Source: Rugalucina vietnamica
Lineage: Eukaryota > Mollusca > Bivalvia > Lucinida > Lucinidae
NCBI GenBank assembly: GCA_964017185.1
Contig: OZ024884.1
Span: forward strand, 441,501-505,500
Reading direction: 5' to 3'
Length of the DNA stretch: 64,000 nt
Shown: positions 1-64,000 of the stretch, piece by piece
Layout of the letters: the number at the start of each line of letters is the position of its first letter
Position numbering within the stretch: the first letter of the stretch is position 1
Position numbers and translations under genes: made by a program
The notes under the pieces: model-generated
What the model was told of the DNA's origin: nothing
Database searches by the model: none
Seen by the model: only the letters and a program-made list of their open reading frames with translations

Positions 1-143
1 AAACTTCGCATAGTTTGACCTAATTACCAAGAAGCGCAAATAAAAGGTTGTGTGGTCTAGTTATCTCTAGTTATTTTCCGTATACATTTCAATTTGAATG
101 CAGCGACGCGGCGCAGTTCATAGCACATCAGACGGGTGGAAAA

Positions 144-317
144 ATGATCACAAATGGACATAAGGATGTTCGACTTGCAGACGACGAACTGGCGGACAAA
201 ATAATTATTAACAACCGAAGAATCTCTAAAATGATCACAAATGGACATACCGATGTTCGACTTTCAGACGACAAACTGGCGGACAAAATAATTATTAACA
301 ACTGAAGAATCTCTATC
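144..317 (+). repeat. Two 87-bp tandem copies, open as a 29-residue repeat
   Basis: ATGATCACAAATGGACATA begins each copy (144 and 231). Both are in frame and read MITNGHKDVRLADDELADK or a close variant, with most differences in few codons. No family recognised. Confidence 0.6.
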
Positions 318-345
318 GCGGCTGGTACATTTAAACTTTTGCACA

Positions 346-348
<3 letters not shown>

Positions 349-403
<55 letters not shown>
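349..403 (+). repeat. (CT)n microsatellite
   Basis: About 27 CT units. Confidence 0.95.
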
Positions 404-406
<3 letters not shown>

Positions 407-671
407 GAAAGGAGGATACATAGACATATGTCATCCGGTATAAATACAGACATTGAATTTTTTTTTCTCAGACTTCCAGTTGTTTAGACTGGCCATGCTA
501 TATACGTATATTTTCGGTAGATGAGAAAACAGAACTTGTCAAATAAAGCTGAACACTCTGGTAGCATACAGCGTCTTTGTTAAGGCGAGGCTGGGGAACA
601 AACCCTTCACCTATCGCTCCCAAAGCGGGCGCCCGCTTACAAAAGTGACCCATCAGGACAACCAAACAAAA

Positions 672-898
672 TTTGAGCCACGTCATGGGAAAACCAACAA
701 TTTGCATATGCAAACACACAGGCGCAGATCCGCTTCGCAGTAACTGCGAAGTTGATCACCGCCTTTGATTTCGATACACGGATAGTACAATTCCTCTTCT
801 TCATAAACTTAAATTTTCCAGCCTCTAGTTGTAGACGGCTCGGTTTGTGTCGAACTTGTTCGAAAACCACATTGTTTGTTTTCTCGGGTCGCGGCTGA
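672..898 (+). mobile_element. Family 2 foldback MITE
   Basis: Starts GAGCCACGTCATGGG and carries the inner palindrome around CGCTTCGCAGTAACTGCGAAG. The right end is diverged. Confidence 0.75.
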
Positions 899-990
899 TT
901 TATTGTCTTAATCTAGTGACATGTCATTTCAACAAACCAAGTGCCCAAAATGTTGACAGTTTTTGTCTGTATTTACCGGATGACTTATGT

Positions 991-1018
991 AAATAAATAA
1001 ATAAATAAATAAATAAAA
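991..1018 (+). repeat. (AAAT)n microsatellite and following poly(A) tracts
   Basis: Seven AAAT units; a long A-rich tract follows at 1059-1105. Confidence 0.9.
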
Positions 1019-1105
1019 ATACTGAGCCCTTACAAAAAATTTGCGTTTGCCGACTGAAAAAAAAAAAGAAAAAAAAAAAGAAAAAAAAAAAAAAAAAAAA
1101 AAAAA

Positions 1106-1640
1106 GATCGCCAACAAGTGTTTTTCGGCAACCGAAAACTATCGATCTGCGTTCAACAATCGAGATTGTAGCAACTGAGAGCGATTATTTTGATTCTAAG
1201 TAAATTTGTTTGTTCGCACTTATCGCAAATCCGATCATCGGTGGGTTTTGAATTTTATCATTATACATGTACCGTATATTAGTTTAGTTCTCATTGTGGT
1301 CGAGAGTATGGCGCGGAACGCCAAAATCTACTATAACAAAATTGACTTCTTACAGAAACTGCAATGCTATCAACATTCCCGTCAAAGAGGCTGAATTTTA
1401 TCAGCTGTATTCAAATGTTTAATTTTCTAAAACGAATAATCGACGTAGAAACCACTGAGGACGAAGTTTGAATCTATTCAAGTAGATACGCATGCCTTCA
1501 TGTGTGCCCGAATGATCGTATCTACCATAAAATGCGACTTTGCCATCACATTTCTAAATGCAATGTCGTTAGTCAGTGCGCGAAAATCCAATTATGACCA
1601 ATTAAGCCGCACGTGTTTCTGACAACGTGACGTCGTTTCG
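1106..1640. other. Non-coding stretch, nothing recognised
   Basis: AT-rich single-copy-looking DNA with no convincing exon or repeat boundary. Confidence 0.5.
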
Positions 1641-1649
1641 CGACTCTGT

Positions 1650-1855
1650 CTTGTTTGACGTCACTTCCTTGAACGTTTAATGACAAAGTTCGTCATTAAC
1701 TCTGCAAAGTTCGTCATTAGTTAATGACGAGCTAATGGACGTTTGATACAACCCATTTTAATGCCGTCATTAACTAATTTGTTATTAGGGTTTTAATAAC
1801 GAATTAGCCGTTAATTCGTTATTAAGTTTAATGACGGTTGATACAATCAGGTCCA
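1650..1855. repeat. Element rich in a GTCATTAA word
   Basis: Many direct and inverted copies of GTCATTAACTAAT and AATGACG, with GATACAACC and GATACAATC near the edges. It looks like a small foldback element built from short repeats. Confidence 0.4.
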
Positions 1856-2108
1856 GAAGCTGGTCAAGATCTTGCTCAGTTTAACATGCTGAATATTTGT
1901 CGAAAATATATATACAGCAATTTTGCCTTCACTGCACATCCTCAATATTTGGGTTCTACGTATGCAAAGTATAAGAAAAATACACTGAACGCTTAGATGT
2001 CAAAAGTTTGCAGAGAATGCAAAGTATAGTACTGAATATAAGCATTGGTTGCAATTTGCTGAATTGGAAATGGTGTACATGTACATTTAAATGCGATATG
2101 TGTCATTT

Positions 2109-3470
2109 TTAGCTCTTCAACAACTCAGCCAAAGGCTCTTAGTTGAGCTTATAGGGAAAGGCAGGCATGCTGCGTCCGTCCATCGTCCGTCCGTCCACCA
2201 TTTTCAAAGATCTTCTCTAAAACAGGTCGGCCAATCAAAGCCAAATTTTACGTGACACAAAATATCTATAGGAAGGGGAAAACAATGTGTTTATAAATAA
2301 TCTAGGTCAAATGACCGCCATGTCCATATACGTATGGTAAAACGCTTCAAAATTCTTCTTCTCAAGAACCGCTGGATTGATGTCAACGAAGCATGGCATG
2401 CAGCATAGGCAACTAGAGTACCACAATTTGTTTATAAACCATGACTTTTGGATAACCTTGACATTTTAAGGCAAGCTCAACATAGGTCGCCCATGCATTT
2501 GAATGAAGAAAATTGTTAGCATGTCATTTAATGGGAAAACAAACTTGGAGAAAATGGACAAATAGACTAAAGATATACAATTCTGAAAGAAAATGGATCA
2601 CAAGGTTGGTCCGCTCCCACCCGAGGCAATATACATGTATATTACCATGATATTCAAAGGTCGTCTTCTCTGGAACCGCTTGTTCAATCAAAGCCAAATC
2701 TTATACGAAGCATCTATACAAAGTGGGAACCAATGTGTTTACAAATAGTCAAGGACTTGATCATCAAGATGGCCACCGTGCCAATACATGGTAAGAAAAA
2801 CCTTCAAAACTCTTCAAAGAAATTCGGCATGTAGCATCGGAGACAAGAGTCCTACAGTGTATTTATAAATAGTTACCCTTGGATGACCTTGTCCTATTAT
2901 ACGGCAAGGTCATAGGCAATCCAAACGTTTGAATGGGGAAAATTGTTGCATTGTCATTTGAAGGGAAAAACCTTTCAGAAAATGGGCAAATGGACTGAAA
3001 ATATTTTATTCTAGAATCTAGACCCTAGAGGTCGGTCTGCCCCAATCTTGTGGTAATATACATGTACAAATTGTATATTGCCATAATATACAAGGATGAT
3101 CTTCTCTGAAAACGCTTGGCCAATCAAAGCCAATATATATAGGAAACATCTATACAAAGGGGAACCAATTCGTTTATAAATAATCCAGGTCACATGAAAA
3201 AGATGGTCTCTATGTCCATATATGGTAAAAACCCTTCACAAATTTTTTTTCTCTGGAACAGAAGAACAGGGGGTAGATTATGACAACGTGATAATAAATC
3301 ATGAACCTATGATGACCTTGACCTATTTTAGGGCAATGTCAACAAAGGTCGTCTGTGCACTTGAATGGGGGAAACTTGTCATCTGTATGGGAACACTTGC
3401 AGGAAATTGGCAAATGGACATAATATTGATTATTCTAGAACAAATGATACCAGGGCTTCATCTGTACCTG
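2109..3470 (-). mobile_element. Pearl-like tandem-core element, degenerate
   Basis: Reverse orientation: diverged terminal hairpin at 2110-2155, GTCC-rich microsatellite at 2178-2197, then about three degenerate units of roughly 440 bp (AAGATCTTCTCT, CCAATCAAAGCC). The far end is unclear. Confidence 0.6.
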
Positions 3471-4151
3471 CACTGGGGCTATATACCAAAATATTCAAAC
3501 ATGCTTGTTGGTAAATATAGCATATCTCAGGCAAGCCTTTACAGGACATCTGGTTTCAGCAAAAGATTAAAATTTTTCGTGCGCATCTTCAATATGTCTT
3601 TAAAATGTCTGCAAAATATTGAATGAATATACTGCAAACTCTAGGAGGAGTATACGCACATATGGCACAAGTAGGAGTTGATTTCATAATGTATGTATTA
3701 CTAATCATCATTTAATATGAGTTATGGTAGAAAATTTGTCTAAGTTAAAAATGCTGTCAAATTGTCACATTTTTTTTTTCAGGTTAGGAATTCTTCTTGC
3801 ACATCTGAAATACAAAATGGAACACAAAGTATACATGCCAGGACTATAACAGTCGTGTTTTATGTGGTCTTTAATGTCCAACGACTGTCGCAATTCTGAC
3901 CATTTGATCCTTAAATTTATATTATTGTGTTGTTTGATGGGGTGGTGTGGAGAAAAGCCAAACACAATCGAGCCGCAGCTCCTTAAGTTATTCAGCAAAG
4001 GACTCAAATATTGACAGGAATTCATAGAATTTCGGATGGACGGAATGCCGGACATGCTGAAAATAGGATAATCAATCCCCATAACTTAGCTTTGCGGGGG
4101 TTATGAAAGTTTCAATGCTAAGACTATTTTCCATTCACTCATTGATCCTTA
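3471..4151. other. Stretch without a supported gene
   Basis: Downstream flank of gene X. Two acceptor-like TTTTCAG sites occur but no frame fits gene X; an ATTAAA at 3875-3870 (minus strand) is a weak poly(A) candidate. Confidence 0.4.
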
Positions 4152-4316
4152 CTAGTATTTTGGCGACTCAAGATAGAGACTTGTCATACTGCTTGAATAC
4201 TGAATCCTGATGGTCATTTCAAACATGAGGAGCTTCACTGTGATCTCGGCGGTAGACGTGACTGTGTCTGTACGCATAATTATAATTCTGTCCCCGAGAT
4301 GTCCCTCTTTGATGAC
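4152..4316 (-). CDS. Gene X exon 3 (terminal)
   Basis: Acceptor ACCTTTCAG|GTCATC. In phase 0 the frame is open for 54 codons to TAG. Visible motifs are GHLGDR, STAEITV and TIRIQY, matching the Gly-Asp-Arg and strand layout of gene Y exon 3. In phase 1 a different frame runs 31 codons to TGA at 4219 (basic, His/Tyr-rich); phase 0 is preferred because of the likeness to gene Y. Confidence 0.55.
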   Translation of the reverse strand, partial: VIKEGHLGDRIIIMRTDTVTSTAEITVKLLMFEMTIRIQYSSSMTSLYLESPKY

Positions 4317-7300
4317 CTGAAAGGTTTATCAATGTTATATTTATGACGGAAGAATCTTCATGAACATTCGGTAAACTGATAAAAATATCATCTGCATTAA
4401 GTAAACTTTTCAAGGTAAAGTATATATGTAATGATCAGGAAATGGCGCACTCAGAAAGAAATTTCCACTCCAAAATCCCGAGGTGGGGAAAAAACTAAAT
4501 TAACAATCAGGTACTTAATTATACTAAGAATGTATATCGTAAGCCGAGTGAGCAGCTATGTTCTCAATAGGTGGCCACTCAGTTTGAAAAAAAAATGAAA
4601 ACGCACATTAAGTGCACAAAAATTCAACACCAAGACATCAAACAATAAGAACCACCAGAGAAGTATCGACTTGCAACGATCAGTAATATAAAATTATTGG
4701 CGGACTTTTAAAAACAACTAGTTTTACAAGGCCATAACTTCACCCTCAGCTTCTACAGTAGTTCTATTATACACAACTATAAACAATAAATAAGAAAACT
4801 CATGTACACACATGTAGGTAGCAACATGTAACATGTATAATGGAAAGCAGGATGAGCAGGTGCTAAAGGCTATGTGGTCACAGTGCCAGCTTGGACAATA
4901 CAAGTAAAATGCAGAGGGCTAAGTGAACAGCCAAACGATATTCGGGAGGCCACAAAGTCATACAACATGAAGCTCAAAATTTGAACAATTGGGATAAATT
5001 TGATCCACAACAGCAGAGGGTAATTATGTATTTTTCACATCAACAAGTTATTATCACGGAGATAAGCATAGACGACATTTGAAATCTTATATATTTTTTA
5101 CCAATTGTATACACTTAAAATGGGCACAAGTAGGCAATGATCAGGAAAAGGCGCAATCAGAAAGAAAGTTCCACTAAAAATACAATTTTACTTCAAATGG
5201 TGTTTTGATATGTTCAAATTAGCATGGAGATGTTTCCATGATGTTTCTCTAAAGCAACGTTTGACTTTTTTAAATATCAAAACGTGATTATCTAGTTTAA
5301 GAGCGCCCGAATTCGAAGCGATAGGTCCTGGGTTCCCCACCGGTGTCGCAATGTTGTGTTTTGAGCAAGACAATGTGACTCCCCACAGTACTACTTTATA
5401 CCAATGAAGCAGTGATTTCTTTATGATATTATGAGAAATTGTTGTTACAAACAAATGATTATCAAAACAATGTATTTATTCATCACGGGGTGGTATTCAA
5501 ACAAGAAGCCCAGGGGCAACGATCGCTCACCTGAGAGTCAACAAGTACAGTCACTGGACAAAGTAAACGTTTTTTTTTTAAGATTTTTTTTAAGTTTTTC
5601 CCATGACGCCCCCGGGGCGGGGCCCGTATGGACCCCAGTGGCACGGTTGGCGGGATTTATAAAGAGGACCCCTATACAGATTTATAAAGAGGACCACTAT
5701 ACATTGCTACTGACAAAATATGAAAGCTCTGGGCCTTGTGGTTTCGGAGAAGAAGATTTTTTTATGTTTTTCCCATTGTAAGTCTATGAGAGCTAATGAC
5801 CCCCGGGGCGGGGCCCGTATGGACCCCAGGGGTACGGTTGGCAGGATTTATATAGAGGACCACTAAACATTACTACATACAAAATATGAAAGCTTTGGGC
5901 CTTGTGGTTTTAGAGAAGAATTTTTTTTTATGTTTTTCCCATGACACCCCGGGGCGGGGCCCGTATGGACCCCAGGGGCAGGGTAGGCAGGATTTATAAA
6001 GAGGATTATTATACATTGCTACAAACAAAATATGAAAGCTCTGGGCCTTGTAGTTTCGGAGAAGAAGATTTTTTAAAGTTTTTCCCATGACGCCCCCGGG
6101 GCGGGGCCTGTATGAATCTCAGGGGCACGGTTGGCAGGATTTATAAAGAGAACCCCTATACATTGCTACAAACAAAATATGAAAGCTATGGGCCTTGTGG
6201 TTTCAGAGAGAAGATTTTTTTAATGTTTTACTCATGACACCCCGGGGCGGGGCCCATAGGGACCCCAGGGGCACGGTTGGCAGGGATTATAAAGAGGACC
6301 ACTATACATTGCTACACACAAAATATGAAAGCTCTAGGTCTTGTGGTGTCGGAGAAGAAGATGTTTTATGTTTTTCCCATTGTAAGTCTATGGGAGCTAA
6401 TGACCCCCGGGGCGGGACCACTTTTGACCCCAGGGACATGATTGGCAGGATTTATATAGATGACCACTAAACATTGCTACATACAAAATATGAAAGCTTT
6501 GGGCCTTGTGGTTTTGGAGAAGAAGATTTTTTATGTTTTTCCCATGACACCCCCGGGGCGGGGCCTGTATGGACCCCAAGGGGCACGATAGGCAGGGTTT
6601 ATAAAGAGGACCATTAAACATTGCTACACACAAAATATGAAAGCTCTGGGCCTTGTGCTTTCTGAGAAGAAGATTTTTTTATATTTTTCCCATTGTAAGT
6701 CTATGGGAGCTATCCGTTGCCATGGAAACCAGAGTTCTGATCCGACCTGGCCCAAAACCTTATACAACCTTTCCCCCTCCTCAATGATGCTTTAGATAAA
6801 ATTTGGTCATGATTGGCCTTTTTGTCTTTGAGATATTCAAGTTTGAAAATGTGGACGCACGGACGGACGCACGCACGGACGGACGGACGGACGCCGGCTC
6901 GACTACTGTACTATAAGCTCACCTTGTGAGCCTTCGGCTCAGGTGAGCTAAAATCCATAGTTTTCACTTTTTTCCCATTTAAAAGCCTATGTTTCCAAAA
7001 TTGACCTCGCTGTAAAAAAGGTCAAGGTCATCTTAGGGTCATCATTTTATCAAACTATGATGGGCTGGAGTCCCAAATGCTACATGCACATACCAAGTTC
7101 CGTGAAAATCAGCCCGCAGTTTCTGGAGAAGAAGGTTTTTTAGTGGTTTTTACCATATATGGGCGTGGCGGCCATATTGGTCATGTGACCTGGATTTCGC
7201 GATCAAACTTTCATAAACCCTATCCAAGGATGATCCATAAAATTTCAGTTTGATTGACCATGCTGTTTCAGAGAAGATCTTTGAAAAGTGTGTATGGACG

Positions 7301-10300
7301 ACAGACCGGTCAAGGTCAAGAGATGACCTTGACCTATATCAATCATACTTTCATTAGTTGTTTTGCATCTACCACTTTTCAGGTCTCAGGCTGCAACTGT
7401 TTTCAAAAAATCCATAACTTTCACTTTTTCCCATGTAAAAGCCTATGTTTCCAAAATTGGCCTTGCCGTAAAACAGGCCAAGGTCATCCTATGGTTATCA
7501 TCGTATTAAACTATGATGGGCTGTAGTCCCAAATGCTACATACCAAGTGTCGTGAAAATCCGCCTGACGGTTCAGGAGAAGATGATTTTTGAGTGGTTTT
7601 ACCATATATGGGCGTGGCGCCCATCTTGATCATGTGACCTTAATTTCGCGATCATATTTTCGTTACCCCTACCCATGGATGCTGCACATAAAATTTCACT
7701 TTGATTGACCAAGCGGTTTCAGAGAAGAAGATCTTTGAAAAGTGTGTATGGACGACAGACCAGTTAAGGTTAAGAAATGACCTTGACCTATATTAATCAC
7801 ATACTTTCATTAGTTGTTTTGCATCTACCACTTTTCAGGTCTCAGGCTGCAATAGTTTTCAAAAAATCCATAACTTTCACTTTTTCCCATGTTAAAGCCT
7901 ATGTTTCCAAAATTGACATTGCCGTAAAATAGGTCAAGGTCATCCTACGGTCATCATTTAATCAAACTATGATGGGCTGTAGTCCCAAATGCTACATATC
8001 AAGTTTCGTGAAAATCCACCTGCCGGTTCAGGAGAAGAAGATTTTTGAGTGTTTTTACCATATATGGGCGTGGTGAACTTTGAAAAGTGTGTATGGACGA
8101 CAGACAGGCCAAGGTCAAGAGATGACCTTGACCTATATTAATCACATACCTTCATCTACTCCATAAGTTGTTTGTATCTGCCACTTTTCAGGTCTCAGGC
8201 TGCAATAGTTTTCAAAAAATCCATAGTTTTCACTTTTTCACATGTAAAAGCCTATGTTTCCAAAATTGACATTGCCGTAAAATAGGTCAAGGTCATCCCA
8301 GGGTCATCATTTTCGCAAACTATGATGGGCTGGAGTCCCCGATGTTACATACTAATTTTCGTGGAAATCGGCTCGCCAGTTCTGGAGAAGAAGATTTTTG
8401 AGTGGTTTTTACCATATATGGGCGTGGCGGCCATCTTGGTCATGTGATCAAGATCCCGCGAACAAACTTTCGTTCCCCCTACCCATGGATGATCTACACA
8501 AAATTTGGCCTTCATCGGCCAAGCGGTTTCAGAGAAGAAGATCTTTGAAATTGTAGACGACGGATGGACGGACGACGGACGGACGATCGGACGCCGGACT
8601 GATTGGTATACTATAAGCTCACCTTGTCAGCCTTCGGCTCAGGTGAGCTAAAAAAGTTTGATAGCGTTTGCTCTCTGAGTCGTTTCCTTGAGCACGTGAA
8701 TCACTGGATGGGAAATGACTAGGTATGAAAGTTTCGAGACAGTCCAGAACAAGAATAATACATTGTGGTCGCCATTGTTATACGATTCGATAAATACTAT
8801 GAACAAGCATGTTTACACTTAAACGGATTTAAGACTAGCAATGCCGAAACTATACATACGCCTTGTGCCAACTGCATCGTTTGCACATTCTTTGCGAATA
8901 TCATACCAAATTCGGCACTGGCAGAAAATGAGTCTCCTTTTTTCCAGTACAGTTTGCAATTGTAGGTTCCCTTGACCAGAATAGCTCCCTGTAACAACAG
9001 CTCAGTAGCTAGTGTACCTTTCATGATATCCATAGCACCTAAAAATACAAAGAAGAAGCGTAAATCTATGCAGTACACTTTTTGTCCCATTCTCATGTTA
9101 ATACAGCGTCGAAACCTAATAATTGATCATTCCAAGGCCGCCGCACTTTAGTTCTGCCCTCGATTGTTATACTGCGTTTACACTATGTTCCCGGCGGTCA
9201 CGGCGGCCACGTTTCAGACAACCGTGAGCAAAACGGGATAACCGTGAGGCAACGCAGGGGAACGGGATAGGCAAACGTAGCACGCCGGGATAACCGTGGA
9301 CACCGTGACAAATTTTTTGACAGTTTAAAAATCTGCCACGGCAGTCACGGCGGAAATGAGAAACGTAATGGGCCGTGATAAAACGGGCTGAACGTAACAC
9401 GCCGTGACAGAACTTAACAGTACGTAGCGAAACTTGGAGGCGGTCCGTAGTGCAACGGGAGGCTAGTGAATAGCCCGGCAAGCTACGGATCTTCCACGTT
9501 CTGTTGCGTTTGGGCACGGTCGTCTCACGTCTCGTCCCGTTTCCTACGGAATACTCAACACGTTTTGTTGCGTTATGTTACGGTGCGTTACGGTCTTTGA
9601 CGGTGTTCACCCCGTTCTACTACGTATGTCACGTTGTGTTACGGTTATCACGGCGCGTGAAGTTTATAGATATAAAATGGCATATCATGGGGACAAGTTC
9701 CTTCATATTGGAGCAGTCACTATAGTGAACAATACAGACCATACGCTGCACTATGCAATTGAAGAAGAACTACAATTCCGAGCTTTCTTAATCACCCCTG
9801 CAGTCAGTTGTTGAGGAACGCGGTTGTTATTATTTCAAAGGACTTATTCGTTAACAAAAGGGAAAAAATGTGCTTTATATTGTATGGTGTCTACGTTTCG
9901 TCCGTAGCTGACCTTGACAGACCGAAAAAAACGTGTTACGCCTTGGTCAAAACGCAACTGACCGCAACAGAACGTAACAGGCCGTAATAGAACGTGCTAA
10001 TAATCGTGATAGATCGTGGTAAACCGTAACGTACCTAAGCGCCTCCGTGACACACCGGCTTATCACTAACACGGCGTGTTACGGATATCGTAATACAACG
10101 TAAGAAAACGTAACAAAACGTGATAGATCTTGAAAATCAGAGAAATAGATTTACAAATCTCCACGGCACGCTACGTTTCTAGCAAACGGGGCTGCCGGGG
10201 CCGCCGGGAACATAGTGTAAACGCAGTATTATCGATGCAATACGCATTTGGTAGAGTCTTCATTTGCTACAGTACTACGGACTCTGTATTTAGATGTCTT

Positions 10301-12498
10301 TGATTAGTCACTATTGACAATTACATGGTATTGTTTACATACAAACCGATAAATGATCGGTGACACACACTGCAATTGAGACAGAAGTTGAGGTTAAATG
10401 TTCGAGTTTTCTCCTATAGCGTGTTCTCTACTGAAAAATAGATGGGTGCAGTCCATGCAGAAAATGAACATTTAGTGAAAGAAATTAACATAAGAAATCC
10501 CGGTCATTTTGTTTTCGCAAACACTTCAATGTTATTGTGTTGGAGCACTATATGTTCCTGAGGCGGACGTGTTTGCGAAAACGAAATAACTATGTTTTTT
10601 TTTCATTCAATAAATGTTCAATTTCTGCATGGACTGCGCCTATCTATCAGTCAATAGACTAATTGGTATAGGATAAAACTCGAATTTTCCATCTCAACTT
10701 CGAGCAGAATTGCATTGTGCGTCACCCATTCCATACCACGTGTTTATCAGTTGTGTTAGTGTTGATTCGAATCCCGCTTGCGACGAGTTGCTCCCTTACT
10801 TCGTTCTATATCATGTATTAATGGTAATGAGGAAGCATGTCATTATCAACAGACGCAAAATGAAAAAGATGTTTCTGGCTGTGTACTATGCTTCATGCCA
10901 GGCAAATTATATATATAAAACATTACAAATGTATCTGTACATGTTAATGAATGGTGAGCTAAAACTAAAGAAAACGGTCCAAATTTTATTTTACAATTAC
11001 ATTTTATAGTGTAAAATTATTGTTAAACCAATGCGAATGCTATATGTCATGTATGTGTAGTATGTACAGAGAAAATGTGCACTTACTTAATTGCAAAATA
11101 TAATTCAGAGGTTTTCTGAAAGACAGTGGTCTGCACGTCGTGTCTGTAAAAGAAAAAAAAAACATAAATATTATTGAAAAAGAGCGGTTTTATGTTTCAT
11201 AAATTGTAAAGGAATCAAGTGCGCTCATGTAACTCAAATATAACCAGGACAATTCTGTTGTGACTATTTATACAGTAAGTGCAAGTAACTTGGAAATCGT
11301 GTGGAGTGAATGTGCATCAAGCGTCTTAGATTTAACTTAAGAGGCGGAGTAAAACTAATAACTATGATTCGTTTCGGACCAAATTTTTGCAGCCCGCTTA
11401 GTACATGTACATGCACGTACCATCTGATCGTTTCGAAAGTTCAACATTTCCTCCTTCAAATGTTGTGTCATGTCCACTTTGATTCTGGTCATATTTGCCA
11501 TCATTTTCTTCAAAACGCAGATCTATGTATAAACATAAATACAAGGTAAAATACAAGATGCAAAGAAACATTCCTATCACTCGCATTTTGGCAAAATCAA
11601 TTAATATCATAAAGGAAACAAATGCATTTATTATACCTCATTAGTATTCATTGGCTGAGTGTGGATTTTGATTGGTCAAGAGCAGGTCACACAAAGGGTG
11701 TTATTCTGTCATGCCGCATGCTCATATTATCCTCTGACGTCATACCTGCCTAAAACGTTCAGCTGCACTTGTATTCACATGCGTTTGTTTACAGTGCACG
11801 TGGAGGGCGCTATTCTGTCATGTCGCATGATTATAGTACCCTCTGACGTCATATTCGCCTAAATGTGCAGTTGCACTTGTAGTCACATGTGTTTGTCCTA
11901 ATTTGTTTCAAAAAGGGTTCGGTATAATAAAAAAAATGTTGCCCTTGAGTGAGGGTGACATAACGATTTGTTCATCCTCGACAGGTTATATTGTTCTCGG
12001 GCTTCGCCCTTGGGCAATATCACCTGCCTCTGGTGAACAAAACGTCAGGTCACCCTCACTTAAGGGCAACAATTGTATAATGTATTACATGAATCAATCG
12101 ATCAATTTGTCAAATTATAGCGGCATTGTTACGCATCAATCAGGAACCGTGTAATTTTAAACAAGATTGCGTTTTCGATTGCCACCGTTCTCGATTGTCA
12201 TAAACGTGCTGGCAATCGATAACGTTTAGTTTTCGCTCAATGATCGTCGTTTTGGCAATTCATAACGCATTTTTGGCCATCGAGAACTGCTTTTTTATAT
12301 CATGTGGGTTGTTCGCGATGTTTCCTCAAACAGTAGATTTTGCCTGTGCGTACGCCAGAAACACGCAGTTTTATACGAAAATTCCATTAATTCATTCATA
12401 CCTTTGCTAGCTTGTACTTCTTTCAACGAATCTTGTAGTGCAATAGTCGTGCCAACGCAACTCACCAGGACCACCATAAAGAATCCAGACTGCATCAT
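4152..12498 (-). CDS. Gene X: small secreted protein, paralogue of gene Y
   Basis: Spliced model: coding exons 12498-12402, 9038-8860 and 4316-4152, about 146 residues. Exon 1 gives a signal peptide (MMQSGFFMVVLVSCVGTTIA, then LQDS). Exon 2 holds KGTLATELLLQGA and an Ala-Glu-Phe motif. Exon 3 has GHLGDRIIIM, STAEITV and TIRIQY, an alternating pattern that suggests beta strands. Phases agree at both joins (1, then 0). Gene Y has the same exon count, phases and motif order, so the two are probably paralogues. The domain resembles short C-terminal modules of bacterial polymorphic-toxin-type proteins; this is unverified. The product should be exported. Alternatives: the first exon at 11610-11421 and the 57-bp cassette at 11143-11087 are also phase-compatible, and a second donor in exon 2 gives a less protein-like tail. 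The last intron (4317-8859) carries two pearl-like arrays. Function unknown. Confidence 0.58.
4420..4985 (+). mobile_element. Family 3 interspersed repeat, long copy
   Basis: Contains GATCAGGAAATGGCGCA, the CCGAGGTGGG segment, CGTAAGCCGAGTGAGCAGC and the distal CACAGTGCCAGCTTGG part that reappears inverted near 18470. Confidence 0.65.
5119..5175 (+). mobile_element. Family 3 repeat, end fragment
   Basis: CACAAGTAGGCAATGATCAG and following bases only. Confidence 0.6.
5502..6951 (+). mobile_element. Pearl-like element, seven units of about 150 bp
   Basis: Starts GCCCAGGGGCAACGATCGCTC. Core units carry CCCCGGGGCGGGGCC and GAGAAGAAGATTTTTT, spaced 146-191 bp. An ACGG-rich microsatellite and the terminal hairpin GAGCCTTCGGCTC with AGGTGAGCTAAAA follow. 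It sits in the last intron of gene X. The structure matches bivalve pearl elements, thought to be non-autonomous Helitron relatives. Confidence 0.8.
6953..8651 (+). mobile_element. Pearl-like element, four units of about 457 bp
   Basis: Units marked by ATATGGGCGTGGC at 7150, 7608, 8065 and 8418; the third lacks about 100 bp. It ends with GGAC-rich repeats and the same AGCCTTCGGCTCAGGTGAGC terminus. Its 5' end abuts the previous element directly. Confidence 0.8.
8860..9038 (-). CDS. Gene X exon 2
   Basis: Acceptor TATTTTTAG|GTGC. The exon starts with two bases (split Gly codon), has 59 codons and ends in phase 0 at CAAGGC|GTATGT. It encodes KGTLATELLLQGA, a Lys/Tyr-rich stretch, SASAEFGMI and KNVQTM. 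These align in order with KGIKATMSLLRGA, AEADFYSV and PSNVLD of gene Y exon 2. An upstream donor at 8906 (TTTG|GTATGA) is also possible and would put exon 3 in another frame. Confidence 0.58.
9170..10228. mobile_element. Harbinger-like TIR element with CGTAAC-rich interior
   Basis: Terminal inverted repeats start TACTGCGTTTACACTATG and match over about 27 bp. They are flanked by a TTA duplication (167-169 of the 9 kb block and 10229-10231). The interior is dominated by CGTAACA, CGTGACGG and variants. No transposase frame. Confidence 0.75.
10363..10719. mobile_element. Foldback element with arms of about 150 bp
   Basis: Left arm (ACTGCAATTGAGACAG, GGTGCAGTCCATGCAGAAA, TTTCGCAAACAC) reappears inverted on the right with moderate divergence. 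Confidence 0.7.
11087..11143 (-). CDS. Gene X candidate 57-bp cassette exon
   Basis: A very strong acceptor (T-rich tract, then TTTTACAG) and a consensus donor (TTAA|GTAAGT) bound 57 bp. The segment is phase 1 on both sides, so inclusion adds 19 residues (DTTCRPLSFRK...) without shifting the frame. Gene Y has no counterpart, so this may be optional. Confidence 0.35.
11421..11610 (-). CDS. Gene X candidate alternative first exon 1b
   Basis: ATG at 11610, with an in-frame ATG at 11586, opens 63 codons plus one base and ends at a strong donor, GATG|GTACGT, in phase 1 like exon 1a. It encodes a hydrophobic signal or anchor segment (VIGMFLCILYFTLYLCLYI) and then an acidic, polar stretch. No acceptor is evident just upstream, so it reads as an alternative start rather than an internal exon. 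It could be chance. Confidence 0.35.
11690..11895 (+). repeat. Duplicated block of about 115 bp
   Basis: TATTCTGTCATG...CTCTGACGTCATA occurs twice, each followed by CAGTTGCACTTG-type sequence and CACATG(C/T)GTTTGT. Confidence 0.6.
11939..12069. mobile_element. Hairpin MITE
   Basis: TTGCCCTTGAGTGAGGGTGA pairs with TCACCCTCACTTAAGGGCAA; the loop is GGGCTTCGCCC. Nearly the whole element is palindromic. Confidence 0.75.
12402..12498 (-). CDS. Gene X exon 1a (signal peptide)
   Basis: ATG at 12498 opens 32 codons plus one base. A hydrophobic stretch (FFMVVLVSCVG) ends at a likely signal-peptidase site after TTIA. The donor AAAG|GTATGA follows exactly. The frame is open upstream as far as 12534 without another ATG. 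Confidence 0.6.
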
Positions 12499-12581
12499 GT
12501 ACCGACACTCACTAAGTTCTGCTACAAGTAACAAAGAATAAATGATTTAATGATATGATACAACTGAGTGTGTGATTAAAA

Positions 12582-12845
12582 AAAGGTACAAGTACGCAAT
12601 GATCAGGAAATGGCGCAATCATAAAGAAATTCCCACTCCATAAACCGAGGGGGGGGGGGGGGGGAACTAAAATGACACTTAGGTTCTTATACCAAGAAAA
12701 CATATCGTAAGCCGAGTGAGCAGCTATTCCACAATAGGCGGCCACTCAGTTACCAGAACTGAACTAAAAATATACGTACATAAAACTCAAATAGTACAAA
12801 AAATCGACTCCAAACACAAAACAATTAGAACCACAACAGAAAAAT
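12582..12845 (+). mobile_element. Family 3 repeat
   Basis: GTACAAGTACGCAATGATCAG through CAATTAGAACCACAACAG, with a G run replacing part of the GGTGGG segment. Confidence 0.7.
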
Positions 12846-13038
12846 TCAACTTTTACAGAATGTATATTTTATTTATTTAGATATGTTTATTCATGCAGCA
12901 ATGGAGCATTGAAATGAAAATGCTATTTAAAGTTAATATTATCTAAATAAATAATACATCGGTTATTGATGACAAAAAAAGTAGCACTTACATTGTGCAC
13001 TCCGTCAAAAGCATCTGTTACTACAAAGTGTTTCAAAT

Positions 13039-13214
13039 CATTACGAAAACATACCAATGCAATATACAGTGATTTCTGAAGTTGTAAAAAATGAAAATTT
13101 TCAGAAAATTTTCGATATTTTTCTTATTTTTGCTCAAAACATAGATTGTGGGTACACGCTAGAAGCGCCTCGGCGAGGCGGTTCTAACGAGTACCCACAA
13201 TCTATGTTTTGGAG
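13039..13214 (+). mobile_element. Family 1 foldback MITE, right end missing
   Basis: End A CATTACGAAAACATACC and the central CGCCTCGGCGAGGCG palindrome are present; the sequence leaves the consensus after the palindrome. Confidence 0.8.
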
Positions 13215-13569
13215 TAGACTGGCCCCCGTCCTATGTTCACTATCATCCTATCATACCATGTTCTATAACCTCCATAAATATTTTCTTGTATGAGTTACCC
13301 CTCTTCTTAGGCTCAGAACATAGGACTGGTGAAAAGCGGAATGGATGTCTACGGAATCTCGCAGACACCTCATTAAGTTCACCTGTTTAACCTCTTCACC
13401 CATTTATAAATGGTTGTGGTTAGTGTATACAGATGTTATCAATGAAACTGCTAATGGCCCTTATCAAATCAGGGATCACAGAGAATAATATTCTTTTCAG
13501 ATTGAAATTTGAAAATATGGTATAAAAATGTACAGGCACAGTCTTATCAATACTTGTGTTGGTGTGACC

Positions 13570-14930
13570 CTTTCAGACATTTGCACAGTCTGGTCAATAA
13601 CATGAACCGGTGGATTGCTGTCTGACATTTAAGCAGGCTGGTCAATAACTTGCAGTGACAGTTTCTTGTCATGTAGGCAACATTTGCACAGTCTGGTCAA
13701 TAACATGTACTTGTGGATTGCTTTCCAAACATTTGTGCAGTCTGGTCAATAACATACTGTGGTGGATTGCATCCCAAAACATGCACAGTCTGATCAATAA
13801 CTTGCTGTGTTGAATTGCTTTCCGACATTTGCACAGTCTGGTCAATAACTTGCTGTGGTGGATTGCTTTCCGAAATTGCACAGCCTGGTCAACCTTGTAC
13901 TGGTGGATTGCTTTTCAATATTTGTGCAGTCTGGTCAATAACTTGTACTGATGGATTGCTTTCAGACATTTGCGCAGTCTGGTGAATAACTTGTACTGGT
14001 GAATTGCTTTCCAAACATTTGTGCAGTCTGGTCAATAACATACTGTGGTGGACTGCTTCCCAAAACATGCACAGTCTGATCAATAACTTGCTGTGTTGAA
14101 TTGCTTTCCGACATTTGCACAGTCTGGTCAATAACTTGCTGTGGTGGATTGCTTTCCGACATTGCACAGCCTGGTCAACCTTGTACTGGTGGATTGCTTT
14201 CCAATATTTGTGCAGTCTGGTCAATAACTTGTACTGGTGGATTGCTTTCAGACATCTGCGCAGTCTGGTGAATAACTTGTACTGGTGAATTGCTTTCCAA
14301 ACATTTGTGCAGTCTGGTCAATAACGTACTGGTGAATTGCTTTCTAACATTTGCACAGTCTGGTCAATAACTTGCATTGGTGGATTGCTTTCTGTCATTT
14401 GCACAGTCTGGTCAATAACTTGCTGCGGTGGATTGCTTTCTGGCATTTGCACACTCTGGTCAATAACTTGTGATGGATTGCTTTCCAACATTTGTGCAAT
14501 CAGGTTAATAATTTGTACTGGTGGATTGCTTCCCGACATATGCACAGTCTGGTCAATAATTTGTACTGGTGGACTCCTTTCCGACATATGCACAGTCTGG
14601 TGAATAACTTGTATGTATGGATTGTTTTCCGACATTTGCGCAGTCTGGTCAATAACTTGTACTGGTAACTTGCTTTGCAAACATTTGTGCAGTCTGGTTA
14701 ATAACTTGTAGTGGTGAATTGCTTTCTAACATTTGCACAGTCTGGTCCATAACTTGTACTACTGGATTGATTTTCGACATTTGCGCAGTCTGGTCAACAA
14801 CTTGTAATGGTGGATTACTTTCCAACATTTGCGCAGTCTGGTCAATAACTTGCACTGGTGTATGGCTTTCAAACATTTGCACAGTAACATGTAGTGTTAT
14901 ATTACGAGACATTTGAACAGTCTGGTCATA
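13570..14930 (-). repeat. 48-bp minisatellite (16-residue unit), about 28 copies
   Basis: Tandem unit around CAGTCTGGTCAATAACTTG, mostly 48 bp, some 45, 46 or 49. On the minus strand it encodes repeats of ESNPPVQVIDQTAQMS. A block of about 288 bp (six units) is itself repeated nearly exactly at 13726-14014 and 14015-14303. One-base differences in some units shift the frame. Confidence 0.85.
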
Positions 14931-15083
14931 GCTTGTATTTTGAATGCTTGCTGATATTTTATAATCAGTCTCATTTCCTTTTCCTTTTTGAATCTCTTTA
15001 ATCAATTTTAGAGCTGTAAAGCTATTTTTTTTGTAGATCAAATCCATAGACTTTGTGGTGATAAGGATCTGTTTATTTTCCAA
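14649..15083 (-). pseudogene. Open frame leading into a 16-residue repeat
   Basis: A 144-codon frame with a 60-residue non-repetitive start (MENKQILITTKSMDLIYKKN) runs into copies of a 16-residue unit (QVIDQTAQMLESNPP) before a one-base insertion ends it. Another 120-codon stretch of the same repeat is open at 14680-14318. Function not recognised; the array is broken by several frameshifts. Confidence 0.3.
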
Positions 15084-15257
15084 GAATTTATGATGCCAAT
15101 TAGACCCCTTTTCAATGTTTCAGCAGTTCATCTAGTGTTGTAAGGTCAGATGTACCTAAGAAAGCAGAAACGGTTTTCACCAGTCGTCAAACTCAGCCAT
15201 CAGAAGATTGTGTGCATGTTTTTCTGATAAAAACAAAAGTTTGACGACGGGAGCCAG

Positions 15258-15369
15258 TCTATGTTTTGGAGCAAAAATAAGAAAAATAGGTAAATCCTGC
15301 ATGCCCCAGTTTTGCTATATAAAAGTGGGGTATAAGGGGGTATACATTGCATGGACATGTATTCATGAT
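15258..15369 (+). mobile_element. Family 1 MITE, right half only
   Basis: TCTATGTTTTGGAGC through CATTGCATGGACATG. Confidence 0.75.
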
Positions 15370-15985
15370 TTATATCGTTTCAGTTGGTTTGGAAAACCCA
15401 ATGAATATCGAATTTGCCTTACATTGCTTAAATGCCATTTTGACACCGTCCGAAATTAAAAAGAATCCTATCTAGATCAGCTGGCTAACCTGCACTCCGA
15501 TTCACTTCGTGACCTCGCTCCTCTTCCGTAAGAGGTCTAACGGAACACCGATCATGAAAATACTGTCTAAATCCAATCGCTTGACATCCTATGAACTGAG
15601 AGTTGTATAGAAGACCATTTGTAGCGAACGGCCTGTCCATCATTTCATTTTGAGTGAGTTCGCATTCAACATCGGACCATCGTTTATATTACGTATTTTC
15701 GGTCTCTGAGCTAATGGAATGACCTCGTATTGAATGTTGCATTATACATTGTTTCGCCGCCTATGACACTATGCTTCTACAGGTTATAGATTCCAATACT
15801 AGCTCGCGATTAAAAATGCTTTATTTTTTATCTTTTCTAAAATAAGCCAAAGTGTTATAATGTCAGTCATTTACATTGTATAGTACCCATTGAGCGCTTG
15901 ATGGTGCCCATATAATCAATCTTGTGAGTCAAAGGAACCTATTATGCCAATGACATTGAAAGCGACCTAAATTTTATAACTAATA
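15370..15985. other. Stretch without a recognised feature
   Basis: Single-copy-looking AT-rich DNA; no exon with matching splice sites was found. Confidence 0.5.
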
Positions 15986-15989
15986 TTGT

Positions 15990-16435
15990 ATTTGTTTGTC
16001 TTTGATGATTCATTGACTAGAGATTAGAGATTCACCACGAGGACCGAACAACTAACTTAATGTTGTAAACCACTGCAGAAGATGAGGGTGAGGTTAGGTA
16101 CCTGTAAAAACCGGCTTAAGCGCTCCTGTAATTTTATATTACTGATCGTTCCAATGTGATACTTTTGTTGTGGTTCCATTTGTTTTATGTTTTGAAGTCT
16201 AATTTTCGTACTGTTTGAACCATATGTACGTTTTCATATTTTTATTTAAGTTCGCGTAACTGAGTGGCCGCCTATTAGGAAATAGCTGCTCACTCGGCTT
16301 ACGATATGTTTTCTAAGTTTAAGTACCTAATTGTCAATTTATTTTTTTCCGCCTCAGTTTCTTGAGTGGGAATTTCTTTCTGATTGCGCCTTTTCCTGAC
16401 CATTGCCTATTTGTGCCTTTTTAAGATATGTTGGG
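15990..16435 (-). mobile_element. Family 3 repeat, long copy
   Basis: Reverse orientation with extended end (GATGATTCATTGACTAGAG), GGGTGAGGTTAGGTACCTG, GGCTTACGATATG and the CCTTTTCCTGA terminus. Confidence 0.7.
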
Positions 16436-16439
16436 TCAT

Positions 16440-16970
16440 GGTCTCAAATTACTCCAATTACTCATGTACCTCTTCCAGTTTGCAGTATCAATCAAATTTC
16501 ACATCCAAGGGAGCTTTGGTGCGCAATCTCAGTAAAATCTTCCACGAAGACAGACGTTGGTGTCGTCTATATTTTATTTACCGGAGAATTCGTTCAGACT
16601 CCAAAACAGCCATAATGGATTATTTCTACAATTTCATGGTCAATCCAAAGTCATGATAATTGCCATCGTCAAAAGTAAGGACACAGAATGACTCTGCCAT
16701 TCACTCATACTCTAATGTATGACTGGTGTATAAGGGCTATAATATCCTTTAAAAATCACAACAAAACATCGAAACGGGTGTATGTTTCTGATATTACATG
16801 TCTATATTTCATGTTAAGCACTATACGACCCCTCGTCACCTCTCCTATATCCTAAATATTTCGGTTCGGTTTACTCATAATACTCAATCATGAAGATCAG
16901 TAAACCATATCCGAATATCATTCGATTTATCTACTTTACAGTTCTTCAGATCAGAGTGAGCCTTTCACGA
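16440..16970. other. Stretch without a recognised feature
   Basis: No supported exon or repeat. Confidence 0.45.
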
Positions 16971-16984
16971 AGTTGGAGCAAAAT

Positions 16985-17165
16985 ATTGTAAATCATGTTT
17001 TCAGTTTAGGTAATTGGGAAAATAGCTGCTCATTTGGCTTACGATATGTTTTCATGCTATCATACCTGATTGTTAATTTAGTTTTTCCCACCTTTTTGGA
17101 GTGGGAATCTTTTCTGGTTGCTCCTTTTCCTGATCTTTGCCTGCTTGTACCCTTTTCTAAGCAAA
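16985..17165 (-). mobile_element. Family 3 repeat, partial
   Basis: AATAGCTGCTCATTTGGC through CTGCTTGTACCC. A TTA-rich microsatellite follows at 17199-17240. Confidence 0.65.
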
Positions 17166-17240
17166 CACGGATGTTGATTCGTGTATTACGTTTGTGTTTT
17201 TATTATTATTATTTCTTCTTCTTCTTCTTATTATTATAAT

Positions 17241-17868
17241 TTTTTTCATAACGTGTTCTGTATATTCATATCACTATCTCAAATATATGTTGTCTTGTAT
17301 AAAACATAGAACGCGCATGTGTCGCATGCTATGAGTCATGTGGCTTTCTTAACAATACTTGAACTCCATAAGTATGCTGAGCGTATACATGTCAGCATTG
17401 CTGAATCCTGCATGTAAACCTCAGCCTTATATTAAGCCACGTCACAATTATCGTAATATTGGCGCTGATGAAAGGTCATAATATAAATTGGATGCGCTTT
17501 TATTTTCGTAACGTTACTTTAACCCATATGGCCTAATGCTAATGTCAAAGCGGCCATACATGTACAGCCTATATCTCTTTAATAAAAATAAAAATAAAAA
17601 GCCTTTAGGAGAAACGATTGAAAAGGATACAAAGTACAGTTCATAACCTGTCAAATACTAGTATGGATTTCCCCAACATTCCTGTTTGACACGACCTTTG
17701 ACGTTTATGTGATTTTTTCGCTTCAAATGAAATATTGAAACGATATGAGTTCCACAATATACTGACCGTAATCATTTGCACTTACTTATCCTACTTCAGT
17801 TTGAATTTCATTCAGCTGTTTTCTATTTCATTGTTTCACGATTTTTCACCATAAAAGCATCAACGTAG
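17241..17868. other. Stretch without a recognised feature
   Basis: AT-rich; nothing supported. Confidence 0.45.
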
Positions 17869-17869
17869 A

Positions 17870-17960
17870 TAACTATGCTGCCTTCTTTAATTGCACGCCG
17901 GTCGGTCGGGCGTCAGGCTCTATGAAGGTCCCGACATAAAGCTATTCATTTTAGATGGTT
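17870..17960 (+). repeat. Dispersed repeat shared with 29580-29650
   Basis: Both contain CACGCCGGT(C/G)GGTCGGGCGTC after a CTTCTTTAA block. Class unknown. Confidence 0.55.
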
Positions 17961-18109
17961 TGGGCCGGAGCTTCTTGTCTGTTGCTTGGCCCACCGGGGT
18001 TCAACTGGTGTTTTCTTTTGCTCCGAAGTTAGTAAGTTATTTGGCGCACAGGGATCTCCATCGTCTGGCAGCTTACTCAATCTTTGATTCATCATGGTGT
18101 TTATCATGA

Positions 18110-18320
18110 TTTATTTGTTTGTCCATGATGATTCATTGACTAGATAGAGATTCACCATAAGGACCGAACAACTAACTAAATGTTGTGAACCACTGCAAAA
18201 GCTGAGGGTGAGGATAGGTACCTGTAAAATATATTTAAGACCCAAAGTTATTTATAACTGACCGTTCCAAGGAGGTACTACTGTTGTGGTTCACACTTGC
18301 CTAATTTTTTCCAATTACTA
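18110..18320 (-). mobile_element. Family 3 repeat, partial
   Basis: GATGATTCATTGACTAGATAG and AGCTGAGGGTGAGG; truncated before the CGTAAGCC segment. Confidence 0.6.
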
Positions 18321-18359
18321 CACTCCCAATGTCAGTGTGTGAATGATTCATTATTCAGA

Positions 18360-18950
18360 ACCCCTGTCTTGTGAGGGTATCCAATTACGAGTTTCATGTT
18401 TCATGGCCTTGTGGCCACCCGAGTATAATTTGACTTAGCCCTCTGCATTTTACTTGTTCTATCCAAGCTAGCACTGTGACCACCTAATACCTTCAATTGC
18501 TGCTCACCCTGCTTTCCGTTACTCATGGTAAACGTTGGTATCTATGTTTTGTATTTTCTTAACATGATTTTTCTTATTTCTTGTATATCACTGAACCACT
18601 GCAGAAGCTGAGGGTGAGGTTAGGTACCTGTAAAATCGATTTAAGCCCGCCATAAATTTTATATTACTGATCGTTCCAAGACGATACTTCTGTATTGGTT
18701 CTTATTGTTTTATGTCTAGGTGTTTAATTTTTTGTGCTGTTGGCGCCTTATGTATGTTATCATATTTTTAGTTAAGTTTAGGTAACTGAGTGGCCACCTA
18801 TTGGGAAAATAGCTGCTCATTCGGCTTACGATATGTTTTAATGGTATAAGTACCTGATTGTTAACTTAGTTTTTTCCCACCTCGGTTTATGGAGTGGGAA
18901 TCTTTTTTTGATTGCGTCTTTTCCTCATCGTCGCCTACTTGTACCATTTC
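18360..18950 (-). mobile_element. Family 3 repeat, longest copy
   Basis: Includes the distal part homologous to 4860-4975, then GCAGAAGCTGAGGGTGAGG, GGCTTACGATATG and the terminal CGCCTACTTGTACC. Confidence 0.7.
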
Positions 18951-19238
18951 AGTAGTCGGCGTGATTTGCAATAATTCGACCTTTTTGTGAACAAAACATA
19001 AATATCTGTATAAAAGAAGAGTAACATGCAGCATAAACCTGTGTCAAAGACATTGAAAATCATACTACTGTACATATTCCCATATTATTGCACTTTATTC
19101 AAACAGGTAGTGTCTTGGGGAGTATCAATAAGACAATAAATATAACAGAAGCCACACAGTAGCTCATCTTTATCAGTAATCCTGTCTCAATAAAGGCATT
19201 AATCTCTTGCCAGCAGGCGGCTGATTTAGGCCCTTAAC

Positions 19239-19365
19239 TAACTAGTTCTATTATCACTATTTCCGTATGCATTATTTATTGGTATACAGACAAGTTAACT
19301 AACTAGTTCTATTATCACTATTTCCGTATGCATTATTTATTGGTATACAGGCAAGTTATGCATAA
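19239..19365 (+). repeat. Two near-identical 64-bp tandem copies
   Basis: CTAACTAGTTCTATTATCAC...GGTATACAG(A/G)CAAGTTA occurs twice in a row with one difference, implying a recent duplication. Confidence 0.85.
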
Positions 19366-19434
19366 AATTATCTGGAGGTTAAAATAACAACATTGACATC
19401 GCTCTGTCTAAGGTAAATTGTTCAGTTTTGCATA

Positions 19435-20680
19435 AGAGCCTAACGTAACTTTTATTTGCTGATTTATATTTTGGTGACGTCAAACAAACATCTTTGAGTT
19501 CCGCACCTTTGTGGTCACATTTTGAATATTCGCGAGATTTGCAAAATAATTATGTGAGGAATGAACTTGAAAATAATAAACTTAGACACAATAATATATG
19601 GAACGGGATTTAGTTGGCCTCCTGGTACCATATCTCGAACCACTTTTATAACATTGTTACATGCAATAATCTAAGAACATGCAATAAAATTAATTTAATC
19701 TTCAGATTTTGTAGACACAACATTGCCAACGTCAATGACCTATTAAATTATGTGTGACGACATATGGCGCGTGCACAGCACGGTCCGTTGCATCACCACT
19801 AAAAATCATGTTTCCTTCAATTAATGGAACCAACTCTCGAACAGACTATTTGAGCTCGTTTTCATATATAATAATGCGAGGGAATCAGGGAAAAACAGTG
19901 TGTAGTCACCCAGGAGGTATTTAGATGTAAGATTATATGGTAAAATGCAGGTATGTTACCACGTAGGTCATTATGAATACTGGTCTCTTACTACACTTTG
20001 TTTCCTTGTATTTTTGCCAGCACCAAAACTGAGCAGACTTAGCCAATTTCTATTTGATTTTTTGGGATTAAACAAGTGATCACACTAGGGAGAGCCACTA
20101 GGAATGGGAGGTAGTACCAGTAACAAAAGAAAAACGTTCTTGTTGCTCATGCGATTTTCACGGACACTGTATTTTCTCAGGGGTGTAAACAAACATTTGT
20201 AAAGCTAGAAGACGCTAGGTGTGTTTCATTCGTCCAAAATTGATTTGAATACATAGAAGATAGCTTCTGGCATGAGATAGAAAATAAAATGGAATTCAGG
20301 ATTGTTTTTGAGCAAAGAAATTTTTTTCAGACAATCAGAGTAGATGCATTTTGCTTTGATTTTGGGCGGTTTCCATCGTCTGCTAGGGAAATCCAAAAAG
20401 AGGCTGTCACTTGGCACTGTGCCTGTTTCGTCGCCCATTGACTGACGAAGAAAAACCCGTCCAAATTGTTTTCTTGTGGACCAGAGTTTATGTTTTATTT
20501 AGTGTAAATCAAATTATTGGTCGAGAGTTGGTCCCGTTCGAGAAATGGTACCAGGAGGCTAGGTGCTAAAACTGAAATTAACGAATCAAGAATCCCTTCA
20601 TTGCTGTGTCAAAGGTAACGCAAGTGCAATATTTGTACATAACGAAAGTTACGTCAGGCTCTTGTCAAGAACTAAGCGCT
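19435..20680. mobile_element. Possible old TIR element of 1.2 kb
   Basis: AGAGCCTAACGTAACTTTTAT near 19437 faces an inverted match near 20665, and CCTCCTGGTACCATATCTCG at 19618 faces one at 20563. A 70-codon frame inside (20438-20226, minus) has no recognised likeness. Confidence 0.35.
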
Positions 20681-20697
20681 GAGCCTTTGAAAGGAAA

Positions 20698-20732
20698 ATG
20701 TCGCTGTTGCTTTTGAATCCTCCAAGGTAAGT
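20698..20732 (+). CDS. Candidate isolated first exon on the plus strand
   Basis: An ATG in good context (GGAAAATGTCG) opens MSLLLLNPP and meets a near-perfect donor (CCAAG|GTAAGTAT) in phase 2. No downstream plus-strand exon was recognised, so this may be chance or a decayed element. Confidence 0.2.
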
Positions 20733-20989
20733 ATAAATGTTTTTGTATACCATTTAATGGAGGATACTACAATTATAGTGAAATTTTATGAAATTTGAAC
20801 TTGTGGGTTTTGTGCTTTGACAATATGTAAAATGAGGGTTAGTTGTAGGCATATCATCATGAATGTTACATGGACTGTCGTTAAGAGGCCAATAAAATTA
20901 AATAAAGTCGCAACTCATAAGTTGAACCGGTCAGTACTGAGTAAAAAGGGTTTAACGAAGTGCTGCGTTTCTTTTGCGGTTAAGTGCAA

Positions 20990-21085
20990 AACGATTAGAA
21001 CCACAACAGAAGTGCCGCCGACTCTCCCTCAACTTTATAACATTTAAATAGTTAATTGTTCGGTCCTCATGGTGAATCTATACTT
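20990..21085 (+). mobile_element. Family 3 fragment
   Basis: GATTAGAACCACAACAGAAG and GTTCGGTCCTCATGGTGAATC match family 3 edges. Confidence 0.5.
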
Positions 21086-21237
21086 ATCAACATTCGTGAT
21101 GGTATTTTCAGTGACATTTTGTATGATGATGTACAGTAAGTAAGAATCTACCAAAAGTTAACTTTGTAGCATATGACGCTGTAATTTTGACGTTATTGTA
21201 CGAGCTCGTGTAGTACTATTTTGCGAATATAATAGCA

Positions 21238-21243
21238 TTTATT
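21238..21243 (-). terminator. Candidate poly(A) signal for the MIEAP-like gene
   Basis: AATAAA on the minus strand about 195 bp after the stop codon; first match downstream. Confidence 0.35.
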
Positions 21244-21436
21244 AATGCAAATTGAAAACTAATTACATGATGTAGTTGCATGTGTCTAGATGTCTAATAC
21301 AAGCAACTGGAGGTCTTTAGGAGTCTAAATAATTTCATTTAACATCGACAGGAAAGAAAACACATTGCGCACGAGTCAGGTTATTTCAAAATTTATAAAA
21401 AATAAATATCAATGTTATTCTTCCATCTCAACGTTG

Positions 21437-21844
21437 CTAGAGTATTACTGACAACTGTTCGTCCACTTCCTTATCATTTTTTGGTGCATTTTCTAGTTCA
21501 TTTTCATATAACTTGTCCGCCGATCTGAACGAGTCTTTCGACGTTGATACTTTCTTTTTCTTCTTTTTTCCTTCTCTTCCCTGTGCCACTCCCCTTGTTA
21601 AAAGTGAGCCCCCGTCATACAGTAGCAAAGCCGGCCAGACAATGAAGTCTGTGTACTTTCCTGTTTCCGTATAGGGTCTGAAAAGCTTGTCATCGAATTT
21701 CTTTCTTTTCTGACCCGAGAAGCATAAAAACATCGGCGGATCTTGTATACACATAAGCCAACAAAGCTCTGTTGCCTTGGTCACGAAGGTTTTATTATGC
21801 ACGTCTTGCATGGATTGTGGAGTTGACAATGATGATTCCACTTT
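21437..21844 (-). CDS. MIEAP-like exon H (C-terminal domain)
   Basis: Acceptor CATTTCCAG|AAAGTG, then 135 codons to TAG. It carries ATELCWLMCIQDPPMF, RPYTETGKYTDFIVWPALLL and SLLTRGVAQ, the conserved core that links the gene to MIEAP-type C-terminal domains. The tail is Lys-rich and then acidic, and looks disordered. Confidence 0.65.
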   Translation of the reverse strand, partial: KVESSLSTPQSMQDVHNKTFVTKATELCWLMCIQDPPMFLCFSGQKRKKFDDKLFRPYTETGKYTDFIVWPALLLYDGGSLLTRGVAQGREGKKKKKKVSTSKDSFRSADKLYENELENAPKNDKEVDEQLSVIL

Positions 21845-23254
21845 CTGGAAATGTAATTATACATCTAGTGCCCGATGTAGCATATCTGCTACATGGCTCT
21901 GTTTTCAAATTGGTACAATGACCAGTGTATTGATTTTCTTTTGAAGTTATCACAACTACGTGAGTCTACTACGATCTTACCATGAAGCAAGTGTGCGGCA
22001 TTGCGGGGAAAAATGACTGTATCATTTACTGAGATATTGTATAGCAAATGGGTTTTATAAGCAGCCAACGTTAAACAAAGATCAAAAACGCAAATGTAGC
22101 ATATATGATACATCGGGCAAAAAGTTGTTCAAAAACCCAAACTCATGATTCTGACAATATCTTTTGGATACCCTGATGAATATAAGCAAACATGTTCTTC
22201 GGTTTGTTCATATTATATAGATCAGCAGGCTAATTATCGCCCCGCTCTACTTCAGTACCTCGTTCCACATCTATGTGTGGAGAGGTATCACGGAACACTG
22301 ACGGGAACATCCTGTCTCTACATGTAGCTATAATATGAGCCGCCTCGTCGGAAAACCAACAATGTGGTTTCCGACCAGGTCTGACACAAACCGGCCTGTA
22401 CAAGCACAGAAGATGGCTAGAGGCTTGAAATTTCGGAATTAAGAAGAAGAGAAAGTGTACTATCCGTGTAGCGAAAGCAAAGGCGCTGATCAGCTTCGCG
22501 GTTACCACGAAGCTGATATGCGTCTTTGTTTTTGCATATGCAGATTGTTGGTTTTCTCAAGAGGCAGCTCATATAGAAAGAGACTAAACCATTATCGTAA
22601 CACATGAGTTATGGGCCTTTCAATTTCGCCTTGCGAAAACTTAATGCCTAATGTAGCATATATGGTACATGCTATTTTCAGAGACCATTGGAACCCTGTT
22701 TTTATTTGAAATGTAGTCAATGGTGAGAATATGAATGTTTCTGACAGTACATCCTATGTTTGGGCACTAGATGGTTACGTTACATATCAATATCATGTTT
22801 ATATTAGTTAAAAAAATATATGAGCTTATAACTTATATTTTAGATTATCAAATTACACATATTTAACGGAGATCATCTATATTCAGCTTACGATATGTTC
22901 TCTTTGTAATAATAACAGATTGCAAATTTTGTTTCATTCCATCTGAATTTCAAGCCTTGGTTCCGACTGTACCTGTTGCTGATTTGTGCTGACTAAGCTG
23001 CTCATTATGTGTTTTTGTTTCTTATATGAAACAAAGTATACTTAACATGCATTGAGTTATTCATTTACATTGAGTTAAATTACCATATGCAGTTCCGGTA
23101 AGAAGGCCTTATAATTGCGTTTTCTTTCTTCCTTGAGTTCCTTAATTGCTCTTCTCACTGGTTCAGATGTCTAGAGATAGAGAAAATAAAGTATTATGCA
23201 TGATATGAGAACTATGCATTTGCCATTGGCAGATGTGTTACGAGCAGCGCGTTG

Positions 23255-23331
<77 letters not shown>

Positions 23332-26300
23332 GAGTGTGTGTGTGTGTATGGTCAAACTGCCTTGGAATAAGTGTGTTTACTTCATCTATATTTATCTATA
23401 TAATGTTATGTGTGTGAGCCGTTATAAATCTTTTATCATGATCGTAATAGACTCACGCCACAGACCGTTAAATTATAAATGAATGTATAATACTTGACTA
23501 ATCGAAACAGGCGTGTAATTCAGATTTATAGCGGTAAATCTGTGGCGTGAGTCTTCTACGATCTTACCATAACCAAACCGGTGCGCTATCGGAACGCATT
23601 CCGCGACAAGTACTTGCAACAATGAGATGGTAGTGACACAAATACACTCAATTTTGAAAATGACCATTCATATATTGAACTTGTACAAAACATATTCATG
23701 ACACATTTACCTGTGATTAAACGCTACTTTTCAAATAAATCAGTCGCTTCTCTGTCCGCCTCGATTCGAAAATGAGGCTTTAGCTACATATTCTGCTATC
23801 TTCACTTATCATCATACAAAGTATACCCCTTTGAATCCCACTATTATAAAGTAAACCTGGGGATGTGCAGGGGTATTATTATTTTTTCTTATATTTTCTC
23901 CAAACCATAAATTGTGGGTACACCTTAGAACCGCCTCGGCGAGGCGGTTCAAACATATACATGTGCCCACAATTTATGTTTTGAGCAAAATTATTAAAAA
24001 ATATCAAACATTTTCCAATGAAATGTTCAATTTTCACAATTGAAAAAAATCTCTGTACTATATTGCATGGGCAAGTTTTCGTAATGTGATAATAATAGAT
24101 CTACAGTGGCATAATGATGCTTATGAATCAAATGGTTTTATTCCTTACCATCAGACAGCTTTGGTGTTCCATGGTGGCAGGTATTCCTACCTCATTTTGC
24201 TTCGTAAGCTCGTTTATTGCTTTGACTGCATGTTCAATCCTTGCTGAACTTTCTGTTTGGCAAACATCAAATATTGTCTGAAGAAAAATCAAGATTGTAA
24301 TAATTATACATGCAAATTAATTAAGAATGAACTGTGTTCTGCTCCGAGAAACCAGCCTCCACAAAGCCTGTTCTGTACACCATGTTAAATTTTAATCGTG
24401 ATTGCAGTGTGGCTCCTTGGTTACCGTTTACCATTTCAAGTACATATATAGAGGATATTTACTTTTTTGAGGTGAATACCAAATATATTTCATCGAGTGA
24501 GTTGAAAACATCAAAATTTTTACGAGTGCGTAGCACGAGTGAAAATTTAGATGTTTTCAAATCACTCGATGAAATATATTTGGTATTTACCGATAAAAAG
24601 TAAATTTTCTTTTTATTTTATACAATACACGGGCATTTTCCTATTCACAAAGCAGGCGGTGAAAATGCAAAAACCAATTTTTTTTTGAAAACACAAATAA
24701 TTTTGTAACCACATTGTTCCTAACGTTCTAACTAAGAAAATGAATACCCCCACTTTATGTTTTCGTTCGTAAATAACGGAGTTATAGGCATTTGAATTTC
24801 TGAAGTGAGGCACATTTAATGACGTCAAGTGAATGGAAACATCAGAAGTAATCCAAACTCTACAGTGAAAATATCGGCTGATATCAATCACTATTGAAAA
24901 TATCAATATCAATTCTGCAGTGAAAATATAACTTTTATCCATTTTTGATATACATTAATTTTACTGCTAAGTATAAAATAATAAGTTAGACCTACTGCTA
25001 CTGATAGGCTCTGGTTCTGTCGATGGAGGGAGAGCAAGAGTTTGATTTAAGGCCATGGATGGATAATTAACGATTTTGTTTTATGTCTTGGTGTTTAAAT
25101 TTTATGTGCTGTTGGCGCCTTATGTACATGTATGTTTTCATATTTTTAGTTAAGTTTAGGTAACTGAGTGGCCACCTATTGGGGAAAATAGCTGCTCATT
25201 CGGCTTACGATATGTTTTCATGGTATAAGTACCTGCTTGTTAATTTAGTTTTTTCCCACCTAAGTTTTTGGAGTGCGAATCTTTTCTGATTGCGCATTTT
25301 CCTGATCTCTGCCTACTAGTACCTTTTCATTTTGTTCGTGCGTTGTGAATTTTTGTTGATCTTAAAGCTTTTTAACCCCTGTCAGTATCAATCACAATTA
25401 CTTTAATTCTTTTGCATTATTCTTTGTCGTTTTCGAAACGATTTTGAACGCGAGCTTAGACAAATAAAAATCAACAATTCTAAAACCGTATCATGATATA
25501 ACAACAAATTGACTAAATTACCTTAAGTGTCTGTAGAAGGTCTTTGATAGCACTTTCTTCAGAGAGATTGCATTCATTCACCACCGAGTCAAATGCTTCT
25601 GTCCATTCATTGTCATACATCTCGGAAAATTTCTCTGCTAGTTTAGTTGGTCTGTTCATATCCCCAAGATCGGCTATGTTGGGGTTATTATCTGCCACTT
25701 GGTTGCTTGTATACCTACTAAGCCTTCAAAGATATGGTTATTTTATATAATACACGTAAAAACCATATATTACAGTTATTGCCAGATAACTCGGCAATTG
25801 CTAATTGATCCTAATTTAGTTGGTCTGTTCATATCACCCAGGTCAGTTATGATTGGGTTATTGTCTGCCAGTTGCTTGCTTGTACATATACTGAGCCTGT
25901 AAACATCTCTGGTATTTGTGTTTAGTTCATGTAGACACAAATTCGATTTCGTATAATTCATCAAACTACTGTGCTAGTTCAGTTTGTCTGTTCCTATCAC
26001 ATATGTCTACCATTTTTGGGGTTATTGTCTGCAAACTGGTTACTAGTATATCTAGTGAGCCTTTAAAATTGTGATTCTATACATAACATGTAGATATTAC
26101 TGTAACCTTTACCATCGTATAACTCAACAAATTTCCCTGCTAGTTTAGTTGGTCTTTTCGTGTCTCAAAGGTCTGCTATTGTCTACTAGCTGGTTACTGT
26201 CATATCTACTGAGCCTTTGAAGAAAGGGGATTTTGTACAATACAGGTTGATGTGCCATAAATTGTCATTCATTATCTATATAATTCAGAAAATTTAAGCA

Positions 26301-29300
26301 CAAGCTCAATCGGTCTGTTAAAATCACCCCAATATGCTATATTTGGGTTCTTGTCTGCCGTACCTACTAAGCCTTCAAAGATATGGTTATTTTATATAAT
26401 ACACGTAAAAACCATATATTACAGTTATTGCCAGATAACTCGGCAATTGCTAATTGATCCTAATTTAGTTGGTCTGTTCATATCACCCAGGTCAGTTATG
26501 ATTGGGTTATTGTCTGCCAGTTGCTTGCTTGTACATATACTGAGCCTGTAAACATCTCTGGTATTTGTGTTTAGTTCATGTAGACACAAATTCGATTTCG
26601 TATAATTCATCAAACTACTGTGCTAGTTCAGTTTGTCTGTTCCTATCACATATGTCTACCATTTTTGGGGTTATTGTCTGCAAACTGGTTACTAGTATAT
26701 CTAGTGAGCCTTTAAAATTGTGATTCTATACATAACATGTAGATATTACTGTAACCTTTACCATCGTATAACTCAACAAATTTCCCTGCTAGTTTAGTTG
26801 GTCTTTTCGTGTCTCAAAGGTCTGCTATTGTCTACTAGCTGGTTACTGTCATATCTACTGAGCCTTTGAAGAAAGGGGATTTTGTACAATACAGGTTGAT
26901 GTGCCATAAATTGTCATTCATTATCTATATAATTCAGAAAATTTAAGCACAAGCTCAATCGGTCTGTTAAAATCACCCCAATATGCTATATTTGGGTTCT
27001 TGTCTGCCGTACCTGCTGAGCCTAAACATCAATGATGGCGATTACAACTGTTATATTGAACACGTTTTCTGCTACTAGATGTATTCAAAATTAGAAAAAG
27101 GTACAAGTAGGCAAAGATCAGGAAAAGGCGCAATCAGAAAAAGATTCCCACTCCAAAAACCGAGGTGGGAAAAAACCAAACTAACAATCAGGTACTTATA
27201 CCATGAAAACATTTCGTAAGCCGAATGAGCAGCTATTTTCCCAATAGGTGGCCACTCAGTTACCTTAACTTAACTAAAAATATGAAAAACATACATAAGG
27301 CGCCAACAGCACAAAAATATTTTAAACACCAAGACATAAAACAACTAGAGGACCATTGGTCCTGTAGCTCACCTGAGAGATTATCACATTGTAAGCTCAT
27401 GAGATTTAAATTAATTGAGAATTGACCAATGAAAGTCTATGCATGGACACTATTAACCCCCGGGGCATGGCCAAATTTGACCCAGGGGCATGACTGGCAC
27501 AATCTATAATGGGGACTACCAAACATTGCTGCATACAAAATATAGAAGCTCTGGGCCTTTTGGTTTCAGAGAAGAAGTTTTTTTTTAGTTTTTCCCATTG
27601 TAAGTCTATGGAGACTATCTACCCCCGGGGCGTGGCCAAATTTGACCCCAGGGGCATGGCTGGCACAATTTATGTAGAGGACCATTAGCCATTGCCACAT
27701 ACAAAATATCAAAGCTGTGTGCCCTGTGGTTTCAGAGAAGAAGATTTTTGAATTTTTTTCCCATAGCAAGTTTATTGAGACTATCAACCTCCGGGACCTG
27801 GCCAAATTTGACCCCAGGGGCATGAATGGCACAATTTATGTACAGGACCATTAGCCATTGCTACATACCAAATATCAAAGCTGTGGGCCTAGTGGTTTCA
27901 GAGAAGAAGATTTTTTTTAGTTTTTCCTATTGTAGGTCTATGGAGACTATCGACCCCCGGGGCGTGGCCAAATTTGACCCTGGGGACATGATTGGCACAA
28001 TTTATGTAGAGGACCATTAGCCATTGCCACATACAAAATATCAAAGCTGTGGGCCCTGTGGTTTCAGAGAAGAAGATTTTTGAATTTTTTCCCATAGTAA
28101 GTCTATGGAAACTATCAACCCCCGGGGCGTGGCCAAATTTGTCCCCAGGGCCATGAATGGCACAATTTATGTAGAGGACCATTAGCCATTGCTACATACC
28201 AAATATCAAAGCTGTTGACCTAGTGGTTTCAGAGAAGAAGATTTTTTTAGTTTTTTTTCCTATTGTAGGTCTATGGAGACTATCGACCCCCGGGGCATGG
28301 CCAAATTTGACCCCAGGGGCATGATTGGCACAATTTATGTAGAGGACCATTAGCCATTGCCACGTACAAAATATCAAAGCTGTGGGCCCTGTGGTTTCAG
28401 AGAAGAAGATTTTTGATTTTTTTTCCCATAGTAAGTCTATGGAGACTATCAACCCCCGGGGCGTGGCCAAATTTGACCCCAGGGGCATGAATGGCACAAT
28501 TTATGTAGAGGACCATTAGCCATTGCTACATACCAAATATCAAAGCTGTGGGCCTAGTGGTTTCAGAGAAGAAGATTTTTTTAGTTTTTCCAATTGTAAG
28601 TCTATGGAGACTATCCACCCCCGGGGCGTGGCCAAATTTGACCCCAGGGACATGGCTGGCATAATTTATGTAGAGGACCATTAGCCATTGCCACATACCA
28701 AATATCAAAGCTGTGGGCCCTGTGGTTTCAGAGAAGAAGATTTTTTAATTTTTTTCCCATAGTAAGTCTATGGAGACTATCGACCCCCCGGGGCGTGGCC
28801 AAATTTGACCCCAGGGGCATGAATGGCACAATTTATGTAGAGGACCATTAGCCTTTACTACATACCAAATATCAAAGCTGTGGGCCTAGTGGTTTCAGAG
28901 AAGAAGATTTTTTTAGTTTTTCCCATTGTAAGTCTATGGGACCTATCTGTTGCCATGGAAACCACAATTTTGATACAATCTGCTCCAAAACCTAATGCCA
29001 TCAATCCCCCAACCCAATTATGGTTCACATTAAATTTGATCAAGATCGGCCTACTAGCTTCAGAAATATTCTTCTTTGAAATTGTGGACGGACGACGACG
29101 GACGACGGACGACAGACGACGGACGACGACGACGACGGACGACGGATGCCTGCCTATCCTATAAGCTCACCTGTGAGCCTTCGGCTCAGGTGAGCTAAAA
29201 AGAACCACCACAGAAGTATCGACTTGGAACGATCAGTAACACAAAGTTACTGGCGGGTTTAAATCGATTTGCAAGCAATCCCTGAGGATTGGAAAAATAA

Positions 29301-30395
29301 GGGCATTAAATGGATGTACGGGGAGACTTTTTAGGGCCGCCACACGGCACAACCACAAGAACTCTGATATAAAAAGGTACAAGTAGGCAAAGATCAGGAA
29401 AAGGCGCAATCAGAAAAAGATTCCCACTCCAAAAACCGAGGTGGGAAAAAAAACAAACTAACAATCAGGTACTTATACCATGAAAACATTTATGATAGAA
29501 TACCTCATTCAATAAAAATACAATCGTGATGCGACAGACCACATGCTTAGTTTTTAACACAATCATGGTTGATAATGCTTCTTCCTTCTTTAACTGCACG
29601 CCGGTGGGTCGGGCGTCAGATTCTATGATGACCCCGACTAAAAGCTGTTCCTTTCAGTTTCATTTGCTTTATTTAGTGTAAAAGTGTTCGCACTTGCCTT
29701 GTCAACAGTTCTTCATTTTCTTTTTGCTGGTTTGCAATTTTCTTCTTCAGTTGTATCATCTTCATGTTCTGTTCTGATACTTTCATCTGCAGTTTATCAT
29801 ACTTTTCTCTGCCAGATAAATGCATATATATTAATTTTAGTCCCGGGTATTAAATATAATTCAAAAGTCAAAAAAGACACACTGGAAATAATTGTTTTAT
29901 TGTTCTAATCATTTGCTACCGGTTGTTGAAAATTTTAAAATGGATGAAAAAACAACCGGTACAAGTAGGCAAAGATCAGGAAAAGGCGCAATCAGAAAAA
30001 GATTCCCACTCCAAAAACCGAGGTGGGAAAAAACCAAACCAACAATCAGGTACTTGTACCATGAAACATATCGTAAGCCGAATGAGCAGCTATTTTCCCA
30101 ATAGGTGGCCACTCAGTTACCTTAACTTAACTAAAACTATGAAAACACACATAAGGCGCCAACAGCACAAAAAAATTTTAAACACCAAGACATAAAACAA
30201 AACGAACCACCACAGAAGTATCGCCTTGGAACGATCAGTAACACAAAGTTACTGGCGGGCTTAAACCGGTTTTACAGGCGCCTAACCTCACCCTCAGCTT
30301 CTGCAGTGGTTCATAACATTTAACATGAAACCGGTAGCAAGTAATTTGATTAGAAAAATAAAACAATAATTTCCAGTGTGTCTTTTTTGACTTCT

Positions 30396-30444
<49 letters not shown>

Positions 30445-33400
30445 CTACATACTCATTACTGAAAATTCTGTGATGAACTTATTACATGCTTCTGCAGAAA
30501 CAAATAAAGGGCATACACTGTACAGTATGTGACAACACAAATGTAATTATTGAACTATATATTTCTGCTTGCTTGCGTTTTAAAGCAACAGTTACAAAAA
30601 CTTCTCAATTTGAAAAATGAACTACTTATCAACATCTTCAATATAAATGTTAAAATCATGTTTAAGCTTTATATTTCTCGAGACGACATTAACCCCAATT
30701 TACATAGTATACTCCTCAAAACATTCTAATGGCCACTATATTATTTTCCATTTATCGCAATGTTAATGCACCCAAATTAAACCCCTATTTAATGGACTAC
30801 CTAAAGGACGCAGAATAGCCAATTCATTTGCATGGTTTTAGGTATTGTCCAAAAGTAACTGACTACAAGACATTTGAAAAAGTATATGCCATGCCAAAGC
30901 CCTTAGAACACTTTTGGCATTTTTTCGAAAAACATGAAATTATTGCATTTTTCTGAAACTCCACAGATTCAGAAAAATTCAACTCGAGTTCGATTTTTCG
31001 TTAGAGGTCAGTCTTAAATGCAATGCGGCAAATGTTGTTTGTGTAAAATTCATTTTTGCTAATGATGGTCATGTTTGAGCTACTTTGAAAAAAATGCAAA
31101 GTTTTAGCAAAATTTAAAATTTACAAAAACATCTATATGGACTTTGACATGACATTTCCGGTTTCAAATTTCTGATAGTCGGTAATTTTGAGGCATTATT
31201 TGACATACTGCAAATAAAGAAGGTAATTAGTCCATGGGGACTGGCATTAAATTTTTGTTGACCACGACGATATATGGAAAATAATGCAGTGACCCTTAGA
31301 ATTTTTAGGAGTATATGTTCAAAAGCTCCATGGAGCTTATGTTCATTGTTATGTATCTTGGCGACACAAAATAAATCTCAACTTGTCTTGTCTTGTTTAC
31401 GCATATCGGACGGTATTTATTTCATCATACCTTAGTACTTCATTTTGAGTATTCTAGTTCTGAATTTACATCGGAGTTCCTATGCCAACATGGATTTTCA
31501 TTGTATATCGTGAGAAGAAACCGTATCATAATTGATAGGTATGATATTTCTATTAGCCTTCCTAATTGTTTTCGGTGTATTCAAGTTCTAAATGTGCAAC
31601 GGAATTTGTCGGCCAACCTAGACATTCAGCGTATTTCTTGTACATTACGAAAACACGCCCATGTAATATAATAGATTTTTGTAAGTTGTAAAAATGAAAA
31701 TTTTCAGTAGAAACGTTTTGATATTTTTTTCTTCTTATTTTTGCATATAACATTGTTTGTGGGTACAATCTATGTTTTAGAACCAAAATAAGAAAAAATA
31801 GGTATACCCCTCTATACTTCAGTTTTTCAGTGTGGTATAAGGGCGTATATATTACACGGACATGTTTTCCTGGTGAATATTATCATTAAATAGAGGTTTG
31901 CATTTATGCCAGCTTACCTTGTAAAATTTATTTATTAGAAATTTAATGACAACATATACACATACATATATACTAAGGCCACATTTAAAATTATTTCTGT
32001 TTGCCCTCTCCCTACCCTGTCTAGAAAAGTTGGGTAGGTAGGTAGGATTATTTTTTTTATGAACTACTGTATTATGTGTTATTTTTGGTCAAAGGAATAA
32101 GCTACAATTTTGTCAAAGCTACTCACAATTACAGTTGAATTTTATGTTTTGTAGTGCTTGAACATAAGAACAAAATATCCAATTGGTGAGGAGGGTCATG
32201 GTTTAAATGAAAAGACATTACTTTCTACATGTTCTAGGGAAAACAATTTATTTTCTGACAGAAACATTTAAAGAAAAAAATGAAAGGGCAATAAATTTTT
32301 TTGGGTAGGCCCTATTTTAGGCGAGTAGGTAGGGAGAGGGCAAACAAACAAATTTTTATTTTTGGCCTAATGACAATTTTCAAAAACATTTCACACATGG
32401 ACATATTATATATACATATACATGCGTCAAGCCTACCTTGTAAAATCGTCGCTCCGTTTGGGATGGCCATGTTCTAAATGTGCATCATTATCTGTAGGCC
32501 AATCTAGACTTGGTAGTTTTCTTGGTAAGTGTACGTGTTTGTTACCCTTGTGGCCCTCGTTGTGGCCCTCGTTGACTTCCGATATTGCGTTTGGAAGATT
32601 GCTGTCTAGTGTATCGTCATTTTCATGATTTCTAGCAATCTGGGAAGTCGATGTGCTTTTTGAAACATGGAGATGTTCTTTGATACTAGAGTCGGTCAAC
32701 CGAGTGGAAGCGGAATTGCACAAATTTGTCCTAAAGTCCCCGTCATTTTCTTGCAAAAATTCAGCAGCCTTTATTTTCGAGGGGATTGGCCCTTGAAATT
32801 GTGTACTATTGTCAAAACTGCCGTCGGGTGTTTTTGATGTTATTAATTTTTCTCTTGGGTTTGAATCCACAATAGGTCTATAAGTTTGCAAGTGTACTTT
32901 GTTTCTTATGCCTTCTACTTCTGTCTGCAACAAGACAAAGTTTCTTCATTAAAGTTTATAAACTGCAATCGCTTTGACTAACAGTGTTGATATTATTATA
33001 CAAATATCGTTGGATTGCATTGCTTCAAATGGGGCTTGTTTAGGGTATTTTGGGATACGGGATATTCACCCATTTTTATTTTGGGATATGTGATATTGAA
33101 ATTTATTTTGTGAAATGAGTTAAATTAGTTTTTGGATATAGGATATTTTGGACGGTTTATTTTGGGATATGGGATATGAGATATTGCCTACCCGCCTAAC
33201 CAAGCCTCTCAAATAGACTTATTACAATAGGTATTGTCATTCAAATCAGGTCAATAACACGTATCCTCGAAGTGGACACTAAAAACATGTTTAAAACTAA
33301 TTGATATAGTGCAAGTAGACCTCACGTGAAAAACATTACGAAAACTTGCCCATGCAATAAACAGGGATTTTTTCAGCTTTAAAAATTGAAAATTTTCAGC

Positions 33401-34579
33401 TGAAATTTTTTTGATATTTTTTCTTATTTTTGCTCAAAACATAGATTGTGGGTACACGTTAGAACCGCCTCGCCGAGGCGGTTCTAACGCATACCCACAA
33501 TCTATGTTTTGGAGCAAAAATAAGAAAAATAGGTATACCCCTGCATACCCCTGTTTTGCTATATAAAAGTGGGGTTCAAGGGGGTATACATTGCACGGAC
33601 ATGTTTTCGTGATGGCTTTGTAAACACAAGAAAAGGGACACCTATTTGTTTAACACATTTTCCAGCGCCATGTGCAGCATGTTGACATAGGTTGTTTACC
33701 ATCAAGGAGTTGTGGTCGGTGAAGACCGATCTGACAAACAGTTTATTCTGGTTCCAGCTGGCAAGAAATGGGTGGACTTTATTTAGACTTGATCAGACTT
33801 TTTTTACTGTGTGTAAATGTTTGAAATTGCAGTATACAGTACTTATCTGGCTATCGTCGCCGTCATATAAAGGGTCACTGATGAGGGTTCAGTGCCCGAA
33901 ATTGCGCAATATGTCCCATGCTACTTCCCTTTGAACGTTTTCACTACTTTCAAAGTTTCTTTTTTTCTTTTTTTTTTTTTTTTATTATTATTATTATCAT
34001 TTGCTATAACTGCAGCTGGGGTTGTGTCGCGTGGCGGCCCTAAAAAGTCTCCCCGAACATCATCCATAGAGCAGATTAAATTATTTCTTTAGGTCCTTTG
34101 AGATGAGTTAGAATATTTTGAGTATTAAAAAGTGTACGTTAAGAGCCATCACTTAACTAATGTCTTAATTATTTGACCGCGTTAGGCACGTGTCTTTGAT
34201 TTAGTCTTACCTTGTGTAAATGTTGAAATTGCAGTATGTTTATCTGGCTATCGTCGCCGGTATATAAAGGGTCACTGATGAGGGCTCAGTACCCGACATT
34301 GTGCAATATGGCCAATACTACATCCCTTTGAACGTTTTCACTGCTTCTAAGGATCAAATTCTAGGTCTGTTCTAAGGATCAAGCTTTTATATCTTATTTA
34401 CAATTTTGCACGTGTAACCCATTAATTGATACATGAACATATAATGTTCTGTCAATGTGAGTTTATTGTGGTACTTACCGCAACTTCTGTTTTGAAGGCT
34501 TTATTTCCAAAACACCAAGCGCGTTTAATCCATGAAACCATTCTAGCTTGTGCTGTTCATCCCTACATGGTAATGTAGT
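21437..34579 (-). CDS. MIEAP/SPATA18-like coiled-coil protein
   Basis: Eight exons join without a frame conflict: 34579-34479, 34274-34211, 32924-32437, 29808-29698, 25717-25522, 24277-24191, 23170-23084 and 21844-21437, about 515 codons with no start codon found. Order of features: short N-terminal segments, a long polar low-complexity exon, a coiled-coil exon (KLQMKVSEQNMKMIQ), an exon with NRPTKLAEKFSEMYDNEW, two 29-codon helical exons, then a C-terminal exon with ATELCWLMCIQDPPMF, KYTDFIVWPALLL and TRGVAQ. The last exon resembles the C-terminal domain of mitochondria-eating protein (MIEAP), a family I recall as expanded in bivalves. In vertebrates MIEAP acts in mitochondrial quality control; whether this protein does is unknown. 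Three of its exons have extra copies nearby. A possible poly(A) signal lies at 21243-21238. A donor at 36442 may mark a further upstream exon. Confidence 0.6.
22336..22572 (-). mobile_element. Family 2 foldback MITE
   Basis: TGAGCCGCCTCGTCGG at one end, inner GATCAGCTTCGCGGTTACC palindrome, and AGGCAGCTCA at the other. It lies in the last intron of the MIEAP-like gene. Confidence 0.85.
22600..23080. other. Intronic stretch without other features
   Basis: AT-rich, part of the last intron of the MIEAP-like gene. Confidence 0.5.
23084..23170 (-). CDS. MIEAP-like exon G
   Basis: 87 bp, phase 0 to 0, between ATCTCTAG|ACATCT and CATATG|GTAATT. It encodes a basic helix (PVRRAIKELKEERKRNYKAF) and is the same length and phase as exon F. 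Confidence 0.55.
23255..23347 (+). repeat. Compound (CT)n(TCTG)n(TG)n microsatellite
   Basis: CT run, about eight TCTG units, then TG. Confidence 0.95.
23440..23562. mobile_element. Hairpin MITE
   Basis: ATCGTAATAGACTCACGCC pairs with GGCGTGAGTCTTCTACGAT. A relic of the same end is at 21957-21984. Confidence 0.65.
23821..24086 (-). mobile_element. Family 1 foldback MITE
   Basis: Palindrome CGCCTCGGCGAGGCG with end A at 24086; end B is lost. Confidence 0.85.
24191..24277 (-). CDS. MIEAP-like exon F
   Basis: 87 bp, phase 0 to 0, between TTTCTTCAG|ACAATA and AATGAG|GTAGGA. It encodes 29 residues predicted to be helical (TIFDVCQTESSARIEHAVKA). Confidence 0.58.
24459..24608. mobile_element. Hairpin MITE of 150 bp
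   Basis: AATACCAAATATATTTCATC pairs with GATGAAATATATTTGGTATT, with CGAGTGCGTAGCACGAGTG at the turn. Confidence 0.75.
25070..25330 (-). mobile_element. Family 3 repeat, partial
   Basis: GTTTTATGTCTTGGTG through CCTACTAGTACC. Confidence 0.7.
25522..25717 (-). CDS. MIEAP-like exon E (NRPTKL exon)
   Basis: 196 bp, one base plus 65 codons, from GGCTTAG|TAGG to CTTAAG|GTAATT (phase 2 to 0). It contains ADLGDMNRPTKLAEKFSEMY, DNEWTEAFDSV and a closing acidic helix. This is the only copy of the exon with a complete frame and a donor; others fill 25790-27010. Confidence 0.62.
25712..26360 (-). repeat. Exon E copy array, first 649-bp unit
   Basis: Contains four decayed copies of exon E (around 25800-25893, 25975-26075, 26110-26215 and 26255-26370), recognisable by CTAGTTTAGTTGGTCTGTTC and a GGGTTATTGTCTGC block. 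Only the intact exon at 25522-25717 keeps a donor. Confidence 0.75.
26361..27009 (-). repeat. Exon E copy array, second 649-bp unit
   Basis: Virtually identical to 25712-26360, so this is a recent tandem duplication of the decayed copies. Confidence 0.9.
27098..27343 (+). mobile_element. Family 3 repeat, left part (split by a pearl-like element)
   Basis: GTACAAGTAGGCAAAGATCAG through CAAGACATAAAACAA. The remainder resumes at 29199-29275 after the insertion. Confidence 0.8.
27347..29197 (+). mobile_element. Pearl-like element, about nine 166-bp units
   Basis: Starts GAGGACCATTGGTCCTGTAGC and ends AGCCTTCGGCTCAGGTGAGC. Two unit types alternate (GCCACATACAAAATATC with GGGCCCTGTGG, and GCTACATACCAAATATC with GGGCCTAGTGG), giving a dimeric period of about 332 bp. 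A GACGGACGAC microsatellite precedes the end. Inserted in a family 3 copy. Confidence 0.85.
29199..29275 (+). mobile_element. Family 3 repeat, right part
   Basis: AGAACCACCACAGAAGTATCG continues the copy interrupted at 27343. Confidence 0.75.
29372..29495 (+). mobile_element. Family 3 repeat, truncated
   Basis: GGTACAAGTAGGCAAAGATC to CCATGAAAACATTT. Confidence 0.75.
29698..29808 (-). CDS. MIEAP-like exon D (coiled coil, GC donor)
   Basis: 111 bp, phase 2 to 2, fully open, encoding a heptad-like helix (KYDKLQMKVSEQNMKMIQ, then KKKIANQQKENEELL). The acceptor is CTGGCAG|AGAAAA. The 3' boundary is ACAAG|GCAAGT, a typical GC-AG intron donor with no GT nearby. Confidence 0.55.
29862..30397. mobile_element. 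Family 3 copy enclosed by 60-bp inverted repeats
   Basis: The family 3 core (29957-30318) lies between AAAAAAGACACACTGGAAAT and its inverted match ATTTCCAGTGTGTCTTTTTT. Either a family 3 copy landed in a MITE or these are ends of a composite. Confidence 0.6.
30401..30440 (+). repeat. (AG)n microsatellite
   Basis: Twenty AG units. Confidence 0.95.
30441..31390. other. Intronic stretch without a recognised feature
   Basis: Between exons C and D of the MIEAP-like gene; AT-rich and unique-looking. Confidence 0.5.
31400..31640 (-). pseudogene. Two relics of the 3' end of MIEAP-like exon C
   Basis: 31562-31640 reads LGWPTNSVAHLELEY, matching LDWPTDNDAHLEHGH of exon C. 31440-31490 is a second, more decayed copy. 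Neither is complete. Confidence 0.55.
31643..31875 (+). mobile_element. Family 1 MITE, palindrome centre deleted
   Basis: Both ends present; only TGTGGGTACAATCTATG remains of the centre. Confidence 0.8.
32437..32924 (-). CDS. MIEAP-like exon C (polar linker)
   Basis: 488 bp open throughout, from acceptor TTGTTGCAG|ACAGAA to donor ACAAG|GTAGGC (phase 0 to 2). The 162 codons are rich in Ser, Asn, Asp and His with no recognisable domain, ending near LDWPTDNDAHLEHGHPKR. Relics of its 3' end lie at 31400-31640. Confidence 0.55.
33334..33614 (+). mobile_element. Family 1 foldback MITE, full length
   Basis: CATTACGAAAACTTGCCCATG to CACGGACATGTTTTCGTGATG with palindrome CGCCTCGCCGAGGCG. Confidence 0.92.
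33808..33877 (-). CDS. MIEAP-like exon B' (alternate copy)
   Basis: 70 bp, again one base plus whole codons (DPLYDGDDSQISTVYCNF), with the same acceptor sequence as exon B and a weaker donor (CACA|GTAAAA). Flanking DNA (about 33800-33950 against 34200-34340) is duplicated with it. Splicing both B and B' would make TGA the first codon of B', so only one could be used per message. It may also be a dead copy. Confidence 0.35.
33960..33997 (+). repeat. T-rich and TTA microsatellite
   Basis: Poly(T) followed by TTA repeats. Confidence 0.85.
34211..34274 (-). CDS. MIEAP-like exon B
   Basis: 64 bp, one base plus 21 codons (DPLYTGDDSQINILQFQHLHK), with donor CACAAG|GTAAGA. The acceptor (CCTCATCAG|T) has a poor pyrimidine tract. 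Phase 2 in and phase 0 out link exons A and C exactly. A diverged copy lies at 33808-33877. Confidence 0.45.
34479..34579 (-). CDS. MIEAP-like exon A
   Basis: Acceptor GTATTTCAG|ACTACA and donor TTGCG|GTAAGT bound 33 codons plus two bases. Only this frame is open. It reads RDEQHKLEWFHGLNALGVL. The phase-2 end fits exon B, which starts with one base. Confidence 0.5.
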
Positions 34580-34649
34580 CTGAAATACAGTCATTCGTGA
34601 CATAGAAGCAATAGTTTTTACGCTCTATGATATACCTAACAAGTCTTGC

Positions 34650-34878
34650 TTAACTCATTTAAGCCTGGCATCCTTTTTATGGGACATAGGCAAACAGTAT
34701 AGCCCCAGATGTGACGCCGCAGAACGCGGCGTCCCATCTGGGGCTATTCTGTTTGCTTACAAGAATTTCATCGAAAAATGGATTAAAATTTTAAAATCAC
34801 ACATGTGGCCCCTAGAAATGAAAGTGGAATCGCCCAAATGATAATGATGGGAGAATCCATTCGTCAAATATGGGTTAA
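34650..34878. mobile_element. piggyBac-like MITE bounded by TTAA
   Basis: TTAA at both ends, short inverted ends, and a strong inner hairpin (AGCCCCAGATGTGACGCCG / CGGCGTCCCATCTGGGGCT). Further copies at 61899-62101 and 35725-35880. Confidence 0.75.
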
Positions 34879-35073
34879 ACGTAGGCTACCCTTAATGAGA
34901 TGTTATATTTTGGAGCATGATCAAGTGAAACGTTGTAAAGACTAAATATATTTCCTTAGGATCTACGTCGATATCAACCTGCTGTAAAAATCAACAAAAA
35001 GGCCGCAAGTATTTAGAGAAAATTAATCGCCATTATAGTTTACACTATACAGATGCACGAAGTATTTTTTAAA

Positions 35074-35296
35074 CATTATGAAAACTTGCCCATGCAATAC
35101 ACAATGATTTTTTTTAGCTTTAAAAATTGAAAAAAATCAGCTGAATTTTTTTTTGATATTTTTCTTATTTTTGCTCGAAACGTAGATTGTGGGCACACGT
35201 TAGAACCGCCTCGGAATACCCCTACATACCCCAGTTTTGGTATATAAAAGTGGTGTATATGGGGGGTATATATTACACGGAATTGTTATCCTGATG
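35074..35296 (+). mobile_element. Family 1 MITE, internal deletion
   Basis: Palindrome right arm missing; both ends present. Confidence 0.8.
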
Positions 35297-35724
35297 TGAT
35301 TTCAAAAACGAAAGTTAGAATATTATTACAAAATCTCTCTTTTTAACATATTATGATCTCACTGCCCTTAAAGAAACTAAGTAAATGTATATTTTTAACT
35401 TATGGTTGATCTTAAAGCTACTTACCATACGATTGTGTTACCTCATTTCTTGCATGTGTATGGTCGTTCAGGTGTTCGTCCAAATTTACCGTTAGTTTCG
35501 ATTTGGAATACACGTAAATTTACTTCCTGTTTCAATGTGTTTTAGTTTCGTCTAGATCATTGCTTATTGAAAAATGTTTGGCCTTGATTACTTGAGTAGT
35601 TGAAATAGAGAAAACAATACCCATGAAAAATTATAGAAATCACTCACAATTTGACAATGCGTATAAAATAGTCTTATAAAATGTCAATGCTTCCCATACT
35701 TATAGCTATACCTATATGTTTAAG

Positions 35725-35880
35725 TTAACCCATATTTGACGAATTGATCCATTGGATTAGCCCACTTTTATTTTTAGGGGTGTTACGAGTGATGTTTTTA
35801 ATTTTCACCCCATTTTTCGATGAATTTTTGTTAGGCAAACAGAATAGCCCCAGATGGGACTCCGCGTTTTTCGGCGTCAC
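35725..35880. mobile_element. piggyBac-like MITE, half copy
   Basis: TTAACCCATATTTGACGAATT through AGCCCCAGATGGGACTCCGC; the other half is absent or replaced. Confidence 0.6.
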
Positions 35881-36860
35881 ATCGTGCAGCAGATACGCAA
35901 AGGCCGCTCGCAAGGATATTTTCATGTGCATAGCAACGAAAAAACGTTCGATTTCTTCGAAGTTCAAAACGAATCGACAATCAGTGCCTTCATTTGCAGC
36001 AATCGCCTGTAATATATAGGCTTTCAAATTTTCTGAGATTTTCAGAGAAATCCCTGCACATATTCCTGCAAATGAACACACGAACTTTTCTCAATATTTT
36101 TCAGTCTTTGTGTCTTTTTTCTTCGACCGAAAGTAAGGTTCAGTCGCACCAATAAACAGATGAAAATAACGAATTCAGGCGTAAATAAACGTTTTACTCC
36201 CAATTGGACACCTATTTCATGATCAAGATAAATTTTTCGACCATTTGCACCCAAAAATTCCGAAAAATAAGCGTTGGAGTCATTTTTCTTTGCAAATGTT
36301 TGTGAACGTACCCTCATTCCAAAATTCAATTATGGCGGTCAAAAACAAGTTCCCAGCCTGATTCCGCCACCAACATGCTGACATTATCGACTCAAATGTG
36401 AAGGGAAAGATGTGTCACAAAATGTTGAGTAACAAAACTTACTTCAAAGACATAATCCTGTAATGAAATCACATAAATGATGTCTGTTCCTGCTTTTTTG
36501 TAAATAAACAATCCAAAACATGAACCGTTTATGACGCAAATTGACCTCCAGATGCTGACGTCATAACTCTCCGTTAAAGGGACATTCAATAAATTTCAAG
36601 ACAGTCGATTTCAGTTAAAATCGGTATCACTTTATGCAATTTTGAAATGAAAATTAAAATCTCTGTAAGCTCTATATGGCATGGACAGAATTATGCAACG
36701 GATCAATGCTACGGCATGTCATCATGCAGCACGTGAAATGGAATCCAATTAGTGTTGTACAGGTGCGACCAATGACCCCCCCCCCCCCTCTACTCGCCCA
36801 CTGAATGATATTGTAATATCGCCACGGTCGATCACGCTGTTTCGGTATTGACTTTATGAT
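35881..36860. other. Stretch with possible upstream exon but no firm gene
   Basis: An open minus-strand frame (ending DYVFE) meets a strong donor TTTGAA|GTAAGT at 36443-36442 in phase 0, compatible with MIEAP-like exon A, but has no ATG. 36262-36300 shares a 30-bp match with 40783-40812. A C run lies at 36777-36787. Confidence 0.3.
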
Positions 36861-37092
36861 TGTATTTTTATTCAGTTTTACGTCCCTTTCAATATTATTT
36901 CAGCTCATATGAGACGGGCCAACAAATAGATTCGATCAGATGGGACGAAAACCTGGCACACTCTCATGCAGAAATCGGCTTGTCTCATGTGTGGTCCGTG
37001 CGGCGTTCGAGCCCACATCACGCATAGCGGTGAGATGATCGAATGATAAAGTGCGGTAATGAAATATCAGCGCTCTTAGTCACGGGGCCGCC
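36861..37092 (-). mobile_element. tRNA-derived SINE
   Basis: Reverse copy: GGCGGCCCCGTGACTAAGAG head with B box GGCTCGAACGCC and tail AAGGGACGTAAAACTGAAT. Confidence 0.7.
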
Positions 37093-37345
37093 TAACATGC
37101 ATTGAATGATAAGTATGAATGTGAATAGAAATGTGATTAGATGGTCCGTACGCTTCCTCCTCTCCTTTCTTAGAAGGTTGGGTTTCCTGTCGTTTTTTTT
37201 TTTAAAAAGCTAAATCGCTCAAATTTAAATTTGTAAAATATGCGGTCCGGCCGGCAAGGGCCTGGCCACATTTTAATGGCCTAACGAAAACGGTTTTGGC
37301 CTTTTTCAAGTTTCAATATTTTGGTCGAATATCATGTATCATAGG

Positions 37346-37625
37346 TACAAGTAGGCAACGATCAGGAAAAGGCGCAAGCAGAAAAAGATTCCCACTCAAA
37401 AAACCGAGGCGGGAAAAACCAAACTTACAATAAGGTACTTATACCATGAAACAATTTCATAAGCCGAATAAGCAGCTATTTTCTCAATAGGTGGCCACTC
37501 AGTTAACTAAAATATGATAACATACATAAGACGCCAACAGCGCAAAAAATTTTAAACACCAAGACATAAAACAATAAGAACCACCACAGAAGTATCGCCT
37601 TGGAACGATCAGTAATATAAAGATA
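37346..37625 (+). mobile_element. Family 3 repeat
   Basis: GGTACAAGTAGGCAACGATC to TCGCCTTGGAACGATCAG. Confidence 0.8.
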
Positions 37626-37659
37626 GACCTTTTCCATTTTTCATGCGGTGACTCATGAT

Positions 37660-38490
37660 TATTGATCGGTGGTCATCTGATAAATAAATTAAAATAAAAA
37701 CATGCTTAAATTGAAAGTTGCAAATATATTAACGATATATCGAAGTCTAAAGCGATGTTGCGGCATAGTATAGTATATATTCTGTAATTTTGTGGTAAAC
37801 ATGGGAACTAGCTCCAAAAAGAGGTAATGAACTTTGGTTCAAATTGCAATTTAGAGAGCGCTCCAAAGGTTGGAATAAAAAAAAATATGAAGATTTTGGA
37901 AGTGTTAGTGAAAACAGAAAAATATCGCAATGCTGTTCAATGTAAAAATAATCTCTCGGTATATACGGCACAAAAGTGGTTGAAACCGAACTAATTTCGC
38001 TATGCATTCACTTTATGAAAGCACCAAACAGAATCGGTAATAATCGGTAATAAAAATAGTGGAAATACTATCTGTTTCAACCGTCATTTGGTGTCGTGAT
38101 CATAGACAAATTATTTTTGAATGGGACAATTTTGCGATTATCATCACTCTTTACTTAAATACGTCGAAAGTATTCACAAAACCAATGAGACCTATTTCTG
38201 GTTACCTTTGGAACCATCTCGAAATTACCATTGCCGGAACAAATTTCAACTACCTCTTTTGTAGCTCGTTCCCATGTTTAACACATGTATTGGATACAAT
38301 TTTAGCTTTGTGACTTTTTTCCTGTGACTTTTGACCATACATTTTTTCACATAACCGTGCACGTGACTTCGAGTCTTGCCACACCGGCTCGTTTGCCTAG
38401 AGAGTAGTTTGCACACTCATACTAAGCAGAAACTGAACAATCAGCCAATGGCATTGGTTGAATGCAATCGATCATTCGACCCCACTTCCA
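37660..38490. other. Stretch without a recognised feature
   Basis: No exon or repeat boundary supported. Confidence 0.45.
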
Positions 38491-38496
38491 CCAGCT

Positions 38497-38552
38497 CATG
38501 TCAGGAAAACATGTCCGTGAAATGCATACCCCCTTAAACCCCACTTTTAAAT

Positions 38553-38605
<53 letters not shown>

Positions 38606-38782
38606 CGGTTTGCCTTAATTCTGATCCAAAACATAGATTGTGGGTAACTGTGTACCCACAATCAATGTTTTGAGCATAAATATAAAATATCTTTTTTTTT
38701 TCTTTTTTTTTCTTTTTTTTTCTTCTTTTTTTTTGCTACTGAAAAAATCCTCTGTATATTGCATGAGCAAGTTTTCGTAATG
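38497..38782 (-). mobile_element. Family 1 MITE with (CA)n insertion
   Basis: End B at 38497, end A at 38782, short central hairpin; a CA microsatellite (38556-38602) and T-rich tracts have grown inside it. Confidence 0.85.
38556..38602 (+). repeat. (CA)n microsatellite
   Basis: About 23 CA units. Confidence 0.95.
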
Positions 38783-39155
38783 TTGGGGTCGTTCTGTATT
38801 GTATCTGACCAAATTACCTCTTTATTGGGTTATTTTCGACTTTCTCCTTGCATTGCAACGCGTTCTTTTGCTAGTGTTTGTGACTGAAATTATACCCTGG
38901 TTAGGGCGTCCTCGTCAGTGCACCGTCTATTAACGTAAAACAGATATAGTGATTGTTATATCGAGGATTTTTGACACGATGGTACACAAGGCCAGTATTT
39001 ATTCTATCATAATCATTTATTGTAATTAGAAAATAAAGTGATTACATCACTAAAACATTGATGTAAATGTATTACTATGTAGGAAAAGCCTGACTGCACT
39101 AATTGACAAACATCACCTACGTAATCACATATAGATCTAAGTTTCTTGAGCCTTT

Positions 39156-39426
39156 CATTACGACAACTTGCCCATGCAATATACAGAGACTTTTTTTTCG
39201 GCTGTAAAAATGATAAATCTCGTATGAAAATTTTTGATAATTTTAAAGATTTTGCTCAAAACATTGATTGTGGGTACACATTAGAACCGCCTCGCTGAGG
39301 CAGTTCTAACGAGTACCCGCAAGCTATGTTTTGGAACAAAAATTGTATACCCCTTTATACCCCAGTTTTACTGAATAAAATTTGGGGTTAAAGGGGTATT
39401 TATTGCACGGACATGTTTTCCTGATG
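39156..39426 (+). mobile_element. Family 1 foldback MITE
   Basis: Both ends and a slightly imperfect palindrome. Confidence 0.88.
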
Positions 39427-39527
39427 ATTGTCCTCCTCAAAATCTATAAATTTTTGTAACAAGAATCCACACTGCTATAGATTCCTTAAGGTCCTAAGTA
39501 CTTACTAAAGAAGTTTTGCGCGAGTGT

Positions 39528-39638
39528 GTCATGTGGTTTTTCTCGGGGTTCTCCCGTTTTCGCCGGCCCGTCTCATATGAGAAATAATCTTGAAAGGGAC
39601 GTAAAACTGAAGTAAAAAAAAAAAAAAAAAAAAAAAAG
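39528..39638 (+). mobile_element. SINE, 5'-truncated, with poly(A)
   Basis: TTTCTCGGGGTTCTCCCG and GAAAGGGACGTAAAACTGAA followed by a run of A, as in the SINE at 52712. Confidence 0.7.
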
Positions 39639-39639
39639 T

Positions 39640-41100
39640 TTTGCTTCCCAACTGCTTAAAGTTTTGCTGATATTTGGAAAAACAAAATTCACCCGTGAAT
39701 GGTCTATAGCTGGTTGGTTTCTGTATCAATGTAAATTGATATACTGCATGATATTCGTTATCGCAGTTGTTTCCCTTGAGTTGAAGTGCGTGCATGTCGT
39801 CACAATATAGTGTACCTCATAATGCTCATTCAATGTACTAGAAAGTTGGTGTGCGTGAACTAACACTTCATCTTAAATGTTGAAATAAAACTGAAAGAAA
39901 AGGGAAATAGAGGAACCAAAAATACAAGTTGTCTTGATCGATTGATTATTCGAACTTTCCGAACGACCCTCTTAACAGCTTAATTAAGTGACGTCATTTA
40001 AAAATTTTCATTTTCCAGGAAACGTGCATTTTCCAGGAAACGACAACACGAGAAAACCTATCGGGATTTCTAACAATGTCCAGCACAAACCAGGCGGTAA
40101 AGTCAGAGAAGAAAGATAGAAACATGAAATTTTGAATTTGAAAAGAAGAACCACTGACAGCGAATACAGAGGCGCTGATCTGCTGCATCTGATCTCAAAG
40201 TTTCTGCATCGGATCCAAAATAACCGAGTATCTGCATATACAAAACTTAGGTTTTGTCACGATGTGGCTCATTTTTGTTTACAAAAATGACAGAAGAAAG
40301 TTTCTTGAGCATTCTACTTTATTTTCAAATGTAGAAATCCTCCCGTTTGCTCATTTAGCCGAAAGATGGACTAAGGCATTCTTAAACATTCCATTGCCAA
40401 GTCAGAAGATTGGCGTTGGATTTTAAAATGACAGGTAGTTTTGCTATTTCTGCATTTCTGTGATTCGGGACACCTGCCGTTAATCAATGAGTACGCGACA
40501 ATCATTCAAACAATTTTGCTGGAAATGCATGAATTTGGTAGATGAAAGAAGATGATAAGTCCTACAAAGGTGTTTTAACGATGAATGTGTGTTTTATTGC
40601 CATAAAATGTGACTGACATTTGGCTGGAAATTCGAAGGCCATTTTAGCACAGCGATAACGTCGATAAAAGTTGGTCAACTTCGTGGCTTATTTGCCGGTT
40701 TCATAGAACTTCTCCCGCATAACCCGAATGCTCGATGGAAGACTAGGGTTTCCTCGCAAGACTAAGCTATAAACCCAACAAATTAGCGTTGGAGTCATTT
40801 TTCTTTGCAAATCTGAAAGTAGGAGGTATTTCACTTCCTCCAGACTGATCATTTCAGACACTTGTGCAATTTGATCTTAAAAGCTCACACTTTTCAGTGT
40901 TTTGTTACACTGGTATGCAATTTAAGAAGTAGAATTAAGAGGCACGCTTCTGATTGATTTGCAAGAGTGAACAACATTTTGAAAGTCGTTTTTAAGCCAC
41001 TTTAAATGTCGCTATATTTGGCGGGAATTTCGGCAGCCATTTTAAAGAATTATTTTGCATGCGGAAGAATGTTCCTTAAGAAAATGAAAATCGGTCAAAT
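39640..41100. other. Mostly featureless stretch
   Basis: A strongly decayed family 2 copy is visible at about 40140-40275. No supported exon. Confidence 0.45.
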
Positions 41101-41117
41101 CGAACGTTTGCTTATCT

Positions 41118-41300
41118 ACTGTGACCTGAAGTCATGTGATGTGACGTGACGTCGTGACATGGCGCAAAATGACGCCAACAGCGACGTCACGCGATACGTG
41201 TGACGACAGTGACGTCATGTGATGTCACATGAAACGACATGCGGCCTCACACATAACGTCATATTGCGTCACCTGTCATATTGCGTCATATTATATTAAT
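41118..41300. repeat. Cluster of TGACGT/ACGTCA words
   Basis: About fifteen copies of GTGACGT, GACGTCA, GCGTCA and close variants in 180 bp on both strands. It may be the body of a word-rich element or a run of CRE-like sites. Confidence 0.5.
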
Positions 41301-42074
41301 TATCTCGACTCAAGTATTAATTCATTGTTGCTAGCATTAATTAATGTTGTCTAATGCACAAACAAACTTTGAAGAATAAAAAATGTTCTTTTGGCTGACA
41401 CAATGAATTTTTGACCGAAATTTAGGCAGATTTCTGCTGGTAATGCGCAAATTTCCATACCAACGATCTCAATACTTCACAAAGTCTGTAGTCACTACTG
41501 GGTACAAAAAATAAAACACCATCTACTCCACTGCACCAGTCGCGCACCTCTTCTTAATCTTCCGTACAGTCACTAATTGCTGAAAAATCTCGAAATAGAC
41601 CAATCACACCAGACTGCGATTTGGCATGTTGAAAGATCCAAGGAGGCGCATACTTCTGGTTTCATTCAATTTTTTTAAAAAGTGCTCGATTGTCAAACTA
41701 GAAGAGACAATGCTGCGATTTTCGACTTTTTTTTCGACTGCCATCAAAAACGAATGCCTTCCTCATGCTCCTACAAACATCTATTGTGGTAATTTTGCCA
41801 TAGCACGACACGCATACATGTGTAAAAGCAATCAAAGGTAAAAAGTGCCACATAAACAAATCCGATTACCAGAAAACACGCAAAATACTTACCACTATCG
41901 CGCAAATTTTGTCCGAAAAATGCGCTACTCCACTGGAGACAGCTACCTCTCTCTTTTTCTGTCGTACAGTGAATCTATAGGGTGCATAAAAAAGGACGCC
42001 AGGCTTATTCTATTTATCGATCTTTATAAAGACTGGACTATTAACTTCACCGTATCGAATAGTCTTACCTTAAA

Positions 42075-42625
42075 ACAAAACTTGTGACGTTTCACAAATC
42101 ACAGACAAAACATTTTCGTAATCACAGAGAATTCAGCAATTTGGCCAATGTTTTTGCAGCAGTATTGACTGATTTACAGCATATAACTCAATATTTTATT
42201 CTGGTGTTGTTAAGTATATTTACAGCTTTAAACCTCAAATGAAAATGGTAATTCTATGCTTGATACCAGACCCGTCGGCCACAAAATTTTAAAGTAATTA
42301 ATGTGTGCCAAGTTGCAAAGGTTATGAGATAGTTTACGCTTATTGTTAAAAGGGGTTTCGGCGGATCCCTCCCGAGAAAATTTTATACCTCTGGAGGTCT
42401 GTTGTTGCGATTTTAATGCACTTTTAGACCACTGGTTTTACAATCTCAAGGCAATTCACAGACTTGAAAATTTACAAATCACAGATCACAGGGGTTTGAA
42501 TTTGTCTTTCACACATCACAGAAAATACCTCTGTCACAGATCACAGAATAAGATTTTGCTTTTTCACAAATCACAGACTTTAAAAAAGGCCAATCACACG
42601 TCACAGAATAGCCCCCTCACCCCCT
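42075..42625 (+). repeat. Degenerate TCACAGA-rich repeats
   Basis: CAAATCACAGA, CACAGATCACAGAA and CACACGTCACAGAATAG recur at irregular spacing. Class unknown. Confidence 0.5.
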
Positions 42626-42639
42626 CCCCTCTTTAATGA

Positions 42640-43045
42640 GTTTTGACTTACGGATTTACGTACATGTAAGTACGCCCACAGCTCTGTGTCGAGACTGAAT
42701 CAATCCTCCGGAAAGATGTCTTTTTTGACACCAGAAAGTGTTTTTATGTGTGCACTCAAAAATTCGTAACACGTACGTGGCAGGTCCGATACGCCGAACA
42801 TACGTCACACATACGTGGTACATACGAAAGCAACGTGGCAGGTACGCCGTAGATACGTAGCCCATACTCCTAATACGCCACGCGTGTGTCGCGGTTAATA
42901 TGTCACTTAACCGTGACGTATGTACAGCGTACCTTTCGTATCTGCTACGTATGTGTGACGTATGCGTGGCGTATCCTCGACTCTCTTTTCGTATCTACGG
43001 CGTATCAGCGACGTACGTGTGGCGTATCTCACGTATCAATGGCGC
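42640..43045. mobile_element. Foldback element rich in ATACGTCACAC words
   Basis: Left half repeats forms of CACATACGTGG, the right half the inverse (GTATGTGTGACGTATG), turning near 42890. No coding content. Confidence 0.55.
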
Positions 43046-43050
43046 ATGTG

Positions 43051-43812
43051 CTATGGGGATTTTTTCAAACGCTCAAGGGCAGATAACTCCACGGCCCGTG
43101 GTCGGATCTGGCTGAATTTCGAACTCGTCCGAGCTCTTATAAATGTTGTTGTTCCTTGCGAGTATGGAAAAGATCTAATTGAAAATAGCGGAGATAATGC
43201 GTGGACAACATTTTCTCCATGCAAAGTCTAAGGGGATTTTTTCAAATGCTCAAGAGCAGATAACTCCGCGGCCCGTGGTCGGATCTGGCTGAATTTCGAA
43301 CTCGTCCGAGCTCTTATGTATGTTGTTGTTCCTTGCAAGTATGAAAAAGAGCAAAGATAATGCGTGGACAACATTTTCTCCATACAAAGTCTGTGGGGAT
43401 TTTTTCAAACGCTCAAGGGCAAATAACTCCGCGGCCCGTGGTCGGATATGGCTGAATTTTGAACTCAACCGAGATCTTAAGTATGTTGTTGTTCCTTGCA
43501 AGTATTGAAAAGATCCAATTGAAAATAGCGGAGATAATGCGTGGAAAACATTTTCTCCATACAAAGTCTATGGGAGTTGTCTGTTGCCATAGAAACCAGA
43601 GTTCTAATTCAATCTGCTTCAAAACCTTATGCAGGCAATGCCCCACCACAATGATGCTGCTAATAAAGTTTGATTGCGATCGGCCTACTGGTCTCTGAGA
43701 TATTCATCTTTGAAATTGTGGACGACGACGGACGACGGACGGACGACGGACGGACGCCGGATCATGGTCATCCTATAAGCTTACCTTGTGAGCCTTCGGC
43801 TCAGATGAGCTA
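43051..43812 (+). mobile_element. Pearl-like element, three units of 160-180 bp
   Basis: Units start GGGGATTTTTTCAAA and contain GATAACTCC(A/G)CGGCCCGTGG; then a GGACGACGGAC microsatellite and AGCCTTCGGCTCAGATGAGC terminus. Confidence 0.8.
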
Positions 43813-44190
43813 ATAATACAGGCTGAGCACAGAAATCAGAAATCATATAGAAACCATTTTCAGAAGTCAATCAATACGAAAACTTGCCAATGCAATAATC
43901 AGAGATTTGTTAAATCGTTAGAGTATACATCGGAAGAATCGTTTGATCTTTAATCCGTCTTTAGTCCGTCTGAGGTCAAAATAAAAAATGATATTAAGAC
44001 TATACTACACTTGAGCACAGAAATCATATAGAAAACATTTTCAGCATTTCATCAATACGAAAACTTGCCACTTAAACAGAGATTTGTTAAACCGTTATAG
44101 TAGACATCGGAAGAATCGTTTGATCTTTAATCCGTCTGAGGTCAAAATAAAAAAAAAAGCGTTTTCAGTAATCCATTAATACATTACGAA
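43813..44190 (+). repeat. Duplicated block
   Basis: TTTGTTAAATCGTTAGAGTA and CATCGGAAGAATCGTTTGATC recur about 180 bp apart (43900s and 44080s). Confidence 0.55.
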
Positions 44191-44197
44191 TTATGTT

Positions 44198-44494
44198 CAT
44201 TACGAAAATTTGCCCATGCAATATACATAGATTTTTTCAGAAGTAAAATTTGAAAATTTCACCCGAAAATGTTTGAAATTTTTAATATTTTTGCTCAAAA
44301 CATAGATTGTGGGTCAAAACATAGATTGTGGGTACTCGTTAGAACCGCCTCAGCGAGGCGGTTCTAACGAGTACCCACAATCTATGTTTTGAATCAAAAA
44401 TAAGAAAAATGGGTATACCCCGGCAAATCCCAGTTTTTCTATATAAAAGTGGGGTATAAGTGGGTATTCATTGCACGGACATGTTTTCCTGATG
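44198..44494 (+). mobile_element. Family 1 foldback MITE, full length
   Basis: Includes a duplicated CAAAACATAGATTGTGGGT at the left arm of the palindrome. Confidence 0.92.
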
Positions 44495-44600
44495 TTGGAG
44501 CAAAAATAAGAAAAATAGGTATACCCCTGTATACACCAGTTATACTATATAAAAGTGGGGTATAAGGGGGTATACATTGCACGGACATGTTCTCCTGATG
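44494..44600 (+). mobile_element. Family 1 MITE, right half in tandem
   Basis: GTTGGAGCAAAAATAAG to ATGTTCTCCTGATGG, joined directly to the previous copy. Confidence 0.85.
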
Positions 44601-44683
44601 GTTCGACCGCTTTGATTCAAGTCCTGTACATTTCTCAACTCGCAGGAAAATCATTGGCTGTCCATTTTCTAGTCCTGTATATT

Positions 44684-44911
44684 TGAGCCGCCTCATGAGA
44701 AAACTAACAATCTGCATATGCGAAAACAAAGACGCAGATCAGCTTCGCGGTAACCGCGAAGCTGATCAGCGCCTTTGTTTTCGCTACACGGACAGTACTA
44801 TTCCTCCTCTACTTAACTCCAAAATTTCAAGCTTTTAGCCTGCTTCTGTAGGCCGGTTTGTGTCAGACCTGTTCGGAAGCCACATTGTTGGTTTTCCCAC
44901 GAGGCGGCTCA
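44684..44911 (+). mobile_element. Family 2 foldback MITE, full length
   Basis: TGAGCCGCCTCATGAG ... CACGAGGCGGCTCA ends; perfect inner GATCAGCTTCGCGGTAACC palindrome. Confidence 0.92.
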
Positions 44912-44949
44912 TTTCTGAATTCGCTTCAGAATATTTCAACTAAAGTCGA

Positions 44950-45214
44950 CATCAGGAAAATATGTCCGTGCAATGTATACCCCCCTTAAACCCCACTTTT
45001 ATGTAGAAAAACTGGGGTATGCAGGGTTTACCTATTTTTCTTATTTTTGCTCCAAAACATAGATTGTGGGTACTCGTTAGAACCGCCTCGGCGAGGCGGT
45101 TCTAACGTGTGACTACAATCTATGTTTTGAGCAAAAATAAGAAAAATATCAAAAAAATTCTACGGAAAATTTTCATTTTTTACAAATATTTTGTACGGGC
45201 ATGTTTTCGTAATG
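44950..45214 (-). mobile_element. Family 1 foldback MITE, just past gene Y stop
   Basis: CATCAGGAAAATATGTCCG to TTTTCGTAATG; ends 15 bp from the gene Y stop codon. Confidence 0.9.
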
Positions 45215-45228
45215 GAGTTGAATGGCTG

Positions 45229-45366
45229 CTACATATAGTAAATATTGTCCACAATCTGTTCGACACTTTTGCTAGGCATTCTCTTCGGGGTGTATATCGC
45301 TACTTCAGGCTGCGGTCCTAGGATCACTGTAATACGCCGGTCTCCAACCATCCCCGACTTAGATAA
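45229..45366 (-). CDS. Gene Y exon 3 (terminal)
   Basis: Acceptor ATTTTACAG|TTATCT, then 45 codons to TAG. Motifs are SGMVGDRRITVIL, EVAIYTPKR and EQIVDNIYYM. The Gly-Asp-Arg followed by a strand matches gene X exon 3. Confidence 0.6.
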   Translation of the reverse strand, partial: LSKSGMVGDRRITVILGPQPEVAIYTPKRMPSKSVEQIVDNIYYM

Positions 45367-48300
45367 CTGTAAAATAAAACGAAAATATTTTTTTAAATTG
45401 TTTCTGAATTTAATTTAGTATTTTGGTAATCTAATAATTTAGCTAGGAGATGCAGTTCAAAAGAATTGTCTTGATTGCGTCTAAGGGAGCGACCATTTGG
45501 TTTTTGATGGGGGGTGGGGGCTGTTTTCGGTCCTAGATTTTTTTATTCAAAAAATCTTCCAGCAGCCCCCCCACCCCCCTGCCCAATAAAAATCAAATGG
45601 TTGCTCCCTAAAAACAGGTCACATGAAATTAAATAGTAATGTTATTTTTCCTTAATACTCAAAAATTGTCCAAAGGTACATTTTCTCACGTTTTGGCTCA
45701 TTTGTCTATTATCAATCGTTCTTGGTTGAAAACCCTGAGTATGTCCACAAAGCACAACTTTGAAATTTCAGGTTTTCTGCTATGTGACGTTTCGTGGTGT
45801 CTCCTCATCAGTACGAAAACTTGCCCATGTGTTATACAGATTTTTCCATAGTTGTAAAACTTGAAAATTTTCATTTCAAAAATGTTGAATTTTTTCTTAT
45901 TTTTGCTCAAAACATAGATTGTGGGTACACGTTAGAACCGCCTCGGCAAGACGGTTCTAACGAGTACCCACAATCTATGTTTTGGAACAAAAATAAGAAA
46001 AATAGGTATACCCATTCATACCCCAGTTCTGCTATATAAAAGTGGGGTTCAAGGGGGTATACATTACATGGACATGTTTTCGTGATGTCAGGAAAACATG
46101 AAAAGTTTATCCCACTGAACCCCACGTTAACATAGTAAAACTGTTGTATACAGAGGTGTGCATTTTTTCTTATTTTCGATCCAAAACATAGATTGTGGGT
46201 ACTCGGTGAGAGGGTCCTAACGTCACGGTGTTCCCACACTCTATGTTTTGCGTAACAATAAGAAAAATATCAAAAATGTTTTAATAAAAATTTTCATTCT
46301 TTTACAACTGTAAAAATTGCATGGGCATGATATCGTAATGCGTAATGCTTCCGGTACAGTCTTCTTCATGTGGTCCCGCATTACGAAAACTTGCCCATGC
46401 AATATACAGAGATTTTTAAAGTTGTAAAAAAATGAAAATTTTCAGTAGAAAAAAAATGATATTTTTCTTATTTTTGCTCAAAAACATAGATTGTGGGTAC
46501 TCGTTAGAACCGCCTCGCCGAAAAACATAGATTGTGGGTACTCGTTAGAACCGCCTCGCCGAGGCGGTTCTAACGAGTACCCACAATCTATGTTTTTGAG
46601 CAAAAATAAGAAAAATAGGTATATCCCTGCATACGCCACCTTTGCTGTTTAAGAGTGGGGTATAAGGGGGTATTCAATTCACAGACATGTTTTCCTGATC
46701 CTACTTCGATGATAGTTCATATGTAATGTTAAATATGGCCCATTTTTTTCTCAGCGCAGTGAAAACAGGATGATCCAGAATGTCTGATACCATTTCAAAT
46801 TTTAATAATTCTGTTTCAGCAGCACATACATTATTAAAAATCTACACTGATTCAAGTTTTGTTTGGTATGCAATGTTAGATATATCAACCACTTATATTT
46901 TAAATAGAATTGGTCAAACATTTTCACAACATTTATATAAAATCGCTGCCTGACGTCCATTTTGGATTACAACGGCGTCAAGCTTATTTTGATAGTTTGC
47001 ATTTTATAAATACATGTACGGTTATAAATAAGTCACATACTGCCATAAAAACAAAACATTGGAGTGCCTTATACCAAGTATAGTATCATGAATGAAATAT
47101 AATTTTCATCAGGAAAACATGTCCGTGCAATCAATACCCCCTTAAACCCCACTTTTATATAGTAAAACTGGGGTATGCAGGGGTATACCTATTTTTCTTA
47201 TTTTTGCTTCAAAACATAGACTGTGGGTACTCGTTAGAACCGCCTCGGCGAGGCGGTTCTAACGTGTACCCACAATCTCTGTTTTGAGCAAAAATAAGAA
47301 AAATATCATTTTTTTTCAGCTGAAAATTTTCAATTTTTAAAGCTAAAAAATCTCTGTTTATTGCATGGGCAAGTTTTTGTAATGTTGAATTGAGGTATTC
47401 AACATTACAAAAACTTGCCCATGCAATAAACAGAGATTTGAGCCGCCCCATGGGAAAACCAACAATCCGCATATGCGAAAACAAAGACGCAGATCAGCTT
47501 CGCAGTCACTGCGAAGCTGATCAGCGCCTTTGTTTTCGCTACTCGGATAGTACAATTCCTCCTCTACTTAACTCCAAAATTTCAAGCTTCTAGCTTGCTT
47601 CTATAGCTGTACAGGCCGGTTTGTGTCAGACTTGTTCGGAAACCACATTGTTGGTTTTCCCACGAGGCGGCTCAAATATAATACCTCAGACGGCCTTACC
47701 CCATAATCAAGGACATTACTCGGTCTCACGCTGTAAAAATCAGCTTCAGCCTGGTTCCGGCCGCCTGCCTTCACATACTGCGTGAATGCCTTGGACCGAA
47801 ACATTTTTTTAGCCCCTCGCAGAAGTGACATTGTTGCCTTTATTCCTTTCCAAATAGAAGACCCTGAAATAGACATGTTTGTTACAATAATTCTGTTTGT
47901 AGTATGACTTTCCGTTGTCATTACGAAAACTTGCCCATGCAATATACAGAGATTTTTTAGCTTTAAAAATTGAAAATTTTCAGCTGAAAAAGTTTGATAG
48001 TTTTCTTATTTTTGCTCAAAACATAGATTGTGGGTACTCGTTAGAACCGCCTCGCCGAGGCGGTTCTAACGAGTACCCACAATCTATGTTTTGGAGCAAA
48101 AATAAGAAAAATAGGTATACCCCTGCATACCCCATTTTCACTATATAAAAGTGGGGTTCAAGGGGGTATACATTGCACGGACATGTTTTCATGATGTTTT
48201 TCCTTTAAGTTTGAAGTTTTTGTGAAACATTAAATCCAATACATATGGCTATCAAAGAAGGTGGGCCTACATAGAAATACTCAGGAATTCGAAGGAGGCG

Positions 48301-51300
48301 GAATGAAAACTGTATACTTTAATTTCTTGGTATTGGAAGTTACAGTACAGAACTGTCAACTGGTGTCATACTACACCAAATCAATGTTACAAAAACTTCA
48401 AAGGAAAAACCGAGTCATACTAAAATTTGTATATAAAACGTAGAGACTAGCCAAAACAAACAATAGCGAAAACAAAGGCGCTGATCAGCTTCGCAGTTAC
48501 TGCGAAACTGCGAAGCTGATTTGCTTCTTTGGTTTCGCAAATACAAAATGTTGTTTAGTCATCACGCGGCTTAAATAAAAACACATGATGACTAAACAAG
48601 TTCAGGGTTACAAAATCATTACCCAACATTTACTTAATTGAAACTTACATGTATATTGAGCCTGTGCGTGAGAAAACCAACAATGCGGGTTCCGACCAGG
48701 TCCGACACAATCCGGGATGTACAGTCACAGATGTTTAGAGGCTTGAAATTTTGTATTTAAATAGAAGAGGGATTGTACTATCTGTGTAGCGAAAACAAAG
48801 GCGCTGATCAGCTTCGCGGTTACCGCGAACATGCGCGGATCCAGAAATTTTCATGAGAGGGGGTCCAACGAAAATGGTAATTTTTGGTCACAGACGAGGG
48901 GGGGTCCAACCCAAAAAAAATCCCGAAATTACCTTTTTTTAGGTAAATTTTTCAAATTCCAGGGGGGGGGGGGTCCGGACCCCCGGTCCCCCCCTCTGGA
49001 TCCGCGCATGGCGAAGCTGGTCTGCGCCTTTTGTTTTCGCCTATGCAGATTGTAGGTTTTCCCATGCGGCGGCTCATTTCGTTTGTTAACAAAACATGAT
49101 CTCGTACGCGTAAAAAAAAAAAAAAAAAAAAAACATCAAAATAATTATGCGTCCCAACCAATGGCATCAACCAAGATCGACCAGAGTGCCATTAAATACT
49201 TTTATTTTCTCCCTTAACAAAGAAATATGGTAAAATTGTGGTAACGCTGGCTACCAAACACCCAAACCTTGTGCGAGTCTTGTGCGTTATTTGAAGACGG
49301 GCTACGTGACTGATTTTGATCGTCAACAACACACCTGGCTAGGAATTTGAGCCACGTTGAAAACAAAAACGTATCGTGAATGATTCGCAATTCGATGGCC
49401 ATAGTCATCAAAAAACGTAAGTTAGGACACACGCTATGCATACAAGTAAATTCTATGGTGGGTAAGCCTTATGGCGTCTTTCTGAATCCAATTGTGTATT
49501 GTTGTATTGTATGAATTTGTGAATAAATATGTTTAAAGCAAATGCTACACTGACATTTTTAATAACTTCTTTCAGTATTGTTCAATTTTCCTTCACCTTC
49601 AACGTGTTCAAGATTATATTTAAAGGACGGACAAAACAGTAAGTGGGACAAACACGGAAGAACCCCCGAAAAATACCGCCCGACACATCCACAAGCATAA
49701 GTTGGCTCGTCTCACATAATGTGACCGGTGCCGGGCTAGAACCTACACTAGACTTTGCGGTGAGACCATCGTATGATAGCGCGATAATGAAACCTGGTCC
49801 CGAGGTTATAAAACTTTTTTCATGCTCAGCTCAGCTGAGACTAAAATTTATCCTGCTCATAAATGTTAAAATGCCAACAATTGTTGGCATTTTAACATTT
49901 ATTAGCAGGATAAATTACAGGCTTTGGAATTCTAAACCTTCAATTTCAATATATTTAGGGTATTTCTGTATTTATGAGGATTTGAAATTTCAAGCTCAGC
50001 TGAGTTGAGCATGAAAAAAGTTTTATAACCTCGGGACCAGGGCCCATATCAACTCGGCCACACACAATATTGCAGAGATCAAAAGAAAAAAGTAGAATAC
50101 TAACCGGCTACTACAATACTTCGCCTATCTCTGTCGCTTTGTAAGAACCCTGAAACTAGAAGAAACCAGAGGACCAATGGTCCTGTAAACGCTCACCCGA
50201 AACCCTAGATACATGTATATACCAATAAACTTGTTTGACTAGAATGGTAATATACATGTATATAACCACAGGGCCGGGTCAGAGCAACTCCTGGAGTCAA
50301 TTTCTTTTTTAAAACATAAAACTGCAGTCCATTTGCCAATTTACTGCAAGTTTTGCTCTTCAAATGACATTTTAACAATTTTCAACATTCAAATGCATGG
50401 GCAACCTAAGTTGACCTTGCCGTAAAACAGGTCAAGGTCATCCAAGGGTCACGATTTATATAAACTTTGTAGAGCTCCATTGCCTGATGCTTCATGCCAA
50501 GTTTCAAAATCATAGGCCTTCTGGTTCTGGAGAAAAAGATTTTTTAAAGGTTTTTGCTATTTATAGCCATGGCAGCCATCTTGGTCATGTGACCTTGACC
50601 ATTTATATATACTTTCATTCCCACTTCCTAACAACGCTTCTCATAAAGTTTGGCTTTGATTGGCAAAGCAGTTTCAGAGAAGAAGATCTTTGAATATCAC
50701 TGTAATATACATGTATATTGCCCCGGGGTGGGGGCAGACAGACCCCTAGGGTCCAAATTTGTTCAGAATCATCAATCTTAAGTCCATTTGCCCATTTCCT
50801 GCAAGTTTTTATCTACAAATGACATTTTAACACTTTTCCCCATTCAAATGCATGAGCGACCTATGTTGACCTTGCCGTAAAATAGGTCAAGGTCATCCCA
50901 GGGTCATGATTTATATAAACTTTGTAGAGCTTTAGTCACTGATGCTTCACACCAAGTTTCAAAATCATTGGCCTTCTGGTTCTGGAGAAGAAGTTTTTTA
51001 AAGGTTTTTTTTCTATTTATAGCCATAGCGGCCATCTTGGTCATGTGACCTTGACCATTTATATAAACTTTCTTGTCCCCTTCCCAAGGATGCTCCATAT
51101 GAAGTTTGGCTTTGATTGGCCAAGCGGTTTCAGGGAAGAAAATGTTTCATTATTATGGAAAAATACATGTATATAGCCCCGGGGCAGGGGCAGACAACCC
51201 CCCAGGGGCTAAAATTTTCCATTTACATTAATCTTCTGCCCATTTGGTTATTCCCAGTAAGTTTTACCCATTAAATAGCATTTTACCATTTTTTCCCATT

Positions 51301-54300
51301 CAAATGCATTGGCGACCTAAGTTGACCTTGCCGTAAAATAGGTCAAGGTCATCCTAGGGTCATGATTTATATAAACTATGATGGGCCCACGTCCCCAATG
51401 CTACATACCATGTTTCGTGGAAATCGGCCCACTGGTTCTGAAGAAGAAGATTTTTAAAGGTTTATGCTATTTATAGCCATGGCGGCCATCTTGGTCATGT
51501 GACCTGGACCATTTATATAAACTTTCGTTCCCCCTTCCTAAGGATGCTCCACATGAAGTTTGGCTTTGATTGGCCAAGCGGTTTCAGAGAAGAAGATCTT
51601 TGAAATTGTGAACGACGACGGACGAAGACGACGGACGACGGACGCCGGTGCATGGGTATACTATAAGCTCACCTGTGAGCCTTCGGCTCAGGTGAGCTAA
51701 AAATACCAGTACGCTAGACCATCAGGAAAATATGTCCGTGTAATGTATACCCACTTGAACCCCACTTTTATATAGTAAAACTGGGGTATGCAGGGGTATG
51801 CCTATTTTTCTTATTTTTGCTCCAAAACATAGTTTGTGGGTACTCGTTAGAACCGCCTCGGTGAGGCGGTTCTATTGTGTACCCACAATCTATGTTTTGA
51901 GCAAAAATAAGAAAAATATCAAAATTTTTCTCATGAAATTTTCAATTTTTACAGGTGAAAAAATCTCTGTCTATTGCATGGGCATGTTTTCATAATGCTA
52001 GAATACTAAATAAGATTTTTTTTCTGCTCTCAGCCTCGGCACAATCATGATTTCAGGACACCGCCCTTTAGAAGAATTGCTTTCTTTCGCGCGTGCACTA
52101 ACCCGGATGCTCCAGTCGTCTAATTACGTCCTGTCTGTCCTCATGGAGGCTCTGCCTGCCGATAGAGGGCGTGATAAATCGCGTTACGCGTGTACTTACA
52201 AAGTCGGCATTATTTCACAGTCCTCATGTTGCGAGATGCTTCAAGCCGAACAAATTATTTATTCACGACTAAACTCGATGATGCTGCCAAATAAAATCGA
52301 TGATTTTAGCCATCACATTGTTAAAACTTTATTATTACATGCATTTTACTTCAATTACACAAAATCATGGAACTTACAAACGCGTTCTTGAAGGCTTGGA
52401 TGTTGGCGTTATGTGGTCAACGTGGTGGATGAAACCGGAGAACCCGAGCGGGGAAAACCAACGACCTTGGACGGACGACCACTACCCTGTCATATGCCTT
52501 GAACCGGATCACAAAGGTGACAAGCGAGTGAGTTATCCACTACGCTTTCCATGCCCCTTTCTTTACTGTGACTAATCGTTCCAATGCGGTTTTGTATTTA
52601 CAAGTATTTACGTGTACCCTTTTTAAATTATGGCTATTTACGTTATGTGCGTTTCAGCTTTGTTTTAGTTGACCACGGGCTAAATGGCAACCTTCCTTAG
52701 GAAGTCCAGGCGGCCCCCGTGGCCGAGCGGTTAAGAGCACTCGATCATCTCACCGCTCTGACTGGCGTAGGTTCGAGCCCCGCTCTGGCCACATGTGAGA
52801 CAAGCCAAATTCTGCTTGCGGGTGTGCAAGGTGGTTTTCTCGGGGTTCTTCCGTTTTCGCCCCACCTACTGAGCTGAAATAACCTTAAAAGGGATGTAAA
52901 ACTGAATCCAAAAAAAAAAAAAAGAAAAATAAGGAACATGTCATCTTTCTCGTATACATTAGGAAAACATGTCCGTGCAATGAATACCCCCTTAATCCCC
53001 TCTCAGTACAGTCACGGTAAAACTGGTGGTTGCAGGGTTTACCTATTTTTTCTTAATTTTGGTCCCAAACATAGATTGTGGGTACTCGTAAGAACCGCCT
53101 CGGCGAGGCGACTCCAACGTGTACCTACGATCTATGTTTTGAGCACAAATTTGAAAAAACTTTTTTTTTTCTGATGAAATTTTCAATTTTTACAGCTGAA
53201 ACAAATCTATGTATGTTGCATGGGCAAGTTTTCGTAATGGTAATGCGAACTGCTTTGTATTATGCGATGTACAGTTCCACACTGTGTCTCATCAAGAAAA
53301 CATGTCTGTGCAATGAGTATCCCTTAACCCCCATTTTTGCATAGTAAAACGGGGGTATGCAAGGAATACCTATTCTCCTTATTTTAGGGCCAAAACACAG
53401 ATTGTGGGTACTCACTAGAAACCACAATCTATGTTTTGAGCAAAAATGTTCAAATATCTTTTTTTTTTCAATGAAATTTTCAATTGATACACCTGAAAAA
53501 AATAAAACTCTGTATATTGCATGGGCGAGTTTTCTTAATGTTGATTTGGCACTTGTAAAGTAAATCATTAGAAAAACATGCCCATGCAATATACAGAGAT
53601 TTTTTAAGTTGTAAAAAATGAAAATTTTCAGTAGATATTTTTTTTATATTTTTCTTATTTTTGCTCAAAACATAGATTGTGGGTACACGTTAGAACCGCC
53701 TCGCCGAGGCGGTTCTAACGAGTACCCACAATGTATGTTTTGGATAAAAAATAAGAAAAATAGATATACCCCTGCATACCCCAATTTTACTATATAAAAG
53801 TGGGGTATGAGGGGGTATTCATTACAGGGACATGTTTTCCTGATGATTGCGTAAGGAGCAAGAGTCATAGAAGCCACTCTCACTCTTTACGTGCTTTCAG
53901 AACTAAGCCACCCAACACACCACGGTCACGTGATAAAACAAAACTGCTAAAGGTATCCCTCTAAAATAAATTTTGAGTTCTGAATTCAACAAAAACGCGG
54001 CTGTGTAGAAATCAGATACATGTGAAGGCTCCCATTCACACTGTACGTACGATGGGGATGATGATACACGGTACACCACGACCAGGCGCCGAGGTTATAA
54101 ACCTTTTTCATGCACAACTCAGCGGAGACTAAAATTTATCCTGCTGATAAATGTGAAATGCCAACAATTGTTGGCATTTTAAGATTTATCAGCAGGATAC
54201 ATTACAGGCTTTGGCATTATAAACCTTCAATTTCAACATATTTGGACTATTTTGGTATTTATGAGAAGTTTAAATGTTATGCTCAGCTGAGTTGAGCATG

Positions 54301-54512
54301 AAAAATTTTTTATAACCCCAAGGCCTGCTTAAGACATCTCTCTAGAAGAAATTCTGAATTCAACAAAAACGTGACTTACGTGCGGCTGTGTAGAAATCAG
54401 ATACATGTGAAGGCTCCCTTTCACACTGTACGTAGGATAGGGATAATGCTACCCAGCACACAGCCACCAATAGGTACCAGGACCCACAATTCTTAAGCAT
54501 CTTCAGTCGCAT
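45229..54512 (-). CDS. Gene Y: small secreted protein, paralogue of gene X
   Basis: Three exons, 54512-54380, 47863-47700 and 45366-45229, join in phases 1 and 0 to give about 144 residues and a natural stop. Exon 1 is a signal peptide (WYLLVAVCWVALSLSYVQC). Exon 2 begins SSIWKGIKATMSLLRGAKK and carries GGRNQAEADFYSV and PSNVLDYG. Exon 3 has MVGDRRITVIL and ends NIYYM. Exon phases and motif order match gene X. The Asp-Phe, Pro-x-Asn-Val, Gly-Asp-Arg layout recalls the C-terminal module of bacterial RHS/polymorphic-toxin-like proteins; this is recollection only and no catalytic residue is claimed. Expected location is extracellular or secretory. Intron 1 holds family 1 copies, a SINE and a pearl-like array. 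Family 1 DNA starts 15 bp after the stop, so the 3' UTR is probably transposon-derived. Confidence 0.62.
45485..45608. mobile_element. Hairpin MITE with TAA target duplication
   Basis: GGGAGCGACCATTTGG pairs with CAAATGGTTGCTCCC; TAA lies on both sides, typical of Harbinger-type insertion. Lies in intron 2 of gene Y. Confidence 0.75.
45806..46087 (+). mobile_element. Family 1 foldback MITE
   Basis: Complete, in intron 2 of gene Y. Confidence 0.9.
46085..46340 (-). mobile_element. Family 1 MITE, inverted and abutting
   Basis: Shares its end B with the preceding copy, so the two stand tail to tail. Confidence 0.85.
46379..46700 (+). mobile_element. Family 1 MITE with duplicated palindrome arm
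   Basis: The left arm (CATAGATTGTGGGTACTCG to CGCCTCGCCG) is present twice. Confidence 0.9.
47107..47384 (-). mobile_element. Family 1 foldback MITE
   Basis: Complete. Faces a 36-bp end A fragment at 47403-47438. Confidence 0.9.
47403..47438 (+). mobile_element. Family 1 end A fragment
   Basis: CATTACAAAAACTTGCCC through CAGAGATT, cut by the family 2 copy. Confidence 0.75.
47439..47674 (+). mobile_element. Family 2 foldback MITE
   Basis: TGAGCCGCCCCATGGG to CACGAGGCGGCTCA; 26 bp from the donor of gene Y exon 2. Confidence 0.9.
47700..47863 (-). CDS. Gene Y exon 2
   Basis: Acceptor CTATTTCAG|GGTCTT and donor ATGGG|GTAAGG bound two bases plus 54 codons. It contains KGIKATMSLLRGAKK, GGRNQAEADFYSV and RPSNVLDYG. 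A family 1 element ends 56 bp upstream of the acceptor and a family 2 element lies just beyond the donor. Confidence 0.62.
47919..48196 (+). mobile_element. Family 1 foldback MITE, full length
   Basis: Perfect palindrome centre CGCCTCGCCGAGGCG; 56 bp upstream of gene Y exon 2. Confidence 0.93.
48468..48573 (+). mobile_element. Family 2 fragment
   Basis: Inner palindrome (GATCAGCTTCGCAGTTACTG) and a worn right end. Confidence 0.7.
48656..49076 (-). mobile_element. Family 2 MITE split by another MITE
   Basis: TGAGCCTGTGCGTGAG ... GCGGCGGCTCA; the inner palindrome is interrupted at 48830-49010. Confidence 0.85.
48830..49010. mobile_element. MITE nested in family 2, 16-bp perfect TIRs
   Basis: CATGCGCGGATCCAGA / TCTGGATCCGCGCATG with GCGAA duplicated on both sides. 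Interior is G- and C-run rich. Confidence 0.88.
49077..49620. other. Stretch without a recognised feature
   Basis: Intron 1 of gene Y; a poly(A) run at 49112-49132, otherwise nothing supported. Confidence 0.45.
49628..50063 (-). mobile_element. tRNA-derived SINE split by a foldback MITE
   Basis: Head GTGGCCGAGTTGATAT (A box) at 50063 and B box GGTTCTAGCCC; the insertion occupies 49793-50041. Confidence 0.65.
49793..50041. mobile_element. Foldback MITE with 47-bp TIRs
   Basis: CCTGGTCCCGAGGTTATAAA / TTTATAACCTCGGGACCAGG ends and an inner AAATGCCAACAATTGTTGGC palindrome. A 70-codon frame across it is a by-product. Second copy at 54092-54325. Confidence 0.85.
50168..51703 (+). mobile_element. 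Pearl-like element, three units of about 440 bp
   Basis: GAGGACCAATGGTCCTG start; units marked by GACCTTGCCGTAAAA and TTATAGCCATGGC(A/G)GCC; GACGACGGAC tract and terminal hairpin end. In intron 1 of gene Y. Confidence 0.82.
51720..51997 (-). mobile_element. Family 1 foldback MITE
   Basis: Complete; one arm slightly diverged. Confidence 0.9.
52020..52600. other. GC-richer stretch, no gene assigned
   Basis: Plus-strand frames of 114 and 91 codons overlap here, but no splice sites or recognised motifs support them. AAACCGGAGAACCCGAGCGG looks like a TE fragment. Confidence 0.35.
52712..52930 (+). mobile_element. tRNA-derived SINE, full length
   Basis: Head GGCCCCCGTGGCCGAGCGG with A box TGGCCGAGCGG and B box GGTTCGAGCCC (Ser/Leu-tRNA-like), a conserved body (TTTTCTCGGGGTTCTTCCG), AAGGGATGTAAAACTGAA and poly(A). 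Not a functional tRNA gene. Confidence 0.85.
52958..53239 (-). mobile_element. Family 1 foldback MITE
   Basis: Complete but worn. Confidence 0.88.
53290..53540 (-). mobile_element. Family 1 MITE, palindrome centre deleted
   Basis: Ends intact; GTACTCACTAGAAACCAC replaces the centre. Confidence 0.85.
53566..53845 (+). mobile_element. Family 1 foldback MITE
   Basis: Complete; head to head with the preceding copy. Confidence 0.92.
53980..54070 (-). pseudogene. Broken copy of gene Y exon 1
   Basis: Nearly repeats 54353-54465, including the region coding for EPSHVSDFYTAA, but lacks the 11 bases that carry the donor and lacks the start of the signal peptide. A foldback MITE lies between the two copies. 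Confidence 0.5.
54092..54325. mobile_element. Foldback MITE, second copy of the 49793 family
   Basis: GCCGAGGTTATAAACC to TTTATAACCCCAAGGC, same inner AATGCCAACAATTGTTGGC. Separates the two copies of gene Y exon 1. Confidence 0.8.
54380..54512 (-). CDS. Gene Y exon 1 (signal peptide)
   Basis: ATG at 54512 opens 44 codons plus one base to a strong donor (CGCAC|GTAAGT). A hydrophobic core from Trp to Cys is followed by EREPSHVSDFYTAA. An in-frame ATG at 54575 would add 21 residues; the shorter start gives the more typical signal peptide. Confidence 0.62.
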
Positions 54513-54772
54513 TATATCACAGCAAAAAGAAAGACTATTGAAATAACATTGGCCACGCTCATGTAAAACGACCATGACTTTGTTACAGGGGTCTGGTTAC
54601 GATTTACTGTATCTTATTTCAGTAAAATTAAAATATGGATCAACAAAGCTATCAAGTTGACAATTTGATAGTGCATGTTTCAAGCTTGGTATTTGATACA
54701 TGTATCTTCTCAAAGCTGTCAAAAGAATCTGTTTGGATGGTTTAAGGAGCAGGCACTCTTCCCACTATTATA

Positions 54773-54940
54773 TGAGCCACAACGCGAGAAAACCTGTCTT
54801 TGTGTTTCTGAGGCCTGACACAAATCGGTCTGTGCAGCCATAGACAATTATGTACTAAAACAGAAACATAGTACTATATATGTAGCGAAAACGAAAGCGC
54901 TGATCAGCTGTGCAGTGCGCCTTTATTTTCGCATATTTTA
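54773..54940 (-). mobile_element. Family 2 MITE, decayed
   Basis: TGAGCCACAACGCGAG, GCGCTGATCAGCTGTGCAG; most of the inner palindrome lost. Confidence 0.65.
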
Positions 54941-55054
54941 AGCGACAAAGACCTACGTGGTCGTGTGTACCTACTACAGACAGACAGACAGACAAATACT
55001 TTTATTTTCTCTAAAGTACATAATTCATTATAATAAAAGATCACTTATATGAAT

Positions 55055-55255
55055 TTTGTTTGTATTGAGGCTTAACGTCCCAGTCAACAATTTTTCAGTA
55101 ATGTCGGGACGTAGCCAACGCTTCCTGGGTTTAACCAGTACTGTAGGAAGTTAATGTGTCTTGCTCAAGGACACAGCACGGTGCCGCTTTTGGGATCGAA
55201 CCCAGGACCTCTCGATTCGGAGTCCGAAGCTCTATCACTATGCCACCGCGCTCCC
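55055..55255 (-). mobile_element. Second type of tRNA-derived SINE
   Basis: Reverse copy. Head GCGCGGTGGCATAGTGATAG (A box) and GGGTTCGATCCC (B box), then CCTTGAGCAAGACACATTAA and a tail to 55055. Confidence 0.75.
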
Positions 55256-55266
55256 TATGTGAATGA

Positions 55267-55268
<2 letters not shown>

Positions 55269-55316
<48 letters not shown>
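55269..55316 (+). repeat. (GT)n microsatellite
   Basis: About 24 GT units next to the SINE head. Confidence 0.95.
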
Positions 55317-55319
<3 letters not shown>

Positions 55320-55355
55320 CATGTCGCTGCTCTGTTAAAAGTAGTAAGTAACAAA

Positions 55356-55590
55356 TGAGCTGCTCATGGGAAAACCAACAATCTGCATATGCGAAAACAA
55401 AGACGCAAATCAGCTTCGCGGAAACCGCGAAGCTGATCAGCGCCTTTGTTTTCGCTACACGGATAGTACAATCCCTCTTCTTCTTAAATCTGAAATTTCA
55501 AGCTTCTAGCCATCTTCTGTGCTTGTACAGCCCGGTTTGTGTCAGACTTGTTCGAAAACGACATTGTTGGTTTTTCCACGAGGCGGCTCA
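55356..55590 (+). mobile_element. Family 2 foldback MITE
   Basis: TGAGCTGCTCATGGG to CACGAGGCGGCTCA; perfect inner palindrome. Confidence 0.9.
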
Positions 55591-56135
55591 AATGTTGCCA
55601 TCTATTTGTAACGCAAGAACAGGGCATTGAACATGCAAGTTTCTTGAATGTTGCCATATCAGAATATAGCTTAAAAACTTGAGCAAAAAGATCATGTTTA
55701 GATAAATTGACAGATTTGGAAAATCAATTTGTATTCTGAGAATTCGTAAACGTATTCTGAGAACAAATTCTAATTTAAGTGTTATCACTTAAAATCATAA
55801 AAGGTGATAAGTAAAATGAATTTACCATTATTATACAATGAATAGGTGATTAAAAATGGGGAGCACATAAAACCTAGGTACATTTAACCATATCAAGAAA
55901 CAATGTAGAATGTGGTGTCGTTAAAATAATAAAATGTAAAACATGTTTGAATACCAACTCCCAATAGAGCATTTACCGTGGTAGTAGGATACCCAGAGGA
56001 ACAGGATGAATGTGGCAGAGAAAGAAACTGGGAGGACCTGTTAAATATGGAATAGAGATAGAGAAGAAACTAGTGGAATGGATTTTAGAGAAGAATCAAA
56101 AGAGAGAATATGTGAGTGGGAACATGGTGAGGTGA
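55591..56135. other. Spacer without a recognised feature
   Basis: AT-rich DNA upstream of gene Y and downstream of JMJD4. Confidence 0.5.
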
Positions 56136-56137
56136 AA

Positions 56138-56372
56138 TGAGCCACTGCATAAGAAAACCAACAAAATGCTTGGGCGAAAACAAAGGCTCAGATCAGCTCC
56201 CGGTAACCCTGAAGCTGATCAGGCCTTTATTTTCGCTACATGGATAGTACAATCCCTCTTCTTCTTAAATCCGAAATTTCAAGCTTCTAGACTGCTTCTG
56301 TGACTGTACAGCCCAGTTTGTGTCGGACCTGGTCTGAACCCAAATTGTTGGTTTTCTCACGCACATGCTCAT
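56138..56372 (+). mobile_element. Family 2 foldback MITE, worn
   Basis: TGAGCCACTGCATAAG ends; inner palindrome partly decayed. 167 bp beyond the JMJD4 stop. Confidence 0.8.
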
Positions 56373-56538
56373 ATTGTCTTTTCTTAGTGAAAAGTAAGAT
56401 TTACATGGAAACAAAAGTGCAAAAAAGGTACAAATTGGCTCACACTTATTTTCACATATCATTAATATTGTCACTGTATTGCAATTATATGGCACACAAG
56501 TATATTTAAATTAAAACAATTTTCATTTAAAATATTGA

Positions 56539-57375
56539 TCATATTTTGACAGAATTCTGAATTCTGTTCAAAAGTTGACTTGCTAATACAAGATCTTCAT
56601 CTGTACTGATTGTCTTAAAATCATCATCATTTAACACCTCTTTCAATATGTATTCTAGTCTCAATAAATCAAATATTGTATGATCAAGGTCATCTGGGTG
56701 CTTTGGACTTAGTTTCAATTTTCTGAATACATTCTGAGTCCTTGTATCATCAGTCTTAACTTCATGCTCTACATCTTGGCAAATCTCTTCTGTAGCTTCA
56801 TAAGTTTTGTCAGTTATGCATTTCGGAGTTACTTCTCCAAATTTATCTGAATCAGTTTTATCACTATTAGTCCTTGTTAAGTCAGCAGACCCTTCTTTTG
56901 TATGTGCTGGAGATGAAGATATTTGGAGAAGCTCAGAAACATTTTTACATTCTACTTTATCACCTAAAGCACATTGACTGACACTGTTTTGGGAATCACA
57001 TGCACTGATTTTAGTGTGCTCTACTTCCACATTTGAAACATCACCATTCACTTCCATTTTTGATACTGAATGACTTTCAAACTTGTCCCTTAAATCATTT
57101 CCATAATTGTTGTATATCACTGCATCACTTTCTGCATTATTATGTGCATCCAAGTCTCTGGATTTTACATCAAGTCTTGGATCACTTCCAGTATTTTTGT
57201 GGCTTAAATCACCTTCCTGATTTGTATCAGAAGAACATGACTTTGCCTCACTGCTTGAGTCGCAACAGTCAGAACATTTTGTCAGCTGTAGCTGCTTTAT
57301 TCTGTTTTCAGTTATAGTTTGTAGCAGTTTGTAGAACATCTTGTAGTCAATACCTGCACTGGCTTTTAGAATCAA
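56539..57375 (-). CDS. JMJD4: JMJD4 last exon with C-terminal insertion
   Basis: Acceptor CTTATTTCAG|TTGATT, 278 codons to TGA. Residues 1-31 (ASAGIDYKMFYKLLQTITEN) and the last 70 or so (DHTIFDLLRLEYILKEVL) fit the family C-terminus. Between them lies a Ser-, Asp- and Cys-rich stretch of about 160 residues that looks disordered. Confidence 0.88.
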   Translation of the reverse strand: MILKASAGIDYKMFYKLLQTITENRIKQLQLTKCSDCCDSSSEAKSCSSDTNQEGDLSHKNTGSDPRLDVKSRDLDAHNNAESDAVIYNNYGNDLRDKFESHSVSKMEVNGDVSNVEVEHTKISACDSQNSVSQCALGDKVECKNVSELLQISSSPAHTKEGSADLTRTNSDKTDSDKFGEVTPKCITDKTYEATEEICQDVEHEVKTDDTRTQNVFRKLKLSPKHPDDLDHTIFDLLRLEYILKEVLNDDDFKTISTDEDLVLASQLLNRIQNSVKI

Positions 57376-60300
57376 CTGAAATAAGGCAGAAACATTTTAT
57401 TATTGATCAGATTTTGCGGAAAATGGTATCCCATTTACATGCAATGCAAACATAAAATTCTTAATTTAAAATAAGGAGTTCTACTAATGACATGATTAGC
57501 CATAATTATTTCTTTAATTCAGTTCCTAATTATAACTCCTTTTTTCTTTTTTCCAATAAAGGGTCTTTTTTATTTAAATAGGTTTAAGTTTATGGTATTG
57601 GTCAATGGTAAACAGCTGAGATTCTGTCAGTTAACACGCTTTACCTGTGAAATCCTCCTGGAGGCAATTAACCAGTAGTATGTGCTCATTCTTTAGCCAA
57701 AAGAAATGACAACATGCTGTTGAAAGTAGAAATAATTTGTTCCATCACATCACGAAAACATGTCCGTGACATGTATACCCCCTTGAACCCCACTTTTATA
57801 TAGTAACACTGGGGTATGCAGGGTTTTTTTTATTTTTGCTTCTAAACATAGAGTGTGGGTACTCGTTAGAACTGCCTCGGCAAGGCGGTTCTAACGAGTA
57901 CCCACAATCTATGTTTTGAAGCAAAAATAAGAAAATATCAAACATTTTCAGCTAAAAATTTTCAATTTTCAAAGCTCAGAAAATCTCTGTTTATTGCATG
58001 GGCAAGTTTTCATAATGGTGAAACTGCTATCAACAAAAGTAAATGATCCAGTCTTTGGCAGGATATAGTATGCTTGCATGTTAAGAAACAAAATCATTTA
58101 CCTGGCACTGTTCATGCCAGCCCTCCATCTCTTTACAGTCCGCGATCTCTCTCTTGACACTGTCTAGATTATCTTTAAGATGTTGCCAACATATGTCAAT
58201 ATTACAGCCGTTTAGCCAGTTGTGGTTGATTGATATGGTATCTTCCTGTGGAAACAAAAAAAGTGTGAAATTAAAATCATTTTAGTTCACACAATAATTA
58301 TATAACATCACGAAAACACGTTCGTGTAATGTATACCCCCTTGAACCCCACTTTTGTATAGCAAAATTGAGGTATGCAGGGGTATGCCTATTTTTCTTAT
58401 TTTTGCTCCAAAACATAGATTGGGGAGTCGATTCTAACGTGTACCCACAATCTATGTTTTGAGCAAAAATAAGAAAAATATCCAAAGTTTTTAGCTGAAA
58501 ATTTCAATTTTTTAAGCTCAAAAATCTCTGTATATTGCATGGGCAAGTTTTTGTAATGACATGTTAAAGCAAAGGATCTGATCTAATGGACAGTCCACAA
58601 TCTCTCTGTTCACACTATCTAGATTTTCCTTTAAATGTTGCCAACATATGTCAATGTTACAGCCGTTTAGCCAGTTGTGGTTGATTGATATGGTATCCTC
58701 CTGTAACATTACGAGAATATGCCCATACAAGATACAAAGATATTTTTTTCAGAATCAAAATTTGAAAATTTCATCGGAAAAGCTTGGATTTTTTTACATT
58801 TTGACACAAAAAATACATTGTGAGTACACGTTAGAACCGGCTCGGTGAGGCGGTTCTAACGAGTACCCACAATGTATGTTTTGGATTAAAAATGAAAAAA
58901 TATGTATACCCCTGCATACCCCATATTTACTATATAAACGTGGGGTTTAAGAGGGTAAACATTTCACGAAAATGTTTTCCTAATGGATACAAATTTTATC
59001 AGGGGATAGCAAGAACAGCTTTTGTAAGGTTATTGAATCTTAGAACCAGTTGAGGTACTGTAAATCGGGATATATTCGCAAGAACTTAATTTTTGCTAAT
59101 ATTCACGAATTGGTTGCCTGGCTAATTCAAAGCTAATAAAGAGTCAGTATAAACTTTGTAGAATACATGGACACTCACTCCCAAATTCAAGAACTCACTA
59201 ATAATTTGGAAATAGAAAATACGAGAAATAAAAGTCATGCAAAAATTTTGGAACTTACAGTGCATTCAAGAACAAGCTATATTATAATACCTCTGCTTCT
59301 AAATCTTCAATGTGGATCTTACACTACTTACAGCAACATTATGTGATTAAAAAGTTCTCTTTCCTTCAGACAAGGTCCAAAACTAAACACTATCAGTTTT
59401 TGTCTCTGAACAATCTGTAATATCTTTACTAGCATTATCCAAACTGTCATTCGATATAACAGCCATTTCATGGTTTATTGATAGCGCTTTGACTGTCTGA
59501 AAAATAATGGCACGTCAAGCTACGTAACTCTTACCAAATTATAGACCTGGTGATGCCAGCCACTGGGTACAAAGATTATCTGCCCTTGTTCTTGTACAAT
59601 CTCAATTCTCTTGTCATTTTCTCTGGAATAATGTGGATATTTGGCTTTGTCTTCAAGGTCTGGGGATGTTACATCATATGCTAGGTTTCCAAATCTGTCT
59701 CTGAATTGGTCTTCCTGTCCTATAATGGCAAAATGTTTTAGTTTCAGATATACAGCCCTTTTCACTCCTGCTTGCCATTTCAGTATTTAGGCTCATCAAA
59801 ATTTTTGTGTAAATCAGGTAACTTTTTATTCATTTTTAATTTTTAGAATAGATACAGTGTCCCAAATCTATTTAGCATTTATTGTTAGGTAATGCTGTCA
59901 CCTATTCTGATAAAATCATTGTAATTATTTGGTTAAAGCACATTTTATTTCAAAATTCTTTGCACAAAATACACAATGTATATTAAGAACACACAATTTA
60001 AATGGGATAGGAACAAAAGCAGAATTTTATCAATTTTAGCAGTTACCTATTGAAATCTACATGGCCAAATTCCACATAGTAAGATAATAATCTCATTCGA
60101 GCATGCCATTTAAAAGGTCATTTAGCTTGAAACTGTCATTCAAATCAGCAGATTAATCGATTCAAATGTATTTGTGGACAACACGAAAAGAAACTCAGAT
60201 CTTCAAAACAAATGGTCGTCTTGTGTAATTCAAATGCTAAAATGGCAAGCTTGAGTAAAATACCACTAACCAATTACAAAAGAAAGGCAATGAGACAGGA

Positions 60301-63300
60301 TTCAGAAAACTCTCATGACTTTACTTAGTTTTTGTTTGGTATTATGAATGATATAAGGGCATTAATTTTGAAAATTAAAACAAACTATAAACTACCTGGT
60401 GGGTAGAATATCCAGAGTTTTCTGCCACATATATTTGCTGACCAGCTGTAAGACCTGTAGACATCAGCATGAAAGGATGTCCTGAAACATGTACATTATT
60501 CACCATTTTTGCATTATTGGCTGGCTTCCAGCTTTCAAAAATCAATATTGGAAATACAGGTAACTAAAACCACCCTGACCGCAAGGTCAGGGTGGTTTTG
60601 GTTACCTGCATTTTCAATATTGATTTTTTCTAAGCTGGAAACCAACCGATAATGCAAAAATGGTGAATGAAAACTTGCCCATGCAATATACAGTGACTTT
60701 TAAAGATGTAAAAAATGATTTTTTTTGTTTATATTTTTTTCTATTTTTGACCAAAACATAGATTGTGGGTAACGAGTACCCACAATCTACGTTTTGGAGC
60801 AAAAATAAGAAAATTAGGTATACCATTGCAAACCCCAGTTTTCCTATATAAAAGCGGGGTTTAAGGGGGTTTTCATTGCACAGACATGTTTTCCTGATGA
60901 AAGGAAAAGTATATATAGCAATTGTAAATCTTTGTTGGATTTTCATCAGGAAAACATGTCGGTGAAATGTAGACATGTTGGCGGTAAGCGCATGATGTCA
61001 TGTAAGTGTGTCACATCATTTAGGGGTGATGCGGCCATATTCTTCAGTGAGCATGACTAAAATGCATGGGAAACAATGGTCTTCGATAAATTATGTGTTT
61101 GGAACAGATATTAAAAGAAAGAAAAACTGCTAAGAGCAAAAATGCACATGGCGACAAGCGGACAAGGAAATTAAGAAAATGGCAATCTACAATTAGTATG
61201 TGTGATTTCTAGATGGCCAGTCCACTCAAGCAGTGTAACATGATCAAATAATGTCATAATGTTGAAAATGTCCATCGTGATAGAAAAAGAGTAGAGTTTG
61301 TGAAATACACAAAATATGGAGCTGTAGGTTTGGCACAATTCACCACATTATACACACAGAATTGACAATTAGATGCCATATGCCAGCTGGACTCCAAAAT
61401 GCTTAAGAGCTAACAAACAACGGGAAGGATGCGTATAGCATGTCGTTGTTACGACGTTGGGCCGGTTTTACTGTTGTAACCCTTGGATACACACGTGATT
61501 TAAGATCATTTAACGCTTAATTTTCATCTGATTCTATTCCAATTTTGTGCAAAATTTAACAATATGTTTATTTACAACATGCACAGAGTGTGAATTTCCC
61601 ATAAAAATTAACAATTTGGCAACACTTATCAGCAAACGTTTTGAACGACCCTCTTAATACTTATTAGCGAATTCAACATTTCACAAATAATTCAGGAATT
61701 ATGGCCAGTGAAAACGTACCAAGTTCCTTTAGGACCCATATAGACAAATCTGTAGTCGTCTCCCCCTGGCTCAGTATCCCAGAATTCATTTAACCAGTCA
61801 GACTGGAAGTAAACTGGAGTTGTGTAGGCCTTACAGTTTGGGAAAGCCCTGAAAACAAAGAAAAATGCAAGTTATTGGTGCATTTGACAGAAATTTCATT
61901 AACTCATATTTGATGACTGGATTTTCATTGGGTGAGTCCACTTTCATTTTTAAGGGTCTTAGGAGTGATTTTTAATTTTTATCCCATTTTTCGATGAAAT
62001 TCCTTTAAGCAAACAGAATAGCCCCAGATGGGACGCCGCTTCGGCGGCATCACTTCTGGGGCTATGCTGTTTGCCTATGTCCCATAAAAGGAATGAGTTA
62101 AAATAAGACCATGCTTTGAACATACATATATCATATACATATCCCTCAACCAAGCCATGCTGTTCAATACATGGATGCTTAGATCTGGATATACCATGTG
62201 ACATATACCACTTGTCTTTGGTTAATTATAATTGTAAATACTAGATTGAATGTTCCAACACTAGATTTTTTTTGAAAAATGCACATTTACACCCCCTTTT
62301 CATTCGAGTTTGCCATTTCAGCAGTTGCATTACACAAGAAGACCAAGTGCTCTGAAGATCTGAGTTTCTTTTCATGTTGTCCACGAAGACATTTGGATTG
62401 ACTGATCTGCTTATTTGAGTGACAGTTTCAAGCTAAATGACCTTAAAATGGCAAACTCAAGTGAAATTTTACTATGTGGAATTTGGGCCATGTAGATACT
62501 AATAGGTAACTGCCAAAATTGATGAAATTCTGCTTCAAATGTGTGTTCTTCATATGCATTGTACATGTGCAAAGAATTTTCAAATAAAAATGTGCTTTAA
62601 CCAAACAATTACAATGTTTTTATCAGAAGAGGTGACATCATTACCTAAAGATAAATGCTGAATAGATTCTAAGAACATCTTACACCTGGGACACTTCTTA
62701 AGTATAGAAGAAACAGTTACCTGATGTACAAAAAAGCTTGACTTAAATGCTGTAACAGCATATTCGAGTGAAAGGGGGTGTATGTGACAAAAAAAACTTA
62801 CTCTACGAAATCATGAATCATTGTATGGGTATAATTTCATTCTATCAATTTTACTACCATCAATGAGATCTAGAATGAAATAAGTTTTTTGTTTGTTGTT
62901 TAATCAATAATGTTCTTAGCCGTAACTTCCTAATGCTCAAGGTGTTTGAACTGCATTGCATATATGACAGTTAATGAGTCCTGATCAAGGACAGTCCTGA
63001 TTAAGGGCATAAATTGACAATGGTCAGAATGAACTACCACGACCCTCAACCCCCTGACGAGCTCTTGATCCACAGCATGATGCTCTACCGCTACGCCACT
63101 AAACTCATCTTTTAGGAAACCAAATGATGAATACATGTATTTAACACCAATCAATTGAAATTGTTATGACCATGAACATACTTAGTAAAGTGCCAGTCCT
63201 TGAGGTACAGACATGACTCTGTGTCAGGATAGCCGTCGTCTTTATATTCACGCCAGTACTTTATATATTCCTTTAAGGTCAAGTCTTGCTTAGGGTGGGA

Positions 63301-63347
63301 GAAAAACTGCTCTTCTTTACAGTTAGCAACTGGAACTACACAATCCC
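56539..63347 (-). CDS. JMJD4: JMJD4, 3' six coding exons (5' end outside window)
   Basis: JmjC 2-oxoglutarate/Fe(II) oxygenase. JMJD4 hydroxylates a lysine in the release factor eRF1, which favours accurate translation termination (established for the mammalian protein). Exons 63347-63182, 61848-61720, 60481-60396, 59719-59535, 58245-58102 and 57375-56539 join in phase. They carry YLKDWHF, TPVYFQSDWLNEFWD, DDYRFVYMGP, then SFHADVYRSYSW with the His-x-Asp metal ligands, CGRKLWIFYPPG, FVPSGWHHQVYNL with the third ligand (second His of GWHH), and EDTISINHNWLNG. All match the order in animal JMJD4. The last exon has a Ser/Asp-rich insertion of about 160 residues not expected in vertebrate JMJD4. 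Introns are loaded with MITEs. The N-terminal exons are outside the window. Confidence 0.93.
57748..58017 (-). mobile_element. Family 1 foldback MITE in JMJD4
   Basis: Complete; in the last JMJD4 intron. Confidence 0.9.
58102..58245 (-). CDS. JMJD4: JMJD4 exon with INHNWLNG
   Basis: 144 bp, 48 codons, phase 0 both sides, between TTTCCACAG|GAAGAT and TGCCAG|GTAAAT. It reads EDTISINHNWLNGCNIDICW and EMEGWHEQCQ. Confidence 0.92.
58306..58558 (-). mobile_element. Family 1 MITE between JMJD4 exon and its copy
   Basis: Ends intact, palindrome centre shortened to TTGGGGAGTCGATTCTAACG. Confidence 0.88.
58588..58700 (-). pseudogene. JMJD4: Truncated duplicate of the JMJD4 INHNW exon
   Basis: Repeats the first 37 codons of the exon at 58102-58245 with about ten base differences, all in frame and without stops, then diverges. 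The distal 11 codons and the donor are missing. Its acceptor (GTAATGTTACAG) abuts a family 1 MITE, and another family 1 MITE lies on the far side. It is probably a dead copy, though it could still compete for splicing. Confidence 0.75.
58707..58984 (+). mobile_element. Family 1 MITE abutting the duplicated JMJD4 exon
   Basis: End A (CATTACGAGAATATGCCC) is 7 bp from the duplicate exon's 3' splice site. Confidence 0.88.
59535..59719 (-). CDS. JMJD4: JMJD4 exon with GWHHQV
   Basis: 185 bp between CATTATAG|GACAGG and AATTTG|GTAAGA. It reads FRDRFGNLAYDVTSP and QIIFVPSGWHHQVYNL; the last His of GWHH is the expected distal metal ligand. Confidence 0.93.
59753..60262. mobile_element. 510-bp TIR element, copy 1
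   Basis: Shares over 300 bp with the inverted copy at 62281-62789 (CTTTGCACA, GTCATTTAGCTTGAAACTG, AAAGAAACTCAGATCTTC). Starts 34 bp from a JMJD4 exon. Confidence 0.75.
60396..60481 (-). CDS. JMJD4: JMJD4 exon with the His-x-Asp iron ligands
   Basis: 86 bp between TGTTTCAG|GACATC and CACCAG|GTAGTT. SFHADVYRSYSWSANICGR contains the HxD metal-binding pair of the JmjC fold. A 169-bp foldback MITE begins only 18 bp upstream of the exon. Confidence 0.93.
60499..60667. mobile_element. Foldback MITE beside the JMJD4 HxD exon
   Basis: TTCACCATTTTTGCATTAT / ATAATGCAAAAATGGTGAA ends, inner ACCACCCTGACC / GGTCAGGGTGGT stem. Confidence 0.88.
60666..60899 (+). mobile_element. Family 1 MITE, centre deleted
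   Basis: Directly follows the foldback MITE; TGGGTAACGAGTACCCA is all that remains of the centre. An end B fragment lies at 60944-60990. Confidence 0.85.
60991..61715. other. JMJD4 intron without other features
   Basis: No repeat or exon recognised. Confidence 0.5.
61720..61848 (-). CDS. JMJD4: JMJD4 exon with YFQSDWLNEFWD
   Basis: 129 bp, one base plus 42 codons plus two bases, between GTTTTCAG|GGCTTT and ACTTG|GTACGT. It reads TPVYFQSDWLNEFWDTE and DDYRFVYMGPKGT. Confidence 0.93.
61899..62101. mobile_element. piggyBac-like MITE bounded by TTAA
   Basis: TTAACTCAT / ATGAGTTAA ends and AGCCCCAGATGGGACGCCG hairpin; inverted relative to the 34650 copy. Confidence 0.8.
62281..62789. mobile_element. 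510-bp TIR element, copy 2 (inverted)
   Basis: CACATTTACACCCCCTTTTC faces GAAAGGGGGTGTATGTG. Body matches 59753-60262 in reverse. Confidence 0.78.
62965..63110 (-). mobile_element. tRNA-derived SINE, partial
   Basis: Head GAGTTTAGTGGCGTAGCGGT with A box; B box degenerate. In a JMJD4 intron. Confidence 0.55.
63182..63347 (-). CDS. JMJD4: JMJD4 exon with YLKDWHF
   Basis: 166 bp between GTTTTCAG|GGGATT and ACTAA|GTATGT, entering in phase 1 and leaving in phase 2. It reads DLTLKEYIKYWREY and SCLYLKDWHF. The acceptor lies 8 bp from the end of a family 1 MITE fragment. Confidence 0.88.
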
Positions 63348-63354
63348 CTGAAAA

Positions 63355-63432
63355 CATTACAAAAACTTGACCATGCCATGTACAGAGATTTTTTGTCAGC
63401 TATAAAAATTGAAAATTTCACCAGAAAAAACT
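63355..63432 (-). mobile_element. Family 1 end A fragment at a JMJD4 splice site
   Basis: CATTACAAAAACTTGACCATG onward; lies 8 bp from the exon at 63347. Confidence 0.8.
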
Positions 63433-63479
63433 AGAATTGTCAGAGAATCTGACTATAGCCCCGCTTCTCAGCTTTTTTG

Positions 63480-64000
63480 AAAGGTGAAAAAAACAAAGAC
63501 AGGTAACTATCACAAGCTAGATCTCTTCAGTATTGATCCGCATACAAAATTTGGTCTGATTATGTCAATTCGTTCTCAAGATATTGAGTGGAAACGAAAT
63601 TCTGACCTCAATAAAGGGCCATAACTCCATCAAAATTTTGCGAAAAATGACGGGTAACAATCCCAAGCTAGATCTTGTCGATGATGATGTGCATACAAAA
63701 TTTGGACGGATTCTGTCAATTCGTTCTCAAGATATTGAGCGGAAACAAAATTCTGGAGTCAACCAAGGGCTGTAACTCCATCAAAATTATGCGAAAAAAT
63801 GATGGGTAACAATCCCAAGCTAGATCTTGTCAATGATGACGTGCATACAAAATTTGGTCAGATTCTGTCAATTCGTTCTCAAGATATTAAGCAGAAACTA
63901 AATTCTGACATCAATCAAGGGCCGTAACTCCATCAAAATTTTGCGAAAAATGACGGCTAACAATCCCAAGCTAGATCTTGTCAATGATGACGTGCATACA
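63480..64000 (+). repeat. 151-bp tandem repeat, at least 3.4 copies, runs off the window
   Basis: Units share AGGGCC(A/G)TAACTCCATCAA, CAAGCTAGATCTTGTC and TCAATTCGTTCTCAAGATAT at about 151-bp spacing. May be the start of another pearl-like array. Confidence 0.85.

Follow-up and report, generated by a model that had tools for sequence, protein, structure and literature searches.

A multicopy family of small genes in the lucinid clam Rugalucina vietnamica, almost certainly related to a C-terminal module of bacterial polymorphic toxins

Introduction

Animal uptake of polymorphic-toxin domains has been described for the CIDE-type HNH nuclease and the CD38-type cyclases, and in the accessible text of that survey of such domains the only mollusc entry found is Tox-ART-RSE (PMC3482391). 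The clam genes described here would share with the nuclease and the cyclases the recruitment of a bacterial toxin domain by an animal, and differ from them in the domain involved. Another point of comparison is teneurin, in which the C-terminal region comprises the ABD domain followed by Tox-GHH/TCAP. In the available passages of PMC5851990 the teneurin nuclease is called inactive, and teneurin may be taken as an earlier example of the tip of a toxin serving as a ligand. The solved bacterial teneurin-like protein is described, in the available passages of PMC13018210, as not homologous to the C-terminal domain of teneurin; the module considered below is a candidate source of the ABD.

In bacteria, modules of this kind sit at the C-terminal tip of long RHS or CDI carrier proteins. 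No earlier report of the present module in animals was found among the literature matches listed, which were screened by title and the start of the abstract and had subscription papers mostly outside them. The locus was examined in a window of 64,000 nucleotides (C16:441501-505500, C16 being contig OZ024884.1) of the R. vietnamica genome, which comprises 1.09 Gb in 47 contigs.

Results and discussion

Genes X and Y

Two small genes, X and Y, flank a MIEAP-like gene, with all exons on the minus strand, as an earlier note on this DNA had described (Table 1). Each consists of three short exons, encoding 169 residues in X and 144 in Y, with GT-AG introns in phases 1 then 0 in both. The splice reading agrees with the common exon number and intron phases given in the earlier note, and its outer ends, 4152 and 54512, are the same. 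Local alignment of the two spliced translations gave a score of 68; in 2000 shuffles of Y the mean was 27.2 (sd 4.6), and no shuffle reached that score. The two genes are paralogs that agree in the number of their exons and in the phases of their introns. The motif order proposed for the pair is also present, with lapses in X, where Asp replaces the second Gly of GG and Ala replaces Pro. Written as a DNA pattern, the motif has one match in the window, located in Y, and no matches in 100 shuffles.

An explanation of X and Y as broken-off C termini of MIEAP genes was dropped, as PF16026 (MIEAP) matches neither gene. Contamination is made less likely by the length of the contig, 38.9 Mb, and by the MIEAP-like gene that separates X from Y. 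A partial duplicate of Y exon 1 is without a GT donor at the corresponding position when read by eye. For X, a rival first exon of 97 nt is closer in size to the exon-1 candidates of the other copies (91-133 nt).

Table 1. Features of the X/Y locus and of further family copies. Plain positions count from the first base of the window; positions marked C16 are those of the contig.
Feature	Position	Strand	Basis
Gene X exon 1, as read in the earlier note, uncertain	11421-11586	-	score equalled by 9/150 random stretches
Gene X rival exon 1, 97 nt, signal-peptide-like, equally uncertain	12402-12498	-	score equalled by 7/150 random stretches
Gene X exon 2, N-terminal half of domain	8860-9038	-	exon-2 profile and splice reading
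Gene X exon 3, C-terminal half of domain (G.LGDR.I ... IQY)	4152-4316	-	splice reading
Gene Y exon 1, hydrophobic, signal-peptide-like N terminus, phase 1 end at GT donor	54380-54512	-	score equalled by 3/150 random 8-kb stretches
Gene Y exon 2, N-terminal half of domain (GG...A..DF...P.NV)	47700-47863	-	ORF ranks third of 6900 with bacterial profile
Gene Y exon 3, C-terminal half of domain (G.VGD..I strand ... IYYM stop)	45229-45366	-	splice reading
Partial duplicate of Y exon 1	53996-54085	-	77% identity over 30 residues
MIEAP-like gene exon, bystander between X and Y	21437-21856	-	PF16026, E 7.8e-9
P3 exon 2	C16 near 417.6-417.8 kb	-	tblastn / exon-2 profile
P4 exon 2	C16 385.1-385.3 kb	-	tblastn / exon-2 profile
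P5 exon 2	C16 373.8-374.0 kb	-	tblastn / exon-2 profile
P6 exon 2	C16 367.4-367.6 kb	-	tblastn / exon-2 profile
P7 exon 2	C16 299,333-299,476	+	tblastn / exon-2 profile
P8 exon 2	C16 273,145-273,288	+	profile built from bacterial sequences alone, in DNA not searched before

The module in bacteria

The pattern GG...A..DF..[hydrophobic].P.NV was taken from three of seven clam copies (Y, P3 and P4), the bacterial motif being already known. As a DNA pattern it matched 35 stretches in the genome collection and three in viral contigs. Sixteen of these 38 were picked as one family by reading their tails, for likeness to each other, and 22 were dropped, most of them presumably peptidyl-tRNA hydrolase. 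The 16 modules come from Bacillota, Bacteroidota, Pseudomonadota, Spirochaetota, Chloroflexota, Dependentiae, Kaiserbacteria and one viral contig, and examples of this family, whose domain is about 100 residues long, include L035, L039, L053, L055, L061, L064 and L066. In their alignment (A3) G.L..G.....R..S is invariant after NV, and RY stands near the stop in all but one module.

Seven carrier ORFs, scanned as far as the loci reach, contain RHS repeats (two), PT-VENN (one), DUF6443 (one) or nothing recognised (three). PT-VENN is a mark of CDI-type toxins. Downstream of the module, 15 of the 16 loci have an ORF of 126-180 residues whose start lies at -35 to +30 bases relative to the stop; the remaining module, L031, has only a 65-residue ORF at +44. 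These 15 immunity-like ORFs fall into one similarity group of ten and another of four, with L046 alone. Judged from gene order and ORF similarity, the module and its downstream ORF are a predicted toxin-immunity pair in the layout of polymorphic toxins. The plasmid collection holds seven records with a relative of L064, and the three that are named are a hemagglutinin repeat-containing, a DUF6531 domain-containing and an RHS repeat-associated core domain-containing protein. None of the 16 modules has a credible match in Pfam, NCBIfam or PDB; six match PHROG 18811, annotated 'toxin'. The module is perhaps the Ntox36 of Zhang et al. 2012, for which the available published table gives N, [RY] and [DE] as family residues. 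Ntox36 is one of the BECR-fold RNase toxins, in which a helical segment precedes a meander of four strands.

A model of the module has a helix at 9-14, a strand at 26-31, a helix at 35-44 and then five strands. Its best structural match, among the matches listed, is the teneurin C-terminal region, and no recognised BECR chain is among the best 50 matches listed in the fold search. PDB searches with the clam or the bacterial profile gave no teneurin chain among the matches listed at E up to 10. Teneurin differs from the clam family in being a large receptor of the membrane, encoded by few genes in each genome. An alternative, in which the clam family descends from the animal's own teneurin genes, through the ABD domain, and not from a separate bacterial transfer, is considered very improbable.

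Relationship of the clam and bacterial domains

The clam domain follows the bacterial RHS/CDI C-terminal module in order and spacing (GG...A..DF..x.P.NV....G.x.....strand...strand...IxY). The resemblance to such modules, suggested in the earlier note, is borne out by profile comparison: hhalign of a seven-row clam profile with the 16-row bacterial profile gave prob 98.9 and E 2e-17 over 92 columns, and a repeat with other alignments gave a score of 92.8 as against a maximum of 15.5 in 100 column-shuffled bacterial profiles.

A short glycine-rich motif and common strands might arise by convergence, and the same motif does occur in the 22 pattern matches of 38 that belong to other proteins. The stretch after NV, however, which was unused in the pattern, matches alone with prob 90.5 and E 1.4e-6, a score reached by none of 200 shuffles; the stretch before GG alone is not significant, being reached by 4 of 200 shuffles. 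Also against convergence, a profile built from the bacterial sequences alone found copy P8 in a stretch of clam DNA that had not been searched previously, the exon 3 of which was found afterwards. When this profile was run against 6900 ORFs of 364 kb, ranks 1-7 were all exon-2 ORFs of the family (E 6.7e-9 to 0.019). X exon 2 is absent among the matches listed in that search, and the spliced domain of X scores 14.2 bits with the bacterial profile, the lowest of seven. A single bacterial sequence, L064, gave six matches in the whole genome at E 0.03-0.8, none significant alone; three of the six coincide with places found by the clam queries. Convergence is thus held to be extremely improbable.

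In the reverse comparison, with the clam profile, scores range from 22.5 to 49.3 bits for the 16 modules and do not exceed 14.6 for the remaining 22 pattern matches. With the downstream half alone, 15 of the 16 modules score -0.9 to 8.7 and non-modules -1.0 at most, nine of the latter without a score; L059, at -1.2, does no better than the best non-modules. Taken as a whole, the profile comparisons indicate that the clam domain is almost certainly homologous to the bacterial module. The broad spread of the module among bacteria suggests the direction of transfer, and a bacterial source of the clam domain is likely on that ground. In a joint tree, the eight clam rows lie on one side of a branch (99/98), which fits one origin, the direction not being given by the tree.

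Some search results speak against this reading. Clam profiles run against a set of 5.8 billion proteins found eight proteins, all apparently exons of the same clam family, and no bacterial protein, and Y had no match among plasmid or phage records. Single-sequence searches with Y were also without a match in NCBIfam, PADLOC, PDB and the protein set, and in Pfam gave only DUF6819 (E 0.27); A1 had no relative in viral contigs, and A2 members matched T6SS_FHA_C in Pfam at 0.13. Two sets of PDB matches were set aside as chance: the clam profile (A2) matched a PPR protein (E 3e-4) and TPR (0.09), repeat by repeat through YxKxGxxxxAxxxF with no stretch significant, and the bacterial profile (A3) matched eIF2-gamma (E 0.006). 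Tox-SHH (PF15652), a guess made before the exons were read, had no match.

Extent of the family and constraint on its members

The two-gene account leaves out that the family is far larger and that, in the copies read, the conserved polar residues of the bacterial module are mostly lost. With 300 kb of flanking DNA added and searched by tblastn with X and Y, by an exon-2 profile and, for P8, by the bacterial profile, eight family genes (X, Y and P3-P8) were located within about 223 kb of one contig (Table 1). In P3-P8, exon 2 is entered in phase 1 and left in phase 0, and the strand that carries it also has an exon 3 (G.[VL]G[ND]...strand...IxY) further on. Intron phases are concordant, and an intron lies inside the domain, in all eight copies, with the phases read partly by eye and an exon-3 scan that required phase 0 and the glycine motif. 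The clam copies differ in this from the bacterial module, being intron-split; X and Y, furthermore, stand alone as three short exons and not as the tip of a long RHS or FilH-type carrier.

Many or all of the copies could be decaying relics, and X, the most divergent, may not work: no end branch of the tree is longer than that of X (2.44), X also scores lowest with the bacterial profile, its first exon is doubtful, and internal stops are found in some of the places located across the genome. Evidence from other copies opposes this. Exons 2 and 3 are open in all eight, and in the pair P7 and P8 the protein is kept while silent sites are saturated, with 28, 22 and 60 differences at first, second and third positions of 96 codons (pS 0.79, pN 0.26) and the opposite pattern in shifted frames. 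Counted by codon position, the differences are 10/11/31 of 48 in exon 2 alone and 18/11/29 of 48 in exon 3 alone. Purifying selection acts on the protein in both exons of P7 and P8; this applies to the pair, X and Y being too diverged for the test. Open frames resembling the copies also occur in the protein set, with P0001, P0003, P0004 and P0008 on contigs of 2.36 Mb. Likewise, P0005 and P0007, on other contigs (6.3 and 3.7 Mb), resemble P6 and differ from it at many sites when compared by eye. General decay of the family is accordingly regarded as improbable.

Exon searches of the whole genome gave 94 matches with Y (E up to 1) and 59 with P6 (E up to 0.1). Merged with the L064 search, these define 137 distinct places spread over 14 contigs, with 128 lying beyond the 364-kb region, where a place is an exon and not a gene, weak ones may be chance and the search scores best candidates only. 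Eleven groups contain at least three places with neighbours under 100 kb apart, one group being gene Y's own exons. Matches at C1:54286971-54287264, at C14:3899605-3899895 and, five of six, at C16:19.54-19.61 Mb span both domain halves with no stop, and some copies thus seem to be without the intron.

First exons and secretion

Candidate first exons were scored with a home-made measure combining a hydrophobic start with a phase-1 donor, and compared with 150 random 8-kb stretches. The candidate of Y is equalled by three of these, that of X by nine (its rival by seven), and those of P7, P6, P3, P5 and P4 by 6, 15, 23, 55 and 71, respectively. The control flatters the candidates, since they were sought over 25 kb and chosen as the most signal-peptide-like near exon 2, not always with the top score; better-scoring candidates lie farther off for X (14.6 kb away) and P4 (19 kb away). 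The signal peptide that the earlier note assigned to both genes accordingly stands out in Y and is doubtful in X. Plausible signal exons recur among the copies and only that of Y stands alone, so that secretion is plausible for Y only when genes are taken singly. For the family as a whole, these exons suggest that the proteins are probably secreted. The same note had an animal lineage taking up the domain, gaining introns and adding a secretion signal. Of this, the intron inside the domain is found in every copy read, uptake is suggested by the bacterial spread of the module, and the added secretion exon is distinct for Y only.

Residues kept and lost

A joint alignment of the 16 bacterial and eight clam domains, the latter all from copies in one region, separates two sets of columns. 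In the first, clam copies keep the first G of GG (G41, 8 of 8), the second G (5), A (6), D49 (7), F50 (8), P (6), N57 (5), V (6), the G of the second motif (G71, 8) and the final Y118 (8). In the second, residues near-invariant in the 16 bacterial modules (R82 16, S85 16, T96 15, E98 13 and R117 15) are kept in few clam copies (R82 2/8, S85 2/8, T96 1/8, E98 0/8 and R117 0/8), the counts for S85 and T96 being alignment-dependent as the loop around them is gappy. The turn glycine G76 is likewise found in none of the eight. Not every polar residue is lost, as N57 and D49 are kept in five and seven of the eight copies. Compared with the bacterial module, then, the clam copies have lost most of five polar residues and have gained at best a signal-like first exon. 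If a catalytic role of these columns is presumed, the pattern suggests an active site lost and a fold retained. With most conserved polar residues replaced, the copies read are probably not enzymes any more, a view of the family as non-enzymatic that is favoured with some reserve.

The proteins might alternatively still be active, as secreted enzymes, probably nucleases, directed against microbes or serving digestion, their active site having moved elsewhere in the domain. The bacterial relatives have the features of toxins, with C-terminal modules, an immunity-like neighbour in 15 of 16, RHS or PT-VENN in three of seven carriers and the PHROG 'toxin' match in 6 of 16. The teneurin GHH toxin domain, though without its motif, is reported in the available passages of PMC6297184 to cleave DNA and kill cells; a lost motif need not mean lost activity. 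The loss of residues, moreover, was read in copies of the cluster only. Against activity are the five polar columns, each present in 13-16 of the 16 bacterial modules and in 0-2 of the eight clam copies, and the lack of an immunity-like ORF in the 364-kb region, where profiles of ten and four immunity-like proteins searched against the 6900 ORFs gave best E values of 0.48 and 0.022, nothing credible. Retained enzymatic activity is considered distinctly unlikely.

A proposed history of the family

Loss of the polar residues with retention of the framework may point to a family kept for its surface. An ancestor of the clam would have taken the module from a bacterium, and the module would have come to stand alone, freed from its carrier. 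An intron would have been gained in the turn that joins two strands of the model, and a signal-peptide exon acquired. Copies would then have multiplied over many chromosomes, often in arrays, and would have been kept for their surface and not for chemistry, with the glycine, aromatic and hydrophobic framework retained and polar residues replaced. The products would be small secreted binding proteins, comparable to teneurins, in which the tip of a toxin has become a ligand. The whole reading, of a horizontally acquired, expanded and probably secreted pseudo-toxin family used for binding, defence or recognition, is evenly poised between right and wrong. A role in defence or recognition is a tentative part of it, rated somewhat less likely than not. 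A wider proposal, in which animals acquired the toxin module, this lineage turned it into a large set of diversified, secreted, inactive mimics for microbe recognition or self/non-self signalling, and the teneurin ABD is an older use of it, is speculative and on balance unlikely.

Conclusions

If the proposed history is true, the clam family would be a large new case of animal toxin-domain uptake, with 137 exon-level matches and a module that is without a Pfam or NCBIfam match. With such a family one could test how the tip of a toxin acts when it is secreted by an animal in many versions, and the module may offer a clue to where the ABD of teneurin came from.

Repeats and other features of the window

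Features of the window beyond genes X and Y
Feature	Position	Strand	Character
Degenerate-repeat long open frames	13889-15119	minus	VIDQTxQMxESNPPxQ-like units
Recurring element, many copies (by eye)	44300-54000		inverted repeat around AACCGCCTCGGCGAGGCGGTT; ends near CATGTCCGTGCAATG / CATGGGCAAGTTTTCGTAATG
tRNA-like stretch	52710-52800	plus	GGCCGAGCGGTTAAGAGC
Exons of another host gene	56539-63300	minus	

From its appearance by eye, the recurring inverted-repeat element looks like a non-autonomous transposon. Copies are also seen by eye within the introns of gene Y. The tRNA-like stretch is perhaps a SINE head. Two scanned ORFs of the repeat-built stretch gave no Pfam matches at E values up to 0.1. 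The further host gene is possibly of JmjC type; a 285-residue open frame within its region returned no Pfam match.

Bacterial partners and the teneurin ABD

Among the bacterial loci (L035-L068), the one toxin module is partnered by at least two similarity groups of immunity-like proteins (10 and 4 members), with the partner at locus L046 falling outside both. A Pfam scan of three immunity-like proteins from these loci yielded no matches. For the modelled tip of the bacterial RHS-type toxin at locus L064, the top structural match among those listed is the teneurin ABD, the domain preceding Tox-GHH/TCAP in the teneurin C-terminal region. This model-based match could explain the origin of the ABD.
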